A stretch of DNA of 64,000 nucleotides from Burkholderia pyrrocinia (GTDB taxonomy: Bacteria > Pseudomonadota > Gammaproteobacteria > Burkholderiales > Burkholderiaceae). Made by a program: the position numbers and the translations under genes. Location: the NCBI RefSeq assembly GCF_001028665.1, contig NZ_CP011504.1, forward strand, positions 1,240,001-1,304,000. The letters are read 5' to 3'. Below are positions 1 to 64,000 of this stretch, one piece after another (position 1 is the first letter of the stretch; each line of letters starts with the position of its first letter). The notes under the pieces were generated by a model, which was not told the origin of the DNA, searched no databases, and saw only the letters and a program-made list of their open reading frames with translations.

Positions 1-2
1 AC

Positions 3-260
3 GCGGCCGATGGCCGCGACGGCTTCCGCAAGTTCGTCGCGTTCCTGCGCGACAAGTATCCGCAGTCGCACAGCGAGATCAAACGCTCGTTCGTCGACGG
101 CGACTACGTGATCCTGCACGTGCACGCGGTGCGCGAACCCGGCACGCGCGGCAGCGCGATCATGGACATCTTCCGGCTGGAGAACGGCAAGATCGTCGAG
201 CACTGGGACGTCAACCAGCCGGTGCCCGAGCAGGCCGCGAACGGGAACACGATGTTCTGA
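3..260 (+). CDS. SnoaL-like / NTF2-fold protein (C-terminal part only)
   Basis: This is the 3' end of a gene that starts before the window; 85 residues are visible. They match the second half of SnoaL-like (NTF2-fold) small proteins: a fully alternating beta pattern around DGDYVILHVHAV, then SAIMDIFRLENGKIVEHWDVNQPVPE, the usual final strands of the predicted SnoaL-like aldol condensation group. The final Asn-Thr-Met-Phe is followed by TGA. The catalytic activity of this family is generally unknown. The convergent LysR gene ends 61 bp downstream. Confidence 0.8.
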   Translation, partial: AADGRDGFRKFVAFLRDKYPQSHSEIKRSFVDGDYVILHVHAVREPGTRGSAIMDIFRLENGKIVEHWDVNQPVPEQAANGNTMF

Positions 261-321
261 GTCTGAGTTGTCCGGGGTGGGCGGCCCCCTTCTTCCTTCC
301 TGAACGAACTCCGCCGCTCGA

Positions 322-1182
322 CTATTCCTCGTGCTCCAGCATCGCCGCGAGCGTCTTCGTCAGCTCGCTGACCATCGGGTCGGCCGTCGGCCGATGCAGG
401 ATCGCGATGTCCATGTGCTCGATCGGCGCGAAACCCTGCTTCGCGGTCAGCACGGTGTGCTCGTCCGTCACCACGCGCGCGGGCAGCACGCTGATGCCGA
501 GCCCGTCCGCGACCGCGGCCTGGATGCCGCTCAGGCTCGACGTCGTGAAGCTGATCCGCCAGCGGCGGCCGCGCTCCTCGATCGCCTTGATCATGTCGTC
601 GCGATAGAGCCCGCGCGGCGGAAACACGACGATCGGCACCGGGTCGAGATCGATCGACGGATGCTTCGCGCTGTCGATCCAGCGCAATTTCTCGGGCCAG
701 CGCACGACGGCCTCGCGGCTGTCGCGGCGCTGCTTGATCAAGACGAGGTCGAGCTCGCCACGGTCGTATGCGGCGCTGATGTCGCGGCTCAGCCCGCACA
801 TCACTTCGAGCTTGACCTGCGGATGCGCGCGATTGAACGCGGCGAGTGCATGGGTCGTGCGGCCCGCCGCGAAATCGTCGGGCACGCCGAGCCGGATCGT
901 CAGTGCGACCGTTGCGCCCGACAGCGCTTCCAGCATCTCGTCGTTCAGCGCGAGCATGCGCCGCGCATAGCTGAGCACCGTCACGCCCGCGTCGGTCGGC
1001 CGCACGTCGCGCGTGCCGCGGTCGAGCAGGCGGTGTCCGGCGATTTCCTCGAGCCGGCGCACCTTCTGACTCACCGTCGACTGCGTCGAGTGCAGGCGCG
1101 CGGAGGCCGTCGTGAAGCTGCCGCAGTCGGCGACCATCACGAGCGCGCGCAGCAGGTCGAGGTCGAACAGGGGTCTATTCAT
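322..1182 (-). CDS. LysR-family transcriptional regulator
   Basis: A full-length LysR protein of 286 residues. The N-terminal winged HTH is clear (DLDLLRALVMVADCGSFTTASARLHSTQSTVSQKVRRLEE, residues 7-46), with the usual linker helix and a periplasmic-binding-like effector domain from about residue 90. The effector domain carries typical blocks such as LRWIDS and a GIQAAVADGLGISVLPA segment. It is probably an autoregulated activator or repressor that acts on a neighbour. Its start faces the exported ankyrin gene across an AT-rich 190-bp gap, which is the usual place for LysR sites. The effector cannot be read from the sequence. Confidence 0.9.
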   Translation of the reverse strand: MNRPLFDLDLLRALVMVADCGSFTTASARLHSTQSTVSQKVRRLEEIAGHRLLDRGTRDVRPTDAGVTVLSYARRMLALNDEMLEALSGATVALTIRLGVPDDFAAGRTTHALAAFNRAHPQVKLEVMCGLSRDISAAYDRGELDLVLIKQRRDSREAVVRWPEKLRWIDSAKHPSIDLDPVPIVVFPPRGLYRDDMIKAIEERGRRWRISFTTSSLSGIQAAVADGLGISVLPARVVTDEHTVLTAKQGFAPIEHMDIAILHRPTADPMVSELTKTLAAMLEHEE

Positions 1183-1372
1183 TTCTGAACTTTTTCTGAT
1201 TCGAACATTTCATTTCCAAATGCGTGCGACGACTTTTAACATGGCCGGACGCCGCGGGCAATCGCGGTTTCGCCGGACCTGCGCGATGTTGCGCCGCGCT
1301 GCGTCGCGGGGGCGCCTGACGCAACACATCGGCCGCGCATCGGCGAGCGCGGGCACGCAAGGAGGAAACGGG

Positions 1373-2047
1373 ATGTTTTTCAGACGGATCGCGATCATCG
1401 GCTCGTTTGCATTGACGACGCTTACGTCGGCCGTGGCGGCCGCCGACGGCGGCGCGCTCGAGGGCCGGCTACGCAGCGCAGCCGACCGCGGCGAAGCCGG
1501 CGAGGTGCGCACGCTGCTCGAGCGCGGCGCGCAGGTCGATGCGCGCGACAGGCAGGGCCGCACCGCACTGCTGATCGCGACGCACGGCAATCACGTCGAT
1601 GCGGCGCGCGTGCTGATCGAAGCAGGCGCGGATGTCAACGCGAAGGATGCGATCCAGGACAGTCCGTATCTGTATGCCGGTGCGCGTGGCTATCTCGACA
1701 TCCTGCGGCTGACGCTCGCGCACGGCGCGGACCTGCGCAGCACGAACCGCTATCGCGGCACGGCGCTGATTCCGGCGGCGGAGCGCGGTCATGTCGACAC
1801 GGTGCGCACGTTGATCGACGCGGGCGTGAACGTCGACCACGTGAACCGGCTCGGCTGGACCGCGCTGCTGGAGGCGATCATGCTCGGCGACGGCAGCGAG
1901 CGTTATGTGCGGATCGTGCAGTTGCTCGTCGACGGGCATGCGGACGTCAATCTCGCGGATTCGAACGGCGAGACGCCGCTGCAGCATGCGCGGCGGCGCG
2001 GGTATGGGGAGATCGAGCGGGTGCTGGTGGGGGCGGGGGCGCGGTAG
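1373..2047 (+). CDS. Exported ankyrin-repeat protein
   Basis: 224 residues. I chose the ATG at 1373 because it follows AAGGAGG at 1359-1365 and begins a signal peptide (MFFRRIAIIGSFALTTLTSAVAAA) with an Ala-x-Ala cleavage region near residue 24. The mature part is about five ankyrin repeats: residues with D.QGRTALLIATHGNHVDAARVLIEAGADVNAKD, then RGYLDILRLTLAHGADL, RGHVDTVRTLIDAGVNVDHVN, and a terminal GETPLQHARRRGYGEIERVLVGAGA cap. Ankyrin proteins in the periplasm act as protein-binding scaffolds; some protect catalase. The partner is unknown. It diverges from the LysR gene, so co-regulation is possible but unproven. Confidence 0.85.
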   Translation: MFFRRIAIIGSFALTTLTSAVAAADGGALEGRLRSAADRGEAGEVRTLLERGAQVDARDRQGRTALLIATHGNHVDAARVLIEAGADVNAKDAIQDSPYLYAGARGYLDILRLTLAHGADLRSTNRYRGTALIPAAERGHVDTVRTLIDAGVNVDHVNRLGWTALLEAIMLGDGSERYVRIVQLLVDGHADVNLADSNGETPLQHARRRGYGEIERVLVGAGAR

Positions 2048-2050
2048 GTT

Positions 2051-2740
2051 TCAGCGGGGGCGCGATTTGCGCTCCGGGGTAGTGCCGGGCAGCTGCCTGA
2101 GGAATGCGTCGGCCAGTTCCACACAGTAGTCGAACGACGGTGTGTAGCCGAGTGTCCGGATGTCGTCGAAGCGCGACTTTACGAAGGCACGATGCTCGTT
2201 GAGCAGACGCAAAAACGTGTCGCGATGCCGAACGAGAAATGCACTGGCTTCCATCAGGCTCTCCGGTTCCCGCTCGATGACCAGACACAGATCGAACAGG
2301 TCCCGCGCGGTCGGGCGATCGCCACGGTGCCACATCTTCTTGGCGACGATTTCAGCGGAAGTCTCGACCTTGATGACGTGATCCATCAGCATCCATTCGT
2401 CGTAGCCGGGAGACATCAGATTTCGGGAGACCACGAAGTCTATTTCGCCGTCGGGCAGCACCAGTTTCACGAAACCGGCGTGTTCCTCGTAGTCCGTCGT
2501 GATGTCGGATGCGGCGTCGCTGATGCGGGGGTTCACGTACCCGAGATACTGCGGGTCGGGCACGAAGATGTCGACGTCCTTGCTGACGCGATGGCCGTGG
2601 CGCAGCATGAGAACCGTGCCGCCGCCGAACGTCCAGAACGGATTCGACTTGCCATGCTTCCGTATCTCGTCGACCAGCGTCAGCGCGTGACGGAAAAGGC
2701 CCTGCCACGGGCCGTCGGGTAACGCGGTTGGTGCGGTCAT
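2051..2740 (-). CDS. Nucleotidyltransferase toxin (AbiEii/AbiGii, DUF1814 family)
   Basis: 229 residues from the ATG at 2740. That ATG overlaps the stop of the upstream antitoxin gene as ATGA and has GGGAGG seven bases before it, so the pair is translationally coupled. The fold signature is TFGGGTVLMLRHGHRVSKDVDIFV: the Gly-Gly-Gly-Thr loop followed by Arg-x-Ser-Lys-Asp-Val-Asp, the two acidic residues of a nucleotidyltransferase metal site. It is followed by KLVLPDGEIDFVVS with a third acidic residue and by EIVAKKMWHRGDRPTARDLFDL, the conserved C-terminal block of AbiEii toxins. Such toxins transfer nucleotides to tRNA or another target. Both this and the partner look intact. Confidence 0.85.
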   Translation of the reverse strand: MTAPTALPDGPWQGLFRHALTLVDEIRKHGKSNPFWTFGGGTVLMLRHGHRVSKDVDIFVPDPQYLGYVNPRISDAASDITTDYEEHAGFVKLVLPDGEIDFVVSRNLMSPGYDEWMLMDHVIKVETSAEIVAKKMWHRGDRPTARDLFDLCLVIEREPESLMEASAFLVRHRDTFLRLLNEHRAFVKSRFDDIRTLGYTPSFDYCVELADAFLRQLPGTTPERKSRPR

Positions 2741-3216
2741 GCCCATACCTCCCGATAGAGATGAAGATCCTTCGACCATGCCGCGAGGTTTTTCCAGATG
2801 GTCCGAAGCGGCGTGCCCGAGCGTTCGGCGGCTTCTTCGGCCGCCTTTACGACCACGGGCAGCGGCACCTCGTCGAGGATGACGGAGAACTGCGATTCGT
2901 ATCCTTCCGGAATGTGTCCGGTGGTCAACGCGTCTGCCAGCAGGCGCTCGGTCAATTCACCCTTGTAGCTGACGTTCGCGCTCACAACGGCCTTGTAGAG
3001 GCCGTTGTGAGGTTGGCGCGGCAGCGCCAGGAGTTCGATGCCGAGCACGCTGAGCAACGGGATCAGCTTGTTGATTCCGAGATCCTTGACCTTTCCGGCT
3101 TCGAGCTGGTTGACGGTGAACCGAGACAGTCCGGCGAGCTTGGCAAGCTGGGCCTGCGTGAGGTCGAGCTCCGCCCTCCGTTTCGCAACGGCCTGACCGA
3201 TTTCATAGAGTTGCAT
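2737..3216 (-). CDS. HTH antitoxin partner of the nucleotidyltransferase toxin
   Basis: 159 residues. The ATG at 3216 has a strong GGGAGG site just before it. Residues 5-60 are a Cro/C1-type HTH (IGQAVAKRRAELDLTQAQLAKLAGLSRFTVNQLEAGKVKDLGINKLIPLLSVLGIEL). The rest is a second domain with no family I recognise, probably the toxin-neutralising part. It is the first gene of the pair; the toxin follows with a 4-bp overlap. An imperfect palindrome lies 35 bp upstream, as expected for autorepression. The toxin family and gene order support an antitoxin role, but neutralisation itself is inferred. Confidence 0.8.
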   Translation of the reverse strand: MQLYEIGQAVAKRRAELDLTQAQLAKLAGLSRFTVNQLEAGKVKDLGINKLIPLLSVLGIELLALPRQPHNGLYKAVVSANVSYKGELTERLLADALTTGHIPEGYESQFSVILDEVPLPVVVKAAEEAAERSGTPLRTIWKNLAAWSKDLHLYREVWA

Positions 3217-3250
3217 GTTGACCTCCCGGCGCGGGTTCGGTGCTCTTGGA

Positions 3251-3268
3251 TGTAAAGTATATCTTACA
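3251..3268. promoter_or_regulatory. Probable autoregulatory operator of the TA operon
   Basis: TGTAAAGTATATCTTACA is an 18-bp dyad with TGTAA/TTACA arms around an AT-rich core. It sits 35 bp upstream of the antitoxin start, where an XRE antitoxin would repress its own promoter. Confidence 0.55.
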
Positions 3269-3536
3269 CATTCGGATGAGCCACTGGCCCCGTGCAATCT
3301 CTGGAGCGGTATAGGACGCATCGTCAATATCGTCGGAACGGGACCAGGCGAGACCTGTATAGACATCGTCGTTCCACGGATATCCGGAAAAACACGCTCT
3401 GTGGTGGGCATGCGTCGCGCAGGGTAAACACCCGAAAACCGCGAAAATGCCCGCTATACAGGCTTGTTTCGAGCGCCATCCCATTTTTCCCACTCCCACC
3501 GGGTCTCGATTCACTCATCCCGCCTTCTCCTGCTTG

Positions 3537-3553
3537 CGCTCAAAAATTGAGCG
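3537..3553. promoter_or_regulatory. Inverted repeat upstream of the amino-acid-binding protein gene
   Basis: CGCTCAA-AAA-TTGAGCG is a perfect 7-bp dyad with a 3-bp spacer, 131 bp upstream of the start at 3684. It is a plausible operator; there is no T-run typical of a terminator. Confidence 0.4.
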
Positions 3554-3683
3554 GTCTAGACTGCATCGCAGTTTCATCGAAGTCCCCGTCTTTCGCGCAC
3601 CGCACCGTGCCGGCATCCCGGCGCGGTGCCATCCACCGGACGCCGGCGGTCGCCCGCCGCGTCGAGACCATCAAGGACACGTC

Positions 3684-4484
3684 ATGAACCGCACTGCAAA
3701 GCTCCTCGTTACCGCGCTGGCGTTCGCGCCGCTCGTATCGTTCGCACAGGACACGTCGACGATCCGCTGGGGCATCGATCCCACGTATCCGCCGTTCGAG
3801 GCGAAGCAGCCCGACGGCTCGCTCGCCGGCTTCGACATCGACCTGCGCAATGCGATCTGCGAGGAACTGCGTGCGAAGTGCGTGTGGGTCGAGCAGGGCT
3901 TCGACGGGATGATTCCGGCGCTGCGCGCGCGCAAGTTCGACGTGATCATGTCCGCGATGACGGCCACTGACGAGCGGCTCAAGCAGATCGACTTCTCGAA
4001 CAAGCTGTATGCGTCGCCGGGCGCGCTCGTCGCGCCGGTCGGCTCGAAACTGCTGCCGACCGCGGCGTCGCTCGCGGGCAAGCGCATCGGGATCGACCAG
4101 GGCACGACGCAGGAGGCGTACGCGAAGGCCGAATGGGCGACCAGGGGCGTGACGATCGTCTCGTACCAGAACCAGGATCAGGTGTACCAGGATCTCGTCA
4201 ACGGCCGCCTCGACGCGACCTTCCAGGACAAGACGCAGGCCGGCTACTCGTTCCTGAAGACGCAGCGCGGCAAGGGCTACGCGTTCGCGGGCCCCGACGT
4301 GACCGACGTGCGCATTACCGGCTACGGCGTCGCGATGGGGCTGCGCAAGGGCGACGCCGACATGAAGAAGCGGCTGAACGACGCGATCGTCGCGATCCGC
4401 GCGAACGGCACGTACCAGAAGATCGCCGCGAAATACTTCGACTTCGACATCTACGGCGCGAAGCAGTTGACCGCCGCACCGTGA
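3684..4484 (+). CDS. Periplasmic amino-acid-binding protein (ABC family 3)
   Basis: 266 residues. The ATG at 3684 starts a signal peptide (MNRTAKLLVTALAFAPLVSFA) and the mature chain is a type II periplasmic binding protein of the Lys/Arg/Orn or His family. Visible blocks are IRWGIDPTYPPFEAKQPDGSLAGFDIDL, VWVEQGFDGMIPALRARKFDVIMSAMTATDERLKQIDFS, GKRIGIDQGTTQEAY and LNDAIVAIRANGTYQKIAAKYF. It should capture a cationic or polar amino acid for import. No permease or ATPase gene adjoins it, so it is an orphan receptor that must share a transporter elsewhere. The PhyH dioxygenase follows 39 bp downstream and is probably cotranscribed. Confidence 0.9.
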   Translation: MNRTAKLLVTALAFAPLVSFAQDTSTIRWGIDPTYPPFEAKQPDGSLAGFDIDLRNAICEELRAKCVWVEQGFDGMIPALRARKFDVIMSAMTATDERLKQIDFSNKLYASPGALVAPVGSKLLPTAASLAGKRIGIDQGTTQEAYAKAEWATRGVTIVSYQNQDQVYQDLVNGRLDATFQDKTQAGYSFLKTQRGKGYAFAGPDVTDVRITGYGVAMGLRKGDADMKKRLNDAIVAIRANGTYQKIAAKYFDFDIYGAKQLTAAP

Positions 4485-4496
4485 CTCCGTGACTCC
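4481..4496. repeat. Two tandem GTGACTCC units over the stop codon
   Basis: GTGACTCC occurs twice in tandem at 4481-4496, followed by a degenerate third copy. The first unit contains the stop codon of the binding-protein gene, so copy number change would alter only the spacer to the next gene. Confidence 0.5.
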
Positions 4497-4523
4497 GTGA
4501 TTCACTCAATCGACAGGCAAACC

Positions 4524-5372
4524 ATGACGAGTATCCAGGACCGCGTCGCGCAAGCCGTGACGCCCGAACTGATCGCCGCGTTCCGCGAGGAAGGCGCGGT
4601 CTGCATCAAGGGCATCTTTTCGCCCGACGAAGTGGCCGCGCTCCGGGCCGGCATCGACGCGAATCTCGCGCAACCGAGCGAGCGCGCGAAAGTCGCGAGC
4701 CGGCCCGACGATCCGGGCTGGTTCTTCGAGGATTTCTGCAACTGGCAGCACAACGACGCGTATCGCGACTTCATCGTGCGCTCGCCGGCGCCGTCGGTGG
4801 CTGCCGCGCTGATGGGCACGGAGCACGTGCGGCTGCATCACGATCACCTGCTCGTGAAGGAGCCCGGCACGCGGCAGCGCACGCCGTGGCACCAGGACCA
4901 GCCGTACTACAACATCGAAGGCGACGACAACGTCAGCATGTGGATTCCGGTCGATCCGGTGCCGCTCGAATCGACGCTGGAATTCGTCGCGGGCTCGCAT
5001 CGCGGGCCATGGCTGATGCCGCGCACGTTCATGGACAAGGAGGCGAAGTGGTTTCCGGAAGGCAGCCTCGCCGACCTGCCCGACATCGAAGCCGATCGCG
5101 CGGCGTTCCCGATCCGCCACTGGGCGCTCGAGCCCGGCGACATGGTGTGCTTCCGGATGCTCACGCTGCATGCGTCCGGCGGCACGCAGAACCGCCGGCG
5201 CGCATTCTCGATCCGCTTCGTCGGCGACGATATCCGTCACGCGCCGCGCCGCTGGAAAACGTCGCCCGAGTTCCCCGGGCTCGCGGAGCAACTGCCCGAC
5301 GGCGCGCCGCTCGACCACCCGCTGTTTCCGGTCGTGTGGTCGCGCGGCGCGGGGCAGGTCCGCGCGATCTGA
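4524..5372 (+). CDS. Phytanoyl-CoA dioxygenase (PhyH) family protein
   Basis: 282 residues from the ATG at 4524. The Fe(II)/2-oxoglutarate-dependent oxygenase core is visible: the HxD pair in TPWHQDQPYYN, the distal histidine in MLTLHASGGTQNRRRAFSIRF, and the Arg that salt-bridges 2-oxoglutarate in the same strand. The N-terminal half has the usual FREEGAVCIKGIFSPDEVAALRAGI opening of PhyH proteins. Members hydroxylate fatty acyl-CoAs, ectoine, amino acids or small metabolites. The preceding amino-acid-binding protein hints at an amino-acid-derived substrate, but that is inference. A strong hairpin terminator follows. Confidence 0.85.
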   Translation: MTSIQDRVAQAVTPELIAAFREEGAVCIKGIFSPDEVAALRAGIDANLAQPSERAKVASRPDDPGWFFEDFCNWQHNDAYRDFIVRSPAPSVAAALMGTEHVRLHHDHLLVKEPGTRQRTPWHQDQPYYNIEGDDNVSMWIPVDPVPLESTLEFVAGSHRGPWLMPRTFMDKEAKWFPEGSLADLPDIEADRAAFPIRHWALEPGDMVCFRMLTLHASGGTQNRRRAFSIRFVGDDIRHAPRRWKTSPEFPGLAEQLPDGAPLDHPLFPVVWSRGAGQVRAI

Positions 5373-5388
5373 CCGGCGCATGTAACGA

Positions 5389-5430
5389 GCGCGGCGGCCG
5401 TTTCCCTACGAAACGGCCGCCGCGCGTTTT
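5389..5430. terminator. Intrinsic terminator between convergent genes
   Basis: A perfect 15-bp stem (5389-5403 with 5411-5425) with a 7-base loop, flanked by AAA inside the stem and TTTT after it. It can serve the PhyH gene on the plus strand and possibly the HutC-like gene on the minus strand. Confidence 0.85.
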
Positions 5431-5456
5431 CGTGCGTGCCGACGTGTGGCGAAAGG

Positions 5457-6194
5457 TCAGGTCGGGTGGCGCCCGGCGCCCGGCTTGAAACGCGAGCCGA
5501 GCCGGTAACGGTTGCCCGGATGCAGGAAATGCACGAACGTGACGGGCAGCCCGTCCGTCCAGGTGCGGCGCGTGAGCGTGAGGCACGGCTCGTCGGCGCG
5601 CATGTCGAGCAGGCGCGCCTGTTCGCCGGTCGGCAGCGCCGCGTCGACGACGTGCTCGATTTCCAGTTCGTAGTGCGACACGTTGTTGTACAGGTACTCG
5701 GACGGCGGCTCGGTCTGGAAATCCTGGTCGATGAAACCGGGCGCGGCGGCGGGGTTCACGTAGCGGTCTTCCAACTGGATCGGGCGGCCGTTTTCCTCGT
5801 GCACGCACACCACATGAAAGACCGGCGTGTTGACCGGCAGGCCGAACGCGGCCGCGACGTCGAACGATGCGGGCTCGCTCGACCGGCTCAGCACGCGGCA
5901 GCGATATTCGTGCCCGCGCGCGCGGATTTCGTCGCGGATATGCGCAATCATCAGCAGGTTCGACTGCGGCTTCGCCTCGGCGACGAAGGTGCCGACGCCC
6001 GCGATGCGCTTCAGCACGCCTTCCTCGGTCAGCTCGCGCAGCGCGCGGTTGACCGTCATGCGTGCAACGCCGAACTGCGCGGCGAGATCGAGCTCGGACG
6101 GAATGCGGTCCCCGGGGCGCCAGTCGCCCGACTCGACGTTCTGGCGAACGAGCGTCTTGATCTGCTGGAACGGTGCGGTGGCCTTTGTGACCAT
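5457..6194 (-). CDS. GntR/HutC-family regulator with UTRA domain
   Basis: 245 residues. Residues 5-75 are a GntR winged helix (QIKTLVRQNVESGDWRPGDRIPSELDLAAQFGVARMTVNRALRELTEEGVLKRIAGVGTFVA). Residues 80-240 are a UTRA effector domain with the HutC pattern: GHEYRCRVL, IQLEDRYVNPAAAPGFIDQDF, ...PTGEQARLLDMRADEPCLTLTRRTW. HutC proteins repress histidine-utilisation genes and respond to urocanate. No hut enzymes are in view, so it may instead control the adjacent binding-protein/PhyH pair or the aldolase run. It ends convergently with the PhyH gene and starts 31 bp downstream of the XRE-cupin gene, so the two regulators may be cotranscribed. Confidence 0.85.
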   Translation of the reverse strand: MVTKATAPFQQIKTLVRQNVESGDWRPGDRIPSELDLAAQFGVARMTVNRALRELTEEGVLKRIAGVGTFVAEAKPQSNLLMIAHIRDEIRARGHEYRCRVLSRSSEPASFDVAAAFGLPVNTPVFHVVCVHEENGRPIQLEDRYVNPAAAPGFIDQDFQTEPPSEYLYNNVSHYELEIEHVVDAALPTGEQARLLDMRADEPCLTLTRRTWTDGLPVTFVHFLHPGNRYRLGSRFKPGAGRHPT

Positions 6195-6225
6195 CGGAGG
6201 ATCCTTGCGCGAAGAGGTGACGAGT

Positions 6226-6768
6226 CTAGTCGTCGTGGCTGACGATGACCAGGATCTCCGCCTGCGCGGCGCCGAGGCTGCGCGTGCGGTGCGGGATGAG
6301 TGCGTTGAAATAGACTGAATCGCCGGTCTTGAGTTGCACCGTCTCGTTCGGAAATTCGATTTCGACGCGCCCCTTGTGCACGAACAGGAATTCCTCGCCT
6401 TCGTGCTCGCGGAACGTCGACGCGACGAACTCGTGCGGCGGATGCACGACGAACGGCAGCATCTTCTTCGGCGCGACGCCGGCCGCGATGCTTTCGAAGC
6501 GGTGCGCGTGGCTGTCGGCCGCCGCGCCCATCGCCGTGCGCTCGCCGGCGCGCGTGACCGTGATCAGCTCGCGATTGCTGCTTTCCGAGAACAGTTGCTC
6601 GACGTCGACATTCAGCGCTTTCGACAGCTTCAGCGCGACCGCGATCGACGGCACGCTCAGGCCGCGCTCGACTTTCGACAGGTAGCTCTTGGTGAGGCCG
6701 GTCTCGTCGGCCAGCACATCGAGCGTCCAGCCCTTCTGTTTTCTGAGCAGCTTCAGGCGAATCGTCAT
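6226..6768 (-). CDS. XRE-cupin transcriptional regulator
   Basis: 180 residues from the ATG at 6768. Residues 2-57 are an XRE HTH (IRLKLLRKQKGWTLDVLADETGLTKSYLSKVERGLSVPSIAVALKLSKALNV). Residues 105-178 are a single cupin barrel with REHEGEEFLFVHKGRVEIEF and GDSVYFNALIPHRTRS. This architecture is that of PuuR/SutR-type small-molecule-responsive regulators. The gene diverges from the aldolase / DapA-like / MOSC run, and a perfect palindrome overlapping a consensus -10 box lies between them, so it most likely controls both directions. Extending the start to 6813 would place coding sequence in the operator, so the shorter form is preferred. Confidence 0.85.
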   Translation of the reverse strand: MTIRLKLLRKQKGWTLDVLADETGLTKSYLSKVERGLSVPSIAVALKLSKALNVDVEQLFSESSNRELITVTRAGERTAMGAAADSHAHRFESIAAGVAPKKMLPFVVHPPHEFVASTFREHEGEEFLFVHKGRVEIEFPNETVQLKTGDSVYFNALIPHRTRSLGAAQAEILVIVSHDD

Positions 6769-6807
6769 GGGGCGCCAGGTGTCCTTCGAAAAACCGATTG
6801 TAGCGCA

Positions 6808-6828
6808 TGACACGTTGTGTCATATAAT
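6808..6828 (+). promoter_or_regulatory. Promoter -10 box with overlapping palindromic operator
   Basis: TGACAC-GTT-GTGTCA (6808-6822) is a perfect 6-bp dyad immediately followed by TATAAT (6823-6828), a consensus -10 for the rightward aldolase transcript. A further half-site GTGTCA lies at 6836-6841. A regulator bound here would block RNA polymerase. The divergent XRE-cupin protein is the obvious candidate. Confidence 0.7.
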
Positions 6829-6901
6829 GGATCGCGTGTCACGAATCCCGGGAAAACGGCTGCGGACGACGCGACACATCCGACCCATTCAGGAGGTGAA
6901 C

Positions 6902-7684
6902 ATGGCGGAAACGCTGAATTTGACGAAGGCGGCGCTGGTCGCGCTGGCTGAGCGGCGTCTTGACAACGAGGTGGGCGACAGCGGCTGGTCCGCGCGGCAG
7001 AAGCTCGCGCTCGCGTGCCGGATCCTGTTCGACGCCGGCCACGATTCCGGCCTGGCCGGGCAGATCACCTGTCGCGCGGGCGACGCCGGCACGTACTACA
7101 CGCAGCGGCTCGGGCTCGGTTTCGACGAGATCTCGGCCGCGAACCTGCTGCGCGTCAACGAGGATCTCGACGTCGTCGACGGCGAAGGCATTCCGAACCC
7201 GGCCAACCGGTTCCACACGTGGATCTATCGCGAGCGCCCGGACGTGAACTGCATCATCCATACGCATCCGGCGCACGTCGCGGCGCTGTCGATGCTCGAG
7301 CAGCCGCTCGTCGTGTCGCACATGGATACCTGCCCGCTGTACGACGATTGCGCGTTCCTGAAGGACTGGCCCGGCGTGCCGGTCGGCAACGAGGAAGGCG
7401 AGATCATCTCGAAGGCGCTCGGCAGCAAGCGCGCGATCCTGCTGTCGCATCACGGCCAGCTCGTGGTCGGCAAGACGATCGAGGAAGCATGCATGCTCGC
7501 GCTGCTGATCGAGCGGGCCGCGAAGCTGCAACTGCTCGCGATGTCGGCCGGCGAGATCAAGCCGGTGCCGCCGGCGCTGGCGCGGGAAGCGCACGACTGG
7601 ATCTCGAAACCGAAGCGCGATGCCGTGACATTCGACTATTACGCGCGCCGCGCACTGCGCACGCATCGCGACTGCGTCGCGTGA
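6902..7684 (+). CDS. Class II aldolase/adducin family protein
   Basis: 260 residues. The ATG at 6902 follows AGGAGGTGA at 6891-6899, a near-perfect ribosome site. The zinc-dependent class II aldolase fold is clear: LFDAGHDSGLAGQITCRAG, then the metal histidines in IIHTHPAHVAALSML, and ILLSHHGQLVVGKTIEEACMLALLIERAAKLQLLA. The family includes fuculose and ribulose phosphate aldolases, decarboxylases and hydratases; the exact substrate is not evident. It heads a short run with a DapA-like lyase (50 bp gap) and a MOSC protein, under the XRE-cupin operator. Confidence 0.88.
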   Translation: MAETLNLTKAALVALAERRLDNEVGDSGWSARQKLALACRILFDAGHDSGLAGQITCRAGDAGTYYTQRLGLGFDEISAANLLRVNEDLDVVDGEGIPNPANRFHTWIYRERPDVNCIIHTHPAHVAALSMLEQPLVVSHMDTCPLYDDCAFLKDWPGVPVGNEEGEIISKALGSKRAILLSHHGQLVVGKTIEEACMLALLIERAAKLQLLAMSAGEIKPVPPALAREAHDWISKPKRDAVTFDYYARRALRTHRDCVA

Positions 7685-7734
7685 ACGAGCGCAACGCTTC
7701 CGTCACGTTCACTGATCATTGAGGAATACACATC

Positions 7735-8631
7735 GTGTCTATCCTGCTGCAAGGCATCATTGCCTACCCGGTCACGCCGTTCTCCGCCGACGGCTGCGTC
7801 GACCTGAATACGCTCGATGCGCTGATCGAGCGCCTGATCGCCGACGGCGTTCATGCGATTGCCCCGCTGGGCAGTACCGGCGAGAGCGCGTACCTGTCCG
7901 ATGCCGAATGGGAGGCGGTTGCCAGCGCATCGATCCGCGCGGTGCGCCGGCGCGTGCCGACCGTCGTCGGCATCTCCGATCTCACCACGGCGGGTGCGGT
8001 GCGCCGCGCGCGCATCGCCGAACAGGCCGGCGCCGATGCGGTGATGGTGCTGCCGGTGTCGTACTGGAAACTCGGCAACGACGAGATCGTCGCGCATTAC
8101 CGCGCGATCGGCGACGCGATCGGCATTCCGATCATGCTGTACAACAACCCGGCGACGAGCGGCGTCGACATGTCGCCCGACCTGATTGCAACGATCTGCC
8201 GGACCGTCGACAACGTCACGATGGTCAAGGAGAGCACCGGCGACATCAGCCGGATGCACCGGCTCGCGCAGTTGAGCGACGGGACGATCCCGTTCTACAA
8301 CGGCAGCAATCCGATGGCGCTCGCCGCGCTGGCCGCGGGCGCGGCCGGATGGTGCACGGCCGCGCCGAACCTGAACGCCGCGTTGCCGCTCGCGCTGGTC
8401 GACGCGATGCGCGCGGGCGACCTCGCGCGCGCCCGGGCGGCCTTTCATGCGCAGTTGCCGCTGCTGCAGTTCATCGTCAACGGCGGGCTGCCGGTGACCG
8501 TGAAGGCCGGGCTGCGCCTGCGCGGCTTCGACGCCGGCGAACCGAGGAAGCCGCTGCTGCCGCTTGGCGATGCGCGCACGCGCGAACTCGAACGCCTGCT
8601 CGCGGCACTGCCGGACGGTGTCCCGGCATGA
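7735..8631 (+). CDS. Dihydrodipicolinate synthase / N-acetylneuraminate lyase family protein
   Basis: 298 residues starting with GTG at 7735, preceded by GAGGAA. A class I (Schiff-base) aldolase: APLGSTGESAYLSDAEW holds the GSTGE pyruvate-carboxylate loop, IMLYNNPATSG the catalytic tyrosine, and VTMVKESTGDISR the Schiff-base lysine. The true DapA makes dihydrodipicolinate, but this gene sits in an aldolase / MOSC run controlled by an XRE-cupin regulator, so a catabolic lyase acting on a 2-oxo acid is more likely. The gene overlaps the next one by ATGA (8628-8631). Confidence 0.85.
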   Translation: MSILLQGIIAYPVTPFSADGCVDLNTLDALIERLIADGVHAIAPLGSTGESAYLSDAEWEAVASASIRAVRRRVPTVVGISDLTTAGAVRRARIAEQAGADAVMVLPVSYWKLGNDEIVAHYRAIGDAIGIPIMLYNNPATSGVDMSPDLIATICRTVDNVTMVKESTGDISRMHRLAQLSDGTIPFYNGSNPMALAALAAGAAGWCTAAPNLNAALPLALVDAMRAGDLARARAAFHAQLPLLQFIVNGGLPVTVKAGLRLRGFDAGEPRKPLLPLGDARTRELERLLAALPDGVPA

Positions 8632-9332
8632 GCGATGAAGCACGGCCGGCGATCGCGGCCATCATCGGCGCGGTGCGGGTCGGCACGAGCCGGCCGCTGG
8701 CCGGCACGCCGCACGCGAGCGCGATCGACAAGCGGCCGGTCGACGCGCGTCTGTGGCTGGGCGCGCTCGGTTTTGCCGGCGACGAGCAGGCCGATGCGCG
8801 GCATCACGGCGGGCCGGACAAGGCGGTCCACCACTATGCGAACGATCACTATGCGTGGTGGTCCGCGCAGATCGGCGCACGCGACGTGCTGGCGCAACCG
8901 GGCGCATTCGGCGAGAACCTGTCGACGCATGGCGTGACCGAGCACGACGTGTGCGTTGGCGACGTGTTCACGCTGGGCGGCGCCGTGCTTCAGGTGACGC
9001 AGTCGCGGCAGCCGTGCTGGAAGCTCAACGCGCGCTTCGATCATCCGCGGATGGCCGCGCTCGTGCAGCAAAGCGGCCGGACCGGCTGGTACTACCGCGT
9101 GCTGCACGAAGGCTGGGTCGCGCCGGGCGACGTGCTGGCGCTGCATGAGCGCCGCTATCCGCAATGGCCGCTGTCGACGGTGCTCGATGTGCTGTACCGG
9201 CGCACGCTCGACATGGCCGCGCTCGATGCGCTGTGCGATGTCCCGGTGCTGCCGCCCGGCTGGCGCAAGATGCTTGAAAAGCGCCGGACCGAGCGGCAGG
9301 TCGAAGACTGGACGAAACGGCTCGAGGGGTGA
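8628..9332 (+). CDS. MOSC-domain protein (YiiM-like)
   Basis: 234 residues starting inside the stop of the previous gene, hence coupled translation. The MOSC beta-barrel is visible: DARLWLGALGFAGDEQADARHHGGPDKAVHHYANDHYAWW, GAFGENLSTHGVTEHDVCVGDVF and VTQSRQPCWKLNARF, whose cysteine is the predicted molybdenum-cofactor ligand. The C-terminal helical extension matches YiiM, which takes part in molybdoenzyme-dependent detoxification of N-hydroxylated bases. Its place downstream of two sugar/keto-acid enzymes suggests electron-transfer or detoxification support for that pathway, but this is inference. Confidence 0.85.
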   Translation: MSDEARPAIAAIIGAVRVGTSRPLAGTPHASAIDKRPVDARLWLGALGFAGDEQADARHHGGPDKAVHHYANDHYAWWSAQIGARDVLAQPGAFGENLSTHGVTEHDVCVGDVFTLGGAVLQVTQSRQPCWKLNARFDHPRMAALVQQSGRTGWYYRVLHEGWVAPGDVLALHERRYPQWPLSTVLDVLYRRTLDMAALDALCDVPVLPPGWRKMLEKRRTERQVEDWTKRLEG

Positions 9333-9366
9333 CGGGCCGCGTTTCGCGGCTTATCTCGCGGCCCGT
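9332..9366. terminator. Hairpin between convergent MOSC and SDR genes
   Basis: ACGGGCCGCG (9332-9341) pairs with CGCGGCCCGT (9357-9366) in a perfect 10-bp stem. There is no long T-run on the plus side, so termination efficiency is uncertain. Confidence 0.55.
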
Positions 9367-9369
9367 GGT

Positions 9370-10134
9370 TTACCGGGCCGGCAGTTCGCGCACGTCGGCC
9401 GTCGGCGTGGAACCGAACGCATCGCTCAGCGCATAACCGATCAATTGGCGTGCGGCCGCCTCGGGCGTCGCGAGCGCGCCGCTCGACTTCAACTGGTCGA
9501 ACTTTTCGCGCATCGGGAAGTTGTCTTCGCTGGTCGAGCGGATCGTCGCCTGCATGCCGGTGTCGACGACACCCGGCGCGACGCTGCAGATCCGCAGCGC
9601 GCGGTTCGCGTCGAGCGCGACTGCGCGAGCATGGTGATCGAGCGCGGCCTTGGTCGCGCAGTAGATGCTCCAGCCCGCGTACGCATTGCGCGCCGCACCG
9701 CTCGACAGGTGCAGGATCCGGCATTCGGTCGCGGCGGATGCCGCCTGCGCGAGCGCGGCCGACAGCATCAGCGGCGCCGCGACGTTCAGCCCGACCGCGC
9801 GCGCGACGATCGCCGGGTCCTGCGCGGCGAGCGGGCCGATCGGATCGACGATCCCCGCGTTGTTGAACAGCAGCACGATCGATGCGCCGTCGACGAAGCT
9901 GCGCAGCGTGTCGCCGGCCAGCCAGGTCGCGACGGCCGACGTGTCGGACAGGTCGAGTTCGACTTCCGCGAAGCGGTCGCCGGCTTGCGATGCGAGCGAC
10001 GGATGGCGGCTGCGCGACACGCCGAGCACGGCGATGCCTTCCTGCAGCAGTTGTTCGGCGAGCGATGCGCCGAGACCGCGCGTGTGTCCGGTGACGATGG
10101 CGCGCACGTGCGGCGCGGGTGAGGATGCAGTCAT
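9370..10134 (-). CDS. Short-chain dehydrogenase/reductase (SDR)
   Basis: 254 residues from the ATG at 10134. The classical SDR elements are present with small deviations: AIVTGHTRGLGASLAEQL is the TGxxxGxG nucleotide motif, LFNNAGIVDPIG the NNAG motif, and SSGAARNAYAGWSIYCATKAAL holds the Ser-Tyr-Lys triad (YCATK). The C-terminal VAPGVVDTGMQATIR is typical of sepiapterin-reductase-like and benzil-reductase-like SDRs. It should be a cytosolic NAD(P)H-dependent oxidoreductase. It is a single gene, divergent from yceH. Confidence 0.88.
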   Translation of the reverse strand: MTASSPAPHVRAIVTGHTRGLGASLAEQLLQEGIAVLGVSRSRHPSLASQAGDRFAEVELDLSDTSAVATWLAGDTLRSFVDGASIVLLFNNAGIVDPIGPLAAQDPAIVARAVGLNVAAPLMLSAALAQAASAATECRILHLSSGAARNAYAGWSIYCATKAALDHHARAVALDANRALRICSVAPGVVDTGMQATIRSTSEDNFPMREKFDQLKSSGALATPEAAARQLIGYALSDAFGSTPTADVRELPAR

Positions 10135-10591
10135 GGCGGTGAACCGGTGAAGGGATGAAAGGGTGTGCGGTGTTGACGAGCGGCGCGCAGGCGCGGCGGC
10201 AGTGCGTGTAGGGCGGGTGATGCGCGGTATCGGCGTGCAGAGGTGTGCAGAGGTGTGCAGAGGTAGTTGCGCGCGGCGCCGCGGATGTCCGCGTGAACGC
10301 GTATCGTAGCGCCGGCATGCGTGTCGCGCAAACGCGGGGGTGACTCCGCCATGCATGAGCCGCAGGCCGCGGCGTGTGTGGAGCGCGAATTCGCAAATGC
10401 CGTGCGCGTGCGTCGCCGCGCGGCACCGGGAGGCCGATACGTTGGACGAAAGCGGCTGCGGCAAGTGCGCGCGCCGGCAAGGCGAGCGGCGCCGGGCCAC
10501 GTGTCGCGAGCTATCATATGGCTCGCCCGTTTGCGATGCCGGACGGGCCGCGACCGTTTCCCTTCACCTGCTGCACGCTGCGAAGCCACCC
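10135..10591. other. Divergent intergenic region with a 10-bp tandem repeat
   Basis: 457 bp between the SDR and yceH starts. It contains the three-unit repeat at 10235-10264 and otherwise no recognisable element. Open frames here look like GC-driven shadows with no ribosome sites. Confidence 0.55.
10235..10264. repeat. Three perfect tandem copies of GTGCAGAGGT
   Basis: GTGCAGAGGT is repeated exactly at 10235, 10245 and 10255, with a full helical-turn period of 10 bp. It is a candidate variable-number repeat in the divergent promoter region of the SDR gene. Confidence 0.85.
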
Positions 10592-11299
10592 ATGAACACC
10601 ACGCCGGATATGCCCACGCCACGCGCCCTTCGCGAACTCACGCCTCTCGAGGCCCGCATTCTCGGTGTGCTGGTCGAGAAACAGCACACGGTGCCGGACA
10701 CCTACCCGCTGTCGCTGAATGCGCTGACCGCGGGCTGCAACCAGAAAACCGCACGCGCGCCGGTGATGAACGTCAGCGAGGATGAAGTCACGACCGCGCT
10801 CGACGGCCTGAAGCACCTGAGCCTCGTGATGGAAGGCAGCAGCAGCCGTGTGCCGCGCTTCGAGCACAACATGAACCGCGTGCTCGGCATCCCGAGCCAG
10901 GCGATCGCGCTGCTGACGATCCTGCTGCTGCGCGGCCCGCAGACGGCCGCCGAACTGCGCCTGAACAGCGCGCGGCTGCACGGCTTCGCGGATATCTCGT
11001 CGGTCGAGGCGTTTCTCGACGAACTCGCGGCGCGCGCGCAGGCGCTCGTCATCCGGCTGCCGCGTGCGCCGGGCGCGCGCGAGAACCGCTGGATGCACCT
11101 GATGTGCGGCGAGGTGAACGTGGCCGACTTCGCGGGCGCGGATGCCGGCGGCGCGGATTCCGTGCCGCCTTCCGAATTCGAGGCGCTGAAGGCCGAACAG
11201 AAACGCCTCGCGGATGAAGTGGCGCGACTGAGTGCGCTGGTTCACCGGATGGCCGGCGAACTCGGGATCGACGTCGACGCGCAGGGCGACGCAGGCTGA
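10592..11299 (+). CDS. YceH family (DUF480, UPF0502) protein
   Basis: 235 residues. The family signature is complete: LTPLEARILGVLVEKQHTVPDTYPLSLNALTAGCNQKTARAPVMNVSEDEV at the N terminus, then a second winged-helix-like block with QAIALLTILLLRGPQTAAELRLNS. The C-terminal 30 residues form a short coiled coil (EFEALKAEQKRLADEVARLSALVHRMAGEL). YceH is conserved in proteobacteria with two winged-helix domains; no firm function is known. It appears to be a single-gene unit. Confidence 0.92.
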   Translation: MNTTPDMPTPRALRELTPLEARILGVLVEKQHTVPDTYPLSLNALTAGCNQKTARAPVMNVSEDEVTTALDGLKHLSLVMEGSSSRVPRFEHNMNRVLGIPSQAIALLTILLLRGPQTAAELRLNSARLHGFADISSVEAFLDELAARAQALVIRLPRAPGARENRWMHLMCGEVNVADFAGADAGGADSVPPSEFEALKAEQKRLADEVARLSALVHRMAGELGIDVDAQGDAG

Positions 11300-11355
11300 T
11301 CCACAGCGCGATGCGACGCGGTGCCGGCGCGTGCACGCGCGCCGCGACGCCATCG

Positions 11356-11778
11356 CTACCAGCGGCACCCGGTCTGTTCGGATGCGTCGACATCCAGCGC
11401 CCTGCCGAACGCGGTTTTCCTGCCGGTGCGCGCATTGGTGTAGGTCATCGAATAGATGTTCGCGCCCTGGGACATCATTTCGTATCGCCCGTTGATCTTG
11501 CCGTCGACCATTTCGACCCAGGTTGTCGTGAACTGGTGTGGACGGTCTTCGGCGAGAACTTCGTCCTCCTCGTGTTCGACCACCAGCGGGAGGGCCGTTT
11601 TCGATTTCGCGTACCGGACCATGCCGCCCGTCCATTTGACCGTATCGTCGTAGTAGGTGCGCATCTCGAAGCGCACGGGTTTGTCGCCATCCGATGTGAA
11701 GCAGATCACTTCGGTGGACACCTTGGCGAGTGCGGGCAACGAATTGCAAAGCAGTACCGCGGCGAGGATTTTTTTCAT
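11356..11778 (-). CDS. Small secreted protein of unknown function
   Basis: 140 residues with a clear signal peptide (MKKILAAVLLCNSLPALA). I do not recognise the family. The mature chain is rich in beta-prone and aromatic residues (RFEMRTYYDDTVKWTGGMVRYAKSK) with two cysteines, one early and one four residues from the end, probably a disulfide. It starts 31 bp after the stop of the next upstream minus-strand gene and may be cotranscribed with it. Confidence 0.75.
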   Translation of the reverse strand: MKKILAAVLLCNSLPALAKVSTEVICFTSDGDKPVRFEMRTYYDDTVKWTGGMVRYAKSKTALPLVVEHEEDEVLAEDRPHQFTTTWVEMVDGKINGRYEMMSQGANIYSMTYTNARTGRKTAFGRALDVDASEQTGCRW

Positions 11779-11809
11779 GATGGTGGTGTGCAAGAGATAA
11801 AGCGGCATT

Positions 11810-12364
11810 TCAACCGACACTGATCCGCGTAGCCCCGGCATCGACGAGCCGGAACAGCAGATCCTCGACGGCCGTCTCGGGCGCGGAGCCGAGATCCGCG
11901 TTGACGCGCCACCCCTGTTCCGTGCGAACCGGTTCCGACAGGTAGTGAACGATGCCATGCAGCCCGTCTTCGGCCGGCGCGTTCTCGTCGTCCACATCGA
12001 ACCACGCGAAGAACCACGTCTTGAACGCGTCGACCGCCGCGCTTTCGTCCAGACCGTCGGCCTCGATCGCGGCCCAGTCCCACACGAACGGACGGATCGA
12101 CACGGCCGCCGTCTCGAGGTCGAACGCGAACGGTTCGAATTCCAGTTGCGAGGTCGAATCGATCATCGACGGCTGGCCGGCCGCGTCGCCTTCGGCCGGG
12201 ATCGTGTCGGCCCGGCACGGCAGCGCGAGCGGCCCTTCGGTGGCCAGCGTGCCGTCGGCCTGCCGGTAGGCCGGTTCGACGATCACCGCCGGTTGCGCTG
12301 CCGCTTTCGCGAGCAGTTCGGCATAGGGTTGGCGGATGGCACGGAGCAGTTCGGATACGGTCAT
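11810..12364 (-). CDS. Conserved hypothetical cytosolic protein
   Basis: 184 residues from the ATG at 12364. No signal peptide. It opens with a helix (TVSELLRAIRQPYAELLAKAAAQ) and is acidic, with a tryptophan-rich middle (FVWDWAAIEADGLDESAAVDAFKTWFFAWFDVDDEN) and a final SAPETAVEDLLFRLVDAGATRISV. I recognise no family. Codon use fits the genome. The secreted-protein gene follows closely on the same strand. Confidence 0.7.
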   Translation of the reverse strand: MTVSELLRAIRQPYAELLAKAAAQPAVIVEPAYRQADGTLATEGPLALPCRADTIPAEGDAAGQPSMIDSTSQLEFEPFAFDLETAAVSIRPFVWDWAAIEADGLDESAAVDAFKTWFFAWFDVDDENAPAEDGLHGIVHYLSEPVRTEQGWRVNADLGSAPETAVEDLLFRLVDAGATRISVG

Positions 12365-12768
12365 CGTGGCGTGTCGGTTGGGCAGGAAACGATCGGTCAC
12401 AGGCAGGCGGCGCGCCGTGCGGCCGGCGTCGCACGACGGGCCGCTTCGGTACCGCACAGCCGTGATCGTACGGCACTTCATCCGGGCGCGGACAGTCGGC
12501 CGAACGGCAGGGGCGTCTGCCTGGCATTACGGCGGATTTAGGCGTTTACCTTCAAACAACGGAAAACGCACGTCGATCGCGTTCCTGTTGTGCTTCAATT
12601 CATCCGGTTTGTACTCCTACTAAAACTGCGTATCCGGAACAATCCGGATGATTCATTCACAGGAGACAGTCGATGGCACGGAAACGGTTTTGAAGCGGCA
12701 CACACGATGGTCTGCAACACCGCCGAAATTCCTTCGATGAAAGCAGGTTATCCCAGGGGCCCCCACCC
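12365..12768. other. Promoter region of the secreted lipase, with a mini-ORF
   Basis: 404 bp with an AT-richer middle (about 12530-12660). At 12673-12693 an ATG preceded by AGGAGA encodes the hexapeptide Met-Ala-Arg-Lys-Arg-Phe then TGA, 75 bp before the lipase start. This may be a leader peptide or chance. The self-complementary ATCCGGAT is also present near 12642. Confidence 0.45.
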
Positions 12769-14085
12769 ATGTCCTCCAGACGTTTCATGATTGCCGCGGT
12801 CGCCGTGTCCGCCGCGCTGGCCATCGCCGCACCGCCGGCCAGCGCCGCCGCGCCGACCGTGTCCGATCCGTTCTATACGTACACCGGCGCCACGCCATTG
12901 GCATCGATTCCACCGGGCACGGTGCTGAAGACGCGCAACGTCACCTATCACGTGGCCGGCATTCCGACCGCGCTGACCGCGCAGCAGTTGCTGTACCGCA
13001 CCAACAACGCGCAGAACCAGCCGGTCGTCAACGTGACGTCCGTGATCCGGAGCGCGGTCAGCAACGGCCAGGCCATCTCGTACCAGTCGGCCTACGATTC
13101 GCTGAACCCGTACGACGAACCGTCGCAGGTGATCGCCGGCGACCGCGATGTCACGAAGGTCATCAACGTGGGCACGTTGCTCTACAGCGCGGAATCGATT
13201 CCGCTGTCGACGCTGCTGCTGCTGGGCTACAACATCATCGTGCCCGATACGGAAGGCCAGACTGCGGACTTCGCCGCGGGCCCCGAATACGGGATGACGA
13301 CGCTCGATTCGATCCGCGCGGCGCTCAACACGCCGTCGACGGGCCTGAATCCGTCGAGCAAGGTCGCGATGATCGGCTATTCCGGCGGCGCGATTGCGAC
13401 GAACTGGGCCGCGCAACTCGCGCCAAGCTATGCGCCCGACATCAACAAGCAGCTCGTCGGCGCGGCCGAAGGCGGCGTGCTGGTCGACCCCGCGCACAAC
13501 CTGCGCTATGTCGACGGCAGCATCGTCTGGGGCGGCGTCGCCGCGGCCGCGCTCGCCGGGCTGGCGCGCGGCTACAACTTCGACCTGACGCCCTATCTCA
13601 GCGACACCGGCGTCGCCGTGTTCAAGGACATCCAGAGCCAGTCGCTCGCGTACATCCTGCCGAAGTACACGGGCCTGCATTGGGGGACGCTGCTGAAGCC
13701 GCAATACGCGAACGACATCAACAGTATTCCGGTGTACGTGACGTATGCGAACAAGGTGAATGCGGGGCTGGCCGCGTCGCCGACGATCCCGATGTATATC
13801 GGCCAGGGCACGGCGGGCGCGCTCGACGGCACCTTCAGCAGCCAGGTGGGCGACGGCGTGATGCTTGCGTACGACGTGCGCGCGCTGGCGCAGAAGTTCT
13901 GCGCGAGCGGCACGCCGGTCACGTACACCGAGTATCCGCTCGAGCATGCGGGCGCGATCGTGCCCTGGGTGGCCGGCATGCTGCCGTGGCTCTACGACCG
14001 CTTCAACGGGAAAGCTGCGCCGAGCAATTGCTGGCTGACGGCGCTGCTGCCGAGCAATTCGCTGGCGCCCGAGACGCTGCACTAG
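12769..14085 (+). CDS. Secreted lipase (LIP family, GxSxG)
   Basis: 438 residues. A signal peptide (MSSRRFMIAAVAVSAALAIAAPPASAAA) is followed by an alpha/beta-hydrolase of the Candida-lipase-like LIP family. Visible are the oxyanion region LLLLGYNIIVPDTEGQTADF, the nucleophile elbow MIGYSGGAIATNWAA (G-Y-S-G-G), and a late PLEHAGAI segment that carries the probable catalytic histidine. These enzymes act on acylglycerols outside the cytoplasm. It has two cysteines in the C-terminal half. A strong terminator follows. It lacks the shared TTGA-type operator of the chitin genes downstream. Confidence 0.88.
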   Translation: MSSRRFMIAAVAVSAALAIAAPPASAAAPTVSDPFYTYTGATPLASIPPGTVLKTRNVTYHVAGIPTALTAQQLLYRTNNAQNQPVVNVTSVIRSAVSNGQAISYQSAYDSLNPYDEPSQVIAGDRDVTKVINVGTLLYSAESIPLSTLLLLGYNIIVPDTEGQTADFAAGPEYGMTTLDSIRAALNTPSTGLNPSSKVAMIGYSGGAIATNWAAQLAPSYAPDINKQLVGAAEGGVLVDPAHNLRYVDGSIVWGGVAAAALAGLARGYNFDLTPYLSDTGVAVFKDIQSQSLAYILPKYTGLHWGTLLKPQYANDINSIPVYVTYANKVNAGLAASPTIPMYIGQGTAGALDGTFSSQVGDGVMLAYDVRALAQKFCASGTPVTYTEYPLEHAGAIVPWVAGMLPWLYDRFNGKAAPSNCWLTALLPSNSLAPETLH

Positions 14086-14111
14086 ACGCGCCGGGCGACG
14101 CGGTGAAGGGC

Positions 14112-14142
14112 AGGGCGATCCGCTGCGGATCGCCCTTTTTTT
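14112..14142 (+). terminator. Intrinsic terminator of the lipase gene
   Basis: AGGGCGATCCG (14112-14122) pairs with CGGATCGCCCT (14126-14136), loop of three, followed by a run of eight T. Confidence 0.95.
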
Positions 14143-14275
14143 TCGCGCGTTTTGACGTCGGTCGCGTTGCCCCGACCGCCGCCGCACGCATTCCCCTGCG
14201 GCAACCCTCTGCCGCCTCTCCCGGGTGCCATAATCGAGCCTGCACATCATTCCAGACGTCCCCCGGAGAATCACC

Positions 14276-15400
14276 ATGCAGAACCTCGACAATCCTTCCC
14301 ACGATCGCGAGGTAGGCAGCGCCGACGCGACGCAGGACACCACGCGCATCGACGACGTCCGCATCGGCGCCGTGCGTCCGCTGATTTCGCCGGCGCTGCT
14401 GCTCGACGAGTTGCCGGTGCCGGCCGCCACGCAGACGCTCGTCGAGGATACGCGCCGCGCGATCGGCGACATCCTGCACGGCCGCGACGACCGGCTGCTG
14501 CTCGTCGTCGGCCCGTGCTCGATCCACGATCACGACCAGGCGCTCGACTACGCGCGCCGCCTGAAGGCCGCCGCCGATGCGCTGAAGGACGACCTGCTGA
14601 TCACGATGCGCGTCTACTTCGAGAAGCCGCGCACGACGGTCGGCTGGAAGGGCTACATCAACGATCCGCGCCTCGACGGCAGCTTCCGCATCAACGAAGG
14701 GCTGCGCGCCGCGCGGCAACTGCTGCTCGACATCAACGCGCTCGGCCTTCCGGCCTCGACCGAATTCCTCGACCTGCTGAGCCCGCAGTACATCGCCGAC
14801 CTGATCGCGTGGGGTGCAATCGGCGCGCGCACGACCGAGAGCCAGAGCCATCGCCAGCTCGCATCGGGCCTGAGCTGCCCGATCGGCTTCAAGAACGGCA
14901 CCGACGGCGGCGTGCAGGTCGCGTCGGACGCGATCGTCGCCGCGGCCGCGAGCCATGCGTTCATGGGGATGACGAAGATGGGGATGGCCGCGATCTTCGA
15001 AACGCGCGGCAACGACGACGCGCACGTGATCCTGCGCGGCGGCAAGACCGGCCCGAACTACGACGCCGAACATGTCGAGGCGTGCTGCGCGGTGCTGCGC
15101 AAGGCCGGGCTGCGCGAGCAGGTGATGGTCGACTGCTCGCACGCGAACTCGAACAAGTCGCACGAGCGGCAGATCGACGTCGCGCAGGATCTCGCGCGAC
15201 AACTGTCGCTGGGCGAGCACCGGATCGTCGGCGTGATGGTCGAGAGCCATCTCGAGGCCGGGCGCCAGGATTTGAAACCGGGTGTTCCGCTGAAGTATGG
15301 GGTGTCGATTACCGACGCGTGTTTGAGCTGGACGCAGACGGAGCCGGTGCTCGATGTGCTGGCGGAGGCGGTGCGGCAACGGCGCGCGCTATCTGCCTGA
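14276..15400 (+). CDS. aroG: 3-deoxy-7-phosphoheptulonate synthase (DAHP synthase, class I)
   Basis: 374 residues. It catalyses the first shikimate step, joining phosphoenolpyruvate and erythrose 4-phosphate. Class I AroF/G/H landmarks are all present: LLLVVGPCSIHDHDQALDYA (PEP and metal cysteine), MRVYFEKPRTTVGWKGYINDP, GARTTESQSHRQLASGLSCPIGFKNGTDG, ILRGGKTGPNY, and VDCSHANSNKSHERQ. The N-terminal extension resembles the feedback-sensitive E. coli-type enzymes, but which aromatic amino acid inhibits it cannot be read. It has CGGAGAA just upstream of its ATG and appears monocistronic. Confidence 0.95.
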   Translation: MQNLDNPSHDREVGSADATQDTTRIDDVRIGAVRPLISPALLLDELPVPAATQTLVEDTRRAIGDILHGRDDRLLLVVGPCSIHDHDQALDYARRLKAAADALKDDLLITMRVYFEKPRTTVGWKGYINDPRLDGSFRINEGLRAARQLLLDINALGLPASTEFLDLLSPQYIADLIAWGAIGARTTESQSHRQLASGLSCPIGFKNGTDGGVQVASDAIVAAAASHAFMGMTKMGMAAIFETRGNDDAHVILRGGKTGPNYDAEHVEACCAVLRKAGLREQVMVDCSHANSNKSHERQIDVAQDLARQLSLGEHRIVGVMVESHLEAGRQDLKPGVPLKYGVSITDACLSWTQTEPVLDVLAEAVRQRRALSA

Positions 15401-15414
15401 ATTCCGGCAGGTAC

Positions 15415-15450
15415 GCGATTCGCTGCGTTGTCCGTCATGCAGCGAATCGC
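15415..15450 (+). terminator. Hairpin after aroG
   Basis: GCGATTCGCTGC (15415-15426) pairs perfectly with GCAGCGAATCGC (15439-15450), with a 12-base loop. There is no T-run, so it may act as an RNA 3'-end stabiliser rather than a classical terminator. Confidence 0.55.
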
Positions 15451-15596
15451 ACGGGCGGTGCGACGGGTGCTGCGTCATCACGTTCGATGCAGCATCTCGC
15501 GAGTGGCGCTAACATGGGCCGGTGCGATGTGTCGCGCACGGAGGCGGCGAGGCCGGCCGTCGATACCGACAACAATTCACCGGAGTGCATAAAAGC

Positions 15597-16025
15597 ATGG
15601 CGTTCTACAAAACCCTCATCGCAGCAACCGTCCTCGCATCGAGCGTCAGCGCACACGCGCAGATCGCCGGCGCGCAGCCGATCAGCGTCACCGTCGAGCA
15701 ATCGCAGGCGCTGCTCGAAGGCTGGAGCGTGAAGAAGAGCGTGCTCGGCAAGGCCGTCTACAACGACGACAACCAGAAGGTCGGCACCGTGCGCGACCTG
15801 ATCGTCGCGCCGGACGGCTCGGTGTCCGCGGCGATCGTGTCGGCCGGCGGCTTCCTCGGCGTGGCCGCGCACGACGTCGCGGTGCCGATCGCGTCGCTCG
15901 ACGTGCGCAACGGCAACATCTACCTGCCGGGCGCGACGAAGGAAGCGCTGAAGGCGACGCCGGCGTTCCAGTACGCGAAGGTGCCGTCGCCGCCGAAGCC
16001 GAAGAAGGTCGACGACAAGCACTGA
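15597..16025 (+). CDS. Exported PRC-barrel domain protein
   Basis: 142 residues with a signal peptide (MAFYKTLIAATVLASSVSAHA). Residues 45-120 form a PRC-barrel: VLGKAVYNDDNQKVGTVRDLIVAPDGSVSAAIVSAGGFLGVAAHDVAVPIASL. PRC-barrels occur in RimM, photosynthetic reaction centres and many small envelope proteins, where they bind proteins or RNA. The tail is Pro/Lys-rich (PSPPKPKKVDDKH). The periplasmic location is inferred from the signal peptide; no function is known. Confidence 0.85.
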   Translation: MAFYKTLIAATVLASSVSAHAQIAGAQPISVTVEQSQALLEGWSVKKSVLGKAVYNDDNQKVGTVRDLIVAPDGSVSAAIVSAGGFLGVAAHDVAVPIASLDVRNGNIYLPGATKEALKATPAFQYAKVPSPPKPKKVDDKH

Positions 16026-16047
16026 TCGTCGATTCGATGTATCGCAG

Positions 16048-16068
16048 CCCGGCGCGCACCGCGCCGGG
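16048..16068. terminator. GC hairpin after the PRC-barrel gene
   Basis: CCCGGCGCG-CAC-CGCGCCGGG, a perfect 9-bp stem, 23 bp past the stop codon, without a clear T-run. Confidence 0.45.
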
Positions 16069-16244
16069 TCCGGCGACCGCCGTTCGTCGATAGCCATGCG
16101 AGTCGGCGCGAGTCGGCGGGGGCTCGGCCTCGCATCATGGCTCCGGGCGAATTGCCCCGACGATCGATGCCGATGCGGCTGCGCATCGTGTGCGGACCGG
16201 CGCGGTGCGCCGCCACACGCCGTGAATGCCGCAGATGCCGGCGA

Positions 16245-17075
16245 TCAGATCGCCGGCTTCTCTTCGTCCACCCACACCCCGTCGAATCCGAACGAAACCG
16301 GCCCGCTCAGGAGCACGCTGCCGGCGCCGTCCCATCGAACGGTGACGTCGCCGCCGTCGCAGGTCACCCGCACCGTATCGTCGAGCAGCCCGCGCCGGAT
16401 GCCGTTGACGACCGCACCGCACGAACACGATCCCGAACCGAGCGGCACGCCGCCGCCGCGCTCCCAGATGCGCAGGCGAATATGCGTGCGATCGATGACC
16501 TGAACGAAATGCACGTTGGTTTTCTGCGGAAACAGCGGATGCGCTTCGATGGCGGGGCCGAGTGCCGCGACGTCGATCGTGTGGAGGTCGTCGACGAAGA
16601 ACGTGCAATGCGGGTTGCCCATGTTGCAGGCGGCCGGCGCGCCGGGCAGCGGCAGCGCGAGAGTGTCGAGTGCGTCGGCGACCGGCACGTCCCGCCAGCC
16701 GGTGAGCGGCGTGCCCATCTCGACGGTGATCAGGCCGTTCGTCTCCCTCGAACACACGAGATACCCGCGGCGGGTCCGCAGCACGAGCGACGCCATGCCG
16801 GTTTCCCGCATCAGTTGCCACGCGACGCCGCGCGTTGCGCTGCCGCAGGTGTCGAGCGGCGAGCCGTCGGCGTTCCAGAACGCGACGCGGGCCGCCGCGT
16901 CGTCGCAGTCCGACACGACGGCAAGCTGGTTGAAGCCGATGCCTCTGTGCCGGTCGCCCATGCGCCGCACGAGGTCGCGATCGAGGCGGGGCGCGCCATC
17001 CTGATCCTGACCGCGCAGGTCGACGATGACGAAGTCATCGCCGTTTGCGTTCATCTTCTGAAATCCGATCGGCAT
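16245..17075 (-). CDS. Diaminopimelate epimerase family protein (DapF paralogue)
   Basis: 276 residues from the ATG at 17075, the normal DapF length. Both catalytic cysteines of the cofactor-independent racemase fold are retained, in altered contexts: GSPLDTCGSATRG (usually MCGNGAR) and LGSGSCSCGAVV (usually GTGAC). Other DapF blocks are FQKMNANGDDFVIVDLRG at the start, AACNMGNPHCTFFV, and RLRIWERGGGVPLGSG. The changed binding-site residues suggest a paralogue, perhaps with another amino-acid substrate, rather than the essential lysine/peptidoglycan enzyme. It stands alone, without dap genes. Confidence 0.75.
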   Translation of the reverse strand: MPIGFQKMNANGDDFVIVDLRGQDQDGAPRLDRDLVRRMGDRHRGIGFNQLAVVSDCDDAAARVAFWNADGSPLDTCGSATRGVAWQLMRETGMASLVLRTRRGYLVCSRETNGLITVEMGTPLTGWRDVPVADALDTLALPLPGAPAACNMGNPHCTFFVDDLHTIDVAALGPAIEAHPLFPQKTNVHFVQVIDRTHIRLRIWERGGGVPLGSGSCSCGAVVNGIRRGLLDDTVRVTCDGGDVTVRWDGAGSVLLSGPVSFGFDGVWVDEEKPAI

Positions 17076-17311
17076 GGCGGTTCCGGCAGGGAGACAGGCG
17101 AACACTGTACGTGACTCGCCGTTCCCGATCAATCGCATGCCGGACCGGCGGTTTGCATAAATTTGTTCTTGTCGCGGCTGCGTCGATAGGGCGCCTGCTG
17201 GGGTTCCTTCCCTTGCGTTCCTGTCGGGCTGCATGGAGGGGTGCAGGCGATCGCCGCGTCGAGGGACGACGCCAGGACCTCGAGCGCCCATTCACATGAT
17301 GGCTTTTTCGT

Positions 17312-17845
17312 TAAAACCGCCTCTATTCCAGGGGATTCGGTGATTTCATCCGGATTCGTCGACAGCGCATCGCTCGACGCGTCGTTTCAGTCCCCGAATT
17401 TCGCTCGCTCACCCAGGTATTCGACGTGCTGGCCACCGCCACGCCGCCGAATCCGTGCAAGCTGCCGATCAGCCATACGGGAGCGGGCAATCTCGGCATC
17501 GGCGGCGGCGGATCGGTCACCGTTCCGAACAAATGCGACGTGTTGTCGAACGGCATCTCGCTCGGCAATTGCGCGGCCTCCGCGAAGCCGACCATCGGCT
17601 TGCACGACAAGGCCGCACAACCGAACGCGGACAAGACGCTGTTGCAGTTGAGCGCGGCGGCAGCTCGCGCGGTGGCGCAGGGTTTCAACCTCGTGATGAC
17701 CGAGGCATCGACCGGCGAGTGGATTGCCTGTGGCGATCCGGTGAGTGCCGGGCAGTACCCGATGAAGCGCGTGGGCAACATGGCGACGATTCCGCTGCGC
17801 GCGCAATACATCCGTACCGGCGCCGCCGAGTTTACGTTTCCGTGA
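17312..17845 (+). pseudogene. Possible 5'-truncated fimbrial/adhesin-type pilin fragment
   Basis: The frame opens after a TAA near 17312 and runs to 17845 with no ATG and no ribosome site; a GTG at 17426 is the first possible start. The C-terminal 140 residues look like a pilin or tip-adhesin beta-sandwich: several cysteines (PCKLP, NKCDVL, GNCAAS, IACGDP) and a final IPLRAQYIRTGAAEFTF that resembles the donor-strand region of type 1 pilins but is shorter than normal. No chaperone or usher lies nearby. I read it as a decayed fimbrial gene; a short intact secreted protein is the alternative. Confidence 0.4.
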
Positions 17846-17905
17846 GGGCGGCTCGATTCGCGGGCCGCGCCCTGCGAGATGGGGGTATGTCGATGCAATG
17901 CGAGA

Positions 17906-18457
17906 TCACAGCATGCGCTTCAACACATCGTTCTTCGACACGAAATGATGCTTGAGCGCGGCACCGGCATGCGCCGCCACCAGGGCCGCCAGCGTGTAGC
18001 AGGCGATCTTGTGGAGGGCGAACCAGTGCTCCGTCACCGGCCCTGCCGAGAACGGCGTCTTCACGAATACCGTCCAGAACAGCCAGTACCCTTCGGGCAC
18101 CATCAGGTAGCCGCTCACGAGGACAACGGCGATGAGCGCATAGATCAGCGAATGCACCAGATGCGCGACCGCACGTTGCTTTTCCGGAATCGACTGAAGA
18201 TCCGGCGGCGCCTTGCGGAAGAACGACCAGAGATACCGCAGCGGAAACAGCGCGATCAGGCAGGTCGCGAGCGACATGTTGAGCGTCGACACGAAGCCCC
18301 AGATCGCCGGTTGCGTGATGAAGTGAAGCGAGATGCCGGCAACCATCGTGTAGAGAATGATGGCCGCGAAGATCCAGTGCATCGCGCGGGAGAGCCGATC
18401 GTATCGGCGGACCTGCGGTGATCGGTGCCGCACGTGCGGCAGGGAAACGGAAGACAT
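17906..18457 (-). CDS. Cytochrome b561-type membrane protein
   Basis: 183 residues with four hydrophobic helices: MHWIFAAIILYTMVAGISLHF, STLNMSLATCLIALFPLRYLW, VHSLIYALIAVVLVSGYLMV and FALHKIACYTLAALVAAHAGAAL. Histidines at the helix ends (HW near 27, H in AHLVHSL, HW.ALHK, H in AAHAG) are the expected ligands for two b hemes. Such proteins pass electrons from quinol to other redox partners. Upstream, at 18550-18564, is a copy of the TTGA-type site shared with the chitinase, LPMO and secretion genes, which suggests it belongs to the same regulon. Confidence 0.88.
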   Translation of the reverse strand: MSSVSLPHVRHRSPQVRRYDRLSRAMHWIFAAIILYTMVAGISLHFITQPAIWGFVSTLNMSLATCLIALFPLRYLWSFFRKAPPDLQSIPEKQRAVAHLVHSLIYALIAVVLVSGYLMVPEGYWLFWTVFVKTPFSAGPVTEHWFALHKIACYTLAALVAAHAGAALKHHFVSKNDVLKRML

Positions 18458-18549
18458 GATTCAACATCCTTGATCGGGTGTCGATCGGTTGATCGACATG
18501 ATTTAAAGATGAGAATTATCTTGACCGTGCCGCGCGACGTAAAAGTTTA

Positions 18550-18564
18550 TGAAGGATTTCTCAA
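18550..18564 (-). promoter_or_regulatory. Shared regulon site A (cytochrome b561 gene)
   Basis: In the sense of the downstream gene the site reads TTGAGAAATCCTTCA, two TTSA-type half-sites 11 bp apart. It is 93 bp upstream of the start at 18457 and differs at one position from site B. Confidence 0.75.
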
Positions 18565-18619
18565 CGCGCGCGGCGCCTTCCCGTCACAGCCGCGCGGGCC
18601 GCGTTCGGCCGCGAACGGC

Positions 18620-19303
18620 TCAGGTCCGCTCGAGCCGGTACCCGTAGTTGTAGATCGTCGTGATGACGAGCCCGTTCTTCGGCCGCAGCCCGAGACTCCT
18701 GCGCAGCTTGCTCACGTAGGTTGCCAGAGTCGCGTCGTATTTCCGGTCGACGACGCCCCATACGTGCTTGATCATCATGTCCTTCGACACGATCCGGCCG
18801 ACACTCTCGAACAGCATCAGCGCGAGATCGAATTCGCGCCGGGCCAGTTCGACGGGCGCGCCGTCCACGGTGGCGACGTGCGTACCGGTGTCGAGCGCGA
18901 ATTTCCCGACCTCGACGATCTTCGCCCGCTGCGTTTCCGGATAGTACTTCCGCGCCTGGGCGCTCACGCGCGCGATCAGTTCGCGTTCGCGCAGCGGCTT
19001 GACGAGATAATCGTCGGCGCCATTGTTGAGGCCGAACACGATGTCGTCCTCGCCGTCGTGCTGCGTCATCATGATGATCGGCAGCGCGTCGGCGAACGAA
19101 TCGCGCGCCCAGCGCATCACGTCGATGCCCGACATGCCGGGTACGTCCCAGTCGAGCAGCAGCACGTCGACGCGCGTCGAGCGTACCAGTTCGACGAAGC
19201 TCTCGCCGTCGTGACGGACCTCGGTTTCGTAGCCGGCCTTCTCCAGCCAGCGGGCTACGACACCCGCCTGCGTCACGATGTCTTCCAGGATTGCAACGAT
19301 CAT
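18620..19303 (-). CDS. OmpR-family response regulator
   Basis: 227 residues from the ATG at 19303. The receiver domain has the acidic pair at residues 7-8 (LEDIV), phospho-acceptor Asp51 (LLLDWDVPGMSG), Thr80 and Lys102 (YLVKPLRERE). Residues 130-225 are an OmpR-type winged helix (ELARREFDLALMLFESVGRIVSKDMMIKHVWG ... SKLRRSLGLRPKNGLVITTIYNYGYRLE). It is the last gene of the secretion operon, 13 bp after the third minor pseudopilin, and has no kinase beside it. OmpR-type proteins bind 11-bp-spaced direct repeats, which is the geometry of the five shared sites. The likely partner is the CHASE2 kinase at 34129-36441. Confidence 0.92.
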   Translation of the reverse strand: MIVAILEDIVTQAGVVARWLEKAGYETEVRHDGESFVELVRSTRVDVLLLDWDVPGMSGIDVMRWARDSFADALPIIMMTQHDGEDDIVFGLNNGADDYLVKPLRERELIARVSAQARKYYPETQRAKIVEVGKFALDTGTHVATVDGAPVELARREFDLALMLFESVGRIVSKDMMIKHVWGVVDRKYDATLATYVSKLRRSLGLRPKNGLVITTIYNYGYRLERT

Positions 19304-19316
19304 GTTGTTTCCGCTT

Positions 19317-19850
19317 TCAGTGTGCGGCTCCGGTTGCCGACGTGCCGGCCGCGTTTGCAGCACCGTCGCCGGGCGCCGGCGGCAGGTAAACGAAAATCCA
19401 TTCGCCATATGTGTCGCGGTCGCCGAACGACTCGTATCGGACCGGGAACCCCTGGCGTTTCAGCGGCCGGCCGGCCGCTTCGCTGAACACGCCCATGATG
19501 CCGCCGTCCGGCGCCTTCACGAGCCCCCATTGGGTCGACCCGGTCAGCGGGTCGGCATACAGGCGTCGCAAATGGCGCTGGGTCGGCAAGGTCCGGCGAT
19601 CCTCCAGCAACGCGTCGAGCGACTCGGGATAGCGGTTTTGCCCCGCTGCGCCGTAGTAGCGTTCGATCGCCGCGCGATACTGGTCGCCGACGAACAGCAG
19701 CTCGGCTTCGCGGTCGCGTTGCTGAACGGTGCTCCAGATGCGCGTCGCCTCGGTCATCCCGAGACCGAGCGCCGCGACGAGCATCAGCACGCCGAGATAC
19801 GCGATGCCGCGTTGGGTGCGCGGGCGTTGCCGCAGGTTACCACGTCTCAT
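19317..19850 (-). CDS. Type II secretion-like minor pseudopilin (third)
   Basis: 177 residues. The N terminus has a prepilin-like cleavage site, RTQRG|IAYLGVLMLVAALGLGMTEATRIW: glycine before the cut, then a long hydrophobic helix. It lacks Glu at mature position 5 (Gly instead), the mark of a tip-type pseudopilin such as GspK. The globular part has ADPLTGSTQWGLVKAPDGGIMGVFSEA and YGEWIFVYLPPAP, typical of pseudopilins in related betaproteobacterial clusters. It overlaps the previous gene by 14 bp. It probably caps or initiates the pseudopilus. Confidence 0.82.
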   Translation of the reverse strand: MRRGNLRQRPRTQRGIAYLGVLMLVAALGLGMTEATRIWSTVQQRDREAELLFVGDQYRAAIERYYGAAGQNRYPESLDALLEDRRTLPTQRHLRRLYADPLTGSTQWGLVKAPDGGIMGVFSEAAGRPLKRQGFPVRYESFGDRDTYGEWIFVYLPPAPGDGAANAAGTSATGAAH

Positions 19851-20232
19851 AGCTGCTTCCGTCGAGCGCGTTTCCCTTTGCGCCGCTCTTGATGTCGGCC
19901 ACGCCGCCGCTGTCGCCGGCCAGAGCGCGCCACGAATTGCGCTTGCCCGTCACCGGGTCGAGCGGCACTTCACGCAGGTAGCGATTTTCGACGAGCGCCT
20001 CGAGCGAGGCCGGGTCGCGGCCGTGGTCGGCGCGATAATCGTCGATCGACTGGCGCAGCGTATTCAGGTTGTGGCGCAGCACGGTTTCCTTCGCGCGGTC
20101 GCCCTGCTTCAGATAGCCGGGCGCGACGAACGCGGTCAGCGCCGCGATGATCGCCATGACGACGAGCAGTTCGACGAGCGTGAAGCCGGCGGTGCGACGC
20201 GCACGTCTACCATTGGTTGTACGGGACGCCAT
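19837..20232 (-). CDS. GspG-like pseudopilin (second minor)
   Basis: 131 residues from the ATG at 20232, overlapping the previous gene by 26 bp. The prepilin site is canonical: RRTAG|FTLVELLVVMAIIAALTAFVAPGY with Glu5. The C-terminal half has the GspG-like RYLREVPLDPVTGKRNSWRAL calcium-loop-like segment. It should be processed and N-methylated by a prepilin peptidase, which is not encoded in this window. Confidence 0.88.
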   Translation of the reverse strand: MASRTTNGRRARRTAGFTLVELLVVMAIIAALTAFVAPGYLKQGDRAKETVLRHNLNTLRQSIDDYRADHGRDPASLEALVENRYLREVPLDPVTGKRNSWRALAGDSGGVADIKSGAKGNALDGSSYETW

Positions 20233-20695
20233 TGATGCCCTCCTTGCGGTTGGTGGAACGGATGTCGAACACGTCCTCGCCCGACGAAAAGGATGCCGGA
20301 TCGCTCGCGTAACTGCGCGTTTCCCACATTTCGTCGGGCGCCTTGCCGTCGCAATCGCACATCGGATCGGCGGGAATCTTGCGCAGGAAATACAGCCGCG
20401 CGCCGTTCGGGGACGTCTTGTCCTCGACGCCCTCGACCAGCGTGCGCAGATCCGGCGGATAGCCGCTCGCGTCGGCGCTGTGCTCGATCCGTCCTTCGCC
20501 GGCCGCCGCCTTGTAGGCATCGAGCGCCGACCGGATGACGACCAGCGCGCGGCGCAGCTCGGTTTCGTCGGCGCGGCGCCTGGCGAGATCGGTCAGCGGC
20601 AAGGCGACGGTGGCGAGCAGCGCAAGCAGCGTCAGCGCGACCATCATCTCGATCAGCGTGAAGCCGCGCGCGCGGCGGCGCCGTGCGGCGCTCAT
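20207..20695 (-). CDS. GspG/PulG-like pseudopilin (first minor)
   Basis: 162 residues starting in an ATGA overlap with the secretin stop. The canonical prepilin site is ARG|FTLIEMMVALTLLALLATVALP with Glu5. The globular domain is longer than in GspG and has a DPMCDCDGKAPDEMWETRSYASDP insert with two cysteines, probably a metal or disulfide site. It ends GVPYNQW. It is one of three consecutive minor pseudopilin genes, taking the place of gspHIJK in a canonical cluster. Confidence 0.88.
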   Translation of the reverse strand: MSAARRRRARGFTLIEMMVALTLLALLATVALPLTDLARRRADETELRRALVVIRSALDAYKAAAGEGRIEHSADASGYPPDLRTLVEGVEDKTSPNGARLYFLRKIPADPMCDCDGKAPDEMWETRSYASDPASFSSGEDVFDIRSTNRKEGINGVPYNQW

Positions 20696-22980
20696 GCGAC
20701 GCTCCAGGGGCTGGGCAGCCGTCCGGGCGCATCGGCGTGCAGGGTCGATCCGGGCACGGCGCCGCCGTTGATGGACGCCACGAACGACACCAGCGAGCCG
20801 ATCAGCGAGCGCACCATGGCCAGCAGCCCGCGCTTTTCGGTCGCGGACGCCGCCACGTCGGCCGGCAGGTCCGCCGCCGCGACGACGGCGGCCTCGGCCT
20901 TCGGCGGCGGCACGGCGCGCGTGGCCGAGGCGGGCTCGATCGCATGCGCGCGAGGCAGCGGCAAGGCGGCCGCTTCTGCACGCACACGCATCATGCTGCC
21001 GCCTTTCATCGTGGGCCTGCCCGATACGGCCCCGGCGTCGCCCGATTCTTCAGCCGGGGAGGCTTCAGCGCCCGGCGCGGTATCGACGGCCTCGTCCGGG
21101 CCCGGTTGCGCGGCAGGCGCGGCGTTCGTGACGGGTGCAGCCGGTTCGATCGGCGCATCGAGATCCGGGGCGTTCGACGAAGCCGACGAAGCCGACGAAG
21201 CCGTCGGGGCCGGTGCGGCCGATGCGGATTCGAGCGTCAGCGCCTCGGTCGTCACGCGCGTCTCGGTCCCCGACAGGAACGTGGTGACGGCCGACGTCGG
21301 CAGGTCGAGGTTGCGCTCGATGTGCGGAGTAATCAGCAGCACGATTTCCGAGCGCTCGTTGCTGCGGCCGTTCGAGCCGAACAGGCGGCCGACGACGGGC
21401 AGGCCCGACATGCCGGGCAGACCCGAGACGTTCTCGATCTCGTTGCGCTTGACGAGGCCGGCGAGGATCTGCGTTTCGCCGTTTCGCGCGGTCATCAGGG
21501 TTTCCGCATTGCGCGTCCCGAGCGAATAGGCGACGAGGCCGGTCTTGGTCGTTTCCTTCGACAGGATGCTGCTGACTTCCATGTTGACCTTCACGCTGAC
21601 CTCGTCGTCGAGGCTGATGCGCGGCTCCACCTTCAGCATCAGGCCGACGTCCTGGTAGCTGACGGATTCCGTGACGACGCCGTTGGCGTTCGTGGTCGTG
21701 ACGATCGGCACGCGTTCGCCGATCTTGATGTTGGCCTTCTCCATGTTGCGTACGCGGATCTTCGGATTCGCGAGCGTCTTGGTCTTGCCCTGCTTCTGCA
21801 GCATGTCGATCGCGAGCGACAGCGCGCCGGATTCGCTGGATACGCCGATCCGGTCGCGGTTCAGGCGCAGCAGGTCGCCGAGCGTCAGCGCCGCGCCCTC
21901 CGCGCCGCCGAGCGCGCCGAACTGGACGCGGCCCGGGTACTGGACGCCGAGATCGAGGCTGTCGTTCATGTTGACCTCCAGCACCTGCACGTCGAGCGTG
22001 ACTTCGGACTGGGGGATGTCCAGCCCCATCACGACGCGCTCGGCCACCTGGATCGTTTCGGGTGTGTCGCGCAGGACGACCGCGTTGACACGCTCGTCCA
22101 CGTAGATGTCCTTCGGCTTGATCATCTGGCGCAGTGCCGCCATCACCGATTTCGCGTCCGCGTGCGACAGGAAGAAGGTGCGCAGCGCGAACTCGGTGTA
22201 GGTGCGGCTTTTCTCCGGCTGCGACGGGTAGACGAGCAGCGTGTGCTTGTCGAGCACCTTCTTCTCGAGCTGGTTCGTGCGCAGCAGCAGGTTGATCGCA
22301 TCCTCGGCGGTGGTGCGCTCGGCGAACAGTGTGGCGGGCTGGTTGGTATCGACGTCGCGGTCGAACACGAAGTTCACGCCGGACACGCGCGAGATCACGT
22401 CGAAGATGTTCGACATCGGTTGCTGCTTGAAATTGAGCGAAACCGGCTTGCGCAGCGCGTCGGACAGTTGCGGGCGCACGGGACGGCTCGCCTGCGACGC
22501 GCGCAGCAGCGCATCGCGCAGCCGCTTGGCTTCCGCGTGGTTCGGCTGTTCGGCAAGGATGCGCCGCGCGATCTCGAGGGCTTCCTGCGGTTGCTCGCCG
22601 CGGATGCGCTGTGCGCGCGACAGCTCGACCGCCATTTGCTGGCGGCGCTTGACCTGCTCGAGTTCCTGACGGGCGCGCAGATTGCCGGCGTCCTCGGCCA
22701 AGACGTTGTTCAGGTGATCGATCGCCGCGCTGTGGTTGCCCTGTGCGTTTTGCCGGTCGGCGGCCTTCAGCTCGGCGCGCACGTATTCCTGCCGCGTGAG
22801 TTCGAGGGACGTGGCGATCCGGATGTCTTCCGGTGCGGCTTCCTTCTGCTGCTGGAGCGTGCCGAGGCGTTCGGCGGATGTTCCGGCGGTGGCGGGCGGG
22901 CTGCCGGCCGGGAGGCTCGAGCATCCCGCCAGCGCCAGCGCCGAGGTCAGGAGCAATAGACTGATGGTTCGTTTCATCAT
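20692..22980 (-). CDS. Outer-membrane secretin, lipoprotein (GspD/PilQ/MshL type)
   Basis: 762 residues. It begins with a lipoprotein signal (MMKRTISLLLLTSALALAGC). Residues 40-170 are TPR-like helices (AAIDHLNNVLAEDAGNLRARQELEQ, ALEIARRILAEQPNHAEAKRLRDALL). A short N-domain follows (KPVSLNFKQQPMSNIFDVISRVSGVNFVFD), then one N1-type domain and the secretin core with VPIVTTT, NGETQILAGLVKRNEIENVSGLPGMSGLPVVGRLFGS and EIVLLITPHI. It thus resembles MshL/PilQ-like lipoprotein secretins more than canonical GspD with its N0-N3 stack. Beyond the core is a 205-residue Ala/Pro/Ser-rich tail ending in an amphipathic helix (GLLAMVRSLIGSLVSFVASI), which is unusual. Confidence 0.9.
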   Translation of the reverse strand: MMKRTISLLLLTSALALAGCSSLPAGSPPATAGTSAERLGTLQQQKEAAPEDIRIATSLELTRQEYVRAELKAADRQNAQGNHSAAIDHLNNVLAEDAGNLRARQELEQVKRRQQMAVELSRAQRIRGEQPQEALEIARRILAEQPNHAEAKRLRDALLRASQASRPVRPQLSDALRKPVSLNFKQQPMSNIFDVISRVSGVNFVFDRDVDTNQPATLFAERTTAEDAINLLLRTNQLEKKVLDKHTLLVYPSQPEKSRTYTEFALRTFFLSHADAKSVMAALRQMIKPKDIYVDERVNAVVLRDTPETIQVAERVVMGLDIPQSEVTLDVQVLEVNMNDSLDLGVQYPGRVQFGALGGAEGAALTLGDLLRLNRDRIGVSSESGALSLAIDMLQKQGKTKTLANPKIRVRNMEKANIKIGERVPIVTTTNANGVVTESVSYQDVGLMLKVEPRISLDDEVSVKVNMEVSSILSKETTKTGLVAYSLGTRNAETLMTARNGETQILAGLVKRNEIENVSGLPGMSGLPVVGRLFGSNGRSNERSEIVLLITPHIERNLDLPTSAVTTFLSGTETRVTTEALTLESASAAPAPTASSASSASSNAPDLDAPIEPAAPVTNAAPAAQPGPDEAVDTAPGAEASPAEESGDAGAVSGRPTMKGGSMMRVRAEAAALPLPRAHAIEPASATRAVPPPKAEAAVVAAADLPADVAASATEKRGLLAMVRSLIGSLVSFVASINGGAVPGSTLHADAPGRLPSPWSVA

Positions 22981-23008
22981 GGTGTTCGATAGAAGTTCGA
23001 TTCGCAAT

Positions 23009-23479
23009 TCAATGGGTCGGCGACGGCGGCGACAGCTCGATGTCCGAGCCGTTTCGGGTCATGACGACCGGACCTGTTTCGCCCAGCGTTTTCAGCCGGT
23101 AGCCGTCGGCGATCTCGCCGCCCGGCAATACGGCATCGCGGACACCGCAGCGGCGTCCGCACAGCAGGAATGTCTTGCCGTCGCCTTCCAGCACGACGAT
23201 GCGCTGTCCTTGCGTGCGCCATTCGCCGGCAATCTCGAACGGCATCGGCGGCGCGGCGGCGGCGTCGATCGGATCGCTCAGCGCTGGCGGCTCCGCCGCG
23301 GGCGGTTCGACAGGGTCGGGCGTGGCGGGGGGCGCGTCTTCCGCGCCGAGCGACACCCAGTTTTGGGCCGGGAACACGTCGACGATGCGCGGCTGGTCGA
23401 CGGACTCGTGCGCGAGGCTGCCGCCGGCGGCGGCAACGGCCAGCGCCGCCGCGACGCGTATGAAGATGCGGCGCATCAT
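23009..23479 (-). CDS. PilP/GspC-like periplasmic connector
   Basis: 156 residues. An N-terminal hydrophobic segment (RIFIRVAAALAVAAAGGSLA) is followed by a proline-rich linker (APPATPDPVEPPAAEPPALSDP) and a small beta domain: PFEIAGEWRTQGQRIVVLEGDGKTFLLC ... GYRLKTLGETGPVVMTRNGSDIEL. That is the layout of GspC homology-region and PilP domains, which link the inner platform to the secretin N-domains. It contains a CGRRC pair not typical of GspC. From memory, some databases give such genes the odd name 'secretion system X translation initiation factor', which the sequence does not support. Confidence 0.75.
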   Translation of the reverse strand: MMRRIFIRVAAALAVAAAGGSLAHESVDQPRIVDVFPAQNWVSLGAEDAPPATPDPVEPPAAEPPALSDPIDAAAAPPMPFEIAGEWRTQGQRIVVLEGDGKTFLLCGRRCGVRDAVLPGGEIADGYRLKTLGETGPVVMTRNGSDIELSPPSPTH

Positions 23480-24030
23480 GCGTCGGGCCCCAGCAGGCTG
23501 ACCCGCAGATCGACGTTGACGACGGGGCTGTCGATCTTTTCGCGCTCGATCGTGACGCTCTCGATACGCACCATCGGCTGGTCGGCGATTTTCCGCATCG
23601 CTTCGCGCAATCCGGCGTAGCTGCCGCTCAGCGCGATGCTGATCGTGAGCCGTCGCAGCTTGCCCTTCACCTCGGCCTCGCGCCGGTAGGTCGCGTGCTT
23701 CCGTTCCAGGCCGTTCTGCGACAGGATCTCGAACAGCGAATACGCCTGCTCGCGGCTGCGCAGCTGCTGGACGTCCTGCAGCGTCATGCCGCTGTCGCCG
23801 GCCTTCGGGCCGGGCTTGGGCAACGCGGCCAGATCCTTGGCGAGCGCGCCGCGCGTCGCGTCGAGTCGCGTGCCGCCCGGTTGGATATAAAGCGCGTGCA
23901 GGCCGAGCAGGCCGACGACCGCGCCGGCCGCCAGCAGCCCGGGCACGCCGAGCTTGCGGGTCGCGACATAGCGCCCCCAGCGCAACCGCGCAGCAAGCGC
24001 CGTTTTGTCGAGTGCATTCAGGTGGGTCAT
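23476..24030 (-). CDS. PilO/GspM-like inner-membrane platform protein
   Basis: 184 residues: a short cytoplasmic N terminus, one transmembrane helix (GVPGLLAAGAVVGLLGLHALYI), a linker and a ferredoxin-like periplasmic domain (KGKLRRLTISIALSGSYAGLREAMRKIADQPMVRIESVTIEREK). This is the PilO/GspM layout. It overlaps both neighbours by 4 bp, so all platform genes are translationally coupled. Confidence 0.78.
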   Translation of the reverse strand: MTHLNALDKTALAARLRWGRYVATRKLGVPGLLAAGAVVGLLGLHALYIQPGGTRLDATRGALAKDLAALPKPGPKAGDSGMTLQDVQQLRSREQAYSLFEILSQNGLERKHATYRREAEVKGKLRRLTISIALSGSYAGLREAMRKIADQPMVRIESVTIEREKIDSPVVNVDLRVSLLGPDA

Positions 24031-24557
24031 GGATGTTCGATGCTCAGGCTGAAGTGAAAAATGGCCTTGCCGTCCTCGGTCTTCATCCGATGCTGGAGCA
24101 GGCCGATCATGCGGTCCGGATGGCGGTCGTGCAGGCGGTCGACGAACAGGTAGATGTGCGACAGCTCCGCGGCACCGCCTTCGATGCGCGCCTCGCGGCC
24201 CGCCTTGTCCACCGTCAGCGACTTCAGCGCGATCTGTGGGGTCCAGGCGTGCTCGATCCAGTCGATCACCGACAGGCCGGATCCCTTGTCGGTCATCGTC
24301 TGTTCGGCCAGCACGCGCTCGATGCGCCGCTGCTCGGGCGTCTTGGCCTTCTCCCGCCGCTGTTCGCGCTCGATGACGCGCTGACGCTGCTCGATGCGCT
24401 TCTCGACCTGCTCGACATCGTCACGCAGTGCTTCGACGCGGTTCCATTCGCTGCCGGCGAAGAGCCCGGTAGCCAGCGCGCAGCACAGCGCGATGCCGGC
24501 CCACGGCGTCAGGCGCGTGCGCGACGCGACGAAGTTCAGTTCCGACAGGCGCTTCAT
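24027..24557 (-). CDS. PilN-like inner-membrane platform protein
   Basis: 176 residues from the ATG at 24557. It has one transmembrane helix (AGIALCCALATGLFAGSEW), then a long charged helix (LRDDVEQVEKRIEQRQRVIEREQRREKAKTPEQRRIERVLAEQ) and a compact C-terminal alpha/beta domain (IALKSLTVDKAGREARIEGGAAELSHIYLFVDRLHD). In type IV pilus systems PilN joins cytoplasmic PilM to PilO. Gene order M-N-O-P is conserved here. Confidence 0.75.
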   Translation of the reverse strand: MKRLSELNFVASRTRLTPWAGIALCCALATGLFAGSEWNRVEALRDDVEQVEKRIEQRQRVIEREQRREKAKTPEQRRIERVLAEQTMTDKGSGLSVIDWIEHAWTPQIALKSLTVDKAGREARIEGGAAELSHIYLFVDRLHDRHPDRMIGLLQHRMKTEDGKAIFHFSLSIEHP

Positions 24558-25304
24558 GCCGGATCCTCCGCCGCGACATCCATCGGTTCGGCCGTGCGGC
24601 CATCCGTCGGCGCGCACGCCGCGTCGCCATCGGCGAACATCGAACCGTCGAACCGGCATGCATGCGCGTCGCCGCCGGCCGGCTGCCCGGCGATCAGCGC
24701 CGCCGCGGCGAACCAGTCGTCGGGGCGGTCGCCGGCGCGCGGCAACGTGACGATGTCGGCCCATTCGCCCGAACGCCGGAAAATGCACGTCACGACGTGC
24801 GGCTGGCGAAGCGCGAAGCGGAAATCGTCGCCGACCAGCCGGGCGGCGTGCGAGGCGAGCGACGCCGACAGCGCGTCGCGGAAGCTGGCGAGCCGCCAGC
24901 CGGCCGCGCGGCTCGCGTCGACGAGCGCCGCGAGGAGTTCGTCGCAGGCCGCGACCGCGAGGCGCGCGCGGCCGCGCCGTTCGTCCTCGATGAGGATGCG
25001 CAACGCGCCGCGCTGCGCGCGCGCGGCGAACAGCATGCGGGCGTACGCATCCCACGCGGCGTCCGACACCAGGCCTTCCTGCCAGGGCAGTACCACACCG
25101 TGCGACCACGGATGCCCGACGACGACGTGGAGGCGGTTGCGCATCGGCAGGCGCGCTTTCGGCAGGCCGGCGAGCACCTGCGCGAGCGCGTCGGCCGGCC
25201 GGCCCTCGTGGGCGACGACGGCGAGCGGTGCACCGGTGCGCCGTGCGCGCCGGCTTTCATGCGCCCGGACGTGCAGCGTATCGGCGTCGATCAGCACGGT
25301 GACG

Positions 25305-25324
<20 letters not shown>
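24554..25324 (-). CDS. PilM/GspL-like cytoplasmic platform protein
   Basis: 256 residues. GTG start at 25324 with AGGAGGT six bases before it; it overlaps the GspE stop by 20 bp. The chain has no membrane helix and a divergent actin-like arrangement (VTVLIDADTLHVRAHESRR, RLHVVVGHPWSHGVVLPW, RLAVAACDELLAALVDASRAAGWRLASFRDALSASLA, HVVTCIFRRSGEWADIVTLPR). The assignment rests mainly on position, size and the following PilN-like gene, since sequence likeness to PilM is weak. It should couple the ATPase to the PilN/PilO platform. Confidence 0.65.
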
Positions 25325-26939
<1,615 letters not shown>

Positions 26940-26993
26940 CTTGAATTCTCCAGTTGGGAAGCGGGAAGGCGGGCATCTGGCCGACCGGGACCG

Positions 26994-28175
26994 CTATCCG
27001 ACGCTGCCGGCCAATTCGAAGATCGGCATGTACAGCAGCAGGACCACCGCGCCGACCGTTGCGCCGACCGCGAGCATCAGCACCGGTTCGAAAACCTTGC
27101 TGATCATTTCGATCGACCGGTCGAGCGCGCCGTCGTGGAACTGCGCGATGTGCTCGCACATTCCGCCCAGGTCGCCGCTCTGTTCGCCGACGCGCAGCAG
27201 CCGCTCGGCGACGGAGGTCGTCAGTGCATGGGCCGCGAAGACGGTCGATACCGATCGTCCGGCACGCAACTCGGTCAGCGCGGTCGCGAGGCGCGCCCCG
27301 AAATGCGCGGGCAGCACCTTGCCGGACAATTCCAGCGCGTCGATCACGGGCGTGCCGCCCGCGATCAGGAGTCCGACGGTTCGATAGAACCGGGTCAGGG
27401 CGAACAGCGCACAAACGTCGCGCACCTTCGGCGCCCGCCACATCAGCCGCTGCACCGCGCGCTTCGCGGCGGCCGAGCGCACCGCCAGCCCCGCGCCGAC
27501 GGCCGCCGCGGCGGCCGCCATGCCGACCGCCGCGCCGTTCTCGCGCAACAGGGTCGCCCACCAGAGCATCGCCTGCGCTGTCGGCGGCAGCGTGGTCAGC
27601 GACTCGAACACCACCGCGAAACGCGGAATCACGAAAAAGGCCATGAACAGCAGGATCGCGATGCCGACGCCGATCACGACCGCCGGATAAATCAGCGCGC
27701 CGGTGACCCGCTTGCGGATCTGCTCGATCCGCACTTCGTATTGCTGGTAGCGCTTCAGTACGGCGGGCAACTGGCCGCTATCTTCCGACGACGCGATCGT
27801 CGCGACGAGCAGCCCCGGAAAGACGTCGGGCTGCCGCGCAAGCGCCGCGGATAACGGCTGCCCTTGATACATCACCGACAGGATCCGGTCGATCACCTGC
27901 TTCGACGCCTTGCCGGCATCGTTCTTGTCGCGCAGCGCCTCGAGCGCTTCGATCAGCACGAGGCCCGCATCGAGCAGCGTCGACAGTTCCTGGAGGAACA
28001 GCGCGAGCGCAAATTTCGGTGCGCGCTTGCGTCTGGCGAGGCGTGCGCGGCGAATGTCGAGCGCGACACCGCCTTGCGCCGCGATCCGGGCCCGCACGTC
28101 TGCTTCGCTCGCTGCTTCGATCGTCTGCAGGGTGACCTTGCCGTCGGCAAGCACCCGAACCTGAAACGATTGCAT
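26994..28175 (-). CDS. gspF: GspF/PilC-type inner-membrane platform protein
   Basis: 393 residues from the ATG at 28175, with GGAGG just upstream and only 2 bp from the lytic transglycosylase stop. The two repeated T2SSF domains are clear: FLQELSTLLDAGLVLIEALEALRD ... VFPGLLVATIASSEDSGQLPAVLKRYQQYE, and FALTRFYRTVGLLIAGGTPVIDALELSG ... RLLRVGEQSGDLGGMCEHIAQFHDGALDRSIEMISKVFEPVLML. Three transmembrane helices are visible (about 165-190, 215-240, 365-390). It forms the rotor-like platform over GspE. Confidence 0.95.
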   Translation of the reverse strand: MQSFQVRVLADGKVTLQTIEAASEADVRARIAAQGGVALDIRRARLARRKRAPKFALALFLQELSTLLDAGLVLIEALEALRDKNDAGKASKQVIDRILSVMYQGQPLSAALARQPDVFPGLLVATIASSEDSGQLPAVLKRYQQYEVRIEQIRKRVTGALIYPAVVIGVGIAILLFMAFFVIPRFAVVFESLTTLPPTAQAMLWWATLLRENGAAVGMAAAAAAVGAGLAVRSAAAKRAVQRLMWRAPKVRDVCALFALTRFYRTVGLLIAGGTPVIDALELSGKVLPAHFGARLATALTELRAGRSVSTVFAAHALTTSVAERLLRVGEQSGDLGGMCEHIAQFHDGALDRSIEMISKVFEPVLMLAVGATVGAVVLLLYMPIFELAGSVG

Positions 28176-28177
28176 GG

Positions 28178-28687
28178 CTACCTCCGCCATTCGTCGAGCA
28201 ACGCCGAGCTGGCGACGCGATTGCTGGTCAGCGTCTGGTACTCGCGCCAGACCTTGGTCGCATACGATTTGCGCACCGGTTCGCGCTTCGCCGACGATCC
28301 GGCGTTGTAGGCGCCGACGGCATTCCATGTGTAGCCGTGCCGTTCGATGAAGCCGGCGAGAATCGACGCGCCGGTGTCGATCGACGTACAGGGCTCGTTG
28401 ATCAGGCGCCCGTGCGTGACGCCTGTCTTGATCAATCGCGGCAGGTGTGAGCTGTTGATCTGCATCAGCCCGATGTCGTAGGTGCCGTTGCGGTTGTAAT
28501 TGATCGCGCGAGGATTCAGCGACGATTCCACTTTCGCGATCGCGACGAGCAGGAGCGGATCGATACCGTGCCGCTCGCCTGCCTGGGTAAAGCAATCCTT
28601 GGCTGCGGCGCCGGACGCGCAGACGGCGATCGCCGCCGCGACGGTCCAGCGACGCAGGCCCTTACATGCCGTAGACGAGGTCCGCAT
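28178..28687 (-). CDS. Periplasmic lytic transglycosylase of the secretion cluster
   Basis: 169 residues with a signal peptide (RRWTVAAAIAVCASGAAA). The SLT-type family 1 motifs are present: AIAKVESSLNPRAINYNRNGTYDIGLMQINSSHL with the catalytic Glu in KVESS, then AGFIERHGYTWNAVGAYNAG. It cleaves peptidoglycan glycan strands, presumably to open a gap for the secretin and pseudopilus. Similar enzymes accompany type III, IV and pilus clusters but are unusual inside canonical type II clusters. It overlaps the gspG end by 26 bp. Confidence 0.9.
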   Translation of the reverse strand: MRTSSTACKGLRRWTVAAAIAVCASGAAAKDCFTQAGERHGIDPLLLVAIAKVESSLNPRAINYNRNGTYDIGLMQINSSHLPRLIKTGVTHGRLINEPCTSIDTGASILAGFIERHGYTWNAVGAYNAGSSAKREPVRKSYATKVWREYQTLTSNRVASSALLDEWRR

Positions 28688-29102
28688 CGTTGCCGCTCCC
28701 TCCGACACGACCGTCCCGACCGAGCGACACGATCTCCGCCTCGCCGTCTCGGCCCGGCACGTTCCACTGATAGGCCCGGCCCCAGCCGTCCTTCGGCACG
28801 GCCTTCGCGAGATAGGGGCCGTTCCACCCGTCGGTGTTCTGCGGCTGCTTGACCAGCGCATCGAGCCCTTCGTCGGCGCTCGGATAGCGGCCCGTGTCGA
28901 GCCTGAACTGCGTGACCGCGTCGCCGAGCGTCTTCATCTGAGATTCGGTCGAGCGGACCTTCGCCTTGTCGACCTGCGAAAAGAGTTTCGGGCCGACATA
29001 GCCTGCCAGCAGCGCGATGATCAGCAGCACCACCAGCAATTCGAGCAAGGTGAAGCCACGCTGGCCTCGCTTCTTCGTCCATTTCGGATAGTTCGATTTC
29101 AC
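28662..29102 (-). CDS. gspG: Major pseudopilin GspG
   Basis: 146 residues. Canonical prepilin site (GQRG|FTLLELLVVLLIIALLAGYVGP with Glu5) and the full GspG body: SQVDKAKVRSTESQMKTLGDAVTQFRLDTGRYPSADEGLDALV, WNGPYLAKAVPKDGWGRAYQWNVPG and IVSLGRDGRVGGSGNDADL, which carries the calcium-binding aspartates. It would form the pseudopilus shaft. It is the first gene of the 13-gene minus-strand operon, and site B of the shared regulon lies 166 bp upstream. Confidence 0.95.
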   Translation of the reverse strand: MKSNYPKWTKKRGQRGFTLLELLVVLLIIALLAGYVGPKLFSQVDKAKVRSTESQMKTLGDAVTQFRLDTGRYPSADEGLDALVKQPQNTDGWNGPYLAKAVPKDGWGRAYQWNVPGRDGEAEIVSLGRDGRVGGSGNDADLVYGM

Positions 29103-29267
29103 GTTGTATGCCCTCGGTTTAAGTTCCGACGCGATTCGCGGGTCGGAGTGTCGTCGTATTGCGGACGACTGATGAATGGCGCGCTGTGGGAAGGGGGCTT
29201 GTTCGGGCCCGAGCGCCGTTTGATAACGTCATTTTGCAAACGCGATGCAGGCGCGGCAATTTTCATG

Positions 29268-29282
29268 AAGGATGTCTCAACA
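29268..29282 (-). promoter_or_regulatory. Shared regulon site B (secretion operon)
   Basis: In the sense of the secretion operon the site reads TTGAGACATCCTTCA. It lies 166 bp upstream of the gspG start. The 269-bp gap around it holds no gene. Confidence 0.75.
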
Positions 29283-29371
29283 AACTTCGAAACGCGCCGC
29301 GCATGCACCCGTCGAGGACGGGCGAGCCGCACGCCGTTGGCGCGCGGCTCGCGGGATTCATACGGGAATCC

Positions 29372-30832
29372 TTACTTGCTGCATGCGCCGAGATCCTTCC
29401 AGACCTTGCCGGTGTGATCGGCGCCGGTCGTCGCGGGCGAGCCCGGCACGTCGTTCTGGGTCCACCAGCGCGCCTCGTAGGTGCGACCGTTGTGCTGCAC
29501 CTTCGCGCCGCCCGTATAGGCCGTGCCCTGCTTCCACGCGGCCTGGCACTGCGCGCCTTCGCCGCCGCCCGTGCCGCCGGTCAGCTTGAACGTGACGGTT
29601 TCCTGCTTCAGCGTGCCGCCTTCGATCTGCGACGTCGCCACGGCCGTGTGCGCGCCGGCCTTCGCATTCGCGATGTCGACGGTCAGGTCGCCCTGCATCC
29701 GCATCGTTGCCGTCTTCGAGCCGACCAGCGAATTGGCCGCGTCGTAAACCTTCATCGTGACGCTGGTGTCCTTCGCGTGATTGAACTTCAGGAAGAACTT
29801 CGCGGTGGCCTTGCCGTTCTCGATCCTGAATTCCGGGTTGCTCGTGACGCTGAAACCTTCGTCGATGCCCGATTCCGGCTTCTTCTCGACCGTCGTCTCC
29901 GTGCGCACGATGCCGCTGCCGCTCTTGGCGAACACGTTGTTCGCGCCCAGCCCCGGCTCGATGCGCCCGTCGCGCTCGATACCTGCCAGCAGGCTGGCCG
30001 ACTGCACGCGGTTGATTTCCTTCGCGAGCAGCATCGGCCACATGTTGCGTTCGCCCTGTTCGGCCGTGCCGATCGTGACGGTCGTCTTCATCGACGGCAC
30101 TTCGCCGCCCGACTTGAACACGCGGTTCATGACCTTGTCGCCGGCCTTCAGGTCGACGGTCGGCGCGATGGTGCCGACGGACGACCAGCTCGGCTTGCCC
30201 GGGTCGGTCGGGCCGCCGTCCGCCTTGATGTTGAGGTCAGCCACGTTGTAGAACATGCCGGCCGTATCGCCGACGTGCCACGTGCTCAGCATCACGTGAT
30301 GGCCGGTGCGGTCCGACGGAATCGTGCAGTTGTGCGGCCCGATCGCGTCGGCCTTCTGCATGCCGCCGTCGACCGTGCAGAACGGCGTCAGGTCGAACTG
30401 GTCGCGCGTCAGCGGCAGGTTCGGGTTCCAGCCTTGCTTCGTCAGGTAGTACTTGAAGTTCTTCGTCACGTGCGGCGCTGTGAACGTCCATTTGAACTGG
30501 TGCGCGCCCGGCTTGATGTCGTTGGTTTTCCAGCGGTCGACGGATTGCTCGTTCAGTTTGCTGAACTGCACGACGCCGCCGCTTGCGATCTGTCCGTCGG
30601 GCGCACCGGCCTGAGGGAAGCCCTGCTTGCCTTCGACGCTTTGCGGCTCCCATGTGACCGAGCCGCAGTTGAAGTTTTGCGCCGGGCCCTGCTTCGAGCT
30701 GCACATCAGGTTGCGCGACGGCGGATCGGAGAGGTAGCCGTGCGCGAACGCATGTTGCGCGAAGAACATGGATGCGCATGCGACCAGCGGCGAAAGTTTG
30801 AAGAGCGTTCGGCTCGCGGTGTGTTTGTTCAT
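29372..30832 (-). CDS. GbpA-like chitin-active lytic polysaccharide monooxygenase (AA10)
   Basis: 486 residues. The signal peptide ends AFA|HGYLSDPPSRN, so His31 becomes the N-terminal copper ligand. The second brace histidine is His121 in WTFTAPHVTKNFKYYLTK. Residues 31-210 are the AA10 catalytic domain, 215-420 the two GbpA middle domains (DKVMNRVFKSGGEVPSMKTTVTI; PEFRIENGKATAKFFLKFNHAKDTSVTMKVYD), and 430-486 a chitin-binding module (CQAAWKQGTAYTGGAKVQHNG). It cleaves crystalline chitin oxidatively and is a classic type II substrate. Its own site E lies 154 bp upstream, and it sits between the secretion operon and the chitinase. Confidence 0.93.
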   Translation of the reverse strand: MNKHTASRTLFKLSPLVACASMFFAQHAFAHGYLSDPPSRNLMCSSKQGPAQNFNCGSVTWEPQSVEGKQGFPQAGAPDGQIASGGVVQFSKLNEQSVDRWKTNDIKPGAHQFKWTFTAPHVTKNFKYYLTKQGWNPNLPLTRDQFDLTPFCTVDGGMQKADAIGPHNCTIPSDRTGHHVMLSTWHVGDTAGMFYNVADLNIKADGGPTDPGKPSWSSVGTIAPTVDLKAGDKVMNRVFKSGGEVPSMKTTVTIGTAEQGERNMWPMLLAKEINRVQSASLLAGIERDGRIEPGLGANNVFAKSGSGIVRTETTVEKKPESGIDEGFSVTSNPEFRIENGKATAKFFLKFNHAKDTSVTMKVYDAANSLVGSKTATMRMQGDLTVDIANAKAGAHTAVATSQIEGGTLKQETVTFKLTGGTGGGEGAQCQAAWKQGTAYTGGAKVQHNGRTYEARWWTQNDVPGSPATTGADHTGKVWKDLGACSK

Positions 30833-30985
30833 GGTGTATAGGAGATGGATCGTATCTGTCGGTACTGCTTTCGAAAGAGCGGTTGATCGAAGCCGGCACG
30901 GTGCCCGGCGTTTGCGCGTCGTGCATCGAGTGGGATGCGACACGGGTTGCAGTTTCCGCGAGCGCGGCGGGGGCGAGAATCTTCC

Positions 30986-31000
30986 TGAACGATTCATCAA
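30986..31000 (-). promoter_or_regulatory. Shared regulon site E (LPMO)
   Basis: In the LPMO sense the site reads TTGATGAATCGTTCA, 154 bp upstream of the LPMO start. It is the second most divergent copy but keeps both half-sites and the central ATC. Confidence 0.6.
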
Positions 31001-31037
31001 GAATCCGGCTTCCGGTTTCTGAAAAAGCCGGCATTTC

Positions 31038-31053
31038 TTGAGACATCCTTGAG
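31038..31053 (+). promoter_or_regulatory. Shared regulon site C (chitinase)
   Basis: TTGAGACATCCTTGAG, a perfect TTGAG direct repeat with an 11-bp period, 86 bp upstream of the chitinase start. It matches site B at 14 of 15 positions. Confidence 0.78.
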
Positions 31054-31137
31054 ATTGATTGGCACGGGGCGGCGGGGAAAAAACAATGCGACGGTCGATT
31101 CAGACACTCTTTCAATTTCTCAAGGACGACGATCAAA

Positions 31138-33990
31138 TTGCGCCTGAATAAACTCAACCTCAATCCGTCGCGTATCGGCGTTGCGTCCGGCCGCACCCAG
31201 ACGCTTGCATTCGCGACGATCGCCACGGCCAGCGCGCTGTGTTTCGCGAACGCCGCGTTCGCCGCCCCCGGCAAGCCCAGTCTCAAGCAATACGAAATCA
31301 CGTCGAAGCCGCACGGTTTCGTCGAGATCGATCTGCAGAGAGCGGGAAGCGCGCCCTACAAGGACCTCGTCAAGCTCAACAAGAAGGTCGACGTGCCGCT
31401 GCCGTTCGACATCTGGAGCAACGGAACGGCCGTGAAGGCGGTCGCGGTGGTCGACGGCGCGGTCGATGCCGCGTCGGAACTCAAGCTGACGCCTGGCGGC
31501 ACCCAGAGCGGCACCGTCATCGCCAACGTCAAGACGCCGGGCGTGAAGAAGATGCAGGTCCGGGTGATCGACGCGAACGGCGCGTCGACGGACAGCGCGC
31601 CGATCGACGTGGTCGTGTTCGACACGATTCCGGAACTGGCCGATACGCTGCCCGACAACGCGAGCAAGGCGCACAAGCGTTTCAAGAACACGTCCGGCTC
31701 GGTGGTCGGCACCTACTTCGCGACGTGGTCGGTCTACGACCGCAAGTTCAACGTCGACAACGTGCCGGTCGAGAACCTCACGCACATGCTGTATGGCTTC
31801 GTGCCGATCTGCGGCGGAGCGAACATCAACGCGTCGCTCGCGCGCGACGTGCCGAATTCGTTCCGCGCACTGCAGCAGACGTGCGCGGGGCTGCCCGACT
31901 TCAGCGTGGCGATCCACGATACGTGGGGCGAGATGGGCATGACGCTGCCCGGCCAGACCGCGAACTCGAAGCTCAAGGGCGTGCTTGGCCAGATGATGGC
32001 CGCGAAGAAACGCAATCCGGACCTCAAGATCCTGCCGTCGATCGGCGGCTGGACGCTGTCCGATCCGTTCTTCCAGCTGCACGACCCGGCCAAGCGCAAG
32101 GTGTTCGTCGATTCGACCGAGCAGTTGCTGCGCACCTGGAAGTTCTTCGACGGCGTCGACATCGACTGGGAATTCCCGGGCGGCAAGGGCGCGAACGGCG
32201 CGATCGGCAATCCGCAGACGGACGGCGCGCTGTATGTGACGCTGATGAAGGAACTGCGGCAGATGCTCGACCGCGTGTCGGCGGACACCGGCAAGACCTA
32301 CGAGCTGACGTCGGCGATCGGCGCGGGCAAGGACAAGATCGACGTGGTGAACTACAAGGAAGCCACGAAGTACATGGACTACATCTTCGACATGACGTAC
32401 GACTACTACGGTGCGTTCAGCCTGACGGAGCTGGGTCACCAGACGGCACTGCACGCGCCCGCGTGGCGACCGGACACCAAGTACACGACCGACAACTCGA
32501 TCAAGGCGCTGCTTGCGCAGGGCGTCGATCCGAAGAAGCTCGTCGTCGGCGCGGCGGCATACGCCCGCGGCTGGACCGGCGTTTCGGGCTACACCGACGG
32601 CAATCCGTTCACCGGCACCGCGAAGGGGCCGCACAAGGGGCAGTGGGAAGCCGGCATTCTCGACTACAAGAAGCTCAAGGCGGAGATGATCGGCCCGAAC
32701 AACGCGGGCATCAACGGCTACGAGTACCACTACGACCAGACGGCCGAGGCGCCGTACGTGTTCAACAAGAGCACCGGCGAACTCCTCACGTTCGACGATC
32801 CGCGCTCGGTGAACGCCAAGGGCGACTACGTGCGCAAGCAGCAGCTCGGCGGCATGTTCTCGTGGGAAATCGACGCGGACAACGGCGACATCCTGAACGC
32901 GATGCACGAAGGTCTCGGCCACGGCGACGGCGGAAGCGGCGCGGAGAATCGTCCGCCGATCGCGAACGCGGGAACGGCCATGACGGTCACCGGGCCGCAG
33001 ACGGTGACGCTCGACGCGTCGAAGTCGCGCGATCCCGACGGCGACAAGCTGACCTTCAAGTGGGAACAGATCGGCGGCGATCCACTGAAGATCGGCAGTC
33101 CGGACAGTGCGAAGGCGACGGTCGACGTGCCGGCGGTCAAGCAGGACACCCGCTACACGTTCCGCGTGACGGTGACCGACCCGGCCGGGCTGAAGGGTGC
33201 CGCGCAGGTCGTCGTGACCGCGCAGGCCGAAGCGTCGGTCGAGCCGCCGCCGGCCGAAAACCGTCCGCCGGTCGCGCGACTCAGCGGTCCGGCGCAGGCG
33301 GAAGGCGGTCAGGCCGTGGTCCTGTCGGCCGAGAAATCGACCGATCCTGACGGCGACAAACTGACGTTCCAGTGGACGGCTCCGTCCGGCATCGACGTGC
33401 AGCCTTCCGGCGCGACGCTGCGCTTCACCGCGCCGAAGCTTGCGAAGGACCAGTCGTTCACGTTCTCGGTCAAGGTCGGCGACGGCAAGCTGTCGTCCAC
33501 CGCTCAGCACACGGTGCTCGTGAAGGCGACGGAGACGGGCGGCGGCAATGGTGGTGGCGGCAACGGCGGCGGTGGCGAAGGCGGCCAGTACCCGGCCTAC
33601 AAGGCCGGGACGCAGTACAAGGCCGGCGACGTCGTGTCGAACCTGGGCAAGCTGTACCAGTGCAAGCCGTTCCCGTACAGCGGCTGGTGCTCGGGTGCGC
33701 CGGCGGCCTACGAACCGGGCAAGGGCTCCGCGTGGAGCGATGCGTGGACGATCTTCGGCAACGATGAAGGCGGCGGCAACGGCGGCAACGGCGGCGGCGA
33801 AAGCGGCGGCAACCATCCGCAGTACAAGGAAGGCACCAAGTACGGCGCCGGCGACATCGTGTCGAACAACGGCAAGCTGTACCGTTGCAAGCCGTTCCCG
33901 TACACCAACTGGTGCTCGATGGCTGCCTGGGCCTACGAGCCCGGCAAGGGCACCGCGTGGGATCAGGCCTGGGAGGAACACAAGGACTGA
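31138..33990 (+). CDS. Modular secreted chitinase (GH18 + two PKD + two CBM5/12)
   Basis: 950 residues. The start is probably TTG at 31138 with AAGGA about 11 bases upstream; no in-frame ATG precedes the signal peptide (AFATIATASALCFANAAFA). Residues 45-185 form an N-terminal beta domain. Residues 190-600 are the GH18 barrel: KILPSIGGWTLSDPF and FFDGVDIDWEFPGG, with acid Glu345 in the DxxDxDxE motif. Then come two PKD domains (about 605-695, 705-795) and two CBM5/12 modules, each YKAGTQYKAGD...GKLYQCKPFP...W, separated by Gly/Asn linkers. It hydrolyses chitin outside the cell. Site C lies just upstream and a strong terminator follows. Confidence 0.95.
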   Translation: MRLNKLNLNPSRIGVASGRTQTLAFATIATASALCFANAAFAAPGKPSLKQYEITSKPHGFVEIDLQRAGSAPYKDLVKLNKKVDVPLPFDIWSNGTAVKAVAVVDGAVDAASELKLTPGGTQSGTVIANVKTPGVKKMQVRVIDANGASTDSAPIDVVVFDTIPELADTLPDNASKAHKRFKNTSGSVVGTYFATWSVYDRKFNVDNVPVENLTHMLYGFVPICGGANINASLARDVPNSFRALQQTCAGLPDFSVAIHDTWGEMGMTLPGQTANSKLKGVLGQMMAAKKRNPDLKILPSIGGWTLSDPFFQLHDPAKRKVFVDSTEQLLRTWKFFDGVDIDWEFPGGKGANGAIGNPQTDGALYVTLMKELRQMLDRVSADTGKTYELTSAIGAGKDKIDVVNYKEATKYMDYIFDMTYDYYGAFSLTELGHQTALHAPAWRPDTKYTTDNSIKALLAQGVDPKKLVVGAAAYARGWTGVSGYTDGNPFTGTAKGPHKGQWEAGILDYKKLKAEMIGPNNAGINGYEYHYDQTAEAPYVFNKSTGELLTFDDPRSVNAKGDYVRKQQLGGMFSWEIDADNGDILNAMHEGLGHGDGGSGAENRPPIANAGTAMTVTGPQTVTLDASKSRDPDGDKLTFKWEQIGGDPLKIGSPDSAKATVDVPAVKQDTRYTFRVTVTDPAGLKGAAQVVVTAQAEASVEPPPAENRPPVARLSGPAQAEGGQAVVLSAEKSTDPDGDKLTFQWTAPSGIDVQPSGATLRFTAPKLAKDQSFTFSVKVGDGKLSSTAQHTVLVKATETGGGNGGGGNGGGGEGGQYPAYKAGTQYKAGDVVSNLGKLYQCKPFPYSGWCSGAPAAYEPGKGSAWSDAWTIFGNDEGGGNGGNGGGESGGNHPQYKEGTKYGAGDIVSNNGKLYRCKPFPYTNWCSMAAWAYEPGKGTAWDQAWEEHKD

Positions 33991-34082
33991 CGCCCGCTCC
34001 CCGGTTACGCCGGCCCGCGCTGCATGCCCGGGCCGGCGTCGAACCCGTATCCTCGAACCGGCATCGACCGATGCCGGCCCGG

Positions 34083-34107
34083 CCCTCGCCTCGTGCGAGG
34101 GTTTTTT
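34083..34107 (+). terminator. Intrinsic terminator of the chitinase gene
   Basis: CCCTCGC (34083-34089) pairs with GCGAGGG (34095-34101), loop of five, followed by six T. The convergent kinase gene ends 22 bp further on. Confidence 0.9.
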
Positions 34108-34128
34108 GTTTCTGGCGGCCGCCGGCCG

Positions 34129-36441
34129 CTATGCGGCGTCGTCCGTGCCCGCGCGGGTCATCGGCAAGTGCACGGTGAAGCGGCTGCCTTGCCGTGGCGC
34201 GGACGTCACGTCGATCGATCCGCCGTGGCGCTCGATGACCGTCTTGACGAACGGCAGCCCGAGCCCGACGCCGCCGCTTGCATCGCGATACGTGCCATCC
34301 ACCTGGAAGAACGGCTCGAACAGCCGGGGCATCGCCTCGGCCGGGATGCCGATGCCGTTGTCCGCCACGGCGATGGAGACGTGGCGCTCGTCGGAGGTGA
34401 TCCGTACGTCGACGACCGTGCCTTCGTCCGAATACTTGATGGCGTTGTCGAGCAGGTTGGTCAGCGCGCGGAGCAGCATGTCGCGATTGCCGAGCACGAA
34501 CGCTTCGTCGCCGTCTTCATGCGGACCGTCGACGCGAATCCGCTTCGCGCCCGCACTGTGCCAGACCTGATCGACCGCTTCCATCGCCAGGTCGCTCGCG
34601 GACACCGGTATGTAGGCACCCTGGTCGAGATGCTCCGCGCGCGAGAGCTGGGTGAAATCCTGCGCGACGCGCAAGCTGTAGTCGACGAGCTTGTGCAGGT
34701 CCGCGAGGAAATCCGGATCGGTCGAACCGTCGGTGACGCTGTGCTGCTCGAGCAGCGACAGCACGGTCGAGAGCGGATTGCGAAGATCGTGCGCCATGTG
34801 GCGCAGTGTCATGCGGTCGCTTTCGACCGCCGCCGTGATGTTGTGGATGTCGACGAGGCAGATCATGCTGGCCGTGGAGCGATGACGATCGCCGTCGCCG
34901 AACGGCGTCACCATCATCATGTGCGTGCGCGCGTTCAGCGTGAGTTCGGTCGAGTGGATCCGCCCGGTTTTCTTCGCGGCGAGGATTTTGTCGTAGGCGA
35001 TGCCGATCACCTGCCGGGCGGCCGCATCGCTGTCGACGTCGATCGATTTCAGCATCGCGTTGCCGCGTTCGTTGCACATCAGCAGGCTGCCGTCCTGTTC
35101 GACGAAGATGGGATAAGGCAGCGTATGGATCACGTCGACGTAGGTCGACTGCCATTCGCGGATGCGCGACATCGCCTGCGCGACGTCGTCGTCCGTCGGC
35201 GCCGCATCGTCGGCGTCGCCCGTTTGCGCAAGGCCCGCGAACGCGTGCCGGCCGGCCAGCCCGCGCAACCCGCGGTATTCCTTCATCAGTGCGGCGCGCA
35301 GGCTGCCTGCGCGCCGCCAGCCGCAGACGGCGAAGATCGTCACGCACACGGCAAGCGACGGCCCGACCGGTGTCCAGTATGCGCCGTACACGAGCAGCGC
35401 CGTTTCGCCGGCGACGTAGGCAGCCAGCCACGCCAGCGCGAATCCGTACATGCGTCGGCCCGGCACGAGCAAGCAGATCAGCAGCATGCCGATCGTGACC
35501 GCCATGCTGACGACCAGTTGGATCCCGGCCGGCACGCGCCGCATCAGGTGTCCGTCGAGCAACGCTTCGGTGGCGAGCGCATCGACCTCGACACGCTTCA
35601 CCCTTCCGCCGCTTCTCGTCGACAGATAGAACACGCCCGTCATCTCGGACATCCCGTCGCCGATGAACACGATGCGGTCGCGCCATGCCGACGCGGGCAC
35701 GCGGCCCTTCAGCACGTCGACGAACGAGTAGCTCGCGAGGTCGAAGCGCAACGGAAGGCCCAGCAGGATCGTGCCGTCTTCGACTCTTCCCATCCTGGTG
35801 ACATGCGGCTGCACGTGGCGACGCACGTCGCTGTCCGGCTGCGGCACGTTGGCGACGCGGATCGCCTGCAGGCCGACATGAGGAATTTCGTCGCCGCTGC
35901 TGCTCTTGACATAGGGCACGATGCCCTGCACCAGATGGTCGCTGCCCAGCACGATGCTGCGCTGGCCGATCGCCGCGGCCGCTTCCCGCAGCGACCGCGC
36001 CGGCAGGATCACGGTATCGGCCCTGTCGTGAACCGGCGACATCTGGGCGGGCAAGACCACGCGGCCGTGCCTCGCGATCGCGGCCGCCAGCACCCCGTCG
36101 TCCTGCGCCGGCGAGATCATCGTCATGTCGAGGACGACGCTTGACGCGCCGGCGACGCGATCCAGCACCCCCGCATAGGCCGTGCGCGTGTAGCTCCCGC
36201 TGCCGCCCAGTTCGGCGAGCGTCTTCTTGTCGACCATGATCACCGCGACCTTGTCGCGCGGCCCGCGATCGATGCCGGATGAAACGACGTGCCAGTAGAG
36301 TCGATCCACGGGCGAGAGCAGCGTCTCGACGGCGGCGGTGCAGCTCAGTGCCGCAAGCGCGGCGACGCCGGTCAGCAGCAGCCATGTGGACGGGCGTGCC
36401 GACGCTGCGATTCCCGGAACCTGGCGGAGCCTGTCGAGCAT
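34129..36441 (-). CDS. CHASE2-domain sensor histidine kinase
   Basis: 770 residues. The first transmembrane helix is at about 19-37, then an extracytoplasmic CHASE2 domain (about 45-300; VIMVDKKTLAELGGSGSYTRTAYAGVLDRVAGASSVVLDM ... IVFIGDGMSEMTG), three C-terminal helices (304-326, 331-352, 360-375), a PAS-like domain (440-535), and the kinase core. The H-box is MAHDLRNPLS with phospho-acceptor His551; N-box NLLDNAIKYSD, G1 DNGIGIP, G2 GGVGLGLPF. There is no adjacent response regulator. Its place between chitinase and metalloprotease, and the orphan OmpR-type regulator in the secretion operon, point to a split two-component system. Confidence 0.93.
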   Translation of the reverse strand: MLDRLRQVPGIAASARPSTWLLLTGVAALAALSCTAAVETLLSPVDRLYWHVVSSGIDRGPRDKVAVIMVDKKTLAELGGSGSYTRTAYAGVLDRVAGASSVVLDMTMISPAQDDGVLAAAIARHGRVVLPAQMSPVHDRADTVILPARSLREAAAAIGQRSIVLGSDHLVQGIVPYVKSSSGDEIPHVGLQAIRVANVPQPDSDVRRHVQPHVTRMGRVEDGTILLGLPLRFDLASYSFVDVLKGRVPASAWRDRIVFIGDGMSEMTGVFYLSTRSGGRVKRVEVDALATEALLDGHLMRRVPAGIQLVVSMAVTIGMLLICLLVPGRRMYGFALAWLAAYVAGETALLVYGAYWTPVGPSLAVCVTIFAVCGWRRAGSLRAALMKEYRGLRGLAGRHAFAGLAQTGDADDAAPTDDDVAQAMSRIREWQSTYVDVIHTLPYPIFVEQDGSLLMCNERGNAMLKSIDVDSDAAARQVIGIAYDKILAAKKTGRIHSTELTLNARTHMMMVTPFGDGDRHRSTASMICLVDIHNITAAVESDRMTLRHMAHDLRNPLSTVLSLLEQHSVTDGSTDPDFLADLHKLVDYSLRVAQDFTQLSRAEHLDQGAYIPVSASDLAMEAVDQVWHSAGAKRIRVDGPHEDGDEAFVLGNRDMLLRALTNLLDNAIKYSDEGTVVDVRITSDERHVSIAVADNGIGIPAEAMPRLFEPFFQVDGTYRDASGGVGLGLPFVKTVIERHGGSIDVTSAPRQGSRFTVHLPMTRAGTDDAA

Positions 36442-36641
36442 AGGGCGGCGTTTCCTCGAACAAGATGTTGTTGGATGTCGACCGGGATGCTGCAGCGCCG
36501 GGCGCCCCGGGCAAACGATGCTTGCCGGTTCGCGCCATGCGGGTTTTCCCGTCGGGAGAGTCTAGCGTTGTTTGCGCCGTTCGGGAGCAGGCGGCGGGGC
36601 GAAATCGCTCCGGAACGAAACCGGCGGTGCCGGTCGGCGCG

Positions 36642-36667
36642 TTGAGAATGGGTTGAGGATGTTTGAG
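36642..36667 (+). promoter_or_regulatory. Shared regulon site D (metalloprotease)
   Basis: The first 15 bases read TTGAGAATGGGTTGA. TTGAG occurs at 36642, 36653 and 36663, so two or three half-sites with 11- and 10-bp spacing. The 15-mer ends 78 bp upstream of the metalloprotease start. It also lies about 200 bp upstream of the divergent kinase, in the opposite orientation. Confidence 0.65.
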
Positions 36668-36733
36668 CGGGGAGCGGGGCGTCGCAACAATGCGGATTCC
36701 TTTCCATTCGCGCCGTTTGCGCCTTGCCATTCC

Positions 36734-38980
36734 ATGATCGTGAAGAACCTTAGCTATGCCTTCGCACTGACCGCGCTGTCCGCGGCCGTCGCGGCCATCC
36801 TGGTACCGTCCGGCGCATCCGCCACTCCCGCGTACGCGCCGATCAAGCACTACCAGGACGGTGTCGAGCAATGCCTCGCGTGGCAGCCGGGCAACGCCGA
36901 TCCCGTCGTCGCGACCTGCGACGGCGCCGCCGCGCAGGACTGGGCGTTTGTGCCGGGCGCGGGGTATTACCAGATCCGCAATGCCGGGGCCACGCAGGCA
37001 CGCGGCCAGGACATGTGCCTGCGCACCCGGGCCGGCAATACCGGCATGGGCGGCGTGTCGATCGACGCGTGCGCCAGCGGCGACGCGAAGATGTCCCAGT
37101 GGCGCTTCGAGACGGGGCCGGCCGGCCGTCTTGGCATGCTGAACGCGTACCGGATCTCGACGGGGCGAGACGAAGTGCTCGCGATCCGGGCCGGGAGCCA
37201 GGGCGTCGCGATGCAGTTCGCCCGCGGCGAGGCATCGGCGGCGTGGGTGTCGGCGACGACGTTTGCGCCGCCGCAGCGCCCGCTGATGGGCAACAGGACG
37301 GCGCTGGCATTGACCGCGCACTTCAGCAACGCCGCGGCGAACGATCCCGAGATCGTCCGCAAGGCCGTGTTCGGCGATGGCGACGACTATTCGTCGCTGC
37401 GCCGCTATATCGAAGTGGCGTCCCACGGCAAGGCCACGCTGGGCGGGACCGTGCTCGGCGACGTCGACCTGGGCGCCCGCCCGGCGACCTGCAGCTCGGG
37501 TGCGTTGCTCGACTCGGCCCGCAAGGCCGCGCTGGCGCAGGGCACCGATCCGGCGCGATTCGACTACCTGCTCGTCGATTTCTCGAAGCTCGGCAGTTGC
37601 GGCTGGGCGGGGCTGGCGGCGCAGCCGGGCAACTGGATCCTGTCGAACGGCAATGGCCGCGGATACTGGATGTGGACACACGAATTCGGTCATTCGCTCG
37701 GCGCGTCCCACCCCGATTCGCTGATCGACTGCCCGACCGTCGGCGGCACGGTGCAGGTGGGTGCCGCGTGCCGCACGGGCAAGGTCGACGATCCGTCCGA
37801 CACCGTCGGCGGCGGCGGCCGTCGCCTTTATCCCGGCAGCTACCAGCTGTTCTCCGGCTGGCTCGATCAAGCCCAGGTGCCGGAAATTCGCGAGTCCGGC
37901 ACCTACAGGCTGATGCCGCTGTTCGGCGACCAGGCGGGTGCGAAAGGCTATCGCATCGCGCGAAGCGACGGCACGCAGCTGTGGCTCGAATTCCGGCAGC
38001 CGCTGCGCGGTTTCGACGACTGGAAGGCGGACGATCCGTTCGTCAACGGCGTGATCGTGAGGACTGTCCGGTATCAGGGCAGTTCGCTGAAGAATACGCT
38101 GGTGGATACGACGCCCGGCAGCGCCGGCGGCATGAAGGATGCCCCGCTGATGCCGGGTCACGCGCTGCACGACACGCTGTCCGGCAAGATCGTCACGGTG
38201 AACTCGGTCGGGCCGGACGGCGCCGTGGTCACCGTGAAGAACGACGGCGTGCTGCTGCCGGAGGCCGCCATCACGGGGCCCGCGCAAGCCGATGCGAACA
38301 CAACGGTCACGTTGTCCGGCGACGCATCGGTCGGCGATCGCCTGCGATACCGATGGAGCGCGCCGGCCGGCGTCGCGCTGGAGCAGAACGGCAGCCGTGC
38401 GAACGTGGTCGTCCCGCCGGCCGACCGGGATCGCGAGTACGCGTTCGGGCTGACCGTGATCAACGGCAACGGGTATGCGGCCAGCACGACGCACGTGCTC
38501 AAGGTGAAGGCGCAAGGGACGATCGCGCCGCCGGGCGCGTCGATCGCCGGCCCGACACGGGCCGTGGGCGGCGAACGCGTCACGTTGTCGGGCGCGCAAT
38601 CGACCGGGAAGGGCCTGTCGTACGCGTGGACGAGCCCGCCCGGCGTGCAGCTCAGCCAGCAGGGAGCGACGGCGAGCTTCGTCGCGCCGAAGGCCGGGAG
38701 CGAGCGCGGATATGACTTCCGCGTGACGGTGACCGATGTGCTGAACCGCCAGTCCGTGGCCACGCACCGTGTGACGGTCCAGGCCGATGCCGGCGAGGCA
38801 GTCGAGTCATGGGATCCGAAGCGGACCTACGCCGCCCCTTGCCAGAAGGTCGCTTACGCGGGCAAGCGCTGGATGAACGGCTGGTGGGTGCTGGGCGACG
38901 TGCCCGGCCAGGGCGGCGAATGGGGTCCGTGGCGCGAAACCGGGGCGGCCAACATGCATGCGCAGTGCAAGGTCAAATGA
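36734..38980 (+). CDS. Secreted modular metalloprotease with lectin, PKD and chitin-binding-like domains
   Basis: 748 residues. A signal peptide (about 1-30) is followed by a ricin-B-like lectin fold (35-165; CLAWQPGNADPVVATCDGAAAQDWAF), a metzincin catalytic domain with the full zinc motif HEFGHSLGASH (His316, His320, His326; gametolysin/M11-like), a beta region (440-500), two PKD-like domains (about 515-600 and 605-695), and a C-terminal tryptophan-rich module (WDPKRTYAAPCQKVAYAGKRWMNGWWVLGDVPG) like CBM5/12. It should degrade protein in a glycan-rich target such as cuticle or insect/fungal wall. It shares site D and a C-terminal module type with the LPMO, so I infer it is cargo of the same secretion system. 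Confidence 0.88.
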   Translation: MIVKNLSYAFALTALSAAVAAILVPSGASATPAYAPIKHYQDGVEQCLAWQPGNADPVVATCDGAAAQDWAFVPGAGYYQIRNAGATQARGQDMCLRTRAGNTGMGGVSIDACASGDAKMSQWRFETGPAGRLGMLNAYRISTGRDEVLAIRAGSQGVAMQFARGEASAAWVSATTFAPPQRPLMGNRTALALTAHFSNAAANDPEIVRKAVFGDGDDYSSLRRYIEVASHGKATLGGTVLGDVDLGARPATCSSGALLDSARKAALAQGTDPARFDYLLVDFSKLGSCGWAGLAAQPGNWILSNGNGRGYWMWTHEFGHSLGASHPDSLIDCPTVGGTVQVGAACRTGKVDDPSDTVGGGGRRLYPGSYQLFSGWLDQAQVPEIRESGTYRLMPLFGDQAGAKGYRIARSDGTQLWLEFRQPLRGFDDWKADDPFVNGVIVRTVRYQGSSLKNTLVDTTPGSAGGMKDAPLMPGHALHDTLSGKIVTVNSVGPDGAVVTVKNDGVLLPEAAITGPAQADANTTVTLSGDASVGDRLRYRWSAPAGVALEQNGSRANVVVPPADRDREYAFGLTVINGNGYAASTTHVLKVKAQGTIAPPGASIAGPTRAVGGERVTLSGAQSTGKGLSYAWTSPPGVQLSQQGATASFVAPKAGSERGYDFRVTVTDVLNRQSVATHRVTVQADAGEAVESWDPKRTYAAPCQKVAYAGKRWMNGWWVLGDVPGQGGEWGPWRETGAANMHAQCKVK

Positions 38981-39366
38981 TCGAGGGCGCGCGCCGGACG
39001 GGCGGCGAAGCGCCCGTCCGGCTGCCGCGCGCGATGGCCGGAATACCGGCATCGGCCGGTGGCGCGCCAGCTCGCGGCCCTGTTGCGCACGGCGAGGTGC
39101 CGGTTTCCTCGCTCTTGGGCAGCAAACCGGGCGCATCGATCAATGCCTGCCGCAGTCTCGCGCAAGGTTCGGCCGGAACGCAGTTCTACGTAATTCTACG
39201 TAGCCCCGCATACGTAGTTATCCGCTTGTAAGCCGCCCCCATCGCACGGAATACTACGGCCCATCGCCGCGGCCTTTGCGAGACCGCGGCGCGACGCATC
39301 GACGTCACGCGTGTGCGGCCACCTCGCCGCATGCCATCAAAACCACATTGGAGACCAGGAGACGCC
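38981..39366. other. Gap between metalloprotease and cstA
   Basis: 386 bp. A perfect 12-bp hairpin (38993-39004 with 39011-39022, loop 6, no T-run) follows the metalloprotease. Three TACGTA copies upstream of cstA are listed separately. No gene is apparent. Confidence 0.6.
39187..39216. promoter_or_regulatory. Three TACGTA motifs upstream of cstA
   Basis: TACGTA at 39187, 39197 and 39211, the first two in phase (10 bp), about 150-180 bp before the cstA start. Self-complementary hexamers in this arrangement suggest cooperative regulator binding. Confidence 0.45.
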
Positions 39367-41445
39367 ATGAATCGGGCTTCCAGTACCCTGCTCTGGATCG
39401 CGGTCGCGCTGCTCGGCGCGTTCTCGTTCGGAACGATCGCACTCGCGCACGGCGAGCGCGTCAGTGCCCTCTGGATCGTGATCGCCGCAGTCTGCGTGTA
39501 TCTGATCGCGTATCGCTTCTACAGCCGTTTCATCGCCAGCAAGGTCATGCAGCTCGACGGGCTGCGGATGACGCCGGCGGTCAAGTACAACGACGGCCTC
39601 GACTACGTGCCGACCAACAAGTACGTGCTGTTCGGCCATCACTTCGCCGCGATCGCCGGCGCGGGGCCGCTCGTCGGGCCCGTGCTCGCCGCGCAGATGG
39701 GCTACACGCCCGGCATGCTGTGGATCCTGGCCGGCGTGGTGTTTGCCGGCGCGGTGCAGGACTTCATCGTGCTGTTCATCTCGACGCGCCGCGACGGCCG
39801 CTCGCTCGGCGATCTCGTCAAGATGGAGCTCGGCACGGTGCCCGGCGTGATCGCGCTGTTCGGCGCGTTCCTGATCATGGTGATCATCCTCGCGGTGCTC
39901 GCGCTGATCGTCGTGAAGGCGCTGACCAATTCGCCGTGGGGCACGTTCACCGTCGCCGCGACGATTCCGATCGCGCTGTTCATGGGCGTCTATACGCGCT
40001 ACATCCGTCCGGGCCGCATCGGCGAAGTGTCGATCATCGGCTTCATCGGGCTGATGGCGGCGATCTCGTTCGGCCAGAACGTCAGCGCTTCGCCCGCGCT
40101 CGCCGCATGGTTCACGTTCAGCGGCACGCAGCTCACGTGGATCCTGATCGGCTATGGCTTCGTCGCATCGGTGCTGCCGGTGTGGCTGCTGCTCGCGCCG
40201 CGCGACTACCTGTCGACGTTCCTGAAGATCGGCACGATCCTCGGTCTCGCGATCGGCATCCTGGTCGTCGCGCCGGAACTGAAGATGCCCGCGCTGACGA
40301 AGTTCGTCGACGGCACGGGCCCGGTGTGGGCGGGCAACCTGTTCCCGTTCCTGTTCATCACGATCGCGTGCGGCGCCGTGTCGGGCTTCCATGCGCTGAT
40401 CTCGTCGGGCACGACGCCGAAGCTGATCGACAACGAAACCAACGCGCGCTTCATCGGTTACGGCGCGATGCTGATGGAATCGTTCGTCGCGATCATGGCG
40501 CTGGTCGCCGCGTGCGTGATCGAGCCGGGCATCTACTTCGCGATGAACGCACCGGCCGCCGTGCTCGGCTCGACGCCGGAAGCCGTCGCGAACACGGTCA
40601 CGCAGTGGGGCTTCGTGCTGACGCCCGACATGCTGACGCAGACCGCGAAGGCCGTCGGCGAAACGACGATCATCGCGCGCGCGGGCGGCGCGCCGACGCT
40701 GGCCGTCGGCATGGCGCACATCCTGCACCAGGTGATCGGCGGCGAAGCGATGATGGCGTTCTGGTATCACTTCGCGATCCTGTTCGAGGCGCTGTTCATC
40801 CTGACGGCCGTCGACGCCGGCACGCGCGCGGGCCGCTTCATGCTGCAGGATCTGCTCGGCACGTTCCACCCGGCGCTCAAGCGCACCGAGTCGCTGCCCG
40901 CGAACCTGGTCGCCACCGGGCTGTGCGTGGCCGCGTGGGGCTACTTCCTGTACCAGGGCGTGGTCGATCCGCTCGGCGGCATCAACACGCTGTGGCCGCT
41001 GTTCGGCATCTCGAACCAGATGCTCGCCGCGATCGCGCTGGTGCTCGGCACCGTCGTGCTGTTCAAGATGAAGCGCGAGCGCTATGCATGGGTGACGATG
41101 GTGCCGACGGCGTGGCTGCTGATCTGCACGCTGACGGCCGGCTGGCAGAAGATTTTCGATGCGAACCCGAAGGTCAGCTTCCTCGCGCACGCCGCGAAGC
41201 TGCAGGCCGCGGTGGACGAAGGCAAGGTGCTCGCGCCGGCCAAGTCGCTCGCGCAGATGAAGCGGATCATCTTCAACGACTACATCGATGCGGCGCTGGC
41301 CGGGCTGTTCATCTTCGTCGTGATCAGCATCGCGGTGTACGGCGTGATCGCCGTGCTGCGCGCGCGCCGCGAGTCGAAGCCGACCGTGCGCGAGACGCCG
41401 TACGAAGCGATGCCGGCCGCGCAGGCGCTCGGCAGCGGACGTTAA
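39367..41445 (+). CDS. cstA: Carbon starvation protein CstA family transporter
   Basis: 692 residues from the ATG at 39367, preceded by CAGGAGA. The CstA landmarks are all present: an N-terminal helix, YNDGLDYVPTNKYVLFGHHFAAIAGAGPLVGPVLAAQMGYTPGMLWIL, ACGAVSGFHALISSGTTPKLIDNETNARFIGYGAMLMESFVAIMALVAA, and about 16 transmembrane helices. CstA/BtsT proteins import pyruvate and perhaps peptides under nutrient limitation. The partner YbdD-type gene follows 12 bp downstream, as in E. coli. Confidence 0.95.
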   Translation: MNRASSTLLWIAVALLGAFSFGTIALAHGERVSALWIVIAAVCVYLIAYRFYSRFIASKVMQLDGLRMTPAVKYNDGLDYVPTNKYVLFGHHFAAIAGAGPLVGPVLAAQMGYTPGMLWILAGVVFAGAVQDFIVLFISTRRDGRSLGDLVKMELGTVPGVIALFGAFLIMVIILAVLALIVVKALTNSPWGTFTVAATIPIALFMGVYTRYIRPGRIGEVSIIGFIGLMAAISFGQNVSASPALAAWFTFSGTQLTWILIGYGFVASVLPVWLLLAPRDYLSTFLKIGTILGLAIGILVVAPELKMPALTKFVDGTGPVWAGNLFPFLFITIACGAVSGFHALISSGTTPKLIDNETNARFIGYGAMLMESFVAIMALVAACVIEPGIYFAMNAPAAVLGSTPEAVANTVTQWGFVLTPDMLTQTAKAVGETTIIARAGGAPTLAVGMAHILHQVIGGEAMMAFWYHFAILFEALFILTAVDAGTRAGRFMLQDLLGTFHPALKRTESLPANLVATGLCVAAWGYFLYQGVVDPLGGINTLWPLFGISNQMLAAIALVLGTVVLFKMKRERYAWVTMVPTAWLLICTLTAGWQKIFDANPKVSFLAHAAKLQAAVDEGKVLAPAKSLAQMKRIIFNDYIDAALAGLFIFVVISIAVYGVIAVLRARRESKPTVRETPYEAMPAAQALGSGR

Positions 41446-41457
41446 GGGGAGGCCGCG

Positions 41458-41664
41458 ATGTTCAGCGATCTTGGCAGCGACCTGCGCAGCGCGGGGCGTT
41501 ACCTCGGGCAGGCGTTGCGGCTGATGGTCGGCCTGCCCGACTACGACACCTACGTCGCGCACATGCGCGAAACCCATCCGGACCGCGAGCCGATGACGTA
41601 CGAGGAATTTTTCCGCGAACGTCAGAATGCGCGGTACGGGTCGGGGGCGGGGAAGTGTTGCTGA
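41458..41664 (+). CDS. ybdD: YbdD/YjiX family small protein
   Basis: 68 residues. The family core is clear: [47 protein letters not shown], ending with Cys-Cys. YbdD is the small partner that is required for CstA-type pyruvate uptake. It lies 12 bp after cstA with AGGGGAGG before its ATG. Confidence 0.95.
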
Positions 41665-41704
41665 ACCAGCCGGGCCGGTGAAACGGTTCGGTGATGGACA
41701 AGAA

Positions 41705-41738
41705 AGCGCCGCGATGGATTTCGCGGCGCTTTTTCTTT
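41705..41738 (+). terminator. Intrinsic terminator of cstA-ybdD
   Basis: AGCGCCGCGA (41705-41714) pairs with TCGCGGCGCT (41721-41730), loop of six, followed by TTTTCTTT. Confidence 0.92.
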
Positions 41739-41862
41739 GGCGGGGCGGAGGCGCGTGTCGTGCGGCTGTCGCTTCGCTGTTTGCCGGTGCGCAGCACGGC
41801 AAGTTCCTGCCGCCGGTATCATAGGGTTCATTTTCCCCGATGGACCCGCAGGAGAACACGTC

Positions 41863-42483
41863 GTGCATGTCGGTGAGCGTTTCAACAGCATTTCCCATCT
41901 TGTCGGCGCGGTGCTGTCGGTGGCTGGCCTCGTGGCGCTCGTGACGATGGGCGCGCTCGAAGGCGACCCGTACAAGGTGGTGAGCTTCAGCGTGTACGGC
42001 GCGATGCTGATCCTGCTCTACGCGATTTCGACGCTGTACCACAGCGTGCGCAACCCGCGCCTGAAGGCGATCCTGCAGAAATGCGACCATTCGGCGATCT
42101 ACCTGCTGATCGCCGGCAGCTATACGCCGTTCACGCTGGTCACGTTGCGCGGCCCGTGGGGCTGGTCGCTGTTCGGCGTGAGCTGGGGGCTCGCCGTGCT
42201 GGGCATCGTGCAGGAACTGACGCTCGGTCGGCGCACGCGCATGCTGTCGATGATCCTGTACGTGCTGATGGGCTGGCTGGCGCTCGTCGCGGTACGCCCG
42301 CTGATCCATGCGCTGCCGCCGGTGGGCACCGCGTGGCTCGTGGCCGGCGGCGTGATCTACAGCGCGGGAATCTACTTCTTCATCAACGACGAGCGCATCC
42401 GCCACGGGCACGGTATCTGGCATCTTTTCGTGCTGGCCGGCAGCCTGTGCCAGTTCGTCAGTGTCGCGATGTATGTCGCGTGA
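41863..42483 (+). CDS. Hemolysin III / TrhA family membrane protein
   Basis: 206 residues with a GTG start at 41863 preceded by AGGAGA. The family motif is at the start (ERFNSISHLVGAVLSVAGLVALV) with STLYHSVRNPRLKAILQKCDHSAIYLLIAGSYTPFTLVTLRG, which contains the conserved Ser/His/Asp residues of the PAQR-like fold. Seven hydrophobic helices are visible and a late HGHGIWHLFVLAGSLCQF carries conserved histidines. TrhA proteins influence membrane energetics and lipid homeostasis; the hemolysin name is historical. Confidence 0.92.
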   Translation: MHVGERFNSISHLVGAVLSVAGLVALVTMGALEGDPYKVVSFSVYGAMLILLYAISTLYHSVRNPRLKAILQKCDHSAIYLLIAGSYTPFTLVTLRGPWGWSLFGVSWGLAVLGIVQELTLGRRTRMLSMILYVLMGWLALVAVRPLIHALPPVGTAWLVAGGVIYSAGIYFFINDERIRHGHGIWHLFVLAGSLCQFVSVAMYVA

Positions 42484-42595
42484 GCGGAGTGCCGCGTTGA
42501 GCCGGTGACGACGCGCTAAGTGCGCGCCTGCCGGGAAATGCGCTATCGGCGCGCGGCGGTCTGCATGGCCTTGGCCCGGTTCGGCGCGGCGGCCG

Positions 42596-43027
42596 TCATG
42601 CGCGGTCGGGCGCCGGCGTGGCGGCCTGCAGCGCGAGAAAGCCGACCCATCCCCAGTACACGCGATGATGAACGATCAACCCGTCGTGCAGATCCATCAC
42701 CTCGACGAGATCGACCTGGTCGCCTTCCGGCGTGGCGCGCGGATATTCCCACGTGAGCTGGCGGCCGTTCGAGAAGAACAGCCCGGTCCGGTACCAGCGT
42801 CCGAGCCTGTTGCCCGGAGTGCGCAGGCCGGCCGCGAAGAATTCGCCGATCGCGGCCTTGCCTTGCAGCACGCCGGAGCCGTGTTCGGGCAGCGTGACGA
42901 CGACGAGCGGCGTTTCGAGTATCGCGTCGTCGGCGTACAGCGACATCAGCGCATCGAGGTCGCGAGCGACGACGGCGGCGTGCCAGCTTTCATGGGTGCG
43001 CCGGGCATCGGCGTCGGCGTGTGTCAT
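42596..43027 (-). CDS. SnoaL-like nuclear transport factor 2 family protein
   Basis: 143 residues from the ATG at 43027. A complete NTF2 fold: THESWHAAVVARDLDALMSLYADDAILETPLVVV, then LQGKAAIGEFFAAGL, WYRTGLFFSNGRQLTWEYPRATPEGDQVDLVEVMDLHDGLIVHHRVYWGW. Members bind small ligands or act as isomerases and cyclases; the role is not evident. It is single and lies next to a DOPA-dioxygenase-family gene on the same strand. Confidence 0.85.
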   Translation of the reverse strand: MTHADADARRTHESWHAAVVARDLDALMSLYADDAILETPLVVVTLPEHGSGVLQGKAAIGEFFAAGLRTPGNRLGRWYRTGLFFSNGRQLTWEYPRATPEGDQVDLVEVMDLHDGLIVHHRVYWGWVGFLALQAATPAPDRA

Positions 43028-43146
43028 GGCGGGGTCCCGGAAGTGTCGATAACGGAACCCACTGTATTGGCGCGCCGCCGCGAGACGTTTCACGTCGGCC
43101 CGAAACGTGGATGCGGCCCTGGTTGAGGGCGGCCGCGCGTCAGACC

Positions 43147-43500
43147 TTAACCCGCCAGCGCGTCGAGATTCAGCACATACGACTTCCCGATCCACACCGC
43201 GCAATCGCGATGGTCGCGCAGGTCGTCGCCGGTATTCGGGTGCAGGAAGATATCGAGCGCGCCGTGGTTCAGCACGAGCCACGGCACGATGTCGTCGAAT
43301 CGCGCGGCGTCGAACGCGATCTGGTACGACCATGCCGGATGCGGGCCGACGGGGCGCTCGTGAAAGCGGCCGAGTTCGATGACCGCGCCGAACCGTTCGT
43401 CGACGACCTGGCGAAACGCCCAGGCCGCGTCGCGGCTGGCTGCATCGAAATAGACGTGCGCGTGCCAACTGTCGATGGCGGTGGTGTCGAGGGCAGCCAT
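43147..43500 (-). CDS. DOPA 4,5-dioxygenase family protein
   Basis: 117 residues, the normal size for this ferredoxin-fold family. The motif WHAHVYFDAASRDAA (HxHxYF) at the start and NHGALDIFLHPNTGDDLRDH near the end are diagnostic; the histidines bind Fe(II). Fungal members extradiol-cleave DOPA; bacterial ones are mostly uncharacterised aromatic-ring cleavers. A separate small unit, 119 bp upstream of the SnoaL gene on the same strand. Confidence 0.88.
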   Translation of the reverse strand: MAALDTTAIDSWHAHVYFDAASRDAAWAFRQVVDERFGAVIELGRFHERPVGPHPAWSYQIAFDAARFDDIVPWLVLNHGALDIFLHPNTGDDLRDHRDCAVWIGKSYVLNLDALAG

Positions 43501-43989
43501 GGAAGGACTCGATAAAAAAGGGAATGCATGAGGCGCCGTGCGAAACGGCCGATGCGTGATTATCGCGCGTCCTTGCCGTATGCGTCGTGTCGCGGTCCGG
43601 CAATCCTAAGCAGATGATTTGTCCTGTATCAGAAGAACCGTTTGATCCGATGAAACCGCTCCCGTGGTATCCGTATGCGCGATATCACGCCGGGAGCCTT
43701 GTCGGCACGTGCGCTGGCCGCAATCGCACCGGCAACACGTCATTTCGGAAATTGAAAAAGCGGTGTGCGCGTGCTTTGGGGCACCCGGAAAAGTGCGATC
43801 AGGTAATTGAATGAAATAAAGAAATTCCGATTTGGCGAGATGGGTGAATGACGCGGATCGCGCGCCGAAAGCAAAGCAGAAAATATCAATTGCGAAATCG
43901 GCTATTCAAGCGAAATGCAGCGCGACATACGATGGTTTCAACGCATCGACGATCGCGATCGATGCGGGGACAACCATCTGGAGGCCACC
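43501..43989. other. Low-GC intergenic region
   Basis: 489 bp that stand out by AT content, mainly 43740-43930, with several A-rich tracts. A 75-codon frame at 43587-43814 lacks a good ribosome site and I do not call it. The region may be a small acquired segment or a strong promoter area for the DUF4148-like gene. Confidence 0.45.
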
Positions 43990-44367
43990 ATGCGATCCCT
44001 CGTTCCCGTTGCTGTTTTCTCCTGCGCACTCGTTGCGTTGCCCGCCGTCAGCTTCGCGCAGTCGGCCGGTTCCGACTGGTCGCCGAATACCGCACGGCTG
44101 AGCTGGTCGGCAGCGCGCGCCGAAACCGACGCGCAACTGATGCAGATGACGCGTGCCGGCTATCGCGCGACGACCGCCGGCAACCAGAACTATCCGCTCG
44201 CGATGCAGCGTGCGCTCGAACGTGTCCGCAATCCGGTGCCCGACCGGTCGCGCGAAGAGCGGGCCGCGATGGAAGCGCGCGCCGCGCGCGACGTGCAGGG
44301 CGGCCATCCGGTCAAGGCGTTCTTCGTGAAGGCTGCGTACTACCTGAAGGGCGAGAACACGTTCTGA
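43990..44367 (+). CDS. Small exported protein, DUF4148-like
   Basis: 125 residues with a signal peptide (MRSLVPVAVFSCALVALPAVSFA). The mature part has RAETDAQLMQMTRAGYRATTAGNQNYPLAMQRALERV, which resembles the Burkholderiales DUF4148 repeat (leucine-rich helix, then GY-x-P and YP). It is periplasmic, function unknown. It may be cotranscribed with the two small frames that follow. Confidence 0.7.
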   Translation: MRSLVPVAVFSCALVALPAVSFAQSAGSDWSPNTARLSWSAARAETDAQLMQMTRAGYRATTAGNQNYPLAMQRALERVRNPVPDRSREERAAMEARAARDVQGGHPVKAFFVKAAYYLKGENTF

Positions 44368-44381
44368 TGCAGGAGACGAGC

Positions 44382-44594
44382 ATGGCTTGCCCGATCCGAT
44401 TCGCCGACGTCGTGCGCGCGTCGGCACCGCGTTGGTTGCCGGATGCGCGAGCGACGCGGCGACGCAACGACATGCACGGCGCGCGATGTCGTGCGAAGCA
44501 CAACCGCCATGCAGGCCGTGGCGCTGTCGCATGCCGCATCGCATCGGCGGTTTTCGCGGCGAGCGACGCTGCCGCAGGCGGGCGCGACTCATGA
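44382..44594 (+). CDS. Possible small ORF, coupled to the next gene
   Basis: 70 codons from an ATG with AGGAGA eight bases upstream; its TGA overlaps the next ATG (ATGA). The predicted product is Arg/Ala-rich with no recognisable family (MACPIRFADVVRASAPRW...). The ribosome site and overlap support translation; the composition looks frame-shadow-like, so this is uncertain. Confidence 0.3.
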   Translation: MACPIRFADVVRASAPRWLPDARATRRRNDMHGARCRAKHNRHAGRGAVACRIASAVFAASDAAAGGRDS

Positions 44595-45079
44595 AAGCCG
44601 CCCGCAAAAACCGTCGCCACGTGCCGCTGACCCGCGAGTGGCTGCTGCCGCTGCCGCCCGTGCATGCCCGCGACATCTCGCTGAAATGCCACATGGCACT
44701 CGTCGCGCTGCGCGGCGAGCACGGCAACGAGGCGCTGCTGATGCGATTGCGCACGAGCGTCTATCTGGTGTTCCTTGCGCTCGACGATGCGGTGTGCGCG
44801 GAGGCGGACATCGACCTGTGCGTCGATGCGGAGCGCGCGCTCGATGCGGGCGTGGCGCGCGCGGCGCAAAGCGGTGCATGGGTGCTGCGCGACGACGAAT
44901 GCGCGGTGCTCGAGCGCGTGCTCGCGGCGCACGACACCTGCATCGCGACGCTTACGCGGCATCGGCTTGCCGAGCTGTGGCGTCACGTCTGCACGTTCGC
45001 GTCGAGCGGCCAGCCGGCGCTCGTGGCGAGCGCGGCGGAGAAGATGCGCATGCACGCGGCCGAATCGCTGGCCGCGTAG
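44591..45079 (+). CDS. Conserved hypothetical protein
   Basis: 162 residues from the ATG at 44591. A basic start (MKAARKNRRHVPLTREWLLPLPPVHARDISLKCHMALVALRG) is followed by a mostly helical body with EADIDLCVDAERALDAGVARAAQSGAWVLRDDECAVLERVLAAHD. It carries several cysteines but no known domain. I have seen no family I can name. No signal peptide. Confidence 0.65.
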   Translation: MKAARKNRRHVPLTREWLLPLPPVHARDISLKCHMALVALRGEHGNEALLMRLRTSVYLVFLALDDAVCAEADIDLCVDAERALDAGVARAAQSGAWVLRDDECAVLERVLAAHDTCIATLTRHRLAELWRHVCTFASSGQPALVASAAEKMRMHAAESLAA

Positions 45080-45217
45080 CGCCCCGCAACCGGTTTCGCG
45101 GGGAGGATGGAGGAGACAGGGCCGGCCGCACCGGCGCGGCCGATACAATCGCGCGACGCGGGTGATTGCGCGGCTGCCGCGACAACGCGGTGCGGGCAAT
45201 CCGCCGGCCCAAAACAA

Positions 45218-45247
45218 AAGCGCCACGGAGCGAACTCCGTGGCGCTT
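45218..45247 (-). terminator. Intrinsic terminator of hpnH
   Basis: AAGCGCCACGGAG-CGAA-CTCCGTGGCGCTT, a perfect 13-bp stem. On the minus strand it is followed by TTGTTTT, so it terminates the ispH-hpnH transcript. Confidence 0.9.
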
Positions 45248-45298
45248 CATTCATGCTGTGCCTGCGCGGAGGCTTGGCCCCCGCGTGGCGAAACGCGC

Positions 45299-46459
45299 TT
45301 AAGCCGCCGTTGCCGGCTTCGCCGGCTTCTGCAGCTTGCCCTTGCCGGCGCGCTGGATTTCCTCGAGCTTGATCTCGACGTGGCGCGAGAACACGTACTC
45401 GGCCGGACGCTGCTTCGCGATCGAGATGTCCGGTGCGAACGGGCCGTCGGTCTTGATGCCCTTGCGGCTCACTTTCAACGCCTTCAGCGGATGCGCGATC
45501 GTGTCCATCACGGCGGTAGCCTCGAAGCCGCAGTGGACCATGCAGTCCGCGCACTTCTCGTAGTTGCCGACGCCGTAGTTGTCCCACTCGGTCGTTTCCA
45601 TCAGTTCCTTGAAGGTCTTCACGTAACCTTCGCCGACCAGGTAGCACGGCTTCTGCCAGCCGAACACCGTACGCGCCGGGTTGCCCCACGGCGTGCACTT
45701 GTACGTCTGGTTGCCGGCCAGGAAGTCGAGGAACAGCGACGACTGGCTGAACGACCAGCGCTTGCCGCCTTCGCCGCGCTTCAGGATTTCGCGGAACAGG
45801 TTCTTCGTCTTGTCGCGGTTCAGGAAGTGCTGCTGATCCGGCGCGCGCTCATATGCGTAGCCCGGCGACACCGTGATGCCGTCGACGCCGATCGGCCCCA
45901 GCGTGTCGAAGAACTTCGCCACGCGCTCGGGCACCGCGTCGTTGAACAGCGTGCAGTTGATGTTCACGCGGAAGCCGCGGCGCTTCGCTTCCTTGATCGC
46001 CGCGACGGCCTTGTCGTACACGCCTTCCTGCGACACCGAGTGATCGTGCGCCTGCTGGTCGCCGTCGAGGTGGACCGACCAGACGAAATACGGGCTCGGC
46101 TCGTAGTCGTCCATCTTCTTTTCCATCAGCAGCGCGTTCGTGCACAGGTACACGAATTTCTTGCGCTTCATGATGCCCTTGACGATTTCCGGCATCTCCT
46201 TGTGGAGCAGCGGTTCGCCGCCGGCGATCGACACGACGGGCGCGCCGCACTCGTCGACGGCCTGCAGGCATTCCTCGACGGACAGGCGCTGGTTCAGGAT
46301 CGGATCCGGATAATCGATCTTGCCGCAGCCGTTGCACGCGAGGTTGCAGCGGAACAGCGGCTCGAGCATCAGCGCGAGCGGATAGCGTTTGTTGCCGGAC
46401 AGGTGCTGGCGCACGATATAGGCGCCGACACGGACTTGCTGGAGCAGCGGAATAGACAA
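45299..46459 (-). CDS. hpnH: Adenosyl-hopene transferase HpnH (radical SAM)
   Basis: 386 residues. The radical-SAM cluster motif is CNLACNGC (Cys38, Cys42, Cys45), followed by VVSIAGGEPLLHKEMPEIV, typical of HpnH. It adds an adenosyl group to hopene, the first step in making extended C35 hopanoids, which stiffen the outer membrane. The start is TTG at 46459, with a strong AAGGAGG that overlaps the ispH stop codon; the two genes are coupled. The C-terminal tail is Lys/Pro/Ala-rich. Other hopanoid genes (hpnB, hpnA) lie nearby. Confidence 0.95.
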   Translation of the reverse strand: MSIPLLQQVRVGAYIVRQHLSGNKRYPLALMLEPLFRCNLACNGCGKIDYPDPILNQRLSVEECLQAVDECGAPVVSIAGGEPLLHKEMPEIVKGIMKRKKFVYLCTNALLMEKKMDDYEPSPYFVWSVHLDGDQQAHDHSVSQEGVYDKAVAAIKEAKRRGFRVNINCTLFNDAVPERVAKFFDTLGPIGVDGITVSPGYAYERAPDQQHFLNRDKTKNLFREILKRGEGGKRWSFSQSSLFLDFLAGNQTYKCTPWGNPARTVFGWQKPCYLVGEGYVKTFKELMETTEWDNYGVGNYEKCADCMVHCGFEATAVMDTIAHPLKALKVSRKGIKTDGPFAPDISIAKQRPAEYVFSRHVEIKLEEIQRAGKGKLQKPAKPATAA

Positions 46460-46471
46460 GGGATGTCCTCC

Positions 46472-47413
46472 TTAAACTTCGCGGGCGACAGCTTGCGTGA
46501 GCTTCGCCGGCAGCTTGAATTCGACTTTTTCCTCACGGCCCGCCATCGTCGCGACATCGACGGGCCCCAGCGCGCGCAGCGCGCCGATTACATCCTCGAC
46601 CATCTCTTCGGGCGCCGACGCACCGGCGGTCAGGCCGACCGTCTGTACGCCCGCAAACCATTCGGCTTTCACTTCCGAGCCGTCGGCGACGAGATAGCTC
46701 GGCACACCGCTTTCGGTGCCGATCTCGCGCAGGCGGTTCGAGTTCGAGCTGTTCGTCGCGCCGACGACGAGCAGCACGTCAACCTGTTCGCTCAGCTCGC
46801 GTACGGCGGCCTGGCGATTTTGCGTCGCGTAGCAGATGTCGCGCGTGTCCGGGCCGACCAGGTCGGTGAACCGGCGCTGCAGCGCTTCGATGATGCCGCG
46901 CGTGTCGTCGACCGACAGCGTGGTCTGCGTGATGTACGCGACGGGCGTATCGACGGGCAGCGTGAGCGTATCGACTTCGGCTTCGCTCTGCACGAGGATC
47001 ACCTCGGCCGGAATCTGGCCGATCGTACCCTCGACTTCCGGGTGGCCCGCGTGGCCGATCAGGATCAGCCGGCGGCCCGCCGCAGCATACTGGCGGCCCT
47101 GCACGTGCACCTTCGTGACGAGCGGGCAGGTCGCGTCGAGCACGTCGAGCCCGCGCGTTTCCGCGTCGCGCTCGACCGTCTGGGCGACACCGTGCGCGCT
47201 GAAGATCGCGACAGCGCCGTGAGGCACCTCGTCGAGTTCCTCAACGAATCGTGCCCCTTTATTACGCAGATTTTCGACGACATGCCGGTTATGAACGATC
47301 TCATGACGCACATAGACCGGCGCACCGTGCTGTTGCAGCGCGCGATCGACGATCTCGATCGCACGGACAACCCCCGCACAAAAGCCGCGGGGCTGGGCAA
47401 GGATGACTCGCAT
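46472..47413 (-). CDS. ispH: 4-hydroxy-3-methylbut-2-enyl diphosphate reductase
   Basis: 313 residues from the ATG at 47413. The [4Fe-4S] cysteines are in [29 protein letters not shown] and [11 protein letters not shown]; the substrate His motifs are [14 protein letters not shown] and [14 protein letters not shown], and the SSNSNR diphosphate loop is present. It makes IPP and DMAPP in the last step of the MEP pathway. Being 12 bp upstream of hpnH, it probably boosts isoprenoid supply for hopanoids. This may be a second ispH beside a housekeeping copy elsewhere. Confidence 0.95.
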
Positions 47414-47809
47414 AGGTAAGCGAACTCCGACGACAGACACCGGGGTTCGAGGAGCTGGCACCGCTCGCTCGCCCCGGCTTGAAGTTATGAAGGCAGGAAC
47501 GAACCGGCCAGGCCAGGCCCCGGAACCCCGAATTAATCGCGCATTTTAACCCTATCGGGCAGTCCTTGCTCTGGTGCCGTGTCGGCCCTGTTGCAATTGC
47601 GGGATAGCCGCGTCGGCGCTGGCGCGCGCGGAACCCAGTAAACTACGCGGTTTCGTGGGCGGCCGCTCCGGCTGCCCGGCGTCGCGCTCATTTCAAGGCC
47701 ATTCGATGACCGTCGATTCTTACGCGTATTGCCCGGCCGCCTGTGCGGTTTTGGGTGTTTTGTTCCTGACCCCCATTGAAAATGCCAGCGTTCGGCAGGA
47801 GGCGCGCCG
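47414..47809. other. Divergent ispH-hpnB promoter region
   Basis: 396 bp between two divergent hopanoid units. A 35-codon frame at 47706-47813, with AAGG upstream, ends by overlapping the hpnB ATG; it may be a leader. No other feature is evident. Confidence 0.5.
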
Positions 47810-48997
47810 ATGATGCTGGCGATCGCTTTCCTGGTGTCCGGCCTGTCGCTGATGATCTGGATCGTGCTGCTCGTCGCGCGCGGCGGCTTCTGGCGCGCAG
47901 TGCCCGCGCGGTCGCTGCCGGCCGACGCGCGCGGCGCGGCGGCCGAGGCCGGCTGGCCGGCCGTCGTCGCGGTCGTGCCGGCGCGCAACGAGGCCGACGT
48001 GATCGCCCGTGCAGCGACTTCGCTGCTCGAGCAGGATTATCCCGGCGACTTTCATCTGATCATTGTCGACGACCACAGCGACGACGGCACCGCCGACGCG
48101 GCCCGCGCGGCGGCGCTCGCGATCAACCGCGCCGACCGGCTGACGGTGCTGGCCGCGAAGCCGCTGCCGGCCGGCTGGTCGGGCAAGGTGTGGGCGCAGT
48201 CGCAGGGGATCGTCGCGGTGCAGACGCTCGGCCTGCCGGCCGACTACCTGCTGCTGACGGATGCCGACATCGGCCATCCGCCCGACGCCGTCGCGCAGCT
48301 CGTCACGCGCGCACAGGCCGAGAACCGCGATCTCGTGTCGCTGATGGTGCGGCTGCGCTGCGATTCGTTCTGGGAAAAGGCGCTGATCCCGGCGTTCGTG
48401 TTCTTCTTCGCGAAGCTCTACCCGTTCTCGTGGATCAACAACCCGCGCAACCGGACGGCCGGCGCCGCGGGCGGCTGCATGCTCGTGAAGTGCACGGCGC
48501 TCGAGGAAGCGGGCGGCATCGAGTCGATCCGCGGCGCGCTGATCGACGACTGCAGCCTCGCCGCGCAGATCAAGCATCGCGGCAGCGGCCGCCATCCGAT
48601 CCGCCTCGACCTGGCCGACCGCAGCGTGTCGCTGCGCCCGTACGACAGCTGGCGCGACATCTGGAACATGATCGCGCGCACCGCGTTCACGCAGCTGCAC
48701 TATTCGCCGCTGCTGCTGGCCGGCACGCTGCTCGGGATGGCGATCATCTACCTCGTGCCGCCCGTCGCGGCGCTCGCGTACGGCGCGCGCGCGTGGCCGG
48801 CGTGGCTCGCGTGGGCGTCGATGTGCGCCGCGTATGCGCCGATGCTGCGCTACTACCGGCGCTCGCCGCTGTGGGCGCCCGCGCTGCCGCTCGTCGCGCT
48901 GTTCTATGTGGGCGCGACGTTCGCGTCCGCGTGGCGCTACTGGCGCGGCAAGGGCGGCCAATGGAAGGCGCGCGTGCAGGCGCCGGTGGAGCGCTGA
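47810..48997 (+). CDS. hpnB: Hopanoid-associated glycosyltransferase HpnB
   Basis: 395 residues, start ATG-ATG at 47810 with AGGAGG upstream. A GT2-type enzyme: AVVAVVPARNEADVIARAATSLLEQDYPGDFHLIIVDDHSDDGT, then LLLTDADIGHPPDAVAQLV (the DxD metal site), and GAAGGCMLVKCTALEEAGGIESIRGALIDDCSLAAQIKHRGSG. An N-terminal helix and two or three C-terminal helices anchor it in the membrane. It may glycosylate hopanoid headgroups. It diverges from ispH-hpnH. Confidence 0.93.
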   Translation: MMLAIAFLVSGLSLMIWIVLLVARGGFWRAVPARSLPADARGAAAEAGWPAVVAVVPARNEADVIARAATSLLEQDYPGDFHLIIVDDHSDDGTADAARAAALAINRADRLTVLAAKPLPAGWSGKVWAQSQGIVAVQTLGLPADYLLLTDADIGHPPDAVAQLVTRAQAENRDLVSLMVRLRCDSFWEKALIPAFVFFFAKLYPFSWINNPRNRTAGAAGGCMLVKCTALEEAGGIESIRGALIDDCSLAAQIKHRGSGRHPIRLDLADRSVSLRPYDSWRDIWNMIARTAFTQLHYSPLLLAGTLLGMAIIYLVPPVAALAYGARAWPAWLAWASMCAAYAPMLRYYRRSPLWAPALPLVALFYVGATFASAWRYWRGKGGQWKARVQAPVER

Positions 48998-49057
48998 GCG
49001 TTTCGCGCGCCGCCGGCGCGCGTCCCGGGACGCTGCCTTTGCGGCAGCCGGACAGCA

Positions 49058-49091
49058 AACAGCCCGATCGGCGGAAACCGGTCGGGCTGTT
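49058..49091. terminator. Bidirectional terminator between hpnB and repeat-protein gene
   Basis: AACAGCCCGA (49058-49067) pairs with TCGGGCTGTT (49082-49091), with an inner CGG/CCG pairing. GTTTT follows on the plus strand a few bases later. Confidence 0.75.
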
Positions 49092-49127
49092 GCGTTTTCG
49101 GCCAATGGCGGACCGATGCGTCCACGC

Positions 49128-50519
49128 TTACCGCTGGGTCAGCATCATGTACATCTGGACCACGACGTCCGGCGAGAACGTGAACGGCACCCAGCCGTAG
49201 CCGGTGTGGCGGGCGACCAGCAGGCGGTCGCCGTTCGACTGCTTCTGCACGGCCATCATCGGGTTCTTCGTCGTCACGAAACGCCAGCCGGCCGGGATGC
49301 CGGGCGGCGGCTCCGGCTGCATCGACGCGCGCGCATGCGCGAGTTCCTCGATCAACTGACCCAGTTGCTCCGGATTCAGCTTGATCGATTCGCCGTTGAT
49401 GGTCAGCGTGAGTTCGTTCTGCGTCGGACGCGACACGTGCAGCGTCGATTTGTCGGCCGGGTCGGCAGCGGCTTCGGTTTCAGTCGCAGTCGCAGTTTCG
49501 GCTTGCGCCGTCGCGACGACAGCGGTGCCTGCGTCGGCCGTCGCATCGGCCGCAGCCGGCGCGGATGCGATCACGGCCGGTTCCGCCGCCGGCGTGCCTG
49601 CCGGTGCCGGTTCGACGACTTCGGCAGCAACCGCCGTGGCGGCAACTGCGTTCGTCGCGGCTTCCTTGACGACGGCCTCGACCAGCGCCTCGGCGTCGGC
49701 GATGGCCTTCGCGTGATGCTGCGCGGCGGCTTCGGCCTGCGCGATCGCTTCGGCATGGCGTTGCGTGACGGCTTCGGCCTGCGCGGTGGCGTTGGCGTGG
49801 CGTTGCGCGGCGGCTTCGGCCTGCGCGATCGCTTCGGCGTGGCGCTGCGCGACGGCTTCCGCGTCGGCGGCCGCGTCGGCATGACGTTGCGCGGCGGCCT
49901 GCGTTTCGGCGATCGCTTCCGTGTGACGCTGCGCGAGCGCCTCGGCTTCGGCAATCGCTTCCGTGTGACGCTGCGTGGCCGCTTCGGCTTCGGCGGTCGC
50001 TTGCGCGTGACGCTTCGCGGCGGCCTCGGCTTCGGCGGTCGCTGCCGCATGGCGCTGCGCGGCCGCATCGGCTTCGGTCGCGGCGGCGTGATGGCGTTGC
50101 GCGGCGGCCTCCGCTTCGGCGATCGCCGCTGCGTGCCGTTGCGATGCGGCTTCGGCGTCCGCGTGACGTTGCGCGAGCGCTTCGGTCCGTGCGGTGGCTT
50201 CCGTATGGCGCTGCACGGCGGCTTCGGCTTGCGCGGCGGCATCCGTATGACGGTGGGCGGCGGCTTCGGCGGCGGCGGTGGCTTCCGCGTGGCGCTGCTG
50301 CGCGGCTTCGGCGTCGGCGGCTGCCGCCGTGTGGCGTTGCGCGGCGGCCTGCGCTTCGGTTTCCGCTGCAGCGTGACGTTGCGCGGCGGCCTGGGCTTCC
50401 GCGGCTGCGGCGCGCGCGAAGGCTTCTGCGCTGCGGGCCGCCTGCTGCGCGGCGTGGTGATCGTGGAGGAGCTGATCGACGCCCGTGTTGAGCGAATCGA
50501 TCTGATCGTTCAGGTTCAT
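49128..50519 (-). CDS. Alanine-rich 14-residue-repeat coiled-coil protein
   Basis: 463 residues. Residues 48-281 are 17 tandem units of the pattern RHxxAxAEAEAAAQ: 16 of 14 residues and one (unit 6) of 10. Each unit is two heptads with an Arg-His (twice His-His) at fixed phase, predicting a very long helix about 35 nm long that bears a histidine stripe. An Ala/Pro/Thr linker (282-355) leads to a compact C-terminal domain (LTLTINGESIKLNPEQLGQLIEELAHAR ... HTGYGWVPFTFSPDVVVQMYMML). There is no signal peptide, though the N terminus (LNDQIDSLNTGVDQLLHDHH) resembles phasin-like helices. Function unknown. It lies downstream of hpnA on the same strand. Confidence 0.85.
   Translation of the reverse strand: MNLNDQIDSLNTGVDQLLHDHHAAQQAARSAEAFARAAAAEAQAAAQRHAAAETEAQAAAQRHTAAAADAEAAQQRHAEATAAAEAAAHRHTDAAAQAEAAVQRHTEATARTEALAQRHADAEAASQRHAAAIAEAEAAAQRHHAAATEADAAAQRHAAATAEAEAAAKRHAQATAEAEAATQRHTEAIAEAEALAQRHTEAIAETQAAAQRHADAAADAEAVAQRHAEAIAQAEAAAQRHANATAQAEAVTQRHAEAIAQAEAAAQHHAKAIADAEALVEAVVKEAATNAVAATAVAAEVVEPAPAGTPAAEPAVIASAPAAADATADAGTAVVATAQAETATATETEAAADPADKSTLHVSRPTQNELTLTINGESIKLNPEQLGQLIEELAHARASMQPEPPPGIPAGWRFVTTKNPMMAVQKQSNGDRLLVARHTGYGWVPFTFSPDVVVQMYMMLTQR
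49677..50378. repeat. 42-bp coding tandem repeat (17 units)
   Basis: The DNA that encodes the RH-repeat of the coiled-coil gene is a run of about 42-bp units, well conserved at the nucleotide level (recurrent GCGTTGCGC and GCTTCGGC blocks). One unit is 12 bp short. Copy number may vary between strains. Confidence 0.85.
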
Positions 50520-50602
50520 GCGTGTCTTCTCTGCGTAAGACCCGCGATTTTACCCGCTGCGCCGGTGCCGGTCCGTGCGCGACGTGTAACAAAGTGCGCA
50601 AC

Positions 50603-50621
50603 GCGGCGCGAAGCGCGCCGC
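50603..50621 (-). terminator. Hairpin between hpnA and the repeat-protein gene
   Basis: GCGGCGCG-AAG-CGCGCCGC, an 8-bp stem with flanking ACAAAG/CTTTGT that can extend the fold. It lies just past the hpnA stop and may partly separate the two genes. Confidence 0.5.
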
Positions 50622-50627
50622 TTTGTG

Positions 50628-51635
50628 TTATTTCAGGTACCCCGCCGAGCCGAACCAGTCGAGCGCATCGCGCAGCCCTTCGCGGTACGGACGCGCGCGG
50701 TAGCCGAGTTCGCGCTCGGCCTTCGCGGACGTGAAATACATCTTGTTCTTCGACATCCGCAGCCCGTCCACGGTGACGAACGGCTCCTTCTTCGTGAACT
50801 TCGCGACCGCTTCGGCGCCGACCGCGAGCGGGTACAGCGGCCAGCGCGGCAGCGCGATCGTCGGCGCCTTGCGGCCCGTCATCTGCGCGATGTCGGCCAG
50901 CATCTGCTGCAGCGGCAGGTTCTCGCCGCCGAGGATGTAGCGCTCGCCGATCCGGCCGTGCTCGAGCGCGAGGAAGTGGCCGTGCGCGACGTCGTCGACG
51001 TGCACGAGGTTCAGCCCCGTGTCGACGAACGCGGGAATCTTGCCGAGCGCGGCCTCGACGATGATGCGGCCGGTCGGCGTCGGCTTCACGTCGCGCGGGC
51101 CGATCGGCGTCGACGGGTTGACGATCACGGCCGGCAGCCCTTCGTCGGCGATCATCCGCTCGACCGCGCGTTCCGCGAGCACCTTGCTGCGCTTGTAGAC
51201 GCCGATCGCCTGCTCGGGCGTGAGCGGCCGGTTTTCGTCGGACGGGTCGCCCGCGCTCGTGACCTTCAGCGTCGCGACGCTGCTCGTGTAGACGATCCGC
51301 TCGACGCCTTCGGCGCGTGCCGCGCGCATCGTCGCGACCGCGCCTTCGAGGTTCGCGCGCTCGATCTCGTCGGGATCGGGCGCCCACAGCCGGTAGTCGG
51401 CCGCCACGTGCAGCAGGTAGCGCACGCCGCGCAGCGCGGCGCGCATCGACGCCTCGTCGCGCATGTCGCCGGTGACGATCTCGGCGTCGAGATCCGCGAC
51501 GTTCGTACGCGGGCTGGTCGGGCGCACGAGCACGCGCACCGCAAAGCCTTTCTGCTGCGCGATGCGCGCGACGGCCGAGCCGACGAAACCGGACGCGCCG
51601 GTGACGAGAACGAGATCGCGGGAGGTATCAGTCAT
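50628..51635 (-). CDS. hpnA: Hopanoid-associated sugar epimerase HpnA
   Basis: 335 residues from the ATG at 51635, with AAGGA upstream. An extended SDR: LVLVTGASGFVGSAVARIA (NAD(P) motif), RYLLHVAADYRLW, YTSSVATLKV and the catalytic YKRSKVLAE. HpnA is thought to modify the sugar or polyol side chain of hopanoids. It is separated from hpnB by the 14-residue-repeat gene. Confidence 0.93.
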   Translation of the reverse strand: MTDTSRDLVLVTGASGFVGSAVARIAQQKGFAVRVLVRPTSPRTNVADLDAEIVTGDMRDEASMRAALRGVRYLLHVAADYRLWAPDPDEIERANLEGAVATMRAARAEGVERIVYTSSVATLKVTSAGDPSDENRPLTPEQAIGVYKRSKVLAERAVERMIADEGLPAVIVNPSTPIGPRDVKPTPTGRIIVEAALGKIPAFVDTGLNLVHVDDVAHGHFLALEHGRIGERYILGGENLPLQQMLADIAQMTGRKAPTIALPRWPLYPLAVGAEAVAKFTKKEPFVTVDGLRMSKNKMYFTSAKAERELGYRARPYREGLRDALDWFGSAGYLK

Positions 51636-51839
51636 GCGTTTCCTTCGGGGCCGCGCGCGAGCGGCGCGGCGGTTGAGCATCGGCGAGATTGTACGTGGTC
51701 GGCGCGCGCGGCGACGCAACGCCGGCGCACCCGGCGGGCCGTTCATATCCGGCGGCGCGCGGCCGGTCCGCCGGACGCGTGTGCGAAGCGGCCGACGCGA
51801 CTACAATGCCGGGCTTGAATGCAACGGGAGGGCGACGCG

Positions 51840-52136
51840 ATGAGCCGCAATGAACTGGACGAACGGATCGAGACCTACCACGTGCGGGTGCGCGGCGTCG
51901 TGCAGGGCGTCGGTTTCCGTCATGCGACGGTGCGCGAAGCGCATGCGCTGAAGCTGCGCGGCTGGGTCGCGAATCTCGAGGACGGCAGCGTCGAGGCGAT
52001 GATCCAGGGCCCCGGCGCGCAGATCGACCGGATGCTCGCGTGGCTGCGCCACGGGCCGCCGGCCGCGCACGTGACCGAGGTGACGTTCGAGGAACGTCAG
52101 ACCGAAAGGCGCTTCGAGCGTTTCCAGCAGCAGTAA
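51840..52136 (+). CDS. acyP: Acylphosphatase
   Basis: 98 residues. The ATG at 51840 has GGGAGGG upstream, preferred over an ATG 21 bp earlier. The catalytic signature is intact: YHVRVRGVVQGVGFRHATVREAHALKLRGWVANLEDGSVEAMIQG, with the Arg of VQGVGFR and the Asn of VANLEDG. It hydrolyses carboxyl-phosphate bonds such as acetyl phosphate or carbamoyl phosphate. The RarD-like gene follows 16 bp downstream. Confidence 0.95.
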   Translation: MSRNELDERIETYHVRVRGVVQGVGFRHATVREAHALKLRGWVANLEDGSVEAMIQGPGAQIDRMLAWLRHGPPAAHVTEVTFEERQTERRFERFQQQ

Positions 52137-52152
52137 GAGGCGCGCAACAACC

Positions 52153-53052
52153 ATGACGGGGTATCCGGAAGCCGGGCGCGGCCTCATGCTGTCGGTGATG
52201 GCATCGACGCTGTTCGCGCTGATGTCGGCTTACGCGAAACTGCTCGCGCCGCTCACGGGGCTCGACATCTTCGCGTGGCGCGTATTGTGGACCGCGCCGG
52301 GCGCGCTCGCGCTGATCGCGTTGCGCGGCCGCTGGCCCGCGCTCGCCGAGCTCGCGCGGCGCAGCGTGCGCGACTGGCGTTTGCTGATCGCGCTGCCCGC
52401 GAGCGCGGCGCTGCTCGGCCTGCAGCTGTGGCTGTTCCTGTGGGCGCCGCTGCACGGCCGCATGCTCGAAGTGTCGCTCGGCTATTTCCTGCTGCCGCTG
52501 ACGATGGTGCTCGTCGGCCGCTTCTACTATCACGAACGCCTCGACCCGCTGCAGTGGGCGGCGGTCGCGTGCGCCGCGCTCGGCGTCGCGCACGAAGTGT
52601 GGGCGACGCGCGCGTTCGCATGGCCGACGCTCGTCGTCGCGCTCGGTTATCCGCCGTATTTCGTGCTGCGCCGGCGGATCAACGCCGATTCGCTCGCCGC
52701 GTTCGCGGTCGAGATCGTGCTGTTGTGTCCGATCGCGTTCGCGATGGTCGCGACGAGCGCGACGCGCGTCGGCCCCCATCCTTTGCTGTGGGCCGCGCTG
52801 TTGCCGGGGCTCGGCGTGCTCAGCACGCTCGCGCTCGCGAGTTACCTGAAGGCGAGCCGGATGCTGCCGATGGCGCTGTTCGGGATTCTCGGCTACGTCG
52901 AGCCCGTGCTGCTCGTCGCGGTATCGCTGCTGCTGCTCGGCGAGACGCTGAGCGTCGCGAACCTCGCGACGTACGGGCCGATCTGGGTCGCCGTCGCGCT
53001 GACCGCGTGGCACAGCGCCATGCTGATGCGGCGATTGCCCGCACGCGGATAA
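52153..53052 (+). CDS. rarD: EamA-family transporter RarD
   Basis: 299 residues with ten hydrophobic helices. RarD landmarks: AYAKLLAPLTGLDIFAWRVLWTAPGALALI, PLHGRMLEVSLGYFLLPLTMVLVGRFYYHERLDPLQW, YFVLRRRINADSLAAFAVEIVLL, and SYLKASRMLPMALFGILGYVEPVLLVAVSLLLLGE. It belongs to the drug/metabolite transporter superfamily; substrate unknown (chloramphenicol sensitivity is the historical link). Confidence 0.92.
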   Translation: MTGYPEAGRGLMLSVMASTLFALMSAYAKLLAPLTGLDIFAWRVLWTAPGALALIALRGRWPALAELARRSVRDWRLLIALPASAALLGLQLWLFLWAPLHGRMLEVSLGYFLLPLTMVLVGRFYYHERLDPLQWAAVACAALGVAHEVWATRAFAWPTLVVALGYPPYFVLRRRINADSLAAFAVEIVLLCPIAFAMVATSATRVGPHPLLWAALLPGLGVLSTLALASYLKASRMLPMALFGILGYVEPVLLVAVSLLLLGETLSVANLATYGPIWVAVALTAWHSAMLMRRLPARG

Positions 53053-53460
53053 GCTTCGATTTCGCATACGGTGCCGCGGCGCACGGAACGCGCCGTGCAT
53101 CGCGCACTGCTCGACGATCGACGATCAAACCGCGGTCGAACGCATCGATGCTGACCGCAAACTGGCGTCGCGCTGGCGTGGATCTGGCGACACTGCCTGC
53201 TTCATATTGCCGGTCTCGCGCTTGTAATCGAATAGAAGATTCGGTTGCACTTTGTTACTTAGGGTCTCCCCGGATCGGCCACTAGACTGGCCTGACCGAC
53301 TTCCCTTCGTATGCAGCTTTCCGATGAACGGTCATCCCCGTGCCTGGCCGGCCGGGTCGGCGCGATGCGGGCATACGCGTATCGCCGCTGATCGCGCTCG
53401 CCTTCTCTTTCACGATCCATTCCCCGGCGCATGTCGCGCCGCCGTTGCGCGGGTGCGCTC
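53053..53460. other. Gap before the OpgC-like gene
   Basis: 408 bp with an AT-richer patch around 53215-53270 (TTGTAATCGAATAGAAG; TTGTTACTTAG) that probably holds the promoter of the OpgC-like gene. No gene is called. Confidence 0.5.
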
Positions 53461-54585
53461 ATGTCGTTGAGCATGCCGTCTTCCGCCGCGGTTCAGCCGT
53501 CGCGCAGCGGCCGCCTGATCGAAGTCGATTTCTTCCGCGGGCTCGTGCTGTTGATGATCGTCGTCGATCACATCGGAGCGAGCGTGCTGTCGCGCGTGAC
53601 GCTGCACGCGTTCGCGCTGTGCGACGCGGCCGAAGTGTTCGTCTTCCTCGGCGGCTTCGCGACCGCGAGCGCGTACGGCGCGATCGCCGAACGGCAGGGC
53701 GCGCGCGCCGCGCAGCGCCGGTTCGTGCACCGCGCGATGCAGATCTACCGCGCGTTTCTCGCGACGTCGACGCTGATGCTCGTCGTATCGGCCGTGCTCG
53801 ATCACTACGGGATCGACGCGCCGAATCTCGCGCTCGACGACGTCAGCGTGATGCTCGCATCGCCGCTCACGGGCCTCGCCGAATTGCTGACGTTCCAGCG
53901 CCAGCCGTATCTCGCGTCGGTGCTGCCGATGTACGTGCTGTTCGCGCTCGCGTCGCCGGTGCTCGTGCGGTTCGCGCGCCGCCATCCATGGCTGCTGGTC
54001 GCACTCAGCGTCGCGTCGTGGCTGGCGGCGGGCTGGCTCGGCCCCGAGCTGCTGGACACCGACGGCTTCCGCTGGAGCTTCAATCCGTTCGCATGGCAAC
54101 TGTTGTTCGTCGCCGGCGTGCTCGCGCGCTGCCAGCCGTTCTACCGGCGCATCGCGCTCGGGCGGTGGGGCGCCGCGGCGACCGGCGTCGCGTGCGCGGT
54201 CGTGCTCGGTTGCGCGAGCTACAAGCTGTTCTCCGGGCTGCCGCTGCCCGAAGGCGTGCTCAAGCGCGATCTCGCGTTGCCGCGCGTCGTGAGCTTCGCG
54301 GCCATCGCGTGGCTGATGGCCGATTGCGTGCGCTACGGCTGGATCGCGCGGATCGCGCAGGGCGTGCGGCCCGTCGTCGCGGTCGGCCAGCGCGGGCTGA
54401 TCTGCTTCGTCGCGGGCGCGGCGATCTCGCTCGTCATCGATTCGCTGCTGCACCCGGTCGCGCACGGGGCCGATCTGCGGCATGTCGGCGTGGGCCTCGT
54501 GGCCGACGCATGCGCGCTCGGGCTGATGATGGCCGTCGCTGGTTCGGGAACGTGGATCGCGCGGTGGCGCAGTGCGGCCGCGTGA
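53461..54585 (+). CDS. OpgC-like membrane acyltransferase
   Basis: 374 residues with about ten transmembrane helices. It opens with RLIEVDFFRGLVLLMIVVDHIGASVLSRVTLHAFALCDAAEVFVFLGGFATASAYG, which carries the R-x-x-x-x-D-H region and the SG-equivalent GGFATASA motif of OpgC, the enzyme that succinylates osmoregulated periplasmic glucans. It might acylate another envelope polysaccharide. An upstream ATG at about 53431 is also possible. Confidence 0.85.
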   Translation: MSLSMPSSAAVQPSRSGRLIEVDFFRGLVLLMIVVDHIGASVLSRVTLHAFALCDAAEVFVFLGGFATASAYGAIAERQGARAAQRRFVHRAMQIYRAFLATSTLMLVVSAVLDHYGIDAPNLALDDVSVMLASPLTGLAELLTFQRQPYLASVLPMYVLFALASPVLVRFARRHPWLLVALSVASWLAAGWLGPELLDTDGFRWSFNPFAWQLLFVAGVLARCQPFYRRIALGRWGAAATGVACAVVLGCASYKLFSGLPLPEGVLKRDLALPRVVSFAAIAWLMADCVRYGWIARIAQGVRPVVAVGQRGLICFVAGAAISLVIDSLLHPVAHGADLRHVGVGLVADACALGLMMAVAGSGTWIARWRSAAA

Positions 54586-54631
54586 GCGGCGCGGGAAGAG
54601 GCGCGTGCGGCACGCAACGTGCCGCGCGGCG

Positions 54632-54838
54632 TCAGTGAGGTGAGCCGATACGGGAGCGGGGAACGGCGGTTGCTTCGCCGGATTCGGCGTCGTCGCGTTC
54701 GTCCGGCGCCGGGTCGTCGTGCTCCGCGAGTACCGCGTCGACTTCGGCCGCGGCCCGGGCGGCGCGCATCGCGGTGCAGCGCTGGGCGTGCCGGATGTCC
54801 GACAGTATCCTCAGGATTCGCGTGGTCTTGCTTTTCAT
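54632..54838 (-). CDS. Small hypothetical protein
   Basis: 68 residues from the ATG at 54838, with AGGGGAA upstream. A basic N-terminal helix (MKSKTTRILRILSDIRHAQRCTAMRAARAAAEVDAVLAEHDD) precedes a disordered acidic tail. No family recognised. Located between convergent units; codon use fits. Confidence 0.55.
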   Translation of the reverse strand: MKSKTTRILRILSDIRHAQRCTAMRAARAAAEVDAVLAEHDDPAPDERDDAESGEATAVPRSRIGSPH

Positions 54839-54955
54839 CGTATTCCCCTGCCTGTCGCGCGTATCGGTCGAAGCGCTTCTTGCAACCAGTGTAGGACGCG
54901 ATCGCGCAACCGGCAGGAGAATGTGGCGTGCATGCCGCACGCCAAGGGATAGTAC

Positions 54956-56476
54956 TTACTGGGTCGCGACGGCGCCCTGCGCCTGCAGCGCTTCTTCGCG
55001 GCGCTCTTCCGCGCAGCGCTGATGCTGGCGCGACAGGCGGTTCATCAGCGGCAGCAGCAGCAGCGCGAGCAGCATGCCGATCGCGGCGAGCCAGCCGAGC
55101 TTCTCGAACAGCGACAGGTAGAGCGGCAGCGATTCGGTGGCCGGCAGTTCGTGCGACGGCATCTGCGCGAAGTTCGCGACGACGCTGCCGAGATACTGCG
55201 ACACGCCCGTCGCGACGAAATACGCACCCATCATGAAGCCGCTCATGCGCGCCGGCACGTAGCGGGCGATCATCGCGAGGCCGAGGCCGCTCACCAGCAG
55301 TTCGCCGAGCGAGTAGAGGCCGTAGCCCCACACCATGAACCACGACGACACGCGGCCGTCGACCGCGTAGCGGCCGCTGATCGTGAACACCAGGTAGCCC
55401 GCGGCGACCGCGCCGAAGCCGAGCGCGTACTTCGCGGCGACCGGCAGGTCACGGCCGCCCTTCGCGACCGAGTTGTAGACCCACACGAGCACCGGGCTCA
55501 GCAGCATGATCCAGATCGGGTTCAGCGCCTGGAACTGCGCGGCGCTCCACGTGAACAGCGTCGTGCCGAACAGGATGAAGCGCGGATCGACGTTGCGCAG
55601 CGCGAACAGTGTCAGCGACGTCGACATCTGCACGTAGAAGATGAAGAACAGGATCACCTGGCCGATCAGCACGAGCGCCGCGATCAGGCCCGCGCGTTCC
55701 GAGCGCTCCGACTTCGCGATCATGTACGCGAAGATCGCGAGGATCGCGAACGCCGCCGTCCACACGCTGGCGACTGCGAGCTGCTTGTGCTGCAGCACGT
55801 ACAGCGTGATCAGCGCGAGCGCGACGCCGCCTGCCGCGACCGCGCCGAGGCGCTTCCAGCGAATCGGCTGTTCGTCGGGTTGCGAGCCGACGTGCGCGAG
55901 CGTGCGGTGCATCAGCATGAAGTTGAGGATCGCGAGCAGCATGCCGCCGCAGCAGACCGCGAACGCTGTGTGCCAGCCCCAGTGATCCTTGATCCACGGC
56001 GTCGCGAGCATCGACACCGTCGAGCCGATGTTGACCGCCATGTAGTAGATCGTGAACGCGCTGTCGATGCGCGCATCGTCGCCTTCATAGATGCGGCGCA
56101 CGAGGTTCGCCGCGTTGGCCTTGAACAGGCCGTTGCCGACGACGATCACGCCGAGCGACGCGTACATGTACGTGAGCTGGTCGTTCGGTACCGCGAGCAT
56201 CAGGTAGCCGGTGCACAGCACGGCCGCGCCGATGATCATCGTGCGACGGGCGCCGAGCACCTTGTCGCCGATCCAGCCGCCGATCGACGGTGCCGCATAG
56301 ACGAGCGCGGTGAACGCACCCCAGGTCAGGTTCGCATGGCTGTCGGTGAAACCGAGCCGGTCGACCATGAAGAGGACCAGGAGCGCGGCCATGCCGTAGT
56401 AGCCGAAGCGCTCCCACATTTCGATGAGGAAGACCGTCGTAAACGATCGGGTTTGTGAAACAGGTGAATGCATCAT
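54956..56476 (-). CDS. POT-family proton:oligopeptide symporter (DtpA-like)
   Basis: 506 residues (start ATG-ATG at 56476/56473). POT motifs: MWERFGYYGMAALLVLFMVDRLG (the ExxERFxYY motif), GGWIGDKVLGARRTMIIGA, and GNGLFKANAANLVRRIYEGDDARIDSAFTIYYMAVNIGS. About 14 helices. It imports di- and tripeptides using the proton gradient. It diverges from the XRE-cupin gene and has a long, structured leader. Confidence 0.93.
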   Translation of the reverse strand: MMHSPVSQTRSFTTVFLIEMWERFGYYGMAALLVLFMVDRLGFTDSHANLTWGAFTALVYAAPSIGGWIGDKVLGARRTMIIGAAVLCTGYLMLAVPNDQLTYMYASLGVIVVGNGLFKANAANLVRRIYEGDDARIDSAFTIYYMAVNIGSTVSMLATPWIKDHWGWHTAFAVCCGGMLLAILNFMLMHRTLAHVGSQPDEQPIRWKRLGAVAAGGVALALITLYVLQHKQLAVASVWTAAFAILAIFAYMIAKSERSERAGLIAALVLIGQVILFFIFYVQMSTSLTLFALRNVDPRFILFGTTLFTWSAAQFQALNPIWIMLLSPVLVWVYNSVAKGGRDLPVAAKYALGFGAVAAGYLVFTISGRYAVDGRVSSWFMVWGYGLYSLGELLVSGLGLAMIARYVPARMSGFMMGAYFVATGVSQYLGSVVANFAQMPSHELPATESLPLYLSLFEKLGWLAAIGMLLALLLLPLMNRLSRQHQRCAEERREEALQAQGAVATQ

Positions 56477-56581
56477 CAATCTCGGTTGAAACGGACGGCA
56501 CGGATCACGCGTCGTCTTGGGGTCGAACTGGCGCCGATGCACAATGGGCCGGGTAGGTCTTGCGCTGGCGATGGAACAGTC

Positions 56582-56621
56582 GGGCTCAGGGCCCGTTATT
56601 GGCAGGAACGGGCCCTAGCCC
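56582..56621 (-). ncRNA. Strong hairpin in the POT-transporter leader
   Basis: An inner 10-bp stem, a single bulge and an outer 5-bp stem fold around a 9-base loop (56598-56606). It is about 105 bases upstream of the transporter start, in the presumed 5' leader. It may be an attenuator or RNA regulatory element; no known riboswitch class fits. Confidence 0.35.
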
Positions 56622-56933
56622 GGGCCGGGGTCGGACACCGCCTGATGAGGCGGCGAGTGGCCCCGACCGGCGCGCGAATGGTAACGTTCGCCGGTCCGGT
56701 GCGTCAGGTATGCGCCACTCAGGGAAACTCCCGATGTGGCAGCAGCTTTCAGGAACATTCGTCTCGTCATCTATTTGTAAAATTCTCGACCGGCCCTCCG
56801 AAGATTCCCGGAGAGCCGCTTGCAGCTTGCCTGTGAAGCCGGCGAGTCTGGCAAGATAGCGCGTCGTTTCGCTCGCTTCGTGCCCTGTTTAGTGCACCGG
56901 GCTCGATATCGAAGACGTGTGCGAACCCGAAGA

Positions 56934-56957
56934 CTAAGCTATATCGATCTAACTTAG
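56934..56957. promoter_or_regulatory. Palindromic operator near the XRE-cupin start
   Basis: CTAAGCT and AACTTAG form a 7-bp dyad with one mismatch and a 10-bp AT-rich spacer, 46 bp upstream of the XRE-cupin start. Probably the regulator's own site, able to affect the divergent POT gene as well. Confidence 0.5.
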
Positions 56958-57002
56958 TTATTTTCCATCAAACATTTTTTGACGACTACTTTTCGGCCTG
57001 CT

Positions 57003-57584
57003 ATGGTTCCCCCCACTGAAAACCCGCGGTCCGCAGACGCTGCCGCCGTACTGGGCAGCAAGATTCGCGCGTTGCGCCAACGACTCAAGCGCACGCTCGA
57101 CGACACCGCTACCGCCGCGGGGATTTCGAAGCCGTTTCTGTCTCAAGTCGAGCGCGGGCTCGCGTCGCCGTCACTGACGTCGCTGGCCGGTATCGCGCAC
57201 GCGCTCGGTGTGACGGTGCAGTACTTCGTGGATACACCGAGCGAGGAACGCTCGGTCTGCCGAGGCGAGCAGTTGCGCTTCTTCGGGTTTGCCGATTCGG
57301 CGAACCTGTTCGCGCGGCTGACGAACGTATCCGAAGGGCGACAGCTCGAGGCGATCCTCGTGAGGCTGCCGCCGGGGCAGAAGCGGTCGGAAGTGACGAC
57401 ACATGCAGGAGAGGAGTTCCTGTATGTGATTGAAGGGGAAGTGTCGCTGACGCTGGAAGGCAAGACGTTCGTCCTGCAGGCCGGCGACAGTTCGCACTAT
57501 CAGTCGACGGTCCCGCACAGTTGGGTCAACACCGCGAAGATCGAGTCGGTGGTGGTCTGGGTCGGTACACCGAGGCTGTTCTAA
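57003..57584 (+). CDS. XRE-cupin regulator of the peptide-uptake locus
   Basis: 193 residues from the ATG at 57003. Residues 18-75 are an XRE HTH (AAVLGSKIRALRQRLKRTLDDTATAAGISKPFLSQVERGLASPSLTSLAGIAHALGV), residues 115-190 a cupin barrel (KRSEVTTHAGEEFLYVIEGEVSLTLEG; GDSSHYQSTVPHSWVN). It lies between the POT permease (divergent) and oppA (same strand), so it most likely adjusts peptide import to a small ligand. Confidence 0.88.
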   Translation: MVPPTENPRSADAAAVLGSKIRALRQRLKRTLDDTATAAGISKPFLSQVERGLASPSLTSLAGIAHALGVTVQYFVDTPSEERSVCRGEQLRFFGFADSANLFARLTNVSEGRQLEAILVRLPPGQKRSEVTTHAGEEFLYVIEGEVSLTLEGKTFVLQAGDSSHYQSTVPHSWVNTAKIESVVVWVGTPRLF

Positions 57585-57591
57585 CGCACAG

Positions 57592-57644
57592 GTATTCCTT
57601 CGTTTCCAAGACGGGATGCCTGTCGAAAGAAACGTAAGGAATAC
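57592..57644. promoter_or_regulatory. Large inverted repeat upstream of oppA
   Basis: GTATTCCTTCGTTTC (57592-57606) and GAAACGTAAGGAATAC (57629-57644) are complementary with a single bulged base; spacer 22. It lies 7 bp past the XRE-cupin stop and 120 bp before oppA. It could be a terminator-like hairpin or a regulator site. Confidence 0.55.
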
Positions 57645-57763
57645 TAATATGCAATACGAGAACCACGGGCCTCCTCAATCGCTGCACCCGTCAGCGTCTC
57701 ACGCGTAAGCCGCGGCATTCGCCGCGCGACGCTCACCGAACACACTTTCTCAAGACTGCCACG

Positions 57764-59377
57764 ATGAAATCCTTGCATGCCATGTCGGCCGTGCTGGCCG
57801 CGCTCGCCCTGACGACGCCCGTCGCCCACGCCGTTACCGTTCCGTCGAACGTCGCGCTCGCTCCTCAACAGGACCTGACGCGACAGGTGCCCGCCGAGGT
57901 CGAGTCGCTCGACCCCGCGCACATCGAATCGTGGACCGGCAACACGATCGGCCTCGACCTGTTCGAAGGGCTTGCCCGCATCGATGCGGCCGGCCAGGTC
58001 GTGCCGGGCGTCGCGCTGTCGTGGGAGCGCAAGACGCCGCAGACGTGGATCTTCAAGCTTCGCCACGACGCGAAGTGGAGCAACGGCCAGCCGGTGACGG
58101 CCGCCGATTTCGTCTACGCGTGGCAGCGCCTCGTCGATCCGAAGACGGGCTCGAAATACACGATCCTCGTCGAGTTCGTGAAGAACTCGAAGGACATCAT
58201 CGCGGGCAAGGCCGCGCCGTCGACGCTCGGCGTGCGCGCGATCGACCCGTACACGCTCGAGGTGACGACCGACGTGCCGGTCGCGTTCTTCCCGGAGCTG
58301 ACCGCGATGGTGCCGCTCGCGCCGGTGAACAAGGACACGGTGACGAAGCTCGGCGACGCGTGGACGCGCCCGGGGAACATCGTCAGCAACGGCCCGTTCC
58401 AGCTGGTCGACTGGCAGCCGAACAACCGCATCGTGATCTCGAAGGATGCGAAGTACTGGAACGCGCCGAAGGTCGTGATCAACAAGGTCACGTACCTGCC
58501 GATCGAGAGCGACGAGACCGCGATGCGCATGTACCAGGCCGGCCAGATCGACTACAGCTACTCGATTCCGTCGGGGATCTTCCAGCAGGTCAGCAAGCAG
58601 TTCGGCGGCGAACTGCGCCAGGGCCTGCAGCTCGCGACGTACTACTACTACCTGAACAACAGCGATCCGGCGCTGAAGGACAAGCGCGTGCGCCAGGCGC
58701 TGTCGATGGTGCTCGATCGCGAGGTGCTGACCTCGAAGCTCACGCAGGCCGGCGAGAAGCCGATGTACGGGCTGATGCCGAACGGCACGAAGGGCGTGCA
58801 GCCGTTCACGCCGGACTGGGCGTCGTGGCCGATGGCCAAGCGCGTCGAGACGGCGAAGAACCTGCTGAAGCAGGCCGGCTACTCGGATGCGAAGCCGCTG
58901 GCGTTCACGCTGACCTACAACACCAACGACCTGCACAAGAAGGTCGCGCTGTTCGCCGCGTCGGAATGGCGCACCAAGCTCGGCGTCAACACCAAGCTCG
59001 AGAACGTCGAGTTCAAGGTGTTGATGAAGGAGCGGCATGACGGCAAGGTGCAGATCGCGCGCGACGGCTGGTTCGCCGACTACAACGACGCGATGACGTT
59101 CTTCGACCTGCTGCGCTGCGGCAGCGCGCAGAACACCGTCGGCTACTGCAACAAGCAGGCCGACGCGCTTGTCGACGAAGGCAACCAGAAGCTCGACGAC
59201 AAGGCGCGTGCCGCGCTGCTCACGCAGGCACACGACCTCGCGCTGAACGACACGCCGATGGTGCCGCTGTTCCAGTACTCGGCGGACCGTCTCGTGAAGC
59301 CTTACGTGGGCGGCTACTCGCTGAAGAACGTGATCGACATGCGTGCTTCGCAGGACATGTACCTGATCAAGCACTGA
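57764..59377 (+). CDS. oppA: Oligopeptide ABC transporter, periplasmic binding protein
   Basis: 537 residues with a signal peptide (MKSLHAMSAVLAALALTTPVAHA). Family 5 (OppA) blocks: VESLDPAHIESWTGNTIGLDLFEGLARIDAAGQVVPGVALSW, WSNGQPVTAADFVYAWQRLVDPKTGSKYT, YYYYLNNSDPALKDKRVRQALSMVLDREVL, and DGWFADYNDAMTFFDLLRCGSAQNTVGYCN. It captures oligopeptides in the periplasm. First gene of oppABCDF. Confidence 0.95.
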   Translation: MKSLHAMSAVLAALALTTPVAHAVTVPSNVALAPQQDLTRQVPAEVESLDPAHIESWTGNTIGLDLFEGLARIDAAGQVVPGVALSWERKTPQTWIFKLRHDAKWSNGQPVTAADFVYAWQRLVDPKTGSKYTILVEFVKNSKDIIAGKAAPSTLGVRAIDPYTLEVTTDVPVAFFPELTAMVPLAPVNKDTVTKLGDAWTRPGNIVSNGPFQLVDWQPNNRIVISKDAKYWNAPKVVINKVTYLPIESDETAMRMYQAGQIDYSYSIPSGIFQQVSKQFGGELRQGLQLATYYYYLNNSDPALKDKRVRQALSMVLDREVLTSKLTQAGEKPMYGLMPNGTKGVQPFTPDWASWPMAKRVETAKNLLKQAGYSDAKPLAFTLTYNTNDLHKKVALFAASEWRTKLGVNTKLENVEFKVLMKERHDGKVQIARDGWFADYNDAMTFFDLLRCGSAQNTVGYCNKQADALVDEGNQKLDDKARAALLTQAHDLALNDTPMVPLFQYSADRLVKPYVGGYSLKNVIDMRASQDMYLIKH

Positions 59378-59388
59378 GCGGAGCGATC

Positions 59389-60327
59389 ATGCTGGCCTAC
59401 GCACTGAGACGCACGTTGTGGGCGGTGCCGACGATCCTCGCGGTCGTCACCGTCTGCTACCTGCTGCTGCACTTCACACCCGGCGGACCGTTCGATACGG
59501 AGAAGCAGCTTTCCGCGGCAACGCTCGCGAACCTGAACGCGAAGTACCACCTCGACCAGCCGCTGTGGAAGCAGTACCTGCTGTATCTCGACGCGCTGCT
59601 GCACGGCGACCTCGGTCCGTCGTTTCGCTATGTCGACTGGTCCGTGAACGATCTCGTGCGCAAGGCGCTGCCGGTGAGTCTCGGCGTAGGCGGCGTATCG
59701 ATCCCGATCTCGATCGGGCTCGGCGTGCTGCTCGGCACCGTCGCGGCCGTGCGCCGCGACAGCTTCATCGACCGCATCGTGATGCTGATCGGCAATATCG
59801 GCAACGTCGTGCCGCCGTTCGTGCTCGGCCCGGTGCTCGTGTGGATCTTCGCGATCCTGCTGAAAACCTCGGCCGGCAACGGCTGGCTGCCGGCAGGCGG
59901 CTGGGGCGACGGCGGCTGGCAGTACCGGCTGCTGCCGATCGTGCTGCTGACCTTCATCAACATGTCGCTGCTCGCGCGCGTGATGCGCGGCTCGATGATC
60001 GAGACGCTGTCGAGCAACTACATCCGCACCGCGCGCGCGAAGGGCCTGCCGGGCTCGACGATCGTGCTGCGCCACGCGCTGAAGCCCGCGCTGATGCCGG
60101 TCGTGTCGCTGTTCGGCACGGTCTGCATCTCGTCGATCACCGCAGCCGTCGTCACCGAATCGGTGTTCGCGCTGCCGGGGCTCGGCCAGCTCGTCGTGAA
60201 CGGCGCGATCAACCGCGACTACACGCTCGTGCTCGGCCTCGTCGTGCTGACCACCGTCTGCGCCGTGCTGTTCAACCTGCTGGTCGACCTCGCGTACGCG
60301 TGGCTCGATCCGCGCATCCGTTATTGA
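59389..60327 (+). CDS. oppB: Oligopeptide ABC transporter permease OppB
   Basis: 312 residues, six helices. N-terminal MLAYALRRTLWAVPTILAVVTVCYLLLHFTPGGPFD is typical of OppB, and the EAA loop is RTARAKGLPGSTIVLRHALKPALMPVVSLFG. Follows oppA by 11 bp. Confidence 0.95.
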   Translation: MLAYALRRTLWAVPTILAVVTVCYLLLHFTPGGPFDTEKQLSAATLANLNAKYHLDQPLWKQYLLYLDALLHGDLGPSFRYVDWSVNDLVRKALPVSLGVGGVSIPISIGLGVLLGTVAAVRRDSFIDRIVMLIGNIGNVVPPFVLGPVLVWIFAILLKTSAGNGWLPAGGWGDGGWQYRLLPIVLLTFINMSLLARVMRGSMIETLSSNYIRTARAKGLPGSTIVLRHALKPALMPVVSLFGTVCISSITAAVVTESVFALPGLGQLVVNGAINRDYTLVLGLVVLTTVCAVLFNLLVDLAYAWLDPRIRY

Positions 60328-60340
60328 GCGAGGCACAGCG

Positions 60341-61243
60341 ATGACTCCGACTACTCCCGTCGTCGGCCTGCCCGTGCAGACCGACTCGCCGCCGCGTTCG
60401 CGCTCGCCGCTCGCGCTTGCGATGGCGCGTTTCCTTCACAACCGCGCGGCCGTGTTCAGCCTCGTGCTGCTCGCGCTGATCACGATCACGTGCTTCGTCG
60501 GCCCGTGGGTGCTCGCGGCCGACCCCGCCGCAAGCGACTGGGGCTCGATCAGCCTGCCGCCGACCTGGGCGAACCAGCACTGGTTCGGCACCGACGAGCT
60601 CGGCCGCGACCTGCTCGTGCGCACGCTGATCGGCGGGCGCGTGTCGATCGAGGTCGGCCTGCTCGGCACGCTCGTGTCGGGCCTGTTCGGCGTCGCGTGG
60701 GGCGCGACCGCGGGCTTCGCGGGTGGCCGCGTCGACTCCGTGATGATGCGCATCGTCGACATGATGTACGCGATCCCGTACCTGCTGATCGCGATCCTGA
60801 TGATGACCCTGTTCGGCCGCTCGTTCATGCTCGTCGTGCTGACCATCAGCGCGTTCTCGTGGATCGACATGGCGCGTGTCGTGCGCGGCCAGACGCTGTC
60901 GCTGCGCAGCCGCGAGTTCGTCGACGCGGCACGCGCGATCGGCGTGACGCCGACGTCGATCGTGCTGCGCCACGTCGTGCCGAACCTGCTCGGCGTGGTG
61001 GTCGTGTACGCGACCGTGTCGGTGCCGGGCATCGTGCTGACCGAATCGGTGCTGTCGTTCCTCGGCCTCGGCGTGCAGGAGCCGATGACGAGCTGGGGCG
61101 TGCTGATCCAGGACGGCGCGCAGAAACTGGAATCGATGCCGTGGCTGCTGCTGGCCCCGGCCGTCATGCTGTGCGTGACGCTCTACTGCGTGAACTTCGT
61201 CGGCGATGGCCTGCGTGACGCGCTCGACCCGAAGGATCGCTGA
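60341..61243 (+). CDS. oppC: Oligopeptide ABC transporter permease OppC
   Basis: 300 residues, six helices. Landmarks: WFGTDELGRDLLVRTLIGGRVSIEVGLLGTLVSGLFG and the EAA loop EFVDAARAIGVTPTSIVLRHVVPNLLGVVVVY. The gap to oppB is 13 bp. The gap to oppD is longer (105 bp) and holds a GC-only hairpin. Confidence 0.95.
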   Translation: MTPTTPVVGLPVQTDSPPRSRSPLALAMARFLHNRAAVFSLVLLALITITCFVGPWVLAADPAASDWGSISLPPTWANQHWFGTDELGRDLLVRTLIGGRVSIEVGLLGTLVSGLFGVAWGATAGFAGGRVDSVMMRIVDMMYAIPYLLIAILMMTLFGRSFMLVVLTISAFSWIDMARVVRGQTLSLRSREFVDAARAIGVTPTSIVLRHVVPNLLGVVVVYATVSVPGIVLTESVLSFLGLGVQEPMTSWGVLIQDGAQKLESMPWLLLAPAVMLCVTLYCVNFVGDGLRDALDPKDR

Positions 61244-61276
61244 GATGAAACAACCCCCACGCTCACTTTGTTCGCT

Positions 61277-61297
61277 CGGGGGGGCGCAGCCCCCCCG
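61277..61297. repeat. GC-only intercistronic hairpin between oppC and oppD
   Basis: CGGGGGGGC-GCA-GCCCCCCCG, a perfect 9-bp stem with a 3-base loop. I recall similar G-run/C-run palindromes between Burkholderia genes; here it may reduce oppDF expression relative to oppABC. Confidence 0.7.
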
Positions 61298-61348
61298 TCT
61301 CCCCCAGGCGCTTCCATCGAAGTGCGCGGCGGCCCGGCGGAGGCTGAC

Positions 61349-63357
<2,009 letters not shown>

Positions 63358-63523
63358 TCTGAAGTAACTCGGCAAACAAAACCAAGGCTGGTCAACAGGG
63401 GCAGGGGCGGCGCGAACGATCTTCGCGTCGCGGGGTACAGGCGCGTCCTTAACCGGGCGCGCCGGGGGGCCGGGAGCGGATCGCAACCGGCGTGGACGAT
63501 ATCAACACAAGACGAGAATGACG

Positions 63524-64000
63524 ATGAAGAAACAGAAGACGATCGGGACGGCATCGAAGATGCTGCTTGCATGGGGACTGCCGGCACTCGCCGGTGTCTC
63601 GCTGACGGGCGTGGCGTACGCCGACGACGCGGCGCCCGCGCCGCTGCAGGTCGCGCAGTCCGCCGGCACGGGCGCACCGACACAGAACGCCATTATCAAT
63701 GCCGAGGCGACCCAGGCCGTCACGCCGCCCGACGAGCCGTCGGCGCAGTCGAAGTCGAAGGGCTTCATTGCCGACAGCCATCTCGACTTCCTGTTCCGCA
63801 ACTATGCGGACGTGCTCGACAGCAAGGGCGGCCCGCATCGCCACGCATGGGTCCAGGGCGCGATGGCGAACTTCGAGTCGGGCTATACGACGGGCCTGAT
63901 CGGTATCGGCTTCGACGCGTCGCTGTATGCGGCACTGAAGCTCGACGGCGGCCAGGGCGCCGGCAGCATGGTGCACATCGCGAAGGGCGGCGGCGGCGGC
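63524..64000 (+). CDS. OprD-type outer-membrane porin (5' part)
   Basis: Runs off the window; 159 residues are visible from the ATG at 63524 (an in-frame ATG at 63518 is also possible). The signal peptide is KMLLAWGLPALAGVSLTGVAYA. The mature start includes GFIADSHLDFLFRNYADVLDSKGGPHRHAWVQGAMANFESGYTTGLIGIGFDASLYAALKLDGG, which is the first two strands and loop of an OprD-family channel. OprD porins admit basic amino acids, peptides or aromatic acids. It lies 166 bp after oppF and probably supplies oligopeptides to OppA. Confidence 0.85.
   Translation, partial: MKKQKTIGTASKMLLAWGLPALAGVSLTGVAYADDAAPAPLQVAQSAGTGAPTQNAIINAEATQAVTPPDEPSAQSKSKGFIADSHLDFLFRNYADVLDSKGGPHRHAWVQGAMANFESGYTTGLIGIGFDASLYAALKLDGGQGAGSMVHIAKGGGGG

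Follow-up and report, generated by a model that had tools for sequence, protein, structure and literature searches.

The 13-gene operon described here likely codes for a type II-like secretion machine that belongs to a separate lineage, is specialised on chitin-active exoenzymes and is made together with its cargo under a CHASE2 kinase/response regulator pair. The sequence-level basis of this reading is fourfold: the gene content of the locus, a clade-restricted linkage to chitin-active genes, co-occurrence across genomes, and conserved upstream repeats. The features are listed in Table 1; all coordinates are positions within the window (the whole 64-kb stretch of DNA analysed).

Table 1. Features of the secretion locus, in window coordinates.
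Feature	Position	Strand	Basis or remark
Cytochrome b561 family gene (PF01292)	17906..18457	-	Pfam 90.6 bits; candidate regulon member, candidate redox partner
Operator-like 11-bp direct repeat upstream of b561 gene	18549..18564	-	same orientation at b561 in only 2/7 loci
OmpR/PhoB-family response regulator, last operon gene	18620..19303	-	PF00072 + PF00486 (receiver + winged-helix Trans_reg_C)
Glu5-less pseudopilin-like protein	19317..19850	-	conservation in alignment of 23 sequences
GspG-like pseudopilin 3	19837..20232	-	PF07963 above cut-off; start reset to 20232, with ribosome-binding site there
GspG-like pseudopilin 2	20207..20695	-	PF07963 above cut-off
Secretin	20692..22980	-	PF00263 130.5 bits
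GspC/PilP-like HR-domain protein	23009..23479	-	AlphaFold2 pLDDT 83.6
PilO/GspM-like protein	23476..24030	-	profile vs PilO 3jc8, E 7e-7
PilN-like protein	24027..24575	-	flanked by PilM-like and PilO-like genes; weak GspM (XpsM-type) match
PilM-like/cytoplasmic-GspL-like actin-fold protein, 256 aa	24554..25324	-	AlphaFold2 pLDDT 85.9
GspE-like assembly ATPase	25305..26939	-	PF00437 403 bits
GspF-like inner-membrane platform protein	26994..28175	-	PF00482
SLT lytic transglycosylase	28178..28684	-	PF01464 91.4 bits
GspG major pseudopilin, operon gene 1	28662..29102	-	TIGR01710 151.4, above cut-off of 88.85
Operator-like direct repeat, ~180 bp upstream of gspG	29265..29280	-	in place in 9/9 near loci
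GbpA-type AA10 LPMO, CBM5/12	29372..30832	-	GbpA equivalog NF009690 534.3, cut-off 481
Operator-like direct repeat facing LPMO	30985..31000	-	9/9 near loci; exact match in genome-wide search
Operator-like direct repeat facing GH18 gene	31038..31053	+	9/9 near loci
ChiA-type GH18 chitinase, ChitinaseA_N + PKD + CBM5/12	31138..33990	+	GH18 267.3 bits; motif DGVDIDWE
CHASE2 sensor histidine kinase	34129..36441	-	PF05226 + PF02518 over cut-off; HisKA PF00512 24.8 bits, just under
Looser direct repeat TTGAG-N6-TTGAG upstream of metalloprotease gene	36643..36658	+	full match in window and nearest relative only, of 7 loci
Secreted ricin-B-like/metzincin/PKD protein, CBM5/12-like end	36734..38980	+	motif HEFGHSLGASH, PKD-type repeats

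The operon runs on the minus strand from 29102 to 18620, with neighbouring genes overlapping slightly or lying up to 54 bp apart, in the order GspG, lytic transglycosylase, GspF, GspE, PilM-like, PilN-like, PilO-like, GspC/PilP-like, secretin, two GspG-like proteins, the Glu5-less pseudopilin-like protein and the OmpR-type regulator. The model of the PilM-like protein was compared with known structures using Foldseek, which placed FtsA on top by E-value, with cyto-EpsL (1yf5) at a TMq of 0.50 and PilM at 0.32-0.45; the GspC/PilP-like model matched the GspC HR domain first (3oss_C; probability 0.99, weak E of 0.12) and then PilP. PDB profile searches with the alignments of these two proteins gave no match. 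The PilO/GspM-like protein scored under the cut-off of the Pfam PilO model itself, the lipoprotein-type signal of the secretin was judged by eye (Pfam lipobox model 14.2 bits, under cut-off), and PhoB was the best NCBIfam model for the regulator, below cut-off. The Glu5-less protein had no match in the Pfam/NCBIfam scan and was used as the marker for the wider machine family.

The cut-offs of the GspE, GspF and GspD equivalogs were missed by the operon ATPase (473.9 vs 630.25), platform protein (233.1 vs 424) and secretin (159.2 vs 351.35), and those of PilB and PilQ by the ATPase (441.1 vs 675.65) and secretin (154.2 vs 284.35). Curated models for GspH, GspI and GspJ reached the two GspG-like proteins under their cut-offs, and that for GspK had no match. 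A canonical GspE is also encoded in the same genome (contig C1; 759.6, cut-off 630.25). The locus resembles the canonical Gsp/Xcp type II secretion system in the kinds of its putative cargo (GbpA and ChiA-type, with Sec-type signal peptides) and in its GspG pseudopilin, secretin, ATPase and platform protein. It differs from that system in having an actin-fold protein and a separate PilN-like gene in place of GspL as a single cytoplasmic-periplasmic protein, in lacking GspH, I, J and K by curated models, and in an ATPase that forms its own clade. The separate PilM/PilN/PilO/PilP-like set is shared with type IVa pili, whereas PilT is absent from the 13 genes and the ATPase and secretin fall under the PilB and PilQ cut-offs.

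Clusters labelled 'predicted secretion system X' in SEED/RAST (GspG, GspF, GspE, secretin and more GspG-like genes) presumably belong to the same wider family. A literature search for that phrase found nothing; a 'secretion system X' operon is mentioned for Paraburkholderia nodosa in one report (PMC5095457). The B. pseudomallei cluster BPSS1593-1600 was considered as a counterpart and rejected, as its search listing points to an R64-type pilus. The nearest described parallel in the source excerpts used is Txc of Pseudomonas aeruginosa PA7/paraeruginosa, a GspL-containing 'third Xcp homolog' (PSPA7_1407-1417), an extra dedicated type II system on an accessory island whose adjoining two-component system induces both Txc and its chitin-binding cargo CbpE (Cadoret 2014 via PMC8623646, PMC12369383). 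The two loci are alike in the dedicated extra machine, the two-component system nearby and the chitin-binding cargo (putative here); judged by the published description of Txc in those excerpts, the present operon is unlike it in its split PilM/PilN-like genes, its GspG-like minor pseudopilins and its failure to reach the GspE, GspF and GspD cut-offs.

The first-pass annotation had described a type II/type IV-pilus hybrid operon followed by an LPMO, a GH18 chitinase and a lectin-metalloprotease with a chitin-binding-like end, with a kinase-regulator signalling pair and shared operator sites. All named operon genes were found in place, and the three enzyme genes are present. The layout was corrected: the LPMO gene lies upstream of the operon in transcription order, and the GH18 and metalloprotease genes sit on the plus strand. 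Both signalling genes are likewise present, but about 15 kb apart. The LPMO is the sole AA10 of the genome by Pfam; its signal peptide was assigned by eye, and His31, the predicted mature N-terminus after the putative cleavage, aligns with residue 1 of mature CBP21. The chitinase carries the DxxDxDxE motif, and its best PDB matches were chains named Chitinase A. For the metzincin-like protein the ricin-B match was weak (under the Pfam cut-off); at its C-terminus, where a chitin-binding-like end had been proposed, it matched chitinase/CBM chains from the PDB with E of about 0.0002-0.006. Seven of the other near loci extend far enough to show this gene, and one of them (L041) has a full-length relative; the eighth (G288) stops at a contig edge. 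The protein is possibly a strain-level extra cargo.

The locus is accessory in the genus, the operon GspE being encoded in 16 of 65 genomes. Orthologous ChiA was found in 15 of the 16 genomes with the machine and in 0 of the 49 without it (p about 8e-14 assuming independent genomes, an assumption that does not hold), and all 14 genomes with orthologous GbpA are among the 16. Other AA10 matches (37-46% identical) are encoded elsewhere in 10/16 genomes with the machine and 11/49 without. At the genus level, the linkage may reflect inheritance as one block.

A tree was built from 114 wider-family loci and two outgroup ATPases, and neighbours were scored with profiles seeded from the window, which biases detection toward near relatives. 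The order-wide part consisted of 100 loci among the matches listed, collected with the marker independent of the window's ATPase; no GspE match reached 400 bits in 15 of these, which are absent from the tree. Five of 33 wider-family matches were left out before counting, L197 was omitted from the second tree, and the psp profile, which also matched all pseudopilins, was kept out of the counts. All 33 loci with chitin-active neighbours fell in one 40-locus clade (SH-aLRT 99) that includes the window's GspE, and by the same profiles 0 of the 74 loci outside it (order part among the matches listed) had such a neighbour. In the order-wide sample, among the matches listed, the count was 8/85 (8/14 in the clade, 0/71 outside).

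A set of 80 relatives (L185-L264) overlaps the 114 loci, and its counts were kept separate. GH18, GH19, AA10 or CBM5 occurred within 10 kb in 61 of the 80, 59 by the window-seeded profiles and two by Pfam; since these two Enterobacterales GH18+CBM5 chitinases (L258, L261) were missed by the profiles, the profile-based neighbour counts are lower bounds. For the 59 profile-detected loci, Pfam analysis of a single protein per locus gave CBM5/12 in 45, GH18 in 33 and AA10 in 26. The families beside the machine differ, with GH18 and GH19 in Caballeronia and AA10 in Pseudomonas; Chitinilyticum aquatile and Chitinibacter tainanensis have GH18 there. Each of the other 19 genomes encodes CBM5/12 at some location, with between 5 and 97 matches; among genomes with non-clade members, 1 of 40 tested (of 68) did so, the 28 left out including seven of family f22, also home to clade members, and three that themselves carry a clade member (the window's own, G365 and G395). 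Close relatives of the machine thus occur mainly in bacteria carrying chitin-binding enzymes.

The proposal that the locus suggests a chitinolytic cargo, for which co-occurrence beside related operons was to be searched, was upheld in part: machine and chitin-active proteins go together far outside this genome, in one clade (33/40 loci; 61/80 relatives). Its broader form, that the locus tells what is secreted by 'secretion system X' at large, was not upheld: outside the clade 0/74 loci (order part among the matches listed) have chitin-active neighbours by the window-seeded profiles, and another operon of this type, encoded elsewhere in the genome, adjoins a PhoX phosphatase. An operon mostly without chitin-active neighbours, named in advance as evidence against the proposal, is what the wider family displays (8/85 among the matches listed, all in the clade). 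The idea that PhoX generally accompanies the non-chitin family was rejected, PhoX being seen only beside that second operon, as was any common neighbour, none being apparent by eye among 147 neighbour proteins. A Pfam search of nine of the 147 found no chitin-active protein (five without a match, one GH5/CBM4_9, one M60 metalloprotease and two of RHS and SpvB/TcdB-middle repeat kinds).

The 11-bp direct repeat stands in register upstream of gspG, the LPMO gene and the GH18 gene in 9/9 near loci, so that the shared sites claimed earlier are real and kept in position; these same sites served to define the pattern, and the nine loci are closely related. A 15-base motif common to three sites of the locus (at most one mismatch) has three matches in 7.96 Mb, all at this locus, and four of five exact repeat matches genome-wide lie within it. 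The kinase, presumed to be the partner of the OmpR-type regulator, is 67-99% identical in six of the seven further near loci of the genus (G288, the one left, stops at a contig edge) and 50% identical in G285. Because the regulator pair is missing from 28 of the 40 clade loci, regulation is lineage-specific.

From these features we infer a transport step, a kinase-regulator pairing, repeat binding with its sign, and a signal. The LPMO and chitinase, with Sec-type signal peptides, would fold in the periplasm, and a short pseudopilus, made of GspG-type subunits and assembled by the GspE/GspF/PilM-N-O module, would drive them out via the secretin; the chitin-cutting enzymes are thus probably exported by the machine. 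The CHASE2 kinase would phosphorylate the OmpR/PhoB-type regulator in response to chitin products, and the regulator would bind the repeats upstream of gspG, LPMO and GH18, so that the sensor pair probably co-induces machine and enzymes. Since the operon ends with the regulator gene, positive feedback would follow. To our knowledge, type II cargo signals are not readable from sequence, and the cargo could therefore use the canonical Gsp system. A Jeongeupia transcriptome was considered as expression support and rejected: in the accessible part of the report, the pilin genes that rank highest among those induced by chitin are of the Flp type IVb kind and not those of the operon (PMC10455584).

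That canonical route enters an alternative that appears unlikely, in which the operon makes a surface pilus under chitin control, or a filament displaying an adhesin, for attachment to chitin, and the co-expressed enzymes exit via Gsp. The split PilM/PilN/PilO-like genes resemble those of type IV pili, the genome also encodes a canonical GspE, and a chitin-regulated pilus exists in V. cholerae; however, the first pseudopilin passes the GspG equivalog, no retraction ATPase is found among the 13 genes, the PilB and PilQ cut-offs are missed, and orthologous ChiA and GbpA were not found without the operon in the 65 genomes. We regard as quite improbable a general second type II-like system with many cargo proteins, of which the chitin genes are merely the most visible in chitin degraders. 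Six f5 loci have no chitin-active neighbour beside the operon (five in similar surroundings by eye), and genomes such as those of Chitiniphilus and Andreprevotia carry tens of CBM5/12 matches, as such a system would lead one to expect; against it, the chitin-active linkage recurs across many genera and is absent, by window-seeded profiles, from the 74 sister loci. The accessory nature of the locus (16/65 genomes) would also suit a chance or selfish-island neighbourhood with no functional link, but the clade-wide and clade-only pattern, the differing chitin-active families beside the machine, the conserved repeats and CBM5/12 in 19/19 vs 1/40 control genomes leave that reading hardly credible.

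With a specialised secretion machine as the preferred reading, an orphan type II-like family gains a function open to testing in one clearly delimited lineage, whose members occur in Burkholderia, Pandoraea, Caballeronia, Cupriavidus, Chromobacterium, Chitinibacter and kin, Pseudomonas and some Enterobacterales and Xanthomonadales; the chitin assignment should not be stretched to the wider family outside the clade. If it is correct, the clade of the motor could be used for predicting chitin degraders, and the question of type II cargo choice would gain a natural comparison between related machines in one cell (chitin enzymes, PhoX phosphatase and canonical).

The repeat at 18549 precedes a cytochrome b561 gene that was absent from the first-pass annotation. 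A b561 gene was found in 12/14 AA10-bearing and 0/100 other loci of the 114-locus set (that of G288 in one added 20-kb stretch), and in 5/36 and 5/44, respectively, of the 80-locus set; none was found beside the AA10-bearing Pseudomonas loci. It is conceivable, if rather doubtful, that the window's branch is a redox-linked chitin-attack module, in which machine, LPMO and inner-membrane b561 are co-inherited, b561 feeds electrons to the LPMO or removes its superoxide/peroxide, secretion and oxidative chitin cleavage are tied to the respiratory quinone pool, and, generally, motor phylogeny predicts the polysaccharide attacked by the cargo. The b561 link hints at a possible electron source for bacterial LPMOs. 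The SLT lytic transglycosylase gene adjoins a pseudopilin gene in 14/14 AA10-bearing loci and in 0/19 GH18-only loci.

The secretion machine of the window is encoded by a single operon of 13 genes, which overlap or are separated by gaps of at most 54 bp, in a host genome of 7.96 Mb in four contigs. Pfam and NCBIfam assigned GspG, an SLT transglycosylase, GspF, GspE, a secretin, two more GspG-like pseudopilins and an OmpR/PhoB-type regulator; with motifs and models, the presence at this locus of the genes named in the first-pass annotation was confirmed. Five small operon proteins had no curated match over the cut-off in either collection. One was identified as PilM/GspL-cytoplasmic-like from model evidence and one as PilO-like from profile evidence; one gave a weak model match to GspC/PilP, and one was labelled PilN-like by gene position. 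The fifth is pseudopilin-like; among the homologues inspected, residue 5 was not a glutamate, a trait shared by canonical GspK. The window operon carries no prepilin peptidase gene, and the enzyme is presumably borrowed. Prepilin-peptidase-like genes were seen by eye in two Enterobacterales members (L238 and L263; table).

Coordinates of features in the window and in related machine loci
Feature	Locus	Position	Strand	Remark
Secretion operon	window	29102 to 18620	-	
Cytochrome b561	window	17906-18457		operator-like site at 18549 upstream
Lytic transglycosylase	window	28178-28684		between gspG and gspF
Secretory lipase (PF03583)	window	12769-14085		signal-like N-terminus by eye; few kb past operon
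PhoX-family protein	L079	17672-19714	-	Tat-like signal by eye
GH5 cellulase-type with CBM4_9	L138	706-2853	-	downstream neighbour
M60 metalloprotease	L169	17242-19998	+	downstream neighbour
Prepilin-peptidase-like	L238	8051-8788		directly upstream of gspG, opposite strand
Prepilin-peptidase-like	L263	8063-8797		directly upstream of gspG, opposite strand

The Glu5-less pseudopilin-like protein (alignment A1) was used as the marker of the wider family; of 399 genomes from across the order, 148 carried it. Apart from the window, the sampled loci were 27 of the family and 100 among the order matches listed; ORFs were called and neighbours scored with GH18, AA10 and CBM5/12 profiles seeded from the window, which favour near relatives. 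In a GspE tree of 116 rows (two of them outgroup), all 33 chitin-positive loci fell inside one 40-row clade (SH-aLRT 99), and these profiles detected chitin-active neighbours in 0/74 tree loci outside it. Part of the clade was gathered by similarity to the window's ATPase. The order sample was gathered independently of the ATPase and, taken alone, was chitin-positive in 8/14 clade loci versus 0/71 others; P-values from such counts are too small, since the loci are related. The proposal that this locus suggests what a secretion system exports is therefore supported for one lineage (33/40 clade loci) but not for the wider family: by these profiles, the expected association of the operon with GH18, AA10 or CBM proteins was recovered inside the clade and not outside it. 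Within the clade loci of this first set, the transglycosylase gene adjoined a pseudopilin gene in 14/14 AA10-bearing loci, 0/19 GH18-only loci and 1/7 loci without a chitin-active neighbour; this adjacency marks the AA10 sub-lineage and is absent from the GH18-only sub-lineage.

A GspF search of the GTDB collection supplied the 80 top-ranking relatives (GTDB set), which came from genera including Burkholderia, Paraburkholderia, Pandoraea, Caballeronia, Cupriavidus, Chromobacterium, Chitinibacter, Chitinilyticum, Chitiniphilus, Andreprevotia, Iodobacter, Jeongeupia, Pseudomonas, Glaciimonas, Dyella, Lysobacter, Rouxiella, Serratia and Enterobacter. In a second tree, the 79 placeable loci lay on the clade side of a branch with support 100 versus nine wider-family outgroup members. 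A chitin-active gene was found by the window-seeded profiles within 10 kb in 59/80 loci; Pfam, applied to one neighbour protein per positive locus (n = 59), gave CBM5/12 in 45, GH18 in 33 and AA10 in 26. Among the loci negative by these profiles, Pfam added L258 and L261 for a total of 61/80. A genome-wide search, which covered CBM5/12 only, was positive in 20/20 genomes (the 19 remaining negatives and that of L261; 5 to 97 matches each) and in 1/40 genomes with other wider-family members (G373, 14 matches). These 40 were drawn from 68 genomes with non-clade tree members; the 28 left out included seven of family f22, which also contains clade members. In the GspE tree, the operon of G373 (L140) does not group with the chitin clade.

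The LPMO scores above the cut-off of the GbpA equivalog, and in alignment its His31 falls on residue 1 of mature CBP21. The GH18 resembles ChiA and carries PKD and CBM5/12 modules. Signal peptides of the cargo candidates were called by eye. Export of GbpA, LPMOs and chitinases by type II systems is classical. We infer that the candidates are transported through the machine. Of the seven other near loci (close relatives of the window) that extend far enough, one has the metalloprotease (motif HEFGHSLGASH), which is thus at most a strain-level addition. In function, the nearest parallel described is the Txc system (P. aeruginosa PA7), with its TtsSR and CbpE. Txc is described as the third homologue of Xcp and as having a GspL (PMC8623646, PMC12369383); by that description it differs from the window machine. 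In PMC6668835, Txc was seen in the reference list alone. Among the papers listed by literature searches (titles and opening abstracts, few subscription papers covered), none linked the machine family to chitin.

Candidate cargo differed among loci. In the Caballeronia-type locus L064 the operon stands between a GH18 with CBM5 and a GH19 with CBM5, the latter being the downstream protein and a GH19 with CBM5/12 by Pfam; putative cargo would thus flank the machine on both sides in such loci. A CBM5/12 protein just downstream and a GH18 just upstream of the operon were seen in L064 (2325-4262), L068, L069, L071 and others. Outside the clade, the GH5/CBM4_9 and M60 neighbours (table) suggest that other family branches may export other cargo. 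Another operon with this architecture, which falls outside the chitin clade, is present in the window's genome (L079, G000:C1:2530001-2550000); its neighbours include an SCO1-like protein, LuxR-type regulators and PhoX, which may be its cargo.

Within the genus, 65 genomes were searched. Machine-type GspE occurred in 16, and orthologous GbpA (at least 76% identical) in 14 and ChiA (at least 68% identical) in 15, all among these 16; by the listed coordinates, both lay on the same contig as GspE, within ~9 kb. Inheritance as one block could produce this co-occurrence. In the sixteenth machine genome (G234) a different AA10 adjoins the operon. Other AA10 matches (37-46% identical) lay elsewhere in the genome in 10/16 genomes with and 11/49 without the machine, so AA10 as such is independent of it.

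Of the predicted operator sites that the first-pass annotation considered shared, those at gspG, LPMO and GH18 were kept in place in all nine near loci. The pattern TTGAG-N6-TTSAK is an 11-bp direct repeat, a spacing known for OmpR/PhoB-type regulators. In 9/9 near loci a copy matching at 9 or 10 of the 10 positions precedes gspG by ~180 bp, and two divergent copies lay between LPMO and GH18 in 9/9. At least one such match occurred anywhere in 26% of 336-bp pieces of these loci with a GC content up to 0.60, and in 34/540 letter-shuffled versions of the gspG upstream pieces and 48/540 of the LPMO ones; given this background, position and register carry the weight of the evidence. Genome-wide, TTGAKNNATCSTTSAK gave 10 matches with at most one mismatch (reversed control, 1), of which five were exact, four of them in the window locus, from whose sites the pattern was itself derived. 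A narrow motif search found none near the lipase gene. Regulator and kinase accompanied 10 of the 40 clade loci, the regulator alone two and neither 28; a similar regulator without the kinase was found in 3/74 non-clade loci. Both were present in two of three Chromobacterium loci, the third being incomplete. Since the pair is absent from 28/40, the predicted control circuit is a feature of the window's branch, not of the entire clade.

A b561 gene was found in 12/14 AA10-bearing, 0/26 other clade and 0/74 other family loci of the first set; one AA10-bearing locus without it (L054) ends near a contig edge. At least two b561 subfamilies occur (23-29% versus 34-99% identity to the window's b561), at differing places, which argues for repeated linkage. 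The operator-like site accompanied the b561 gene in only 2/7 loci, and with eight b561 genes in the window's genome, arithmetic gives a ~4% chance of one in a 36-kb stretch. In the GTDB set (10-kb flanks, window-seeded profiles), b561 was found in 5/36 AA10-bearing loci, none of the 22 from Pseudomonas among them, and in 5/44 without AA10 (three Chromobacterium, two Rouxiella). This recount further lowered an already small probability, and a link of b561 to LPMO activity within the AA10-bearing branch is now considered unlikely. The clade loci flanked by b561, mostly AA10-bearing, were the window, L042, L045, L047, L049, L051, L052, L056, L058, L060, L065, L083, L187, L190, L194, L195, L197, L198, L204, L238, L243 and L257.
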